A stretch of DNA of 36,274 nt from Cytophagaceae bacterium. Lineage in GTDB: Bacteria; Bacteroidota; Bacteroidia; Flavobacteriales; Flavobacteriaceae. The stretch's first letter is position 1. Every line of letters starts with the position of its first letter. The notes beneath the pieces are model-generated. The model was not told the origin of the DNA. It saw nothing but the letters and a program-made list of their open reading frames with translations, and searched no databases. Positions 1 through 36,274 of the stretch are shown here, one piece after another. The translations under genes and the position numbers were made by a program. The DNA lies in contig PAUP01000081.1 of the NCBI GenBank assembly GCA_002712765.1, positions 1 to 36,274 of the forward strand, in the 5' to 3' direction.

Positions 1-192
1 AACGCCAATCATCAACACAAAAAATACAGAAACCACATATTTAAAAAGGCCACCCGAAAGTTGAGCTATGTTTACCTACGTTCGCTCAACCCAAGCAAAA
101 CCCATAAAAAGGAGTAGACCTAAGGTCATGGCCATATGAATGCGCTGTAAGGTCTTGGCAAAAGTTGTAATGTTTTTAATGGGCTTTTGCAT
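1..192 (-). pseudogene. Possible interrupted or 38-codon membrane-protein ORF at window edge
   Basis: An ATG at 192, 12 bases after the stop of the VOC gene, opens 38 codons ending in TAG at 78-76. The peptide carries a hydrophobic stretch (MTLGLLLFMGFAWV). After the TAG the same frame stays open for 25 more codons to the window edge and encodes another hydrophobic stretch (YVVSVFFVLMIGV). This can be read as a very small protein, or as a longer membrane protein broken by a nonsense codon. The spacing places it in the same transcript as the VOC and M20 genes. I do not recognise the family, and the rest lies outside the window. Confidence 0.3.
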
Positions 193-204
193 CAGTGGGC
201 ACTC

Positions 205-663
205 TTAGTGTTTGGCGTCATTTACTTCAATGTAATACCCATCAGGGTCTTGCAGGTAGAGTTGACGTATGCCATCGGGCCTTGTTGATAGCGCACCTTC
301 TTTACCTGGCCAGTCAGAGTATGTGATATTCATGCTGTGTAAGCTTTCGCGAAAGCGGTCTAAGTCGGAAACAGCCAGTGCTAGATGTACGCCTTTTGGA
401 ATTTTTTTATCCAGAGTATCGACTTCAATAATGTGAAGCTCGGCATCATCACCTAAACGGAACCATCTAATTTTTGGATTGTTGGTTCCGTTGGTGATTT
501 CTGTGAGTTTAAAGATCTTTTGGTAAAAAGAGACACTTTGTTCCAATTGGGATACGTTGATCGCAAAATGATCAATATCAAAGCTCACTTTTGTTTGCCC
601 GTATATGGGAAAGGCAAACACTACCGTGGCAAAGATGAGCCACAAACGTCCTTGTCTTGCCAT
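205..663 (-). CDS. Secreted VOC-family (glyoxalase/dioxygenase fold) protein
   Basis: The 152-residue product starts with a signal peptide (about residues 1-22, ending IYGQ) and is otherwise one vicinal-oxygen-chelate domain. The two beta-alpha-beta-beta-beta halves start at DHFAINV (31-37) and VHLALAV (92-98). Candidate metal ligands are H32, E75 or H77, H93 and E146 (IEVND); this is the spacing expected of a metal-binding VOC enzyme. The substrate cannot be told from sequence. The start codon lies one base after the stop of the upstream M20 hydrolase, so the two are almost certainly co-transcribed, and both are predicted to be exported. One exact copy of the 14-bp palindrome (343-356) lies inside the gene and is read as RFRES. 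Confidence 0.85.
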   Translation of the reverse strand: MARQGRLWLIFATVVFAFPIYGQTKVSFDIDHFAINVSQLEQSVSFYQKIFKLTEITNGTNNPKIRWFRLGDDAELHIIEVDTLDKKIPKGVHLALAVSDLDRFRESLHSMNITYSDWPGKEGALSTRPDGIRQLYLQDPDGYYIEVNDAKH

Positions 664-664
664 C

Positions 665-2095
665 TTAATTTTGATTTACTGGCGGAGGTCCAGCAGGTAC
701 AATAGCCTCGTAAATAGCATCGCCTTTGCGCTCTTTGTATTCGGCTTTAACCGCGTCAACAAGTTTTGGGTTTTCAAATAAATCAAGCATGGTCATCGCC
801 ATAGCTTTACTGGCGTAGGTCATTCCTTTATGCCCAATAGACATCCCGCCACAAGCAACAACAGCCCAAGAGTGCCAAGGCGTGTCTTTTGGAGCCGTGG
901 TTACACCTAGATTGATATTGGGTACATTCCAACTAACATCGCCCACATCGGTACTACCCCCTCCAGGATGATCCTTGGTTTCTTCCAAAGGATTTATTTT
1001 ACTATCCATGCCCACTTGCGGCTTACCGGTTACTTCTTGAATTTTCTTACCAAAGGCAATTTCTTCTGGGGTGTAGTTAATTGGACCCAATAATTCTAGA
1101 TTTTTTTGCATAATTTGGCCACCTGCTCTATTGACGAGCACTTCATAAATACCAGAAATAAGTGACACTTTATAATCGACGTTGGCCATAATGGCTGCGC
1201 CTTCTGCCATTTTTTGAACTCGTTCATACACGGGCATCATATCTTCTCTCTTGGTATCGCGCACCCGCATCCATAATCGGGCATAATCAGGTACTACATT
1301 GACCACCTGACCACCATCCTGAATGTGATAGTGCATACGCACCGTTGGTTTTACGTGCTCTCTGTAATAATTAATACCTGTAGTATACAATTCTAGAGCA
1401 TCAGAGGCCGATCTTCCATTCCAGGGGTCGGCACTGGCGTGAGCTGCTTGCCCAAAAAATTCTACTTTAAAATCGACCAAAGCAAGTGAACTTTGTACAT
1501 CGGCCTTGGTACTAGCAGACGGGTGCCAGCTTATATTGACATCTACATCATCCCAAATACCATCTCGTACCATCCATATTTTTCCGAAAAATTTTTCTTC
1601 AGAGGGTGTACCCATAAATTTTACGGTTCCTTTGATCTTTCCAGCCTCAATTAATTCTTTGACAGCTATAGCAGCACCAAGACTGCCTGCCCCAAAGAGA
1701 TTGTGACCACAACCATGACCAGCCGCTCCTTCGTTTAAGGGGGCTTTGGTAGGTTGCGCTTTTTGAGATATACCTGGGAGGGCATCAAATTCACCCAATA
1801 CACTAATAACTGGGCTTCCTGAGCCGTAAGTAGCGACAAAAGCTGTTGGCATACCAGCCACACCGCGTTCTACAGTAAAGCCTTGTTGCTCTGCATAATC
1901 GGCTAGAATTTTACTAGATTGTTTTTCTTCAAAAGCCGTCTCGGCAAGCGCCCAGACTTTATCTGAAATGTCGATTAGTGCTTTTTTATGTTTTTCTACA
2001 GATTCGACGATGGCCTTTTTGTTGGCAGTCATCTTTTGGGCAGTCATACTGCTGCATAGCAATATCACGGCCAGAAAGGCAAATACAGATTTCAT
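665..2095 (-). CDS. Exported M20-family amidohydrolase (AbgB-like)
   Basis: The 476-residue product has a signal peptide (1-20, ending SMTAQ) followed by an M20D-type metal-dependent amidohydrolase. The metal-binding part is visible: GEFDALPG (101-108), GHGCGHN (126-132, with H127, C129 and H131), SEE around 165-167 and WHPS at 190-193. Near the C-terminus are the glycine-rich GGGSTDVGDVSW and a PWHSW motif that fits the last metal-ligand histidine. The closest familiar type is AbgB, subunit B of p-aminobenzoyl-glutamate hydrolase, but here it is predicted to work outside the cytoplasm, so an N-acyl amino acid or peptide-like amide is a more cautious substrate guess. It is the first gene of a short operon with the VOC gene one base downstream. 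The 133-bp upstream gap shows no convincing promoter. Confidence 0.9.
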   Translation of the reverse strand: MKSVFAFLAVILLCSSMTAQKMTANKKAIVESVEKHKKALIDISDKVWALAETAFEEKQSSKILADYAEQQGFTVERGVAGMPTAFVATYGSGSPVISVLGEFDALPGISQKAQPTKAPLNEGAAGHGCGHNLFGAGSLGAAIAVKELIEAGKIKGTVKFMGTPSEEKFFGKIWMVRDGIWDDVDVNISWHPSASTKADVQSSLALVDFKVEFFGQAAHASADPWNGRSASDALELYTTGINYYREHVKPTVRMHYHIQDGGQVVNVVPDYARLWMRVRDTKREDMMPVYERVQKMAEGAAIMANVDYKVSLISGIYEVLVNRAGGQIMQKNLELLGPINYTPEEIAFGKKIQEVTGKPQVGMDSKINPLEETKDHPGGGSTDVGDVSWNVPNINLGVTTAPKDTPWHSWAVVACGGMSIGHKGMTYASKAMAMTMLDLFENPKLVDAVKAEYKERKGDAIYEAIVPAGPPPVNQN

Positions 2096-2228
2096 GAATA
2101 GTTGGTTTTGTTGAACGGTTCTAAGATAAGCAATTCAATACTTTTAACCATAGGGTGCCAAGAGATCTCCTCATGCCTAAGATGGGTTGTGTATGGTTCA
2201 AACAAAAACTAAAAAAATAAGAGTTTTA

Positions 2229-3539
2229 CTAACTAACCGCTTCTTTGTAGACTTTTAGACAACGCTCTCTTGCCGCTTTGTGATCTACCATTTTATCAGG
2301 GTATGACAGTTCTTGTAGGTCTTCTACCCAAGTGTTGATATACTCTTTCTGTTTGTCAAACTTATCGATTTGGGTCATGGGGTTAAAAATCCTAAAATAG
2401 GGTGCAGCATCAACCCCCGAGCCTGCCGCCCATTGCCAATTACCTACATTAGAACTCATTTCATAGTCTAAAAGCTTTTCGGCAAAATACGCTTCTCCCC
2501 ATCGCCAGTCAATGAGTAAGTGTTTGCATAAGAAACTCGCCACAAGCATTCGTACTCTGTTGTGCATATAACCCGTCTGGTTGAGCTGTCGCATACCGGC
2601 ATCTACCAAGGCGTATCCAGTTTTACCTTCGCACCATTTGGTAAACTCGTCTTCATTGTTACGCCATTCAATACGATCGTATTTGGCTTTAAACGCCTTG
2701 TCTTTAGTCTCTGGGTAGTGGTAGAGTATTTGCATAAAAAACTCACGCCATATCAATTCGTTCCAGAAAACCTCATTAGATTGGGCAATGGCTTTTCTCA
2801 CCATTTTTCGAACACTTACGGTACCAAATCTCAAATGAGGCCCTAAACGGGAGGTGCCATCTTTGGCGGGATAATTACGCGTGTCTTCATAGGATTCAAT
2901 TAAGGTAGGTGTCACATCATAGTCGGGTACACTAAGGTGTGATTTGGTAAAGCCCATATCAGATAAGGTGAGATTAGGGAGCCTACTGTGTTTGATCAGA
3001 TTAGAAAGAACCTGAGAAGTGTAATGCATTTCTAAATCCTTGTCAGGATCAAAATGTTCTTTCCACTTATTTTTAAATGGTGTATATACCACATAGGGAT
3101 CTCCATCTGCTTTGACAACCTCGTCCTTTTCAAAAATCACCTGATCCTTAAAGGTATGAAACGCGATACTATTTTTTTCTAATAACTCGGCAATGGTTGC
3201 ATCACGCTGTTTGGCATAAGGTTCGTAGTCTGTATTGGTAAATACAGCCGCCACGTCAAAGTCTTCTATCAATTGTTTGAAAATTGCTTCAGGTTTTCCA
3301 TAGTACATGGCTAGCGAGCTGTCGTGCTCTTTTTGCATCTCATCCCGCATTTTTTGAAGGGTGTCGTAAATAAAGGTAACACGGGCATCATCTTCGGGTA
3401 ATTTGTCTAAAATCTCACGATCAAAAATAAAAATGGGTAATACAGGATGATCAGATTTGAGCGCCTGATAAAATCCCACATTATCGTCTAATCGCAAGTC
3501 TCGGCGAAACCAAAAAATAGAAACAGCATCTCGGGCCAT
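2229..3539 (-). CDS. phrB: Deoxyribodipyrimidine photolyase (class I, FAD-dependent)
   Basis: The 436-residue product is a photolyase/cryptochrome family flavoprotein that repairs UV-induced pyrimidine dimers with light. The N-terminal antenna domain starts with FWFRRDLRLDDN (9-20). The FAD-binding helical domain contains TSRLGPHLRFGT (229-240), W264 (ELIWREFF), the lesion-contact WCEGKTGY (302-309) and NVGNWQWAAGSG (364-375), with the electron-transfer tryptophans in NWQW and DAAPYFRIFNP after it. Length and motifs match CPD photolyases rather than (6-4) photolyases. It is the last gene of the SRPBCC-SDR-photolyase operon, 36 bases after the SDR gene. That grouping recurs in marine bacteria and suggests a shared UV or light response. 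Confidence 0.95.
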   Translation of the reverse strand: MARDAVSIFWFRRDLRLDDNVGFYQALKSDHPVLPIFIFDREILDKLPEDDARVTFIYDTLQKMRDEMQKEHDSSLAMYYGKPEAIFKQLIEDFDVAAVFTNTDYEPYAKQRDATIAELLEKNSIAFHTFKDQVIFEKDEVVKADGDPYVVYTPFKNKWKEHFDPDKDLEMHYTSQVLSNLIKHSRLPNLTLSDMGFTKSHLSVPDYDVTPTLIESYEDTRNYPAKDGTSRLGPHLRFGTVSVRKMVRKAIAQSNEVFWNELIWREFFMQILYHYPETKDKAFKAKYDRIEWRNNEDEFTKWCEGKTGYALVDAGMRQLNQTGYMHNRVRMLVASFLCKHLLIDWRWGEAYFAEKLLDYEMSSNVGNWQWAAGSGVDAAPYFRIFNPMTQIDKFDKQKEYINTWVEDLQELSYPDKMVDHKAARERCLKVYKEAVS

Positions 3540-3575
3540 AGGATAGCAAATAGTTTACAAACAGTATATCTTGAA

Positions 3576-4274
3576 TTAAGAAATATTTAAGGTACTCATT
3601 CCGCCATCAACTCCCAAAACTTGACCTGTGATCCAACTGCTTTCATCACTTAGTAAAAAGCTAGCTACATTGGCAATATCGGTAGGCTGGCCAACGCGTT
3701 TTAAAGGGTGGCGCTTATCCATCATTTCTTTCTTTTTGTCATTGCTCAATAATCTATTGGCAAGCGGAGTATCGGTTAAAGAAGGAGCAATCACATTCAC
3801 TCTCATTTTTGGAGCATACTCTGCGGCTAGGGCCTTGGCAAATCCTTCAATAGCACCTTTGGCTGCTGCCACACTGGTGTGAAATGGCATCCCCACCTTA
3901 ACGGCTACGGTACTAAAAAATACCAAACTGGGTTGTTCGGCTTTTTTGAGATGCCCCATAACTTGATGCACGGTATTGACCATATGGAGAAAATTGAGCT
4001 CCATATCTTCTCTAAATACATCCATACTCAGATTGCTAAAAGGCTTGAGATTAATTGTTCCTGGGCAATAGACAAAACCGTCTAAGTGCTCTGGTAATTG
4101 ATCGAGGTCCAAACGATCTTCTTCTACGTCATATTGGATATGATCAATATCCAGATTACCTAATTTGTCATTGGTTCTTGAGGCCACATATACATTGTGT
4201 GCGCTGTTGAGTTTAGAAGCGATTTCAAATCCGATTCCGTGGCTTCCACCAATTAAAAGTATATTTTTTCTCAT
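3576..4274 (-). CDS. SDR-family protein lacking the catalytic tyrosine
   Basis: The 232-residue product has a short-chain dehydrogenase/reductase fold. The nucleotide-binding motif GGSHGIG is at 9-15, the structural Asn at N94, the catalytic-type Ser at S121 (FFSTVAV), and the C-terminal tail has the usual ITGQVLGVDGG. The active-site YxxxK is not canonical: the lysine is K139 but the position four residues before it is V135, giving SVAAAK. The usual Tyr acid/base is therefore missing, and the enzyme may catalyse an unusual reaction or only bind NAD(P)H. It starts 17 bases after the SRPBCC gene and is followed 36 bases later by photolyase. A role connected with light or DNA damage is inferred only from that context. 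Confidence 0.85.
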   Translation of the reverse strand: MRKNILLIGGSHGIGFEIASKLNSAHNVYVASRTNDKLGNLDIDHIQYDVEEDRLDLDQLPEHLDGFVYCPGTINLKPFSNLSMDVFREDMELNFLHMVNTVHQVMGHLKKAEQPSLVFFSTVAVKVGMPFHTSVAAAKGAIEGFAKALAAEYAPKMRVNVIAPSLTDTPLANRLLSNDKKKEMMDKRHPLKRVGQPTDIANVASFLLSDESSWITGQVLGVDGGMSTLNIS

Positions 4275-4291
4275 AGTAATTATTTAGTGTG

Positions 4292-4783
4292 TTAGTAGGA
4301 GTTAGCTGTTGTTTCTTGGGCTTGATATTCGCCAAACAGGGCTGTCAATTTTTTGGTGCGATACTCAAAAATCTCATTGAGCTTTGGTTTGACCAATATA
4401 GGATGCATCCATTGCCCAAGGATACCAGCAGGTAATTTATAATCGACGATATCTTCCATTTCAACGCCTCCTGGAATCTCCTTGATAAAGTGTTTGTGAT
4501 GCCACAAGGCATACGGGCCAAATCGTTGCTCGTCTACAAAGTACTCTTGGTCTTTGACATGAGTAATTTCGGTAACCCATTTGGTTTTTATACCCATGAT
4601 AGGAGTAACAATATATTGTATTAACTGCCCAGGGTACATAGGACGGTCTGCGCCAGAAAGAATATTAAATCCCATGTATTCAGGAGTGATCGCTTTCAGG
4701 TTCTTAGGGTCAGAAAGAAATGACCAAGCGGTAGCCACATCAATGGGTAAGTTCTGTTTAGAATGTAACCTATATATCTTCAT
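4292..4783 (-). CDS. SRPBCC-fold ligand-binding protein
   Basis: The 163-residue cytosolic protein matches the START/Bet v 1-like (SRPBCC) pattern: an N-terminal strand and helix with VATAWSFLSDPKNLKAITP, a curved sheet rich in alternating hydrophobic residues, and a long C-terminal helix (EIFEYRTKKLTALFGEY). Such domains bind hydrophobic ligands; no enzyme activity can be assigned. It is the promoter-proximal gene of the photolyase operon, 17 bases before the SDR gene. Its 5' leader is short (about 10 bases) if the TAnnTTTA-like element at 4800-4807 is used. Linked SRPBCC-SDR-photolyase genes occur in other aquatic bacteria, which supports the call. Confidence 0.8.
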   Translation of the reverse strand: MKIYRLHSKQNLPIDVATAWSFLSDPKNLKAITPEYMGFNILSGADRPMYPGQLIQYIVTPIMGIKTKWVTEITHVKDQEYFVDEQRFGPYALWHHKHFIKEIPGGVEMEDIVDYKLPAGILGQWMHPILVKPKLNEIFEYRTKKLTALFGEYQAQETTANSY

Positions 4784-4799
4784 ACGTCAATTTATAGGC

Positions 4800-4849
4800 T
4801 AAAAGTACTGCGAATTTGTTTAATCAAGAAGAAGAAATGGTTAAACAAA
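4800..4849 (-). promoter_or_regulatory. Promoter and overlapping inverted-repeat operator of photolyase operon
   Basis: On the minus strand a TTG (plus 4825-4827) and TACTTTTA (plus 4800-4807) are separated by 17 bases, which fits the Bacteroidota -33/-7 promoter. An inverted repeat, TTTGTTTAA (4815-4823) and TTAAACAAA (4841-4849) with a 17-base spacer, covers it: one arm lies between -33 and -7, the other just upstream. This arrangement would suit a dimeric repressor. Which regulator binds is unknown; a light-responsive MerR/CarH type is only a guess. Confidence 0.55.
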
Positions 4850-4869
4850 AATTAAAATTTCTTAGGATG

Positions 4870-5535
4870 CTAGCAATCAGATGCATCACAGCATTGCTCA
4901 TCTTTGACCAGTTTGCAACTCACAACGGCCAATAGAGCCCCAATAAATGGAGCAGTGAGGTAGAGCCACAAATGTTGCAAATTACCAGATAATAGAGCAG
5001 GGCCTAAAGAGCGCGCAGGATTCATAGAAGCCTTAGTCATTGGGCCAGCAAACATAGCTTCTAACAGGACTACACTTCCTATAGCAATCCCGGCTATAAT
5101 CCCGATTTCTTTAGCACCCGTAGACACATTTATGATTACCAGCATAAGGAAAAATGCCAATAGTATTTCTAATACAAAAGCTTTATAAGGTTCGAAGGAG
5201 GGTAGGGTGGCCCCCAGAAACTCACTTTCTGGGAATAAAAATAAAAGGATGCTACTGGCAGCTATAGCGCCTAGACATTGAGCGAGTATAAATTTAGGAA
5301 CTTCTTTCCATGAGAATTTTTTGGCGTAGGCAAAGGCAACGGTTACCGCAGGATTAAAATGGGCTCCAGAGATATCGCCAAAAGCATAAATCATTGCCAT
5401 AACGATCAATCCCCATGTGATGGCCACGCCTGGATGAGTCACCGCACCGCCGGTTATCTCATTTATGGTCATCGCTCCTGTACCACAAAAAACCATTGAA
5501 AAGGTGCCTATTGTCTCTGCGATATAACGTTTCAT
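4870..5535 (-). CDS. Aquaporin / MIP-family channel with cysteine tail
   Basis: The 221-residue product has six predicted membrane helices and both half-helix motifs: NPA at 61-63 (HFNPAVT) and NPAR at 172-175 (SMNPARSLGPAL), with the selectivity-filter arginine R175. It is a channel for water or small neutral solutes in the inner membrane. The tail is unusual in holding three cysteines in the last seven residues (C215, C216, C221). The ATG at 5535 is preferred over an in-frame TTG nine bases upstream. It is transcribed divergently from the DUF2911 gene. Related flavobacterial channels are sometimes found with arsenic genes, but none is present here, so the substrate stays open. Confidence 0.9.
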   Translation of the reverse strand: MKRYIAETIGTFSMVFCGTGAMTINEITGGAVTHPGVAITWGLIVMAMIYAFGDISGAHFNPAVTVAFAYAKKFSWKEVPKFILAQCLGAIAASSILLFLFPESEFLGATLPSFEPYKAFVLEILLAFFLMLVIINVSTGAKEIGIIAGIAIGSVVLLEAMFAGPMTKASMNPARSLGPALLSGNLQHLWLYLTAPFIGALLAVVSCKLVKDEQCCDASDC

Positions 5536-5551
5536 TTCACTCAATTTTTGA

Positions 5552-5559
5552 CAAAGATA
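5552..5559 (-). promoter_or_regulatory. -7 element of aquaporin gene
   Basis: Minus-strand TATCTTTG is an exact TAnnTTTG match about 17 bases before the ATG at 5535. No TTG is found at the usual spacing upstream, so only the -7 half is supported. Confidence 0.45.
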
Positions 5560-5589
5560 CGCACTGGTATATTAGGATTTTGTTAACAA

Positions 5590-5616
5590 TTGCTGATGCA
5601 GCAAATAGTACTTTTG
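5590..5616 (+). promoter_or_regulatory. Promoter of DUF2911 gene
   Basis: TTG (5590-5592) and TACTTTTG (5609-5616, an exact TAnnTTTG) are 16 bases apart, one short of the usual spacing. The leader to the ATG at 5697 would be about 75 bases. Confidence 0.45.
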
Positions 5617-5696
5617 TACTAAGGCGCTTAGGTAAAATTTTATGTAAGATAAAACCAGCTATAATTTGCGCCATCAACCAATTAAAACCATACACA

Positions 5697-6542
5697 ATGA
5701 AAAAATTTTTAACCCTCGCAGCAATAGCACTTTGTACGCTTGGTGCAACGGCTCAAATCGAAACACCTGCTCCTAGTCCAGCAGCCGAAATGGAACAAGT
5801 CGTAGGCCTTACAGATGTAACCGTAACTTATTCTAGACCTAATATGAGAGGGAGAACCATTTTTGGAGATCTCGTGCCTTATGGGAAAATATGGAGAACT
5901 GGTGCCAACAAAAATTCGGTCATTAGTTTTTCTACCGATGTTACTATTGGAGGAAAAGAAGTAAAAGCAGGTTCGTATGCTATTTTCACTAAACCAATGG
6001 CAGACAATTGGGAAGTGTACTTTTACAGCGACACCGAGAATTGGGGAACTCCTCAAAAATGGGATGATACCAAAGTAGCGGCTATGGTCAAAGTACCAGT
6101 TCAAAAGATGCCTATGCAAGTAGAGTCTTTTACAATGACTATTGACGATTTATCTAATGACGGCGCTCACTTAGGAATTCTTTGGTCTGACGCCTATGTA
6201 GCAGTGCCCTTTGGTGTACCTGCAGACGAAATGGTAATGGCAGATATCAAACAAACTATGGCAGGCCCATCTGCTGGAGATTACTATGCTGCTGCGGTTT
6301 ATTTGGCCTCTAATGACAAAGACATCGACAAAGCCAAAATGTATATGGATAAGGCCATGGCTATGACCAAAGAGCCAAAATACTGGCAATTGCGTCAACA
6401 ATCATTAATTCTGGCCAAAAGCGGTGATAAAAAGGGAGCGATTGAAGCGGCCAAAAAATCTTTGGCTGGTGCAACCCAGGCCAACAACATGGATTATGTT
6501 AAAATGAATAAAGATTCATTAAAAGAGTGGGGCGCCAAATAA
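5697..6542 (+). CDS. Exported DUF2911 protein with TPR-like C-terminus
   Basis: The 281-residue protein begins with a clear signal peptide (MKKFLTLAAIALCTLGATAQ); this sets the start at 5697, although the frame is open much further upstream. Residues about 28-170 match DUF2911, with the family-typical VTVTYSRPNMRGRTIFG and LVPYGKIWRTGANK. The rest (about 190-275) looks like two helical repeats of TPR type. DUF2911 proteins are common in Bacteroidota and have no known function; the location is probably periplasmic. The gene stands alone between its own promoter and the hairpin terminator at 6563-6597, and is divergent from aquaporin. Confidence 0.85.
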   Translation: MKKFLTLAAIALCTLGATAQIETPAPSPAAEMEQVVGLTDVTVTYSRPNMRGRTIFGDLVPYGKIWRTGANKNSVISFSTDVTIGGKEVKAGSYAIFTKPMADNWEVYFYSDTENWGTPQKWDDTKVAAMVKVPVQKMPMQVESFTMTIDDLSNDGAHLGILWSDAYVAVPFGVPADEMVMADIKQTMAGPSAGDYYAAAVYLASNDKDIDKAKMYMDKAMAMTKEPKYWQLRQQSLILAKSGDKKGAIEAAKKSLAGATQANNMDYVKMNKDSLKEWGAK

Positions 6543-6562
6543 GACCTCTTTCTTTGTTATAG

Positions 6563-6597
6563 AAAAAAACGCCTGTACTAGTTACAGGCGTTTTTTT
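6563..6597. terminator. Bidirectional terminator
   Basis: The stem pairs 6563-6577 (A7 then CGCCTGTA) with 6583-6597 (TACAGGCG then T7) around a 5-base loop. It has T-runs on both strands and sits between the convergent DUF2911 and PH-like genes. Confidence 0.9.
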
Positions 6598-6624
6598 GTG
6601 GATAGTATCTCAAGGTGATTTTAG

Positions 6625-7101
6625 TTATTTAACTGATGCTGATAGTGCGCTCAAGATCGATATAAGTTTTTTGGCATTAGCCGTGCCTACAAAAAATGCA
6701 CTACGTCCATCCTTGGTAGGAATGTAAAGTGCTGGCCCAGGTTTGGTGTTCAAAAAGACACCTTTAGGACTTATTCGATATCCGATACCATAATACCAGG
6801 GCAATTTTTCTGTACGTGCTTTGGTGATGTCAAGTTGATCGATATCAAATTGTTTTTTTAACCAGCCTACACCAAAATATGCCTTAACCTTAGTAGAAGT
6901 CACAACGATCTTGAGCTGGTAAAACGCCAGACAAATCAAAATAAAAAGCAACGCCATTCCAAAGGCAAGCGATAGCGGGATAGGGTGAGTGCCCCATTTA
7001 AAAATTCCAGCAAGTACCACCCAGACAGCGAGCAACCCAAAAAGCGTTACAAACCACCACATCGATTGCGTTTCTTTATAGTGTACTTTTTCTTTTTCCA
7101 T
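6625..7101 (-). CDS. Two-TM membrane protein with PH-like domain
   Basis: The 158-residue product has two membrane helices near the N-terminus (about 15-34 and 42-62) followed by a soluble domain (about 64-150) that looks like a bacterial PH domain: a run of short strands such as IVVTSTKVKAYFG and GPALYIPTKDGRSAFFVG, ending in a helix. The function is unknown. It starts four bases after the Gfo/Idh/MocA stop and is the last gene of the minus-strand operon that contains the SSS symporter. Confidence 0.65.
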   Translation of the reverse strand: MEKEKVHYKETQSMWWFVTLFGLLAVWVVLAGIFKWGTHPIPLSLAFGMALLFILICLAFYQLKIVVTSTKVKAYFGVGWLKKQFDIDQLDITKARTEKLPWYYGIGYRISPKGVFLNTKPGPALYIPTKDGRSAFFVGTANAKKLISILSALSASVK

Positions 7102-7105
7102 TTAT

Positions 7106-8092
7106 TTAATGATATGAAAGACCAATTTCCTGACGAACTTGATCCAACAATTGCATGAGCTGTCTGCTTTTTTGCCAGGTCATCTGGGTGCTCTCTGTTC
7201 GCTTTTGTGCTAACATTTGATGACAGTGTACTATTTCATAATGATAGCCATTATAGGTGGTGGGAAATTCAAAAACTTCAGTGGTCTCACCTTTTGTGAT
7301 GCGCACCCCAGAAGGCTCATGAAATCTTGATACTAGTTCCATTTGGCCGTGTTCAAAGTAAAGCGTAGCTGTTGTTGGAGTATGTTGGTCTAAGGCCGAG
7401 TGCAACTTCGCTTTCACACCGTCTTTATAGTGTAAGGTCATGTGACAATGATGGTCGACGCCTGTAGGGCCAATTTCTGCGGTGGCGTTTAAGGATTCAG
7501 GCATTCCTAAAAAACTCAAGGCAGCAAATAAGGGGTAGATACCCACATCATAGAGACTGCCGCCACCCAATGATTTATTAAATAGTCTTCCATTTGGATC
7601 GTAGTCGGCTTTAAAACCAAAGTCTGCTTCCAGACCTGTAATCGCGCCTAAGTCACCACTTTTTTGCTGCGTCAACACAAAGTTAAAATGTGGTAAGAAT
7701 TGGGTCCACAAGGCCTCCATCAAGAAAACCGTTTGGTCTGGGTTTTTGTCATTATACGCTTTCGCGAAAGCGAGCATCTGGTCAACCTCTTGAAGATTCA
7801 TAGCAAATGCTTTCTCACACAGCACAGATTTACCTGCTCCCATACAGAGTATACTATGCGCTTTATGAAACATATGTGGGGTAGCAATATAAATGATATC
7901 CACCTCAGGATGGTGGGCTAGCTCTTGATAACTATCTAAAGCGTGAGCCGCTTGATAGTTTTGAGCAAATGCCTTAGCCTTTGCCAACGACCGGCTACCT
8001 ACCACATGTAGTTGTGCGCCTTCTGTTTTAATTAGATCTTCGGCAAACTTATGTGCAATTTTACCACAGCCTAAAATTCCCCATCGTATCAT
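7106..8092 (-). CDS. Gfo/Idh/MocA-family NAD(P)-dependent oxidoreductase
   Basis: The 328-residue protein has an N-terminal Rossmann fold with GILGCGKIA (5-13), the strand-5 region YIATPHMFHKAH (68-79), and CEKAFAMN (92-99), where the family lysine is K94 and the usual EKP reads EKA. The C-terminal sheet domain contains GGGSLYDVGIYPL (176-188). It resembles the dihydrodiol-dehydrogenase branch. These enzymes oxidise or reduce sugars and related polyols; the exact substrate is unknown. It lies nine bases after the SSS symporter, so it may process what the symporter imports. An exact copy of the 14-bp palindrome (7758-7771) is read as AFAKA at 109-113. Confidence 0.88.
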   Translation of the reverse strand: MIRWGILGCGKIAHKFAEDLIKTEGAQLHVVGSRSLAKAKAFAQNYQAAHALDSYQELAHHPEVDIIYIATPHMFHKAHSILCMGAGKSVLCEKAFAMNLQEVDQMLAFAKAYNDKNPDQTVFLMEALWTQFLPHFNFVLTQQKSGDLGAITGLEADFGFKADYDPNGRLFNKSLGGGSLYDVGIYPLFAALSFLGMPESLNATAEIGPTGVDHHCHMTLHYKDGVKAKLHSALDQHTPTTATLYFEHGQMELVSRFHEPSGVRITKGETTEVFEFPTTYNGYHYEIVHCHQMLAQKRTESTQMTWQKSRQLMQLLDQVRQEIGLSYH

Positions 8093-8101
8093 GTTGTTTG
8101 T

Positions 8102-9847
8102 TTAGATTGAAAGTTGTGCAGATGATGGTTTTGAGTTTTTGCTTAGCAGCTGTATAATTAGTGCTAGTGCAACTGTGATCACACAGCCCAGAAAGTTTAA
8201 CCAAAGATAACTTAGCAAGGGCTCACCACCATTTTGTTTAATTCGAAAAATAGCAAAATAAAAAATACCAATAATCAAGAGCTGAGATATAAGCGCTGCG
8301 ACAAAGACGGCATTGCTCTTTACATATCTAATAAAAAAGGCGAGTACAAAAATACCCAAAACGGTACCGTAGAAGATCGACCCAATGATATTGACCAGTT
8401 CTATAAGGTTTTCAAAAAGACTCGCGGTACAGGCAACAATAATGGCAAGTACACCCCACATAAGGGTAAAACCTTTGGTCGCTTTGACGTAGTGGTTTTG
8501 ATCTTTGTCGGTTTTGACATTTCGTTTGTAGAGATCAATAGCTGTGGTAGAACCTAGCGCATTGAGCTCGGAAGCGGTAGAAGACATCGCCGCAGACAGT
8601 ATAACGGCTAGTAGCAGTCCTACCAAACCACGTGGTAAGTTGTTAAGTATAAAATGAATAAATACATAATCCTTGTCATTGGTTTCGGCCTCGGGAGCTG
8701 CCTTGGCAATCAAGGTTTTTGCCTCTTCTCTTAGCGCTCTATTTTGATCGAGGTAATACCCCATCCAAGATATGGTTTCACCATCGCGATCATAGACATC
8801 GAGCTGTTGATCTTTGGCATAATTAAAGGCAGCCGCTTTTTGATAGCGTTCTACTTGATCTAAACGCGTTTCTATTTCTTTATACTGAGCCGCATATTCA
8901 GAATTCCTTACTGCTTCTTCTGCCTCAGGGTTAAAATGTAAAGGAGCGCTATTAAATTGGTAAAAGACAAATACCATGACTCCTACTAGCAGTATAAAAA
9001 ACTGCATAGGTACTTTGAGCATCCCATTAAATATCATCCCGAGTTGCATCTCGCGCACGTTTTTACCTGCGAGGTAGCGTTGCACTTGACTTTGATCTGT
9101 CCCAAAGTAAGACAACATTAAAAAAGTACCTCCTATCAGTCCCGTCCAAACGGTGTATCTGTTGTCTAAGTCAAAAGAAAAATCGAGTAATTGCATCCGA
9201 TCTCCACCTCCCGCAATTTCTAAGGCCTTGGTAAAGTTAATCGATTCGGGAAGTTGTTTTAAGATATAGTAAAAGGCAATAAACATCCCTAAAAAGATGA
9301 CGCCCATTTGTTGTTTCTGAGTGACACTAACCGCTTTTGTTCCGCCAGATACGGTATAAACTATAACGACAATACCTATGGCGATATTAAGGGTAGTAAG
9401 GTCCCAACCCAACACTGCCGACAAAATAATGGCTGGGGCATAAATTGTAATCCCAGCCGCAAGACTGCGCTGAATGAGAAAGATCACAGCGGCTAGCGAT
9501 CTTGTTTTTAGGTCAAAACGACTCTCCAAATATTCGTAGGCCGTATACACTTTGAGCTTGTGATAGATGGGAATAAACACCATACAGATAATCACCATGG
9601 CAATAGGAAGCCCAAAATAAAACTGGACAAAGCCCATACCGCTATAAAACCCCTGTCCCGTCGTCGATAAAAAGGTGATGGCACTGGCCTGAGTTGCCAT
9701 TACAGACAGCCCTACCGTCCACCACTTGGAGGTATTACCACCTTTGATGTATTCTTCTACATTACTACTGCCTTGGGTCTTATAAACACCATAAACCACA
9801 ATAAATATTAAGGTACAGGTCAGTACCATCCAATCAAGTGTCTCCAT
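8102..9847 (-). CDS. Sodium:solute symporter (SSS family)
   Basis: The 581-residue inner-membrane transporter has about 13-14 predicted helices. Family marks include SVMATQASAITFLSTTGQGF in the early helices, SGGTKAVSVTQKQQ and YFGTDQSQVQRYLAGKN. A long polar insertion (about residues 298-395), rich in Glu and Lys and likely helical, interrupts the helices before the conserved LPRGLVGLLLAVILSAAMSS. The solute is not evident; neighbours (PIG-L deacetylase, sugar-type oxidoreductase) suggest an amino- or N-acetyl-sugar derivative. The ATG at 9847 is preferred over the in-frame TTG at 9856 because it follows the stop of a 35-codon gene by one base, pointing to coupled translation. Confidence 0.92.
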   Translation of the reverse strand: METLDWMVLTCTLIFIVVYGVYKTQGSSNVEEYIKGGNTSKWWTVGLSVMATQASAITFLSTTGQGFYSGMGFVQFYFGLPIAMVIICMVFIPIYHKLKVYTAYEYLESRFDLKTRSLAAVIFLIQRSLAAGITIYAPAIILSAVLGWDLTTLNIAIGIVVIVYTVSGGTKAVSVTQKQQMGVIFLGMFIAFYYILKQLPESINFTKALEIAGGGDRMQLLDFSFDLDNRYTVWTGLIGGTFLMLSYFGTDQSQVQRYLAGKNVREMQLGMIFNGMLKVPMQFFILLVGVMVFVFYQFNSAPLHFNPEAEEAVRNSEYAAQYKEIETRLDQVERYQKAAAFNYAKDQQLDVYDRDGETISWMGYYLDQNRALREEAKTLIAKAAPEAETNDKDYVFIHFILNNLPRGLVGLLLAVILSAAMSSTASELNALGSTTAIDLYKRNVKTDKDQNHYVKATKGFTLMWGVLAIIVACTASLFENLIELVNIIGSIFYGTVLGIFVLAFFIRYVKSNAVFVAALISQLLIIGIFYFAIFRIKQNGGEPLLSYLWLNFLGCVITVALALIIQLLSKNSKPSSAQLSI

Positions 9848-9848
9848 A

Positions 9849-9956
9849 TTATGCAAATTTTCGCATTAGCATAAAAAACACTAGGATATAGATGATGTTT
9901 ACAAGCAGCACCAATGAGTAACTCTTCTTCCAGACAAACTTTGGTTTTTCTTTCAT
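9849..9956 (-). CDS. 35-residue single-TM protein, candidate symporter small subunit
   Basis: This ORF encodes a basic aromatic N-terminus (MKEKPKFVWKKSYS) followed by one hydrophobic helix (about 15-31) and a basic end (MRKFA). The ATG lies one base after the stop of the PIG-L gene (TAG T ATG) and its TAA is one base before the symporter ATG (TAA T ATG). The exact fit between two genes argues strongly that it is real and translated in a coupled manner. Some SSS transporters have a small partner of this kind (for example YhdT/DUF997 with PanF, or DUF4212 subunits); that role here is inferred from position and topology only. Confidence 0.7.
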   Translation of the reverse strand: MKEKPKFVWKKSYSLVLLVNIIYILVFFMLMRKFA

Positions 9957-9957
9957 A

Positions 9958-12489
9958 CTACTGTTTGATAGATTGGGGCTGCTGTTGTCCTACAGATAGC
10001 ATGTTGGCAAATAGTTTATAAGCTCCAGAAACCCCAGCTGGCAGTTCTCTAAAAAAGCTAAGCCCAGTATAGATGTAATGTCCTTCGCCATAAGGAGCGA
10101 TTAATAGGCTTCCATCTTTTGGAGTTTCTCCTTTATCATTCATAGATAGAATAGGGGTGTACTGGCCATCCCATTGGTCTGGAAAGTAAAGCCCGCGCTC
10201 TTGCGTCCAGCCGTCAAAATCTTTGGCCGTTATCTTATTCGGAAAATTAATAAGTGGATGCTCTTTGGCCAAAATTCTCACCTCACTAAATTCATCTGTA
10301 ACGCGATCTCTAGAGAGTTGGAGCGGGTACGGTGGTCCAATTTTTGTATTTCCCCAACGCCCGCTGGTATTGTATTGAGCAATCATAGTCCCCCCATTTT
10401 TGACATAGTCCAACAGTAATGGCTGTGCCTGTTGCATGGCTTCAACCACGTTGTAAGCGCGTATACCCACCACGACTGCATCAAATTGTGAGAGCCTGTC
10501 TGGAGTTAATTGGGTAGGGTCTAAAATAGCGACCTGATAACCCATCTGGGTGAGGTAATCAGGAACCGCGTCACCTGCTCCTTGAATGTAGCCAATATAG
10601 TCGCCTTTGCGTTTAATATCCAAGCGCACAATTTTGGCTTGAGCTGGTAAAAATAGGGTTTGAAGCGGTATGTGTTCATAATCAATTTGAACCATTTCTT
10701 TGTAGTAGACACCTTCTTGGGTAGTGACTTCGGGTATGAGGCTGGCTTCAGCTTCTGTATCGGGCGGGCTCACGGTAAACGTAAAACTGCGCTGTTCTCC
10801 TTTTTTTAAATTCGAAAAGCGCTGTGACTCAGATATCGTCCAGTTTTTGGGTGCTTTGAGCTTTACACTACCCGATAGTTGATCTTGATGTGCTGTGACG
10901 GTGGCTATAATTTCTTTGGGTTGCGCTTTCGCAAAAATTTGCACTTTACTATCTAAAGCAACCGAAGCCGCTGGAACCACCTCGAAAGGTTCATAGACCT
11001 CTCCTTTGACACGATCATTGAATTTGTAAACAATAGGCTGCTCATAGCTGAGTAAAGTGCCATCAATAAGTATGTTAAATACCACCGTATTATTTCTAGG
11101 GGTTTCTGGCTGTCCAATTAGGTTTTGATCTTCAACGTGATACATGCCCAGAGTTCCTTCCTTTTGTAACCAATAGGCATCGGTCGATAAAAATGAAGCA
11201 TCTACGGCTACGGTTTCTTCTGTAATCCAAGGCGTGTTATTAGATAATACTTCATCAGAGGCCAAGGTTTTTGAGGTTGGACTCAGTACAGCCCCTTGTA
11301 ATCGAATAGGGAGTGAAGATCTGTTGGTCGCTTCTAATGACAACGATATCGAATCACCCAGGGTTACCATTTGAGATGAGGCCTTGGCCTCTAGGTAAAG
11401 ACCTGCACAGGCTTTGATAAGTGCTTTAACATCGGCACTTTTAATCGTTTTCCAATGCGTGTCATCTATATTTTGAATGGCCTTGTAGATATTAACTAAG
11501 GCAGGCACACTCTTTTGAGGCGCTTTAAAGTCATAATTTTCAATAACGCGAGCCACTAGTTTACCAATTTCTTGCCCACCTTTAACTCGATTCCAAGAGG
11601 TGTCAATTCCTTCAAAAATGTCATTGTTTGAAGGCATATTCCCTTTAATCAGTTCAAAATAGGTCTCATTGACTCCACGTCTTCCTGTATTTCCAAACCC
11701 TTGAGACTTGTGTTGGCTTCGGCTCAGGGCTGATATTTCGGTATTTGACAGGCCCAAACCAGGATAATAGGTGCCTACATCAACCTTGACCAAATTGGAT
11801 TTATCCGCTTTCGCGAAAGCTTCCCTACTACCATAAAACCACCAAGAGGTATTGAAAAATTGTCGTTGAGGTGTCCAAGGGGACGTATAGGTTAATTGCT
11901 CCGGAAATACATTGGGTTTGCCTGCAAGATCAAAGGCTTCTACAGCCAGCATAGCGCTAGAGGTATGGTGGCCATGGGTGCTCCCCGGTGAGCGATGGTC
12001 AAATCTATTAATAATGACATCGGGTTTAAAATTTCGTATGGTCCAAACTACATCACTCAGCACTTCCTCTTTGTTCCATATAGCCAAGGTTTCATCGGGA
12101 TGTTTGGAATACCCAAAATCATTGGCTCTGGTAAAGCGTTGTTCACCGCCGTCTGTGGCGCGTGCAGCTAGTAATTCTTGAGTTCTAATCACCCCCAGAA
12201 GCTCTCTAAGTTCGGGGCCAATAATGTTTTGCCCTCCATCCCCTCTGGTAAGTGAAAGATAGGCTGTACGTGCCTTTACTGTGTTTGCAAAATAGGATAT
12301 AGCCGTGGTGTTCTCATCGTCAGGATGAGCAGCTACATATAATACAGATCCTAGAAAATTTAGTTTTTTTAAGTCTTCAAAAATTTCTGAAGCGGTTGGC
12401 TTTTCTGGTTTGAGGGTAATGCCTTGCGCTTGGATTTTAGCGACAAGCGTAAAACAAACGAGCAAAATAGTAGTGCAAATGTGGCGCAT
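9958..12489 (-). CDS. Exported PIG-L (LmbE-like) deacetylase, multidomain
   Basis: The 843-residue protein has a signal peptide (about 1-22) and an N-terminal PIG-L zinc deacetylase domain: AHPDDEN (54-60) and HGHHTSS (172-178) supply the zinc ligands. A central region of beta-sandwich character follows, and the C-terminal part (about 650-835) has a class-I glutamine-amidotransferase-like fold (VVVGIRAYNV, GGTMIAQYN, GEGHYIYTGLSFFRELPAG). The length is far above the 230-300 residues of simple PIG-L enzymes; it likely deacetylates a GlcNAc-containing molecule outside the cytoplasm. The ATG at 12489 is chosen because the upstream in-frame TTG (12516) lies inside the -7 element. An exact copy of the palindrome (11807-11820, AFAKA) and a degenerate one near 10925 lie inside the gene. 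Confidence 0.9.
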   Translation of the reverse strand: MRHICTTILLVCFTLVAKIQAQGITLKPEKPTASEIFEDLKKLNFLGSVLYVAAHPDDENTTAISYFANTVKARTAYLSLTRGDGGQNIIGPELRELLGVIRTQELLAARATDGGEQRFTRANDFGYSKHPDETLAIWNKEEVLSDVVWTIRNFKPDVIINRFDHRSPGSTHGHHTSSAMLAVEAFDLAGKPNVFPEQLTYTSPWTPQRQFFNTSWWFYGSREAFAKADKSNLVKVDVGTYYPGLGLSNTEISALSRSQHKSQGFGNTGRRGVNETYFELIKGNMPSNNDIFEGIDTSWNRVKGGQEIGKLVARVIENYDFKAPQKSVPALVNIYKAIQNIDDTHWKTIKSADVKALIKACAGLYLEAKASSQMVTLGDSISLSLEATNRSSLPIRLQGAVLSPTSKTLASDEVLSNNTPWITEETVAVDASFLSTDAYWLQKEGTLGMYHVEDQNLIGQPETPRNNTVVFNILIDGTLLSYEQPIVYKFNDRVKGEVYEPFEVVPAASVALDSKVQIFAKAQPKEIIATVTAHQDQLSGSVKLKAPKNWTISESQRFSNLKKGEQRSFTFTVSPPDTEAEASLIPEVTTQEGVYYKEMVQIDYEHIPLQTLFLPAQAKIVRLDIKRKGDYIGYIQGAGDAVPDYLTQMGYQVAILDPTQLTPDRLSQFDAVVVGIRAYNVVEAMQQAQPLLLDYVKNGGTMIAQYNTSGRWGNTKIGPPYPLQLSRDRVTDEFSEVRILAKEHPLINFPNKITAKDFDGWTQERGLYFPDQWDGQYTPILSMNDKGETPKDGSLLIAPYGEGHYIYTGLSFFRELPAGVSGAYKLFANMLSVGQQQPQSIKQ

Positions 12490-12513
12490 GATGGTGATTG
12501 TAATGAGTCCTCT

Positions 12514-12521
12514 CAAATATA
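12514..12521 (-). promoter_or_regulatory. -7 element of PIG-L gene
   Basis: Minus-strand TATATTTG is an exact TAnnTTTG match 24 bases before the ATG at 12489. No TTG at the right distance is visible. It implies that PIG-L and the genes after it can be transcribed separately from the MscS gene. Confidence 0.45.
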
Positions 12522-12566
12522 GCCAAATTGATTTCCAGCCTTAGTGCTTTAGGGTTTCTTTAACGT

Positions 12567-13127
12567 TTAGTCCAAGTCTTCATAAGGTGCCAAGGGAAGT
12601 TCGGCATTTTTTTCAACGATTTGTGTTTCTACTCCTTTCTCAACCAAGGTAACTCCTTTTTGAAGCAGCATATTATTGGGGTAGGTATGCAGTCCACCTT
12701 CTTCTGTCCTAAGATTGATATGAAAAGCCTTGATATCTTCAATGACCGCAATAATGGGAAAATCTTTATCGTGTATTTTGATGCGATCTCCAATTTTATA
12801 GGGTAAGGTAAAAAAAATGATCACTCCAGAGGTAACATTGCTAATGATAGACCATTGTGCAAAAAAACCTATCCCAATTACTGCAAATATCGATGAAGCA
12901 AGCCATCCAATGTCTTTGGGGTGAATACTCCAGATGGCAAATCCTAATAAAGTGGCAATACCAAAAAGTGTGATATCGACATATTTCATAATAAGTTTGG
13001 CACGTTTGGCCACCTTATTTTGATGTCTAGAAAATCGCAATACGAGATAATTGATCGTTATTCTTAAGATAAGAAGTACGCCCAGCGCTATAGCACTTAG
13101 TACAATTTCGTCATGGTATTTTTCCAT
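12567..13127 (-). CDS. Small MscS-family mechanosensitive channel
   Basis: The 186-residue protein has three predicted helices (about 9-29, 47-66 and 76-106) and a short beta domain. The third helix and its exit match the pore region of MscS (IGFFAQWSIISNVTSGVIIF, then LPYKIGDRIKI). The large C-terminal alpha/beta vestibule of full MscS (286 residues in E. coli) is missing, giving a minimal channel of the kind common in Bacteroidota. It probably releases solutes during osmotic down-shock. It starts 21 bases after the lipoprotein gene, and the PIG-L ATG follows 77 bases after its stop. Confidence 0.87.
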   Translation of the reverse strand: MEKYHDEIVLSAIALGVLLILRITINYLVLRFSRHQNKVAKRAKLIMKYVDITLFGIATLLGFAIWSIHPKDIGWLASSIFAVIGIGFFAQWSIISNVTSGVIIFFTLPYKIGDRIKIHDKDFPIIAVIEDIKAFHINLRTEEGGLHTYPNNMLLQKGVTLVEKGVETQIVEKNAELPLAPYEDLD

Positions 13128-13148
13128 AAATGCAGGTATTGAACTTTT

Positions 13149-14120
13149 TTACTCGAGACCTAAAGTAGTTCTTAAGTTGCTATCGGCATTGCTATTCTTA
13201 CTCCAATAGGGACTTTTAATCGTTTTTATGGCGGTGGCTTTGGTAGTTAAGGTTTTGGCATTGCTCCCAAAACCACTAGCAAAACGTTCTTCCCATCCTA
13301 ATATTCGAAAAGGAAACGCTTGCTCATAGTCAATAGTAAGGCTGCGCTTAATCTCTGGATAGTCTAAGGTGTAGCTGTTGTTTGTTAGGGTGGCTGTAGC
13401 ACGGTAAGCTTTAATAGGCAGGTGTTTCATGGCCAAGTATGCCAAATCTGGTATCATATCAACCTCGCCTACAGGCAGGGCTTTAGGATCTATTCGGAGT
13501 TGGGTCCAGATTTCATTTTCTAAAAGTGTTTTTTCAAGCGATATTTGGCGGTCGGCTTCATTTTCGAAGTAGGAGTGTCCCCAGATTTCAAAAGAGGATC
13601 TATTGTTAAGCTGTGTATATACATGGCCACACCATTCTTGTGTGCTTTGGGATACTTTAAGCGCGTGACTCTCTAGGGCTACTGGATCAAAAGTACTAGT
13701 CATCACACTGTAGGGATAAATACCTGTAGTAAAATTTTTGGTGGCGTTTAGTTTAAGTACCGATACATTAGCTTCATTTTGGTTATCTGCCTTTACTTGA
13801 ATATCGGGCAAAAAGTCTTCTGTTACAAAAATGAGAGCAGCAGTACCATTTCGCAATTCTCCATAACGTGCTTGTTCTAAAGTGTAAGAAGTAATCTCTG
13901 CCTGGCCAGCATACCAATATTTTTTAAATGTATTAGATACGTGCCTAGGGTTGACTTCGGGCGATGCTGGATGAGCTTCTTGCTTTGGATTATCTGAGGT
14001 CATGCCCATTTCTGAACGGTTACCCTCGGTACAAGAAAATAATAGGAGCAGCCCACAAAAAGCAAGAGTGGTTTGTTTAATAAGCGTGTAGCATATAAGC
14101 GATGTTTGACGCATAGTCAT
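13149..14120 (-). CDS. Flavobacterial lipoprotein (often mislabelled Maf)
   Basis: The 323-residue product has a lipoprotein signal with the lipobox LLFSC at 26-30 (C30). The mature part is a conserved Bacteroidota family visible from the motifs YWYAGQAEITSYTLEQARYG, FVTEDFLPDIQVKAD, SVMTSTFDPV and TQEWCGHVYTQLNNR. In databases this family is frequently labelled septum formation inhibitor Maf, but I see none of the nucleotide pyrophosphatase motifs of real Maf, so that label should not be copied. The function is unknown. It stands first in the minus-strand run, with its own promoter at 14132-14163. A start at 14114 is an alternative. Confidence 0.8.
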   Translation of the reverse strand: MTMRQTSLICYTLIKQTTLAFCGLLLLFSCTEGNRSEMGMTSDNPKQEAHPASPEVNPRHVSNTFKKYWYAGQAEITSYTLEQARYGELRNGTAALIFVTEDFLPDIQVKADNQNEANVSVLKLNATKNFTTGIYPYSVMTSTFDPVALESHALKVSQSTQEWCGHVYTQLNNRSSFEIWGHSYFENEADRQISLEKTLLENEIWTQLRIDPKALPVGEVDMIPDLAYLAMKHLPIKAYRATATLTNNSYTLDYPEIKRSLTIDYEQAFPFRILGWEERFASGFGSNAKTLTTKATAIKTIKSPYWSKNSNADSNLRTTLGLE

Positions 14121-14131
14121 ATATTTTCTTA

Positions 14132-14163
14132 TAAAGTTACAATTTTTGAGAGCAAGAGTCCAA
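14132..14163 (-). promoter_or_regulatory. Promoter of lipoprotein gene
   Basis: Minus-strand TTG (plus 14161-14163), a 21-base spacer and TAACTTTA (plus 14132-14139) give a good Bacteroidota promoter. The leader to the ATG at 14120 is short. Confidence 0.5.
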
Positions 14164-14198
14164 GACTCGAATTAAGGGAGTACTATTTATATAATGAC

Positions 14199-14239
14199 AA
14201 AAGCCATATCCCTGTACAAAGTACCTTGATATGGCTTTT
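14199..14239 (-). terminator. Long hairpin terminator
   Basis: A 12-bp perfect stem pairs AAAAGCCATATC (14199-14210) with GATATGGCTTTT (14228-14239). The 17-base loop itself contains GTAC-AAA-GTAC. T-runs occur on both strands (four on minus, five on plus). It lies between genes, 5' of the lipoprotein promoter and 3' of the structured region at 14252-14450, and fits best as the end of a non-coding transcript on the minus strand. Confidence 0.65.
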
Positions 14240-14460
14240 TAGATATTGCTTTACCAGTAAACCCTTGGAGTTTCAAGGTAGGAATATTAGTACCTACACT
14301 GTGCAAGATCTGTGAAGGGTAGTTTTTGTCTAAAAAAACAAGTCTTACGCCTTCAGAGTGTCTACTAGTACTTAAGGTTTTTAATGTATTTCATTTCCAA
14401 GAAATCAAATACATCTAGCTTGTGCAGCACTCCTTGTTAGCCTCTGGTAGACCGGTTTTA
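14199..14460 (-). ncRNA. Candidate structured non-coding RNA
   Basis: In this coding-free stretch the minus strand folds extensively. A discontinuous closing stem pairs 14444-14449 with 14252-14257 (TACCAG/CTGGTA), 14429-14433 with 14267-14271 (GGAGT/ACTCC), and 14419-14427 with 14299-14307 (seven of nine pairs). Enclosed hairpins are 14384-14414 (13 bp, one mismatch, 3-base loop), 14312-14317 with 14350-14355 capped by 14322-14339, and 14278-14297. The terminator at 14199-14239 follows. A broken closing stem with a small 3'-side hairpin resembles 6S-type RNA, but identity is unproven; no promoter is clear. Upstream, 14461-14640 is AT-rich with an inverted repeat at 14453-14487 and no gene I can support. 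Confidence 0.5.
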
Positions 14461-14642
14461 AAAAGTTGTAACACTCATTTAAAACCGTTTAAAGTTTAGC
14501 TTTACGTTTATATTGGTGTCAAGTATGAAAAACCCTTTTCCAATAACATACCTTAAAGATAAGAAAGAGATTTTGATAATTGGCATAATTGTAAATAATT
14601 ATATATCAACCACTTATCAACTTGGCTTATTAACAATTGTGC

Positions 14643-14673
14643 ATAAAAAAGCCCCTCTTTAAAAAAGGGGCTT
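14643..14673 (-). terminator. rplS terminator
   Basis: The stem AAGCCCCT (14649-14656) pairs with AGGGGCTT (14666-14673), and a run of T follows on the minus strand. It lies 20 bases after the rplS stop. Confidence 0.9.
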
Positions 14674-14693
14674 AAGTGATATATGGTCTGTTT

Positions 14694-15044
14694 TTAGCTA
14701 CGCGCTTCTTTGATGCGTGCTTTTTTACCAGTAAGCCCTCTAAAGTAGTAAATACGTGCTCTACGTACTTTACCGCGCTTATTGACTTCAATTTTCTGAA
14801 TGGCCGGTAAGTTGATTGGGAATACACGTTCTACACCAACAGTTCCAGACATTTTACGAATGGTAAAGGTTTGGGTTCTACCTGTTCCTCTTAGTTGAAT
14901 CACCACACCTCTAAAAAACTGGGTACGGCTTTTCTCACCTTCTTTAATTTCATAATACACGGTAATGGTGTCTCCAGCACTAAACTCTGGCAACTCCTTC
15001 TTCGTGATAAATTCGTTTTCTACAAATTTTACTAAATCTTCCAT
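14694..15044 (-). CDS. rplS: 50S ribosomal protein bL19
   Basis: The 116-residue product matches bL19 over its whole length, which is normal for the family. Recognisable segments are the start MEDLVKFVENEF, the core FSAGDTITVYYEIKEG, the highly conserved FRGVVIQLRGTG, and the C-terminal KRGKVRRARIYYFRGLTGKK. It sits in the large subunit at the 30S-50S interface. It is monocistronic, with its own -7 element (TATTTTTG, plus 15116-15123), a leader of about 65 bases and a strong terminator after it. The leader contains a short palindrome (15084-15094) of unknown meaning. Confidence 0.97.
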   Translation of the reverse strand: MEDLVKFVENEFITKKELPEFSAGDTITVYYEIKEGEKSRTQFFRGVVIQLRGTGRTQTFTIRKMSGTVGVERVFPINLPAIQKIEVNKRGKVRRARIYYFRGLTGKKARIKEARS

Positions 15045-15115
15045 TTTGATGGATTTACTTTGATTACTACTTATGCAACATTCACGAGTCTCGTCAGAGG
15101 TTATCTAAGCGGCTG

Positions 15116-15123
15116 CAAAAATA
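15116..15123 (-). promoter_or_regulatory. -7 element of rplS
   Basis: Minus-strand TATTTTTG matches TAnnTTTG exactly. The -33 TTG is not clear (a TTA lies at about the right place). The leader would be about 65 bases. Confidence 0.45.
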
Positions 15124-15169
15124 GGTAATTTTATTGATAGATACCTAAGCTGTCACTTACTTTTTTAAC

Positions 15170-15206
15170 AAAAAAAAGAAAACTCTCCGATCGACCCAGA
15201 GAGTTT
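15170..15206 (-). terminator. Second terminator between rpsT and rplS
   Basis: The stem AAACTCTC (15180-15187) pairs with GAGAGTTT (15199-15206) around an 11-base loop, and a long T-run follows on the minus strand. It backs up the hairpin at 15234-15263. Confidence 0.7.
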
Positions 15207-15231
15207 CTTTTAAACATAACGTTTAACCAAC

Positions 15232-15263
15232 AAAAAAACTTCTACCAGCGGGTAGAAGTTTTT
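15232..15263 (-). terminator. rpsT terminator
   Basis: A 13-bp perfect stem (15234-15246 with 15251-15263) with a 4-base loop and seven T on the minus strand lies 20 bases after the rpsT stop. Confidence 0.92.
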
Positions 15264-15283
15264 ATTTTAATTTCTTTACCCTA

Positions 15284-15532
15284 CTATAAAGCAGCTACGT
15301 GCTTCGCCAATTTTGACTTTAGGTTTGCTGCTTTATTATCATGGATAATATTGCGTTTTGCAAGCTTGTCAATCATAGAGATTACAGTAGGAAATAACGC
15401 AGTTGCCTCCTTCTTATCAGCATCGCGTAATCTCTTGATCGCATTACGCGTAGTTTTGTGCTGATATTTATTTCTAAGACGCTTTGTCTCGCTATTTCTA
15501 ATTCTCTTTAATGCCGACTTGTGATTTGCCAT
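15284..15532 (-). CDS. rpsT: 30S ribosomal protein bS20
   Basis: The 82-residue, strongly basic helical protein starts [18 protein letters not shown], the typical bS20 N-terminus, and ends [11 protein letters not shown]. It binds 16S rRNA in the small subunit. The reading frame stays open upstream through the tRNA gene, but the true start at 15532 is fixed by the conserved N-terminus. It lies 33 bases after the 3' end of tRNA-Glu and is probably transcribed with it from the promoter at 15663-15692; a strong hairpin terminator follows. Confidence 0.97.
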
Positions 15533-15565
15533 CTTCTTCTTATTATATTTTTTACATAAAATGTG

Positions 15566-15637
15566 TAGCCCGTAGGGGAATCGAACCCCTCTTACCAGGA
15601 TGAAAACCTGGCGTCCTAGCCGATAGACGAACGGGCC
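15566..15637 (-). tRNA. tRNA-Glu (UUC)
   Basis: A 72-base cloverleaf reads on the minus strand from GGCCCGT (acceptor) through the anticodon arm CCAGG-TTTTCAT-CCTGG with anticodon TTC, to GAGGGGTTCGATTCCCCT (T arm) and ACGGGCT-A. The CCA end is not encoded. It is followed by rpsT after 33 bases. Confidence 0.95.
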
Positions 15638-15662
15638 TAGAACAATGCTCAAATTGCGGATG

Positions 15663-15692
15663 CAAAAATACAACTATTTCTCAATGTTGCAA
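15663..15692 (-). promoter_or_regulatory. Promoter of tRNA-Glu-rpsT
   Basis: TTG (plus 15690-15692), a 19-base spacer and TATTTTTG (plus 15663-15670) form an exact TTG-N19-TAnnTTTG promoter, the best in the window. It starts transcription about 20 bases before the tRNA. Confidence 0.75.
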
Positions 15693-15718
15693 ACCTATTT
15701 TGAACTTTTTCAAAAAGA

Positions 15719-17197
15719 TTAATATGCCTTGGCAAAAAGTACACGCTGCTTTGACGGTTTTCCGCTGTATATACAGCTTCCTTCCTCGGGTTGTCCTTCT
15801 AACGGAATACAGCGTATTGTAGCTTTTGTTTCGTTTTTTATCGCCGCTTCAGAGGCTGCTGTGCCATCCCAGTGTGCGCTAATAAATCCAGTTTTATTTT
15901 CAAGTACTTCTTTAAATTCTGTATAGGTATTGACTTCGGTAATATGCGCGTCTCTAAATACTCTAGCCTTGTCATAGAGGGCCTCTTGAATTTCTTGCAA
16001 AAGGGCACTTACTTTATCGACTACATCTTCTTTGGCCACAAACTCTTTGGTAAGGGTGTCACGGCGTGCGAGTTCGACCGTTCTTTTTTCTAGATCTTTT
16101 GGTCCTATACCAATACGAAGCGGTACTCCTTTCAATTCGTATTCATTAAACTTCCATCCTGGTTTATGCGTATCTCTATTGTCAAATTTTACGCTTATAC
16201 CTCGTTTTCGTAAATCAGCTACGATTTCGTTGGCTACTTGAGAAATGGCCTCTAATTGTTCTTGACCTTTATATATAGGTACTATCACCACTTGATAAGG
16301 GGCAAGATTAGGGGGCAGCACCAAGCCGTGATCATCGCTGTGGGTCATGATCAGGGCACCCATAAGTCGGGTAGAAACACCCCATGAGGTGGCCCATACA
16401 TATTCTTGCTTGCCTTGGTTGCTTGTGAATTTGACATCAAACGCTTTCGCGAAATTCTGTCCAAGAAAATGTGAAGTTCCGGCTTGTAGGGCTTTTCCAT
16501 CCTGCATTAGTGCTTCAATGCAAAAGGTTTCGACAGCTCCAGCAAAACGCTCACTTTCTGTTTTTAATCCTTCTATTACTGGGATGGCAAGAAAACGTTC
16601 GGCAAAATCGGCATAGACTTTATTCATAAGCCTTGCCTCATCCATTGCTTCTTGCTCTGTAGCATGAGCGGTATGACCTTCCTGCCATAAGAATTCAGCA
16701 GTTCTCAGAAATAGGCGTGTTCGCATTTCCCATCGCACGACATTGGCCCATTGATTGATCAATAGCGGTAAGTCTCGATATGATTGAATCCAACCTTTAT
16801 AAGTGTTCCAGATAATAGCTTCACTAGTAGGTCTAACGATTAATTCTTCTTCTAACCGCGCTTCTGGGTCAACACGTAATTTACCTTCGCGATCAGGATC
16901 GTTTTGAAGCCTGTAATGCGTGACAACAGCACATTCTTTGGCAAAGCCTTCTGCGTTTTTTTCTTCGGCTTCAAAAAGACTTTTGGGCACAAACAAAGGG
17001 AAGTATGCATTTTGATGACCTGTCTCTTTAAACATGCGGTCAAGTTCTGCTTGCATCTTTTCCCAAATGGCAAAACCATAAGGTTTGATGACCATACATC
17101 CTCTTACGGCCGAGTTTTCGGCTAAATCAGCTTTTACGACCAATTCATTATACCATTTTGAGTAATCTTCGCTTCTACTGGTTAAATTCTTCCCCAT
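15719..17197 (-). CDS. proS: Prolyl-tRNA synthetase (ProS type 3, without editing domain)
   Basis: The 492-residue class II synthetase charges tRNA-Pro in the cytoplasm. Visible elements are VRPTSEA (121-127), motif 2 [15 protein letters not shown] (155-169) with [22 protein letters not shown] (240-254) and motif 3 with STRLMGALI (275-283). There is no INS editing insertion, and the chain ends in Tyr (KAY), as in archaeal/eukaryote-like ProS type 3, which is usual in Bacteroidota. It has its own promoter (17253-17280) and is divergent from the lipoprotein gene at 17301. Confidence 0.97.
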
Positions 17198-17252
17198 ATA
17201 GGTTAGTTTGGCACAAAATTTGTGATATAGTTAACGTGTTATTTCGATAGCG

Positions 17253-17280
17253 CAAAACTAGTTATTTTTACCACATACAA
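17253..17280 (-). promoter_or_regulatory. Promoter of proS
   Basis: TTG (plus 17278-17280), 17 bases and TAGTTTTG (plus 17253-17260, exact TAnnTTTG) lie on the minus strand, giving a leader of about 50 bases. A 13-bp palindrome (17212-17224, CACAAAATTTGTG) lies in that leader. Confidence 0.65.
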
Positions 17281-17300
17281 CAATAAAACCCAGTATAGTT

Positions 17301-18503
17301 ATGCAACTTTATTCACCTTCACTTAAGCCACTCAAACTGATCCTCGCTAGCTTGATTAGCGCAGGATTATTTGTGTCCTGTGGTGCCAATCAAACCGTCT
17401 ACGACGATGACGGGATCTATAGTTCAAACACATATGCGACTGTCGCCACAGAAGAAGCACCTACTGGTGGTACTACTCCCAATGGCGTAGCCTATCGCAA
17501 TTATTTTGAGCAAGGAGCGGCCTCGCTTGAAGATGTGCCTGAAGAAGGTGCTATTTTCACCGATGTAGACACCTATTCATCTGAAGGTGATTACGATCAG
17601 GGCTATTCTTATGAAGAAGGCGTTGGCTACGAAACAGGACGTGCTGCCTGGGGTGACGAAACAGAAGATGTAACGGTTAATATATATCCAAGCTTTGGCG
17701 GTTGGGGCTGGGCCAATGCAGGCTGGGGCTGGGGTGGTTTTGGCCGCTGGGGCTGGGGCAACGCTGGCTGGGGCTGGGGGGGCTTTGGTGGCCGGGGGTG
17801 GGCTAATGCTGGCTGGGGCTGGGGCAACCCTTATTGGGGAGGCGTTGGTTTCGGATTTGGCAATCCATGGGCCTGGAATCCCTTCTTTTACGGACAACAA
17901 GGGTTTTACAACGGCTATAACTACGGGCAATTTGGAAGACGTGTAGCGTATGCTGCCGGTAGAAGAAATTCGGTGAGCGGAGCAGTTGCTGCTTCAAGAG
18001 CACGTTTACGCGATGGTGGACGTCGTGGTACCAATCGAGCGACCTATACTAGAGGTAGAGGTACAACTCGTCCTTCATCGGCGGCTAGAGGTCTTGCAAG
18101 ACCAAACAGTGCTAGAGATGGTAGAAGTCGTGGCATAGCTAGACCACTTTCTGGAAGAACAGGAGATGCTCGAAGTTTAGGAAGACCAAGCACAGCAAGA
18201 GATGGTAGAAGTCGTGGTGTTGCACGTCCAAACGGATCGCGCCCATCATCGGCAAGCAGAGCCAGAGGGACTTCAAGACCTTCTTCTGCAAGTCGTGCAA
18301 GAGGTACTTCGAGACCTTCATCGGCAAATAGAGCTAGAGGTACTAGTCGTCCTAGTTATAATAGAAGCCGTTCTACTGGAAGACCTTCATCAGCCTCAAG
18401 ATCGAGATCTGGCGGTTCTTATAGAAGTTCAGGAGCAAGAAGTTCATCTAGAGGCTCTAGCGGTTCTCGAGGAGGATCTCGAGGCGGTCGCGGTAGAGGA
18501 TAA
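17301..18503 (+). CDS. Repeat-rich lipoprotein: acidic, Gly-Trp and Arg-Ser segments
   Basis: The 400-residue product has a lipoprotein signal with C27 (LFVSC), an acidic region (about 30-125), a Gly/Trp/Asn-rich repeat segment (about 132-190) and a long Arg/Ser/Gly-rich basic half (about 212-400) with 12-residue repeats. I do not recognise a domain. Similar flavobacterial proteins are sometimes mislabelled vitellogenin because of the Ser/Arg composition. The lipid anchor and the neighbouring outer-membrane porin 54 bases downstream suggest an envelope role. The strong charge split (acidic front, basic tail) may allow self-association or binding to polyanions, but this is inference. It is divergent from proS. 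Confidence 0.8.
   Translation: MQLYSPSLKPLKLILASLISAGLFVSCGANQTVYDDDGIYSSNTYATVATEEAPTGGTTPNGVAYRNYFEQGAASLEDVPEEGAIFTDVDTYSSEGDYDQGYSYEEGVGYETGRAAWGDETEDVTVNIYPSFGGWGWANAGWGWGGFGRWGWGNAGWGWGGFGGRGWANAGWGWGNPYWGGVGFGFGNPWAWNPFFYGQQGFYNGYNYGQFGRRVAYAAGRRNSVSGAVAASRARLRDGGRRGTNRATYTRGRGTTRPSSAARGLARPNSARDGRSRGIARPLSGRTGDARSLGRPSTARDGRSRGVARPNGSRPSSASRARGTSRPSSASRARGTSRPSSANRARGTSRPSYNRSRSTGRPSSASRSRSGGSYRSSGARSSSRGSSGSRGGSRGGRGRG
17701..17829 (+). repeat. Gly-Trp tandem repeat inside lipoprotein gene
   Basis: Roughly three degenerate units of 15-16 codons (type WGWxNAGWGWGGFG) follow each other. The DNA is GC-rich (repeated GGCTGGGGCTGG) compared with its surroundings. Confidence 0.8.
18237..18356 (+). 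repeat. 36-bp tandem repeat coding SRPSSASRARGT
   Basis: Three to four degenerate copies of a 12-codon unit (SRPSSASRARGT) lie in the basic half of the lipoprotein. Codon use differs between copies, so the repeat is older than a recent slippage event or is kept at protein level. Confidence 0.8.
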
Positions 18504-18557
18504 GCACTCCTATATGTTATCGTACATATAGAACATCAATCACATTAAATCATTCGA

Positions 18558-20072
18558 ATGAAAAAACTACTAATATTTAGCATGGCGTTGCTTGGCAGCG
18601 GTATGCTATATGCTCAAAACATCAATGACGCATTACGCTATTCTACAACAAATCCTACGGGTACCGCACGATTTAATGCTTTAGGTGGCGCTTTTGGCGC
18701 CCTTGGAGGAGATCTTAGTGCAGTAAGTATAAACCCTGCTAGTAGTGCAGTATTTACAAGAAATACGGTTTCATTTTCATTGAGTAATGATAATTTTGAC
18801 AATGAGGTCAACTACTTTAATGGAGCCACCTCAAATGCAGACAGTGATATCGCCTTTAATCAAATAGGCGGTGTTTTTGTTTTTGAATCCCAACCCGATG
18901 CGCGTTGGAAAAAGTTTGCGATTGGATTTAACTATGATCGTTCCCAAGATTTTGACGATCAATTTGTTGCTGCGGGCACAGGCAATACTTCTATAGCCAA
19001 TTATTTTCTAAATTTTGCGCAAGGCGTTCCTTTAGACTTGCTAGAATTGAGACCAGACGAAACGATTGGCGATTTATACCAATTTTTAGGAGAGAATGAA
19101 GGGTTTGGAGCCCAGCAAGCCTTTTTGGGGTATCAATCTTTTGTAATAGATCCAATCAACTTTGACGCCAACAATACCAATTACATATCCAACGTAGCGG
19201 GTAATTCTTTTGAGCAAGAATACGCTTTTGCCAGCGCTGGATATAATGGCAAAGGGGCTTTTAATATTTCGGCCCAATATCAAGACGATTTTTATATTGG
19301 TATCAACCTCAACTCTCATTTTTTTGACTACGAGCAATCCTCGGTGCTAAGAGAAAACAATGCCAATGAGGGAAGCTTTGTCAATGCGATTCGCTTTGAA
19401 AACAACTTGCGCACCTTCGGGAGTGGTTTTTCTTTCCAGATCGGTGCAATCCATAAATTAGGAAACAACTTACGCGTAGGTTTGACCTATGATTCTCCTA
19501 CTTGGTTAACGGTGTCAGAAGAAGGCAGTCAGCGTATTAGTTCTGAGCGTGTCGAAAATGAAAATTTAATTACTACCAATGTCAATCCTGGCATTTTAAA
19601 TATCTACCAAGATTATCAACTCACCACTCCTGCAAAGTATAGCGGTAGTATTGCATATCTCTTCGGAACTCAGGGTCTATTGAGTTTTGATTATGTTTAT
19701 ACCGATTTTACACAACTCAGTTTTAGACCTAAAGGAGATGCGTTTTTTAGTGAGCAAAATGCTATCATTGATGCCCAATTACAAGGGGTTTCCACATATA
19801 GACTAGGCGGAGAATACCGATATGGTCAATGGAGTTTTAGAGGTGGATATAATTATACCGAAAGTCCTTTTGTGAACCAACAAACCATAGGAGAACTCAC
19901 GGGGTACTCGCTAGGTTTAGGGTATAATTTTGGTAATACCAAACTCGATGTTTCTTATCAGAACCAAGAGCAAAATAGAAATCAAGCGTTATTTAGTACA
20001 GGTTTAACAAGTGAGGCAGGGATACAACGCAATGCCGAGATTATCACAGCTACCTTGACCTTTAGTCTTTAA
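18558..20072 (+). CDS. OmpP1/FadL/TodX-type outer-membrane protein
   Basis: The 504-residue protein has a signal peptide (about 1-19, MLYAQ) and then an N-terminal plug-like region with NALGGAFGALGGDLSAVS and INPASSAVF, typical of the Bacteroidota branch of the OmpP1/FadL family. The rest is made of alternating beta strands and ends TATLTFSL, an outer-membrane-barrel type C-terminus. Members import hydrophobic compounds such as fatty acids; the substrate here is unknown. It follows the repeat-rich lipoprotein by 54 bases, with an inverted repeat between them (18510-18531), and ends at the terminator at 20096-20122. Confidence 0.85.
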   Translation: MKKLLIFSMALLGSGMLYAQNINDALRYSTTNPTGTARFNALGGAFGALGGDLSAVSINPASSAVFTRNTVSFSLSNDNFDNEVNYFNGATSNADSDIAFNQIGGVFVFESQPDARWKKFAIGFNYDRSQDFDDQFVAAGTGNTSIANYFLNFAQGVPLDLLELRPDETIGDLYQFLGENEGFGAQQAFLGYQSFVIDPINFDANNTNYISNVAGNSFEQEYAFASAGYNGKGAFNISAQYQDDFYIGINLNSHFFDYEQSSVLRENNANEGSFVNAIRFENNLRTFGSGFSFQIGAIHKLGNNLRVGLTYDSPTWLTVSEEGSQRISSERVENENLITTNVNPGILNIYQDYQLTTPAKYSGSIAYLFGTQGLLSFDYVYTDFTQLSFRPKGDAFFSEQNAIIDAQLQGVSTYRLGGEYRYGQWSFRGGYNYTESPFVNQQTIGELTGYSLGLGYNFGNTKLDVSYQNQEQNRNQALFSTGLTSEAGIQRNAEIITATLTFSL

Positions 20073-20095
20073 GAAAAGAAGATCATAAAATTTTT

Positions 20096-20122
20096 AAAAG
20101 CAGCCTTCGGGTTGCTTTTTTT
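20096..20122 (+). terminator. Terminator after porin gene
   Basis: The stem GCAGCC (20100-20105) pairs with GGTTGC (20110-20115) around a TTCG tetraloop, followed by a T-run. The next gene starts at 20150, so an ATG at 20123 inside the T-run is not a plausible start. Confidence 0.85.
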
Positions 20123-20149
20123 ATGCCTAGTTTTAGCAAAAAAAAGGAT

Positions 20150-20692
20150 ATGAAACAGGTTGTAGGTTTTGGCGGTAGTAATAGTAAAAGCTCAATTAAT
20201 GCTGCTTTGGTACGCTATATTTTAGGGCAATTAGAAGGGGTGGCTACCAATGAGGTAGTTTTGATTAATTATGATATACCGATGTACGGTATTGATATCG
20301 AGCAAGAAAAAGGAATACCCATTGATGTACAATTACTCAAAAATGAGATTGAAAAAGCAGATGGACTTGTCATTAGCGTCAATGAGCACAACGGGTCTTG
20401 GTCTGCTTATTTTAAAAGCGTATTTGATTGGTTGACTCGCGCCGATAGGAATTTTCTAGAAGGCAAAAAGATCTTACTTAGCAGTACATCACCAGGAGCA
20501 CGCGGGGCCTCTAGCTCTCTCGATTATGCCAAATCAGTTATGCCGCGTTTTGGCGGTACTATAGTCGAATCATTTAGTTTTCCATCTTTTCAGGACCACT
20601 TTGACTCAGACAAACTCGAAATAACCGATGACAACTTGCGTTTGGGAGTGGCCGAGGTAATCGCTTCCTTTTTAAATGAATTATCAGATTAA
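20150..20692 (+). CDS. NADPH-dependent FMN reductase family protein
   Basis: The 180-residue protein has a flavodoxin-like fold: GFGGSNSKSSIN (7-18) is the phosphate-binding loop for FMN, and SVNEHNGSWSAYFKSVFDWL (76-95) matches the family segment around the flavin ring. It probably reduces FMN or a quinone/azo compound with NADPH in the cytosol. The start at 20150 is chosen because the upstream ATG lies in the terminator. Its TAA overlaps the stop of the convergent amylase gene by four bases. Confidence 0.88.
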   Translation: MKQVVGFGGSNSKSSINAALVRYILGQLEGVATNEVVLINYDIPMYGIDIEQEKGIPIDVQLLKNEIEKADGLVISVNEHNGSWSAYFKSVFDWLTRADRNFLEGKKILLSSTSPGARGASSSLDYAKSVMPRFGGTIVESFSFPSFQDHFDSDKLEITDDNLRLGVAEVIASFLNELSD

Positions 20693-22374
20693 TATTCGAG
20701 TAAAACTATAGAGAAGGGAGAATCTATTGTAACTTTTCCATCCTTTAAAGCGAGGCGTTGTCCAGAGTATGCATCTGTGATCATTTGGTCTTGAGTGTTT
20801 GCTGTGACCGCTTTCGCGAAAGCGGATCCTACTTCAATCGTCTTTTTACCTTTGGGAAGATCTAATCCAACCACCACCATGTCTACGTCTTCCTCATAGG
20901 AAAAACGACGGCTAAAGATATAAGGCGCTTTAGAAATCATTTGATGCTCACCAGCACCAATAGCAGGATGATTAGCTCTAAACTGTCCGAGCTTTTGCCA
21001 ATGGGTTAATACAGCTTTTGTCTCGGGATGATAAAGCGCATCCCAATTCATGAGACTGCGCAAGGTAGCATCTCCGCTTGTACCTTCTATGGTCAGATCT
21101 CTAGCGCTTTCGTCTCCGTAATAGATTTGGGAAATTCCTGGTGTGAGTAGGAGTTTTGTAGCTGTCTCCATGCTACGACTTCTGTCTTTGTCAAAAGGAT
21201 TGCCATCATCGTGAGAGGTGGCATAATTGACGATGCTTTTACCTTTTAAAGGCCCGTGTATGATACTGTCGTAGCGCGCAAAAAGGGTTTCATAATCATT
21301 CTGGGCGTCATACTTAAATTGAAAATTGATCAAATTGTCAAACCCGTGATCAAAATAATCTACTTTTTTATCACCAAGATCAAATTGACGCCCCTGTCCT
21401 GCCATAAAGTTGTACACCTCTCCAAACATAAAAAAATCATTGTCGTCTATGACGGCATCGGGATGATTTGCTTTATAGGTCTGAAAGGCTTTATCGGCTT
21501 GAGCTCTCAAAACGACCCAAGCGTCTTCTTCTACGTGTTTGGTGGTATCTACTCTAAAGGCATCAATCCCAAACTCCCTTATGTAATCTGTAAGCCATTT
21601 GATGATGTAATTACGGGGGGTACGGGCTAACCCACTTTCATTAAAAAAAGCGTCTAATTCTTTCATTTCCTGTTCATAACGTCCTTCGCTTTTCCATTTT
21701 TCTATCAAGTGAGGCGGTAGGGCAACTTCTTTGCTACTTTCCGTTTTTATATCAGAAAGATTAGTGACCAAATTACACTTGGTAGTATTTTCGTAGGTAG
21801 TAAAACCGCAATTAGGGCCTTTTCTTGCCCAATCTTCTCCCCAAAATGGATCTTTTTCTGAAGGATGACCTGTGTGATTAAGTACCACATCCATTACAAT
21901 GCGAATTCCATTGTCGTGTGCCGTGTCAACCAGTTCTTTAAGATCTTCCATAGTACCAAAATTGGGGTCGAGGCTGGTCCAGTCTTTGGCCCAATACCCG
22001 TGAAAACCATACGTATATCCAGTACCTTCATCCACACCGGCGTGGTTTTGTTCGACCACAGGGGTAAACCAAATAGCATTGACCCCAAGATCTTGAAAAT
22101 ATCCCTCTTCAATTTTTTGTGTGATCCCCTTTATATCTCCGCCTTTAAAACCTCTTAAAACGGCCGTTTCTTTTGTTCTGTCAAAGTTGACATCGTTAGA
22201 AGGGTCGGCATTGTAAAAGCGATCTGTCATCAAAAAGTACATATTGGCGGCTTCCCATATAAAAGGTTGCTCCTGCGTTTGCTTTAGGGCAATGTCAGGC
22301 GCCGATGGCTCTTGTTTACAGCCAATTAATGAGAAGGCAAGTAGTATTGCAAAAAGTGCCGTAGTATTTTTCAT
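20689..22374 (-). CDS. GH13 alpha-amylase family lipoprotein
   Basis: The 561-residue protein has a lipoprotein signal (LIGC, C19) and one GH13 catalytic domain. Conserved regions are DVVLNHTG (162-169), GIDAFRVDTTKH (269-280, nucleophile D276), MFGEVY (316-321, acid/base E319) and TSHDDGNPF (386-394, third acid D389 or D390). It hydrolyses alpha-glucans or maltodextrins at the cell surface or in the periplasm. It stands alone, not in a SusCD-type locus. The C-terminal sandwich contains an exact copy of the 14-bp palindrome (20810-20823), read as AFAKA. It is divergent from menA. Confidence 0.94.
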   Translation of the reverse strand: MKNTTALFAILLAFSLIGCKQEPSAPDIALKQTQEQPFIWEAANMYFLMTDRFYNADPSNDVNFDRTKETAVLRGFKGGDIKGITQKIEEGYFQDLGVNAIWFTPVVEQNHAGVDEGTGYTYGFHGYWAKDWTSLDPNFGTMEDLKELVDTAHDNGIRIVMDVVLNHTGHPSEKDPFWGEDWARKGPNCGFTTYENTTKCNLVTNLSDIKTESSKEVALPPHLIEKWKSEGRYEQEMKELDAFFNESGLARTPRNYIIKWLTDYIREFGIDAFRVDTTKHVEEDAWVVLRAQADKAFQTYKANHPDAVIDDNDFFMFGEVYNFMAGQGRQFDLGDKKVDYFDHGFDNLINFQFKYDAQNDYETLFARYDSIIHGPLKGKSIVNYATSHDDGNPFDKDRSRSMETATKLLLTPGISQIYYGDESARDLTIEGTSGDATLRSLMNWDALYHPETKAVLTHWQKLGQFRANHPAIGAGEHQMISKAPYIFSRRFSYEEDVDMVVVGLDLPKGKKTIEVGSAFAKAVTANTQDQMITDAYSGQRLALKDGKVTIDSPFSIVLLEY

Positions 22375-22427
22375 AATCGCATTTTAGATAGTACGAAACT
22401 AGTAAATTGAGGTGAGAAAATGTATTT

Positions 22428-22459
22428 TTTCGCTTTAAGCGAAAGAAAATGTATTTTTG
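22428..22459 (+). promoter_or_regulatory. -7 element of menA with adjacent inverted repeat
   Basis: TATTTTTG (22452-22459) matches TAnnTTTG exactly, 12 bases before the menA start. Just upstream, TTTCGCTT-T-AAGCGAAA (22428-22444) is a perfect inverted repeat where the spacer of the promoter would lie. No TTG is found at the usual distance, so activator or repressor control is possible. Confidence 0.4.
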
Positions 22460-22470
22460 ACACCATAAAA

Positions 22471-23379
22471 ATGCCTATGCCCGCACTTAAATCCTGGCTC
22501 TTAGCCGCACGTCTTAGGACGCTACCACTTTCTATCTCAGGGATTTTAATGGGCTCGGGGTTGGCGGCCTTAGAAGGCGCTTTTAGAGCCGACATTTTCT
22601 TATGGGCATCTCTTGTGACTCTGGGGTTTCAAATTTTGTCCAATTTTGCCAATGATTACGGAGACGGTATAAAAGGTACAGATAATGAGAGAAGGGTGGG
22701 CCCGGCAAGAGCAATGCAAAGCGGACTGCTCACCGCAGCCCAATTAAGGCTTGGGATGATTGTTATTTCGGTAATAACTTTATGCGCAGTGATTGTACTT
22801 ATTTATGTCGCATTTGGCAGCGATAAACTTTTATTGTCACTCTTGTTTTTGGGACTGGGTATTGCTGCTATGATTGCAGCCGTAAAATATACTGTAGGCA
22901 AGAGTGCTTATGGCTATCGCGGTCTTGGTGATGTTTTTGTATTTCTTTTTTTTGGTTTGATAGGGGTAGGCGGCTGTTATTTTTTGTTTGTTCAAGATCT
23001 GCATTGGCTTACTTTTTTTCCTGCCATCACTATAGGCTGTATGGCGACTATAGTTTTGCATTTAAACAATATGCGTGATCGAAAAGAAGACCAAAGCGTG
23101 GGTAAGCGTACACTGGCTGTAGTGTTAGGCAAGGAAAGATCGGTTAGCTATCACAGCGTTTTGGTCATTACAGCAATCGTTTTTTGGGTGGCCTATTTAG
23201 TATTTGAGAAGTTGCCATTTTACTTTTGGGCAAGCTTATTATGTTTTATCCCCTTGCTATTGCATTGGACAAAGGTCAGGACTATTGATAATCATCAAAA
23301 ATTAGACCCAGAGCTTAAAAAGGTGGCTCTTACTACCTTTTTGTTGGCGCTATTGTTCTTTGGGTTGTCGATGTTATAA
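22471..23379 (+). CDS. menA: 1,4-dihydroxy-2-naphthoate polyprenyltransferase
   Basis: The 302-residue UbiA-family membrane enzyme attaches the polyprenyl chain to 1,4-dihydroxy-2-naphthoate to give demethylmenaquinone. It has about eight to nine helices and both aspartate motifs: NDYGDGIKGTDNERRVGP (61-78) and NNMRDRKEDQSVGKRTLAV (199-217). The N-terminal WLLAARLRTLPLSISGILMG is typical of MenA. The ATG at 22471 follows the -7 element and is preferred over a start 51 bases upstream that lies 5' of it. It opens a plus-strand stretch with menC and menE. Confidence 0.95.
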   Translation: MPMPALKSWLLAARLRTLPLSISGILMGSGLAALEGAFRADIFLWASLVTLGFQILSNFANDYGDGIKGTDNERRVGPARAMQSGLLTAAQLRLGMIVISVITLCAVIVLIYVAFGSDKLLLSLLFLGLGIAAMIAAVKYTVGKSAYGYRGLGDVFVFLFFGLIGVGGCYFLFVQDLHWLTFFPAITIGCMATIVLHLNNMRDRKEDQSVGKRTLAVVLGKERSVSYHSVLVITAIVFWVAYLVFEKLPFYFWASLLCFIPLLLHWTKVRTIDNHQKLDPELKKVALTTFLLALLFFGLSML

Positions 23380-23528
23380 ATCTGGCGCTAAGAGGTGTTG
23401 CTTTCGCCAAAACGCTAACAGCACTTGCCTATCCTTTTCAGTTCATTCTTAAGTGGGTTGTCTATGAATTGATTTTTTACAGCCCATCGAAATGTAGTAA
23501 CTTCGTAATGGATGTAAAAGTCACGCTT

Positions 23529-24212
23529 ATGAAACTTACTTTTTACGGTCAAAACTGTTTTCACATTGCTTTACAAGACAAACAATTGCTGGTTGATCCC
23601 TTTATTAGCGATAACCCGCTTTCTAAGGATAAGGTAGCTATAGACTCTATAGAGGCCGATTATATTTTGCTTACCCATGCTCATGAAGATCACGTCTTGG
23701 ATGCAGAAGCTATCGCCACTCGAACTGGAGCAACCATTGTAAGTAATTACGAAATTGCGATGTATTATCAGCAACGAGGTATTGAGGTTCACCCGATGAA
23801 TCACGGCGGTAAATGGCAATTTGATTTTGGAGTGCTTAAAATGGTTCAGGCGGTTCATACGAGCTCTTTTGCAGATGGAACCTACGGGGGTCAACCCGCT
23901 GGTTTTGTTTTAAGCGCTGATGGCCATACCATCTATATAGCTGGAGATACCAGTCTCACCTATGATATGAAATTGATCCCAATGCACTATCAAATCGATG
24001 TGGCAATTTTACCAATTGGCGACAATTTTACGATGGGTATTGACGATGCGGTTGTAGCCTCAAATTTTATTGAATGTGATCAAATTATAGGGTGTCATTA
24101 CGACACTTTTGGATTTATAGAAATTGATCATGATAAGGCCAGAAATGCCTTTGACCAAGCCGGAAAAACTTTACATTTATTAGCCATTTGTGAATCTTTT
24201 ACAGTAGCCTAA
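23529..24212 (+). CDS. UPF0173-type metal-dependent hydrolase (MBL fold)
   Basis: The 227-residue metallo-beta-lactamase-fold protein starts MKLTFYGQNCFHI, like UPF0173 proteins; this sets the start at 23529. Metal ligands are visible: THAHEDH (49-55: H50, H52, D54, H55), H110, D140 (IAGDTSL) and H190 (GCHYDTFG). The substrate is unknown. It sits between menA and menC, a place where flavobacteria often carry such a gene; a link to quinone synthesis is only contextual. A 149-bp gap precedes it, with a degenerate copy of the palindrome at 23400. Confidence 0.9.
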   Translation: MKLTFYGQNCFHIALQDKQLLVDPFISDNPLSKDKVAIDSIEADYILLTHAHEDHVLDAEAIATRTGATIVSNYEIAMYYQQRGIEVHPMNHGGKWQFDFGVLKMVQAVHTSSFADGTYGGQPAGFVLSADGHTIYIAGDTSLTYDMKLIPMHYQIDVAILPIGDNFTMGIDDAVVASNFIECDQIIGCHYDTFGFIEIDHDKARNAFDQAGKTLHLLAICESFTVA

Positions 24213-24260
24213 CGCAACAGCCCTTGGCGTGAATTCATTTAAGTCATACCCCAACACCTT

Positions 24261-25298
24261 ATGAAAGCGATCTATTACAAGCATTTGCTCTATTTTAAAA
24301 GACCGAGTGGTACCTCAAGAGGTATCTTAAAAACTAAAGAAACCTGGTTTTTACAAATTGAAAGCAACGGCAAAAAGGGGATAGGCGAATGTGGTCTTTT
24401 AAGAGGGTTGAGTATAGATGACAGGCCAGATTATGAAGCCAGATTACAATGGACTTGTGATCATATTGATTTGGGGGTAGATGAGCTTTGGGATGCTTTG
24501 AAGGAGTTTCCCAGTATACAATTTGGGGTCGAAATGGCTTTTGCATCTCTTGCTAGTACCGATCCTTTTGAATTATATCCATCAGCATTTACACGTGGCC
24601 AAGCGCAAATCCCAATCAATGGTTTGGTTTGGATGGGAGATCAAGATTTTATGGCACAGCAAATCAAGGAAAAGCTAGAGGCAGGCTTTAACTGTATTAA
24701 AATGAAGATTGGGGCAATAGCAACTGCTAAAGAACTGGCGTTATTGGCGGGTATTCGCGAGCAGTGTGCAGCAGCCCAGATGACATTGCGCGTAGACGCA
24801 AATGGAGCTTTTAGCCCAGCCCAGGCTCTAAAAATTCTAGAGGCTCTGGCCAATCTGGAAATACACTCGATAGAACAGCCAATAGGTGTAAGGCAGTGGG
24901 ATGCTATGAAGAGATTATGCTCAGAAACGCCTACGCCAATTGCCTTAGATGAAGAGCTTATAGGTATCTTTGATAAAACACAAAAACGAGAACTGTTAGC
25001 CCGGGTACGCCCTCAGTATATTATTTTAAAACCAAGTTTTATAGGGGGCTTCAAAGGCAGTACAGAGTGGATAACTATAGCAGATGAGCTAGGGATTGGT
25101 TGGTGGGTGACCTCTGCCTTAGAGAGTAACATAGGTCTCAACGCAATAACACAATGGACCTATACTTTAGATGTTTCTATGCCACAAGGCTTGGGTACGG
25201 GTAGTTTATACACCAATAATTTTAAGAGCCCGCTACATATAGCCCAAGGTAAAATAGGCTATGACACAAACAAAGAATGGCAATTTAATTTTAAATAA
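24261..25298 (+). CDS. menC: o-Succinylbenzoate synthase
   Basis: The 345-residue enolase-superfamily enzyme dehydrates SHCHC to o-succinylbenzoate in menaquinone synthesis. Catalytic residues are in place: KMK (147-149), D179 (RVDANGAF), E205 (SIEQP), D230 (LDEEL) and K257 (ILKPSF). The family is hard to separate from dipeptide epimerases, but the men neighbours and length support MenC. The CPBP protease gene starts four bases after its stop. Confidence 0.93.
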   Translation: MKAIYYKHLLYFKRPSGTSRGILKTKETWFLQIESNGKKGIGECGLLRGLSIDDRPDYEARLQWTCDHIDLGVDELWDALKEFPSIQFGVEMAFASLASTDPFELYPSAFTRGQAQIPINGLVWMGDQDFMAQQIKEKLEAGFNCIKMKIGAIATAKELALLAGIREQCAAAQMTLRVDANGAFSPAQALKILEALANLEIHSIEQPIGVRQWDAMKRLCSETPTPIALDEELIGIFDKTQKRELLARVRPQYIILKPSFIGGFKGSTEWITIADELGIGWWVTSALESNIGLNAITQWTYTLDVSMPQGLGTGSLYTNNFKSPLHIAQGKIGYDTNKEWQFNFK

Positions 25299-25302
25299 CA
25301 TC

Positions 25303-26268
25303 ATGTATATAGCACAAGCATACAAATCATTACACGAGGCATGGAGATACATTGTAGGCGCTCTAGCCATATTTTTTATTGGTTGGCAGTTTATAGGGAT
25401 CTTACCCTTAACCCTAGCGTCATTTTTGAGAGTCAACAACCTCGAACAATGGATGGAAAGCGCTCAGACAACTTTTTCGGATCTATTTGAAGGCGAGAGT
25501 AACCTTTACCTCATTCTCATACTTTTTACCTTTATTGGAGGATTGATCGTATTGTTGCTGGTGGTAAAATACCTGCACAAACAATCTTTGACCCAGCTCA
25601 CAACAGCACGAGAGAAAGTAGATTGGAACCGCATTTTCTTTGCCTTTTTTAGCTGGGCGGCCTTTTCGATACTCACTACTGCCATCGCCTATTACAGTGC
25701 GCCTGAGATGTTTGAGTTCAATTTTAATCTCCTTCCGTTTCTGGGGTTATTGGCGATTTCTTTGCTATTGTTGCCTTTGCAAACAAGTTTTGAAGAGTAT
25801 TTCTTTAGAGGATACCTCATGCAAGGAATTGGTGTTATGGCTGGTAATAGGTGGGTACCACTGCTTATTACTTCAATTGGCTTTGGTTTACTTCATATTA
25901 TGAATCCAGAAATTGAAAAATTGGGATACGAGGTGATTTCGGTGTATATTGGTATGGGACTGTTTTTAGGTATTATTACCTTAATGGACGAAGGCTTAGA
26001 ATTGGCTTTAGGTTTTCATGCTGCTAACAATATGATTATTTCTCTACTGGTGACCGCAGACTGGACGGCCTTACAAACCAATTCGATTTTAATAGATCGT
26101 ACAGAGCCTAGTGCACTGGGTCAGATTTTACCCATCTTTATCATACTACCTATTTTGACATTTATTTACGCCCGTAAATACAAGTGGTCTAATTGGAAGG
26201 AAAAATTAACAGGAGAAGTTCGCCCTGTAGCTAGCGACTTATCCCATACGAGTAATCGTGACAATTGA
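25303..26268 (+). CDS. CPBP-family intramembrane protease
   Basis: The 321-residue membrane protein has about eight helices and the CPBP (CAAX protease/bacteriocin-processing) motifs: EEYFFRG (164-170), GFGLLHIMNPE (193-203, H198) and GFHAANN (237-243, H239). Such proteases cut within the membrane; bacterial members act in protein processing, immunity to own bacteriocins, or unknown roles. The ATG at 25303 fits better than one at 25261 inside menC. It is packed between menC (4 bases) and menE (49 bases), so a maintenance role for the men pathway or simple co-transcription are both open. Confidence 0.9.
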   Translation: MYIAQAYKSLHEAWRYIVGALAIFFIGWQFIGILPLTLASFLRVNNLEQWMESAQTTFSDLFEGESNLYLILILFTFIGGLIVLLLVVKYLHKQSLTQLTTAREKVDWNRIFFAFFSWAAFSILTTAIAYYSAPEMFEFNFNLLPFLGLLAISLLLLPLQTSFEEYFFRGYLMQGIGVMAGNRWVPLLITSIGFGLLHIMNPEIEKLGYEVISVYIGMGLFLGIITLMDEGLELALGFHAANNMIISLLVTADWTALQTNSILIDRTEPSALGQILPIFIILPILTFIYARKYKWSNWKEKLTGEVRPVASDLSHTSNRDN

Positions 26269-26308
26269 TTGATTTTGAGCTAACACTAATTTTACACAGT
26301 CTGTGTAA
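26265..26308 (+). promoter_or_regulatory. Promoter and inverted-repeat operator of menE
   Basis: TTG (26265-26267), 19 bases and TAATTTTA (26287-26294) give a plausible promoter. A perfect inverted repeat TTACACAG-T-CTGTGTAA (26292-26308) overlaps the end of the -7 box and the likely start point, ten bases before the menE ATG. Confidence 0.5.
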
Positions 26309-26317
26309 TTTACGCCT

Positions 26318-27421
26318 ATGGATATGGCAACAAAGCGTCTTGTAAAAATACATCCTAAGTTTAAACTAAACGGTAGTTCATATACCACAGAAACCTTGCG
26401 AGCGCAGGCTTATGAATTTATCAAGGAGGGAGAGCCTTATCAAGAAGCAGTAGGAAATTTTCTTTTGGACTGGTTAAACGATTCAAAATACATCCTCACC
26501 CATACTTCGGGATCGACAGGAGCACCAAAACCGATTAAGATTTTGAAACAACATATGTTTCATTCGGCATTAGCAACTGCAAAGTATTTTTCCTTACCCG
26601 AAAAAACGACCGCCTTACTCTGTTTGCCAGTGGGTTTTATCGCAGGTAAAATGATGATAGCTAGAGCCTTAGTGTTAGGTTGGCATTTGGATATGGCCAT
26701 ACCCAAATCCAACCCTTTGGACGCTGTTTTTAGACGGTATGATTTCTGTGCGATGACCCCTTTTCAACTCGATAATTCCTTAGGGCGTTTACATTTGATA
26801 AAAAAACTCATTGTAGGCGGAGGCGCAGTAAGTCCTGCTCTTTTGCAACGTCTTAAGGAAGTAGACACCAAAATTTATGAGACTTACGGTATGACAGAAA
26901 CCGTTACTCATATTGCTGTGAGAAGAATCAATTCTAAAAAAGAGAAACAGCAGCTTATCCCTTTTAAGACAATGCCTAAAGTGACCGTTTCTGTAGATGA
27001 GCGTTCCTGTTTGATTATTAAGGCCAAAGCAGTAAGCCGTGATCCTGTAATTACCAATGATGTGGTCGAGTTACTGAGTCATAAACGCTTTATATGGTTA
27101 GGAAGGATCGATAATGTTGTTAATAGTGGTGGGATTAAGCTCTTTCCCGAACAAATAGAAGAGAAGCTCGCTACCGTCATCGATGTTCCCTTTTTTGTAG
27201 GGGGTGTTCCCGATGAGCAGCTTGGACAGAAATTGGTACTTTTTGTAGAACATCGCCAGCCATATGCTTTCGCGAAAGCGGATATAGCTCAATTAGAATT
27301 GGACAAATATGAAATTCCAAAAGCGGTATACACATTAGCTTCCTTTGACCGGACCGACAATGGTAAGTTGCGACGAGGACAAACCATTAGAAGATTTTTA
27401 ATAGCTCAAAAAGCCCACTAG
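26318..27421 (+). CDS. menE: o-Succinylbenzoate-CoA ligase (short form)
   Basis: The 367-residue AMP-forming ligase activates o-succinylbenzoate to its CoA ester. Core motifs are THTSGSTGAPK (61-71, phosphate loop), TYGMTET (189-195), WLGRIDN (260-266) and the C-terminal lysine K350 (DNGKLRRG). It is about 80-100 residues shorter than E. coli MenE because the N-terminal subdomain is reduced, which is usual in Flavobacteriia. An exact copy of the 14-bp palindrome (27266-27279) is read as AFAKA (317-321) in the mobile C-terminal domain. Confidence 0.92.
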   Translation: MDMATKRLVKIHPKFKLNGSSYTTETLRAQAYEFIKEGEPYQEAVGNFLLDWLNDSKYILTHTSGSTGAPKPIKILKQHMFHSALATAKYFSLPEKTTALLCLPVGFIAGKMMIARALVLGWHLDMAIPKSNPLDAVFRRYDFCAMTPFQLDNSLGRLHLIKKLIVGGGAVSPALLQRLKEVDTKIYETYGMTETVTHIAVRRINSKKEKQQLIPFKTMPKVTVSVDERSCLIIKAKAVSRDPVITNDVVELLSHKRFIWLGRIDNVVNSGGIKLFPEQIEEKLATVIDVPFFVGGVPDEQLGQKLVLFVEHRQPYAFAKADIAQLELDKYEIPKAVYTLASFDRTDNGKLRRGQTIRRFLIAQKAH

Positions 27422-27463
27422 CTGTAGTTCCCTCAATCAAATCAATAGTTGACTCATTGGCTC

Positions 27464-27494
27464 TTGATAGGTGCTAGGGTAGTTCTTAGTTTTA
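27464..27494 (+). promoter_or_regulatory. Promoter of vWA-like gene
   Basis: TTG (27464-27466), 20 bases and TAGTTTTA (27487-27494) match the Bacteroidota pattern except for the last base; the ATG follows at 27518. Confidence 0.5.
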
Positions 27495-27517
27495 ATCAAA
27501 CTTTAAAATTAGAACCT

Positions 27518-28147
27518 ATGAGACCAGCCACACTATTTGCCATTGTAAGCCTATTTGTATTTACGAGCTACGCACAAGATAACAACCTGATTCACACCCA
27601 AGTACTCGGTTTGGATCAAATGATAAGTTATGCCGCAGACAGACCTTTGTTAGACAGTGAACAACAACTTTTGTTTTTATTTGAAACCCCATCTAATACT
27701 GTGTCTCGAGACGCATTCTTTTATATGGAGCAGAGCCTTTTGTTGATGTTAAAACGATTAAAACCTACCGATCAAATTGGCATCGCGACCTATGGTCACC
27801 ATAACCGTATTGTACTTGAGTTTACAGAGGTGGCTCAACTCAATGACGTGCCAAAACTGTTACGACAAATTGAAAATAGCAAAATGTCGTCTGGTGAAGA
27901 CGGAATAGAGATGGCCTATCAATATGCAGAGCGCAATAGAGGCCATCAAGGTGATCATCTTGTGCTGATGATTAGAGATAATGTATCTCAGAAATCATCT
28001 CAGCTCGCTACTAGAGCGACCAATACCCGCGCGAATGTCCAAGAAGCAGCCACATCGGCCACAGATTCTAAAGGAAAAATAGGGGGCGCAATTGCTTTAA
28101 CTGCATTGAGTATTTTGCCAGAAATTTTACAAGTGATAAAAAATTAA
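27518..28147 (+). CDS. Secreted vWA-like protein with degenerate MIDAS
   Basis: The 209-residue protein has a signal peptide (1-20, TSYAQ) and a von Willebrand A-like fold: a central strand LLFLFETPSNT (51-61), a helix LLLMLKRLKPTDQIGIATYG, SSGEDGIEMAYQYAE (124-138) and the strand HLVLMIRDN (147-155). The metal site is altered: the DxSxS motif reads ETPSN (56-60), so metal binding is doubtful. The C-terminal 45 residues are Thr/Ala-rich and end in a hydrophobic helix. The start is set by the signal peptide. A second, intact vWA protein is encoded nearby (30096-32306). Confidence 0.75.
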   Translation: MRPATLFAIVSLFVFTSYAQDNNLIHTQVLGLDQMISYAADRPLLDSEQQLLFLFETPSNTVSRDAFFYMEQSLLLMLKRLKPTDQIGIATYGHHNRIVLEFTEVAQLNDVPKLLRQIENSKMSSGEDGIEMAYQYAERNRGHQGDHLVLMIRDNVSQKSSQLATRATNTRANVQEAATSATDSKGKIGGAIALTALSILPEILQVIKN

Positions 28148-28204
28148 GTAATTCGGCACCCTATTTGATTAGTAACTGCCATGAAAAATGATGATATTTG
28201 CTCT

Positions 28205-28687
28205 ATGAAACAGATAAGATTTTTGTTAACGCTCTTAGGAGTAGGACTATTACTGGTTACAACTACCACAGCAGCAGCTCAGAATTTAGGGTCAATTCAG
28301 CGCGGTCAACGCGGTTATACTCCACCTCCTAGAGCCATTGAGGCAGGAGAACCTGAAAAACCTGACACCAATTTAATGGCTCAGGAAAAGGCGGCTATTT
28401 ATGCAGAAGCATTACAAATTGACGCTTTTAAAAAAGAAGTATTACGCAGTTATTTGGAAGATTACTACAAAGAGAAAATAGCCGTTTCTTATAATCCTGA
28501 ACTTAAATATGATGAGAAGCAGCCACTTTTAAATGCTGCTAGTAAGAAATATGAAGCTAGGCTCGCCGAGGTATTTGATAAAGATCAGATCAATCAACTC
28601 TTGGCTTATGAAGAAATAGGCGTTGGTGGTGATAAAAAAGAGCGTAAAAAGAAGAAAAGAAAAAAGCGAAAAAAGACTAAGAATTAA
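28205..28687 (+). CDS. Secreted protein with lysine-rich tail
   Basis: The 160-residue protein has a signal peptide (about 1-26, ending TTAAAQ), a helical middle with many charged residues, and a tail (about 142-160) made almost only of Lys and Arg. No family is recognised; the middle part vaguely resembles small Bacteroidota periplasmic helical proteins. The tail could bind membrane phospholipids, LPS or nucleic acid. The start at 28205 is preferred over 28181 because it begins the signal peptide. It lies 57 bases after the vWA-like gene and is followed by a terminator. Confidence 0.7.
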   Translation: MKQIRFLLTLLGVGLLLVTTTTAAAQNLGSIQRGQRGYTPPPRAIEAGEPEKPDTNLMAQEKAAIYAEALQIDAFKKEVLRSYLEDYYKEKIAVSYNPELKYDEKQPLLNAASKKYEARLAEVFDKDQINQLLAYEEIGVGGDKKERKKKKRKKRKKTKN

Positions 28688-28701
28688 TTATTCTTAACAA
28701 G

Positions 28702-28733
28702 AAAAGGCATCTGTAACGGATGCCTTTTTTATT
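28702..28733 (+). terminator. Terminator after lysine-tailed gene
   Basis: AAAAGGCATC (28702-28711) pairs with GATGCC plus T-run (28719-28730) around a short loop, with more T after it. Confidence 0.88.
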
Positions 28734-28770
28734 TTATCCGTATTTTTAAGTGTAACCTAATTTTTATTTG

Positions 28771-30084
28771 ATGCAGAAATTTATCGTATTACTTTTATTA
28801 AGTGTTTTTAGCTTTTCACAGGCACAGATACTCTCTGAAAGAGAGCGAGCTACCGTTGTAGACGACATCCTTGCCGACCGGTTCAACAATTTGTTGCCAT
28901 CTTTGCTGGAACGAGCCGATATAGATATGTGGGTATTTATATCTCGAGAGTATAATGAAGATCCTGTACTCAAGACCATGTTGCCATCGACATGGCTCAA
29001 TGCCCGCCGCCGTACCATACTCGTTTTTTATCGCAATCCAGAAACCGATGTCTTCGAAAAAAAGGCAATTGCTCGATATAATGTGGGAGCCAATATAGAT
29101 TCGGCTTGGAATAAGGAAGAACAACCCGACCAATGGCAGGCACTTATAGAATTAATATCGAGGTATAATCCTGACAAAATTGGTGTGAATTACTCCAAAG
29201 ATTACGGTATAGCAGATGGTCTGGTACATACCGATTATCAAGAATTTTTGGAGGTATTGCCCGAAACCTATAAACAACGATTGGTCTCTGCTCAACCATT
29301 GGCTGTTTCTTGGATTGAGACGAGAACACAAAAAGAAATGGAATATTTTCGCAATCTAGTTCAGATCACTCATGATATCATCGCAGATGCTTTTAGTCGT
29401 AAAGTCATTACTCCAGGAGTGACTACTACAGATGATGTTGTGTGGTACCTCAGACAACGTGTTACCGATATGGGATTGGAAACATGGTTTCACCCAACAG
29501 TAGACATACAACGCACAGATGAAAAACTAGAGAGCCATATCGTTTCGTTTTCAAATAGACCCGAAGGAAAGGTTATCCAGAAAGGCGATTTATTACATTG
29601 CGATTTTGGTATTACCTATCTAAGACTTAACACCGATTGCCAGCAACACGCTTATGTTCTCAAAGATGGAGAGCGCGAGCCACCTCAGTTTTTACAAACT
29701 GCTTTTAAGGCAGGTAACCGCATACAAGATATTTTGACCAGTAATTTTAAAACGGGTAGGACAGGGAATCAAATCTTGCTTGCTTCCTTAAAACAAGGAA
29801 AAGATGAACGGTATTTACCTTCTATTTATACACATCCATTAGGTTTATATGGCCATTCTGCTGGCCCTACTATTGGGATGTGGGATTCTCAAGGCGGTGT
29901 GCCTGGTACAGGAGATTATCCACTCTATGAAAATACGGTCTACGCCATCGAATTAAACACCACTGTACATCTCGATCAGTGGAATAAAGATATTCGAATC
30001 ATGCTTGAAGAGGCAGGCTATTGGGGACCAGATGGATTTGAATATGTCAATGAGCGGCAAGAAAAACTTATAGTTATTGATTAA
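28771..30084 (+). CDS. Exported M24-family metallopeptidase (Xaa-Pro peptidase-like)
   Basis: The 437-residue protein has a signal peptide (1-18, SQAQ), an N-terminal creatinase-like domain (about 20-185) and an M24 pita-bread domain. All five metal ligands are present: D278 (HCDFG), D289 (LNTDCQ), H361 (YGHSAGP), E394 (YAIELN) and E413 or E414 (MLEEAGY). It probably removes N-terminal residues next to proline from peptides in the periplasm or at the surface. The ATG at 28771 is chosen over the TTG just before it. It ends 11 bases before the vWA-plug gene, so the two are likely co-transcribed. Confidence 0.9.
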   Translation: MQKFIVLLLLSVFSFSQAQILSERERATVVDDILADRFNNLLPSLLERADIDMWVFISREYNEDPVLKTMLPSTWLNARRRTILVFYRNPETDVFEKKAIARYNVGANIDSAWNKEEQPDQWQALIELISRYNPDKIGVNYSKDYGIADGLVHTDYQEFLEVLPETYKQRLVSAQPLAVSWIETRTQKEMEYFRNLVQITHDIIADAFSRKVITPGVTTTDDVVWYLRQRVTDMGLETWFHPTVDIQRTDEKLESHIVSFSNRPEGKVIQKGDLLHCDFGITYLRLNTDCQQHAYVLKDGEREPPQFLQTAFKAGNRIQDILTSNFKTGRTGNQILLASLKQGKDERYLPSIYTHPLGLYGHSAGPTIGMWDSQGGVPGTGDYPLYENTVYAIELNTTVHLDQWNKDIRIMLEEAGYWGPDGFEYVNERQEKLIVID

Positions 30085-30095
30085 AATCACAAAAA

Positions 30096-32306
30096 ATGAG
30101 AATGATCATCAAGGTATTATTCTATATAGCAGCGATGCTTCCATGGGCAAATACTAGTCCTGTACAAGCTCAGTCAGAAGTAATTGATGTTGCCTTATAC
30201 TTGGATGCTTCCTATAGTATGGAAGGGCGAAATATGGCCGTAGAAATGGAGTATCTCGAACAATTCTTTGGGACAAACCAGCAGGCCCAAGTAGAGCTGG
30301 TTACCTTTAGTAATGCTATCTTAGAGCGTAAATCATTTGTAGTTAAAGATGGTGATTGGTCTGATATCGCTGCTACCCTAATTACAACCTCCTATGATGG
30401 TGCTACTGCCTTTGATATACTCGATTTCTCAAAAAAAACCGATTATTACTTGCTCTTGACAGATGGCAATAGTGTTTATAATGATTTTCCCAAAACAGCA
30501 AGTGCTCCTGTCATTATATTAAACTCAATAGCTGTTAAAGATGCACTGGCGATGAAATTACTGGCTGCCGAAACTGGAGGGAGCTACAATATGCTCAAAA
30601 GCATCTCAAAATCTAAAGGCGCACAGAAAACCGTTGTAAGAGGTCGAGTAACGACCCAAGAAGACGGCGAGATTGTCTATCTTGAAGGAGCCAGAGTACA
30701 ACTACAAGGAAGTGGGCAATCAATCACAACGGCTAAGGATGGCACTTTTAGTATTGCTGCTTTACCAGGCGATGTAATTGTTGTTACTCACTTAGGTAAA
30801 AAACCGACTCAAAAAAGAGTGGTAAGAGGTAAGCCAATTAATGTTTTTCTGCCATTTGATGGTGATGCGCTAGATGAGGTTGTATTAACAGCCAAAGCCG
30901 AACCAGAAGATGAACAGATATACATCGGCAATGAAAAAAAGTCTAAGAAAAAAATCACCTATGCTGTACAATCTATAGGAGAGGAAGACATTTCTCCTAT
31001 TGATGTTGATGTCAAACAAACGGTTAAAGGTCAATTTTCAAATTTAGAAATTGCCAATGATGCAGCTACCAAACGTGTTGATCTCACACAATTTTTGGGA
31101 AGACATAAAAATATGACCATTTTGGGAGATCAATATGGACTAGTGGTCATAGATGGTGTCGCTACAGCCAAAGCAAGTTCGGCATCGGGCACAGAAACCT
31201 TTGCATCTACGCTTAACATTGACCCAAATAATATTGCCGACATCACTTACCTCAAAGGGCTCACCGCGACCAATCGTTATGGTTCTTTAGGAAAAAATGG
31301 AGTTATCTTAATTACGACTAAGGCGTATGCCACTAGAGGTACCAAAGATTTGAGTACAAAGCAAACACTAGGCACAACTTCTTTTTACAATAAGGAGTCG
31401 GTTGAACTGGACGCCTTACCAGATGTTGCCTATATCAACGAGATTAAAGTGGCTCAGGATATCGACACGGCTTATGAAAATTATCTCTTACAACGTGATT
31501 TTTATGGAGATGAGGTCGCTTTTTACATAGATGTAGCAACCTACTTTAAAGGTTGGGGAGATCAATTGATGATTACTCGAATTTTGTCAAACGTTGTAGA
31601 AAATTTTATCGATCAACCCGAAGCGCTTCATACAGCAGCTTTTAAATACCAAGAGTTGGGTAATCCATTACAAGCCATACAAACGTTGAGATTACTCACT
31701 AACAACTTCCCTAATTATTTACAAGCCACACGTGACTTGGCCTTATTACAGGCCGATATGGGAGCCATAGAAGAAGCCAAAGATCAATATTTAAACCTCA
31801 TTGCAGACTGCCAGCAGCTAGGGCCTTTTGCCAGTTCGTTTGTAGACTCGGTGACAAAGGAGTTTAGGAATTTTGTCTCAAAAAATAAGGCTGCCTTAGA
31901 TTTAAGCGACATCCCACCACAGTACACCAAAACACCAGAGCAATTAACAAGACGTATTGTGGTGAGTTGGAATGATCCTCAGGCATTATTTGACCTCCAG
32001 ATTGTCAACCCGCAAAATCGTTTTTTCACCTGGAATCATACCCTAAGGGATGCTGGGCCTCGTTTGTTACAAGAACAAAAACACGGGTTTAAGATGGAAG
32101 AATTTTTCTTAACCTCTGGAGATGTAGGTACTTGGAAGTTTAACGTTATTAATTATGGTTTTTCTTCAAATGACAAAGGACAACCTATTTACCTGAGATT
32201 GACTGTTTATGAGAATTATGGCACCGCTGCCGAATCAAAGACCGTTAGTATTGTACGGCTTTCTGAAATCGATAAAGCTTTTACAGTACTAAATGTAACT
32301 ATCTGA
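30096..32306 (+). CDS. vWA / CarboxypepD-like / TonB-plug / TPR / DUF2135-like fusion protein
   Basis: The 736-residue exported protein has, in order: a signal peptide (1-26); a vWA domain (about 29-168) with an intact MIDAS DASYS (37-41) and LLTDGNS (121-127); a carboxypeptidase-regulatory-like sandwich (about 180-255, REGR-type VRGRVTTQEDG, GTFSIAALPGD); a TonB-receptor plug-like region (about 288-412) with GLVVIDGVA, PNNIADITYLKG and NGVILITTK; helical TPR-like repeats (about 500-590); and a C-terminal DUF2135-like domain (about 615-735, VVSWNDP, GTWKFNVINYG). No outer-membrane barrel follows the plug. It likely works in the periplasm or at the inner face of the outer membrane. It is 11 bases after the M24 gene and 83 bases before the patatin gene. 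Confidence 0.8.
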   Translation: MRMIIKVLFYIAAMLPWANTSPVQAQSEVIDVALYLDASYSMEGRNMAVEMEYLEQFFGTNQQAQVELVTFSNAILERKSFVVKDGDWSDIAATLITTSYDGATAFDILDFSKKTDYYLLLTDGNSVYNDFPKTASAPVIILNSIAVKDALAMKLLAAETGGSYNMLKSISKSKGAQKTVVRGRVTTQEDGEIVYLEGARVQLQGSGQSITTAKDGTFSIAALPGDVIVVTHLGKKPTQKRVVRGKPINVFLPFDGDALDEVVLTAKAEPEDEQIYIGNEKKSKKKITYAVQSIGEEDISPIDVDVKQTVKGQFSNLEIANDAATKRVDLTQFLGRHKNMTILGDQYGLVVIDGVATAKASSASGTETFASTLNIDPNNIADITYLKGLTATNRYGSLGKNGVILITTKAYATRGTKDLSTKQTLGTTSFYNKESVELDALPDVAYINEIKVAQDIDTAYENYLLQRDFYGDEVAFYIDVATYFKGWGDQLMITRILSNVVENFIDQPEALHTAAFKYQELGNPLQAIQTLRLLTNNFPNYLQATRDLALLQADMGAIEEAKDQYLNLIADCQQLGPFASSFVDSVTKEFRNFVSKNKAALDLSDIPPQYTKTPEQLTRRIVVSWNDPQALFDLQIVNPQNRFFTWNHTLRDAGPRLLQEQKHGFKMEEFFLTSGDVGTWKFNVINYGFSSNDKGQPIYLRLTVYENYGTAAESKTVSIVRLSEIDKAFTVLNVTI

Positions 32307-32335
32307 TTATAAATTTATTGATAGCTTGTTTCATA

Positions 32336-32343
32336 TAATTTTG
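32336..32343 (+). promoter_or_regulatory. -7 element of patatin gene
   Basis: TAATTTTG matches TAnnTTTG exactly, 46 bases before the ATG at 32390. The nearest TTG (32318-32320) is 15 bases away, shorter than usual. Confidence 0.4.
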
Positions 32344-32389
32344 TACTTTTCAATATTGCCCCTGAGTAGATTGAAAAACCAAAAATGAT

Positions 32390-35300
32390 ATGAAATTTAA
32401 GTTATTTGGAATCGCAGACAAGCATAAATACATACTTTGGGGAGGCTTGACTATGCTAATGGGGATAGTGGCAGGAGTCTTTAAAATTAATGACTTTATC
32501 GCAAGTCCTCAACATGGGCATTGGGATCACTTTGAAGCGGTATCTCACGTGATTAGGCAAAGCAGCACGACAACCCTTGCCGCCTATTACCTGTTTTTTC
32601 TAGTCAATTTGGTATGGGCCTATACGTCATTGGCCATTATAGATAGTGGGGTAAGAGAACTCACCAAAACCATATATCCATCAAAGAAAAAAGGACTTCG
32701 TACAAAGGGTTATATCAATCCTAAACCTAAACGGAAAGAGGTCGTTTTTATTTATAGAATTTTTGCCGTGTCTGCTTTTGTTTTGAATCTCATTGAGGCT
32801 TTGCAGTACGTGGTTTTTAATAATGTAGGTCTTCCGTATATAGTGGTAGGTAAAAAACTGATGTATAGTATTTGTTTGTTATTTTTTCTGGGATATGTCT
32901 TCGAAAAATTTTTCCACAAACAATACAGAACCATTGCCCGATTTATTGGCACCTCCTTTTTTAGTTTACTATTTATTGGTTTAGTATACGTTTTACTAAC
33001 CTTAATGGCTCAAGGCGGAACCTTAGTGGTAGATATGGTCAACAGCGGCGGGAATTTATTTTTACTCTTTTTTCTCTTGATCTTTTTTGCCATAATTCTG
33101 GCACATTATCCTACCTACTTTGAGATATGGTGGTTTGGTAATAATAAGATCATGAGGTTAAGAAAAGCCCGATTTTTTCCGCTTAAGCGAAAACCAGAAC
33201 AGTATAAAACTTGGGATGATATCTGTAACATGGGTTTTGATCAGATCCAATCCGGAACTAAATCGATAAATACAAAAGATGTAATTACAGAGCCAAAAGG
33301 TCTTGGAGTGATCTATTATGACACCAGCCATGCCACTGCTGAAGCTAAGAAAAAATACGACAACGAAGATATCAAGCGTTGGCGTCGTAGTTTGGGAATA
33401 TTGATTTATGTGGCGTTTTTCAATATTTTTTTAGGCGTTTTTTCGGGTTATTTTGAATTTGATTTGGATGTGGTAGGGATTACCCTTGTTATATTAGCAA
33501 TTGCGTTGTATCGCTATCACTGGGAAGGAGAGCGCTATAATCGCTGGCGGGAAACGCTCAAAACGGCCGCTTCAAACAGCCATAGCGTTAATGAGGCTTC
33601 ACCAATTGGGCTTACCCTTAAGGAAATTTATCACTACACCCGACGATTTCCATTGTTTTTACTTATCAGCTTTTTGTCTAGTGTGACTACGACTATTCTA
33701 GGTTGGACCGTGGGTTGGAGCATCGCTACCCTGATCGCCATATTTGTAACCCTGATCTTACATACGTATCTCTATATCTATTTTAAAATATGCCGTACTT
33801 TTTTAAAGTATGTGTTTTTTAGTGAGCGCTTATACAATCGCAACCCTAAGATGTTTGACGTGCGCTACGTTTATCTATTTCATAAATACAGCGCTATTGT
33901 ACCTAATGCTGGTCGTACTATTTTATTTTGTTTTGGAAGTTTAAGTAATAATATTGTCTTTATCATCAGTATGAGTGTTAGTGGGCTGCTGTCTTTATTG
34001 TTATTGGTATTGTCCAATGCTTTTTTTGACGTGGCTGCTGCGATCAATCCCATCAACATTATTGTGCTGTATATCATTGCTCTATATGGGATTTTCTTTG
34101 TGCTTTTTAAGATCGTCTTATATTACAATCGCAATGCGACGGGTCTGCGCAGTAATTATTTTAAACGCTTTGGTATACCTATTGCCAGTGTTATCTTAAT
34201 AGGATGGATGGCAGTTGCGACAACCTTTAACAGTGATTTACACGAGCTAAGCCTACTTCCGGTCACCGCCGAAAAGGACATTGCTGCCAAAGATTTTTTA
34301 CAAAAACTACAACAATCTGATAAGGCCACAACGGGTCGCAATTACTTTTATATAGGATCTTATGGGGGAGGGCTCAAGGCCAATCTCTGGAATACCTTAC
34401 TTTTTTTTGAGCTTGACTCGCTTTCGCGAAAGCGTTTCTTTCATAAAACCGTGGCCATGTCTGGGGTTTCTGGTGGTGCCGTAGGGATTGGCAACTATGC
34501 GGCTTCTCGTTTTAATGCAAAAGAAGATGCCTTGTTGATGCGTCAACACATAGAAGATGTAGCCATGTCTAATGTACTGTCTTATGAATTGACGTTTTTA
34601 TTAGGATGGGATTTTATTAGAGAGCTAATCCCGGTGAATAAATTTAACGGCACCGATAGGAGCTATTATTCGATGCGCAATCATGCTCGGCTTACAGGTT
34701 TTGACGACGATCAGTTTAATACGATGACCTATAGAGGGTACTGGCAACAAATGTATGCAGCTTCTTCGGCGAGTTTTCCAATTTTGCTAACCAATACCAC
34801 CTCGACCCAAGGCAAGCAAGGAGTAGCCAGTTCTTTAAAATTACCCGATTCAATTTTTTCTGGAGCAGACAATATTCTCGACTTTCAAGGACGCAATAAG
34901 GACAAATCTCTTAGTTATTATGGCGCCATATCAACCACCAATCGTTTTCCGTTATTTAGCCCTACTGCCGAAATACCTTCTAAAGGGCATTACCTAGATG
35001 GAGGATACTTTGATAATTCGGGTTTATTAAGTGCACTTGAGCTTCACGAATATCTCGCTTATCTGGCCGAAAATGATCCCGAAATTGAAAGTTTAAATCC
35101 TGTTTTTATCAATATCATTAATTCCAAAAGCTATTATATCTCACGTAAAATAAAGGAGTGGAAGATACAAAGAGCCCCCGGTGACCCAGGTGTGGGAGAG
35201 CTTTCTGCCATTGTAGAGACCATAGCGTCTATAGACAAATTCCCAAGATATGTATCGGCCAAAATTAAAAATCGCAAGTTTATTCTTGAAGATATTTTTA

Positions 35301-35677
35301 TGCCGCATAAAATTCACTACGCAGATATTACGGGTCAGTTTAAGGGTGCCGTTGCAGACCCTTTAGACTTGATCACTAAAATTGAGGCCCATAACGACAG
35401 TATCGATATGGCCTTAGAAGCATATTCCAAATACGACAAAGACAAGTGGGGAGTCGTAGAGCCACCTCTGGCTAGGCTGCTAAGCTTACCTGCCGTTAGG
35501 TATCAAGAAGCCATGGTCAAGTATCATCCTGATGTGCGAAATGCGTTAGAACGTATTTTGGGTTATTTAAAAGAAGAGAAAGAAATGAAAATTGAAGATC
35601 AGCAACGATTAAAAGATAGTCTTAGACGGCCTGTATCATTAAATTTAAAAAAACAAGGCTTTACCCAATTACAATAA
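32390..35677 (+). CDS. Polytopic membrane protein with C-terminal patatin-like phospholipase domain
   Basis: The 1095-residue protein has about 12-14 hydrophobic helices in residues 14-611 and a soluble patatin domain in about 650-1000. The lipase parts are complete: oxyanion loop GSYGGGLKA (656-664), nucleophile elbow GVSGG (692-696, Ser694) and the catalytic Asp in YLDGGYFDNSG (D870). It is therefore likely to be an active phospholipase or lysophospholipase attached to the inner membrane; which side it faces is not clear. The membrane part is of unknown family. An exact copy of the 14-bp palindrome (34420-34433) is read as LSRKR. The gene ends seven bases before the convergent xerD stop. 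Confidence 0.88.
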   Translation: MKFKLFGIADKHKYILWGGLTMLMGIVAGVFKINDFIASPQHGHWDHFEAVSHVIRQSSTTTLAAYYLFFLVNLVWAYTSLAIIDSGVRELTKTIYPSKKKGLRTKGYINPKPKRKEVVFIYRIFAVSAFVLNLIEALQYVVFNNVGLPYIVVGKKLMYSICLLFFLGYVFEKFFHKQYRTIARFIGTSFFSLLFIGLVYVLLTLMAQGGTLVVDMVNSGGNLFLLFFLLIFFAIILAHYPTYFEIWWFGNNKIMRLRKARFFPLKRKPEQYKTWDDICNMGFDQIQSGTKSINTKDVITEPKGLGVIYYDTSHATAEAKKKYDNEDIKRWRRSLGILIYVAFFNIFLGVFSGYFEFDLDVVGITLVILAIALYRYHWEGERYNRWRETLKTAASNSHSVNEASPIGLTLKEIYHYTRRFPLFLLISFLSSVTTTILGWTVGWSIATLIAIFVTLILHTYLYIYFKICRTFLKYVFFSERLYNRNPKMFDVRYVYLFHKYSAIVPNAGRTILFCFGSLSNNIVFIISMSVSGLLSLLLLVLSNAFFDVAAAINPINIIVLYIIALYGIFFVLFKIVLYYNRNATGLRSNYFKRFGIPIASVILIGWMAVATTFNSDLHELSLLPVTAEKDIAAKDFLQKLQQSDKATTGRNYFYIGSYGGGLKANLWNTLLFFELDSLSRKRFFHKTVAMSGVSGGAVGIGNYAASRFNAKEDALLMRQHIEDVAMSNVLSYELTFLLGWDFIRELIPVNKFNGTDRSYYSMRNHARLTGFDDDQFNTMTYRGYWQQMYAASSASFPILLTNTTSTQGKQGVASSLKLPDSIFSGADNILDFQGRNKDKSLSYYGAISTTNRFPLFSPTAEIPSKGHYLDGGYFDNSGLLSALELHEYLAYLAENDPEIESLNPVFINIINSKSYYISRKIKEWKIQRAPGDPGVGELSAIVETIASIDKFPRYVSAKIKNRKFILEDIFMPHKIHYADITGQFKGAVADPLDLITKIEAHNDSIDMALEAYSKYDKDKWGVVEPPLARLLSLPAVRYQEAMVKYHPDVRNALERILGYLKEEKEMKIEDQQRLKDSLRRPVSLNLKKQGFTQLQ

Positions 35678-35684
35678 GAACCAA

Positions 35685-36274
35685 CTAATTAGTTTTTGAC
35701 GCTCTAGGGTGGTATTGCGCCAACACATCGGCCAGATGTGTGCGGTCCAAGTGCATATAAATTTCGGTGGTAGTGATGCTCTCATGACCTAGCATTTGCT
35801 GTATCGAACGCAGATCGGCGCCATTTTGGAGTAGGTGAGTGGCAAAACTATGTCTAAAGGTATGAGGGCTTATTGTTTTTTTAATGCCAGCCTTGATCGC
35901 CAATTGTTTGATAATAGTAAATATCATAGCGCGCGTCAACTTTTTTCCACGCCTATTTAAAAACAAAACATTGCTGTGTTGGGTGTCAATCATGCCATGG
36001 GATCTAATGTTATCTCGATAGAGGGAGATTAACTTTTGCGTGCGTTTGTCAATAGGAACAAAGCGCTGTTTATCTCCTTTGCCCGTAACACTTATAAACC
36101 CTTCCTTAAAATAAAGGTCAGACAGTTGTAAGTTTGTGAGTTCTGACACACGCAAACCGCAAGCATAAAGTGTCTCTAAGATTGCACGATTGCGTTCGCC
36201 TTGGGGTGTGCTCAGATCTATGGCCGCAATGAGAAGATCGATTTCTTCTAAAGAGAGCGTGTCTGGTAATTTTC
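35685..36274 (-). CDS. xerD: Tyrosine recombinase XerD, C-terminal part (cut by window edge)
   Basis: 195 residues are visible; about 100 N-terminal residues lie beyond the window. The catalytic set is complete: Arg in CGLRVSEL, Lys in TGKGDKQRF, HTFRHSFATHLL (H and R), LGHESI (H) and the nucleophile Tyr in TEIYMH. The visible start has LPDTLSLEEID, typical of the hinge in XerD. With XerC it resolves chromosome dimers at dif. An internal TTG start at 36155 is not real, since the frame is open and conserved up to the edge. Nothing suggests an integron or phage integrase. Confidence 0.92.
   Translation of the reverse strand, partial: KLPDTLSLEEIDLLIAAIDLSTPQGERNRAILETLYACGLRVSELTNLQLSDLYFKEGFISVTGKGDKQRFVPIDKRTQKLISLYRDNIRSHGMIDTQHSNVLFLNRRGKKLTRAMIFTIIKQLAIKAGIKKTISPHTFRHSFATHLLQNGADLRSIQQMLGHESITTTEIYMHLDRTHLADVLAQYHPRASKTN

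What the first reader, a model, noticed from the sequence alone, without database searches (positions are those of the whole stretch)
343..34433. Dispersed 14-bp palindrome GCTTTCGCGAAAGC, six exact copies, all inside genes
Exact copies start at 343, 7758, 11807, 20810, 27266 and 34420. By chance one 14-mer is expected about 0.00014 times in 36 kb. All six are inside protein genes on both strands and read in three frames: AFAKA (four times), LSRKR and RFRES. Use of all three frames points to selection or spread at DNA level, not protein level. Several copies extend to a longer palindrome (for example 20808-20825, CCGCTTTCGCGAAAGCGG). This recalls HIP1 in cyanobacteria or DNA-uptake and chromosome-organising motifs. 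Spacing is 3-9 kb.
Basis: partly seen in the sequence, partly recalled or inferred. Interest (0 to 1): 0.78.

Follow-up and report, generated by a model that had tools for sequence, protein, structure and literature searches.

The report
Genus-wide repeated 14-base DNA palindrome
A group of marine flavobacteria carries one exact 14-letter DNA palindrome hundreds of times across each chromosome, kept nearly letter-perfect over long evolution, which looks like a self-recognition signal (perhaps for taking up DNA of their own kind) whose reader is not yet known.

Summary
The 14-mer occurs 369 times in the window's own incomplete genome and 385-905 times in all 17 same-genus relatives searched. 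It is dense in only 6 of 397 sampled family genomes (own included; three genera); the rest have 0-19 copies. One relative matches the Dokdonia donghaensis chromosome in length, so the genus is probably Dokdonia; a second dense genus contains Nonlabens.

Copies are nearly all-or-none (230 exact, 13 with one mismatch in about 0.8 Mb of that relative). They are 3.5 to 11 times denser between genes, spread around the chromosome, and in most stretches more evenly spaced than chance. A symmetric flank signature reaches about 20 bases each side. Selection acts on DNA: 73 of 80 AFAKA peptides use exactly this 14-mer, where codon usage predicts 0.3%; in one gene the site is intact in 15 of 15 genomes although few other codons are.

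The pattern resembles DNA uptake sequences more than methylase-linked HIP1, so I favour an uptake-like self-recognition signal spread by biased recombination (0.40); a chromosome-organising protein site is the main rival (0.25). The trans-acting factor was not found: four methylase families, ParB paralogues and the type IV pilus ATPase do not track the motif.

The parts
343..356 (.). exact 14-mer copy 1, in ORF 205-663(-) (VOC/glyoxalase-like, named by eye), read as RFRES
7758..7771 (.). exact copy 2, in ORF 7106-8092(-) (oxidoreductase-like, by eye), read as AFAKA
11807..11820 (.). exact copy 3, in ORF 9958-12516(-) (PIG-L-like, by eye), read as AFAKA
20810..20823 (.). exact copy 4, in ORF 20689-22374(-) (amylase-like, by eye), read as AFAKA; orthologous site exact in 15 of 15 genomes (window included) where this gene family was found
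27266..27279 (.). exact copy 5, in ORF 26318-27421(+) (AMP-ligase-like, by eye), read as AFAKA; same place occupied in G010, not in G017 or G001
34420..34433 (.). exact copy 6, in ORF 32390-35677(+), read as LSRKR
16443..16456 (.). one-sided near-copy GCTTTCGCGAAATT inside the prolyl-tRNA synthetase-like ORF 15719-17197(-); the same near-copy in one similar context recurs in regions fetched from relatives
23400..23413 (.). two-mismatch near-copy GCTTTCGCCAAAAC, just downstream of ORF 22420-23379(+)

Best explanation
The 14-mer is the invariant core of a roughly 50-60 bp symmetric recognition site, read by one sequence-specific, probably two-fold symmetric, DNA-binding machine of this lineage (Dokdonia, Nonlabens and one further genus). 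Most likely it is a self-DNA recognition or uptake-like signal: DNA carrying at least one site per few kb is preferentially taken up (or spared) and recombined into the chromosome. Sites then accumulate wherever genes tolerate them, tend to even spacing, and are kept exact by the drive. Shown here: abundance, lineage restriction, exactness, flank signature, spacing, intergenic enrichment, DNA-level conservation and decay by point mutation. Inferred: the reader protein, its dimeric nature, and that the process is DNA uptake with recombination.
For: 369 copies in the own genome, control 0; 385-905 in 17 of 17 same-genus relatives; more than 100 in 6 of 397 sampled family genomes (own included) from 3 genera, 19 or fewer in the other 391. 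G016: 230 exact, then 13, 29 and 40 with 1, 2 and 3 mismatches; 1.50 per kb between genes vs 0.14 in genes; no visible origin/terminus trend in 22 stretches. Intergenic excess is smaller elsewhere: 4- to 6-fold in four further stretches, 3.5-fold in the own genome. Spacing in the first 400 kb of G016: 4 of 106 gaps under 1 kb vs a simulated mean of 32. Flank signature C-poor and G/T-rich to about -20, similar though weaker inside genes. Conservation: 35 of 36 alignable sites exact at 87% mean flank identity, 24 of 27 at 78%; amylase-like gene site 15 of 15, 4/4 codons invariant vs 11/214 elsewhere. Density falls with genome size (Spearman -0.70, 13 genomes). Similar traits are described for Neisseria DUS (high conservation, mostly intergenic, permissive core positions, rare in acquired DNA; many new DUS too divergent from their homologues for point mutation) and Haemophilus USS (relatively even distribution, under-represented in coding and newly acquired DNA). 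ComEC, a necessary uptake component, is present in 15 of 15 dense genomes tested.
Against: A type IV pilus/secretion ATPase (PF00437 over cut-off) is present in only 5 of 15 dense genomes (and 3 of 21 sparse), so the pilus route of known uptake-sequence systems is not general here. ComEC is equally present in sparse genomes (20 of 21). No paper on Dokdonia competence appeared among the 10 listed of 1,569 in a loose search. Known uptake sequences are not palindromes (recalled), and USS are said to evolve by point mutation, whereas the gains seen here differ by many bases. Accessory DNA is not uniformly depleted: G005 3 sites in 11.4 kb and G016 14 in 66.9 kb, against 1 in 20.2 kb (G007) and 1 in 24.3 kb (G008). 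Spacing: only the two G016 stretches fall outside all 1,000 simulations; G005, G007 and G008 lie within the simulated range, and G008 is not over-regular by CV (1.01 vs 0.99). No trans factor was found.
Confidence: 0.4

Rival explanations
1. Binding site of a lineage-specific chromosome-organising (nucleoid) protein, a dimer that needs one site every few kb over the whole chromosome; sites are kept by direct selection.
For: Perfect palindrome with symmetric flanks, as expected for a dimer; fewer close pairs than the simulated mean in all five stretches; spread all round the chromosome; exact conservation while flanks diverge.
Against: No ParB/Noc-type paralogue: every genome has a ParB_N hit, and extra hits occur in 1 of 15 dense and 7 of 21 sparse genomes. 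No visible origin or terminus bias. Density falls in larger genomes, which a per-distance structural need would not predict.
Confidence: 0.25
2. Self-recognition signal for recombination/repair or nuclease protection (Chi-like), read on both strands because it is a palindrome.
For: One site per 3.6-7.5 kb; some viral contigs carry sites with the lineage's flanks, one contig with a phage transposase and repressor carries sites, whereas two Nonlabens phage records without an annotated integrase have none.
Against: Known Chi sites are 5-8 bases, not palindromic and strand-biased (recalled). The two site-free phages infect a dense genus.
Confidence: 0.15
3. HIP1-type palindrome created by DNA methylation and biased mismatch repair (Elhai model).
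For: Highly over-represented palindrome with a GC-rich core (TCGCGA) used in all three frames; the model is described in the abstract and part 1 of section 3.4 of PMC4390886.
Against: Genomes with a hit among 15 dense vs 21 sparse: C5 methylase PF00145 6 vs 11, N6_N4 PF01555 over cut-off 2 vs 4, N6_Mtase PF02384 14 vs 19, D12 PF02086 9 vs 5; none tracks the motif, though specificity inside a family was not tested. CGCG is not enriched beyond the motif in 400 kb of G016 (448 vs 371 expected, 107 of them in the motif; TCGCGA 45 outside it vs 29 expected). A 14-base invariant core is long for a methylase (recalled).
Confidence: 0.08
4. Mobile palindromic element (REP/MITE-like) inserted many times.
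For: Gains seen in one lineage only (G004; G007).
Against: The site-free orthologues inspected there align without a gap. Flank pairing within a copy is not above the shuffled expectation at most distances. Orthologous copies persist at the same place. A copy decays by point mutation.
Confidence: 0.03
5. Chance or protein-level conservation of AFAKA.
For: AFAKA is the commonest reading (59 of 102 in-gene copies are in that frame).
Against: 73 of 80 AFAKA codings are the 14-mer vs 0.3% predicted from codon usage; copies between genes and in all frames; reversed-pattern control 0.
Confidence: 0.01

Closest known systems
DNA uptake sequences (Neisseria DUS, Pasteurellaceae USS)
   Same: hundreds of exact copies, lineage-restricted, enriched in permissive/intergenic places, conserved in alignments, near-forms rare, fewer close pairs than chance (DUS/USS traits from passages; USS flank context recalled)
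   Different: 14-base perfect palindrome with a two-sided flank signature; sharper by rough arithmetic (from counts about a 740-fold fall in observed/expected from 0 to 1 mismatch, against 92- and 82-fold); Bacteroidota; no general type IV pilus ATPase; uptake bias untested
HIP1 and alternate HIPs (cyanobacteria)
   Same: highly iterated palindrome, found in genes in all frames
   Different: 14 bases instead of 8; one per 3.6-7.5 kb rather than about one per kb; no tracking methylase family among four tested; enriched between genes
parS / Noc sites / matS / SlmA sites
   Same: palindromic sites of about 12-16 bp read by a dimer (recalled)
   Different: many more copies, no regional restriction, no ParB paralogue
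Chi sites
   Same: one per few kb genome-wide (recalled)
   Different: longer, palindromic

Membership tests
DNA uptake sequence (DUS/USS) | preferential uptake of DNA that carries the motif | not testable with these tools
   needs an uptake assay
DNA uptake sequence (DUS/USS) | gross over-representation of an exact motif, falling steeply with mismatches | tested here: met
   230:13:29:40 for 0-3 mismatches in G016; five control 14-mers 0 exact in 400 kb; looser in G230, 14:14
DNA uptake sequence (DUS/USS) | type IV pilus machinery | tested here: not met
   PF00437 over cut-off in 5 of 15 dense genomes
DNA uptake sequence (DUS/USS) | inner-membrane channel ComEC | tested here: met
   15 of 15 dense; also 20 of 21 sparse
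DNA uptake sequence (DUS/USS) | rare in recently acquired DNA | tested here: inconclusive
   accessory: G005 3 in 11.4 kb, G007 1 in 20.2, G008 1 in 24.3, G016 14 in 66.9 kb; core 2.1-2.55 per 10 kb; density falls with genome size
HIP (Elhai) | highly iterated palindrome | tested here: met
HIP (Elhai) | a methyltransferase specific for the motif or its core | tested here: inconclusive
   four families tested, none tracks the motif; specificity within a family and base modification not testable
HIP (Elhai) | about one site per 1000 bases | tested here: not met
   one per 3.6 kb (G016) to 7.5 kb (own genome)
ParB/Noc site | cognate ParB-family paralogue in genomes with the motif | tested here: not met
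   single ParB_N hit in 14 of 15 dense genomes
matS / parS-like regional motif | restricted to terminus or origin | tested here: not met
   1.5-4 copies per 10 kb in 22 stretches around a single-contig chromosome
REP/MITE-like element | insertion relative to empty site, or paired arms beyond the core | tested here: not met
   gapless site-free orthologues at the lineage-specific gains inspected; flank pairing not above shuffled expectation except slightly at distance 2

The most novel reading that the evidence does not exclude
Bacteroidota have evolved their own DNA self-recognition/uptake signal: a long palindromic motif read by an unknown, non-pilus, probably dimeric receptor, which has written up to about 900 exact sites into Dokdonia chromosomes and also tags the metal-resistance islands that this lineage has passed to other genera.
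Probability: 0.33. Interest if true: 0.87.

Novelty: new variant of a known kind. Interest (0 to 1): 0.73.

Why it matters
Known iterated signals with a proven function are few (DUS, USS, Chi, KOPS; recalled). This one is very sharp, is confined to a few genera that include much-studied light-using marine bacteria, and has no known reader. Because the sites are exact and countable, uptake, binding and base-modification hypotheses can each be tested by one experiment in a harmless marine strain. The motif also works as a tag of donor lineage for transferred DNA. I saw no report of the 14-mer in the searches made (no paper; listings only, showing 20 of 37 papers and 8 of 69); most subscription papers, and the Nonlabens genome paper PMC3595038, are not held.

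Tried and rejected
Noc/ParB idea (core arms TTTC..GAAA recall parS): rejected, no paralogue in 14 of 15 dense genomes. Methylase idea: four families do not track the motif. Pilus-based uptake as general machinery: not supported. Hairpin/cruciform idea: flank pairing within a copy does not exceed the shuffled expectation (except slightly at distance 2) and lies below it at distances 4-9. Search for other 'dialects' in the named loci of 12 kb or more: several loci showed single 11-mers with 4 spaced copies, mostly A/T-rich; only two Bizionia loci showed a family of them, and those copies sit in similar contexts, so they look like gene-internal repeats. A 30-base version of the motif found only weak partial hits in phage (5 records) and plasmid (3 records) collections, none from flavobacteria; this query cannot find every 14-mer. 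No alignment across the AFAKA place of four window proteins was found in the 80 named loci, so AFAKA could not be compared outside the genus that way. My first AFAKA count (75 of 82) counted one 20-kb stretch twice; without it gives 73 of 80.
Full report
CHECK. All are in ORFs, on both strands, in three frames. The order-1 expectation is 0.00014.

GENOME AND TAXON SCALE. The own genome (2.77 Mb, 78% complete) holds 369 copies and 0 of the reversed control. All 17 same-genus relatives hold 385-905. In 397 genomes sampled from the family (own included), 80 have at least one copy, but only 6 (three genera: g1, g11, g210) have more than 100; the rest have 19 or fewer. In 295 genomes of the class, only the own genome is dense; the others have 0-4. 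G016, one 3,293,944-bp contig, has exactly the length published for Dokdonia donghaensis DSW-1T (whole short paper read, PMC4974333), so g1 is inferred to be Dokdonia. g11 groups with a Nonlabens dokdonensis isolate, whose locus also carries two copies. In that single-gene tree the dense rows need 3 changes, so one origin is not shown.

ANATOMY. Mismatch spectrum in about 0.8 Mb of G016: 230 exact, 13 one, 29 two, 40 three, 200 four. Four control palindromes and the reversed motif have 0 exact in 400 kb. All 253 TTTCGCGAAA there have GC on at least one side: 230 on both, 23 on one, 0 on none. The flanks are C at -1 (0.89 between genes, 0.83 in genes), A at -2 (0.75 and 0.44), T at -3 and -4, then G/T-rich and C-poor (2-8% C at 13 of the 15 positions -4 to -18 between genes) to about -20, mirrored on the other side; the profile inside genes is similar but weaker. 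Pairing of the two flanks within a copy is not above the shuffled expectation except slightly at distance 2, and is below it at distances 4-9. Similar flanks appear in g11 and in the island copies; g210 is looser (14 exact to 14 one-mismatch in 160 kb).

PLACEMENT. In G016, 128 intergenic copies in 85.6 kb against 102 in 729 kb of genes (my own simple gene caller), about 11-fold denser; 22 stretches around the chromosome hold 1.5-4 copies per 10 kb. The excess is smaller in other stretches: 0.57 vs 0.13 per kb (G008), 0.78 vs 0.13 (G005), 0.72 vs 0.17 (G007), 0.96 vs 0.15 (second G016 region). In the own genome, 8 intergenic in 16.6 kb against 18 in 132.7 kb of genes, window included, about 3.5-fold. 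Gaps under 1 kb, observed vs simulated mean (simulated minimum): G016 first 400 kb 4 vs 32.2 (20); G016 second region 4 vs 12.7 (5); G005 2 vs 10.7 (2); G007 5 vs 11.4 (4); G008 3 vs 7.6 (2). CV is below the simulated mean in four of five stretches and not in G008. Three of the four gaps over 9 kb in the first 400 kb of G016 are largely filled by very long ORFs (2,940, 4,432 and 5,053 codons); the fourth holds ordinary genes.

DNA-LEVEL CONSTRAINT. 73 of 80 AFAKA peptides in 0.99 Mb of G016 are written as the 14-mer; codon usage predicts 0.3%. In the amylase-like gene of the window copy at 20810, the site is exact in 15 of 15 genomes where the gene family was found; 4 of 4 of its codons are invariant against 11 of 214 amino-acid-invariant codons elsewhere. 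Among alignable sites, G008 to G007: 35 of 36 exact (41 sites in all, 5 not alignable) at 87% mean flank identity; G008 to G016: 24 of 27 (14 not alignable) at 78%; G016 to G008: 26 of 31 (21 not alignable). Flank identity alone would predict about 15% and 3% (arithmetic). Some sites between genes are kept where the surrounding DNA no longer aligns well.

GAIN AND LOSS. A recent loss is one point mutation in G007. Two lineage-specific gains inspected are gapless but differ from the site-free orthologue by many bases (G004; G007 against G008 and G005, 6 and 5 mismatches). The Neisseria DUS paper reports similar cases and reads them as gain through recombination (passages of PMC2397512). The Haemophilus paper holds that USS evolve by point mutation. 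Density falls with genome size across 13 same-genus genomes of at least 93% completeness (Spearman -0.70; rounded sizes); copy number is not significantly related to size. The own genome and four same-genus genomes under 90% complete (G001, G002, G006, G012) were left out. Accessory stretches give a mixed result.

MOBILE DNA. Several genomes of other genera carry their few copies in clusters. Of 13 stretches fetched around such clusters, 10 share a family of homologous islands; ORFs of two of them are cus/cop/czc-type metal-resistance genes. One site there is exact in 7 of 8 aligned copies although flanks are 71-100% identical; other sites show 1-2 mismatch or stronger decay. I infer that these islands evolved largely in dense hosts and were exported. 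Two Nonlabens phage records have no copy and no TCGCGA. Some viral contigs carry copies with the lineage's flanks, and one with copies has a phage transposase and repressor.

TRANS FACTOR. Genomes with hits among 15 dense and 21 sparse: C5 methylase 6 and 11; ParB_N all, with extra hits in 1 and 7; T2SSE over cut-off 5 and 3; N6_N4 methylase over cut-off 2 and 4; ComEC 15 and 20; N6_Mtase 14 and 19; D12 methylase 9 and 5.

JUDGEMENT. The traits fit an uptake-like, self-recognition motif spread by biased recombination best (0.40). A nucleoid-protein site (0.25) and a Chi-like signal (0.15) are not excluded. The HIP/methylase reading is weaker (0.08). Of the literature I saw: abstract and part 1 of section 3.4 of PMC4390886 (a word search), passages and one section of PMC7811141, passages of PMC1939737 and PMC2397512, the whole of PMC4974333, and search listings only for the rest.

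Noticed in passing
L306-L309, L311-L313, L315, L316, L318 (genomes G118, G127, G254, G141, G376, G029, G386): Related islands in genera that otherwise nearly lack the motif; ORFs examined in L307 and L309 are cus/cop/czc-type metal-efflux and copper-oxidase genes. Their motif copies mark them as probably coming from the dense lineage.
   Followed up: partly
L139 (IMGVR_UViG_3300039191_000362), L130, L147: Viral contigs with motif copies; several have the lineage's flank signature, and L139 has a phage transposase (Mu-type, inferred) and a phage repressor.
   Followed up: partly
L342, L343 (Nonlabens phages P12024S, P12024L): Neither phage genome has a motif copy or a single TCGCGA, although the host genus is dense.
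   Followed up: no
L319-L325, L282 (G230): A third dense genus with a looser motif: as many one-mismatch as exact copies in 160 kb, often GCTTTCGCGGAAGC or ACTTTCGCGAAAGC.
   Followed up: partly
L319 10551-19627 (G230): Five copies of CACATAACGCT(CA) and six of GAGACCGTTGT at about 0.5-4 kb spacing, in several cases about 70-110 bases from each other; it recalls an integron cassette array (recalled, untested).
   Followed up: no
window 16443-16456: One-sided copy GCTTTCGCGAAATT in the prolyl-tRNA synthetase-like gene, recurring in relatives; perhaps the protein (NFAKAF) blocks completion of the site.
   Followed up: no
L230-L231 (G016 287-321 kb): Two giant ORFs (4,432 and 5,053 codons) without any motif copy, near each other.
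   Followed up: no
L031, L043 (Bizionia): An 11-mer family around AAACTATTT recurs, in similar contexts that look like gene-internal repeats.
   Followed up: yes
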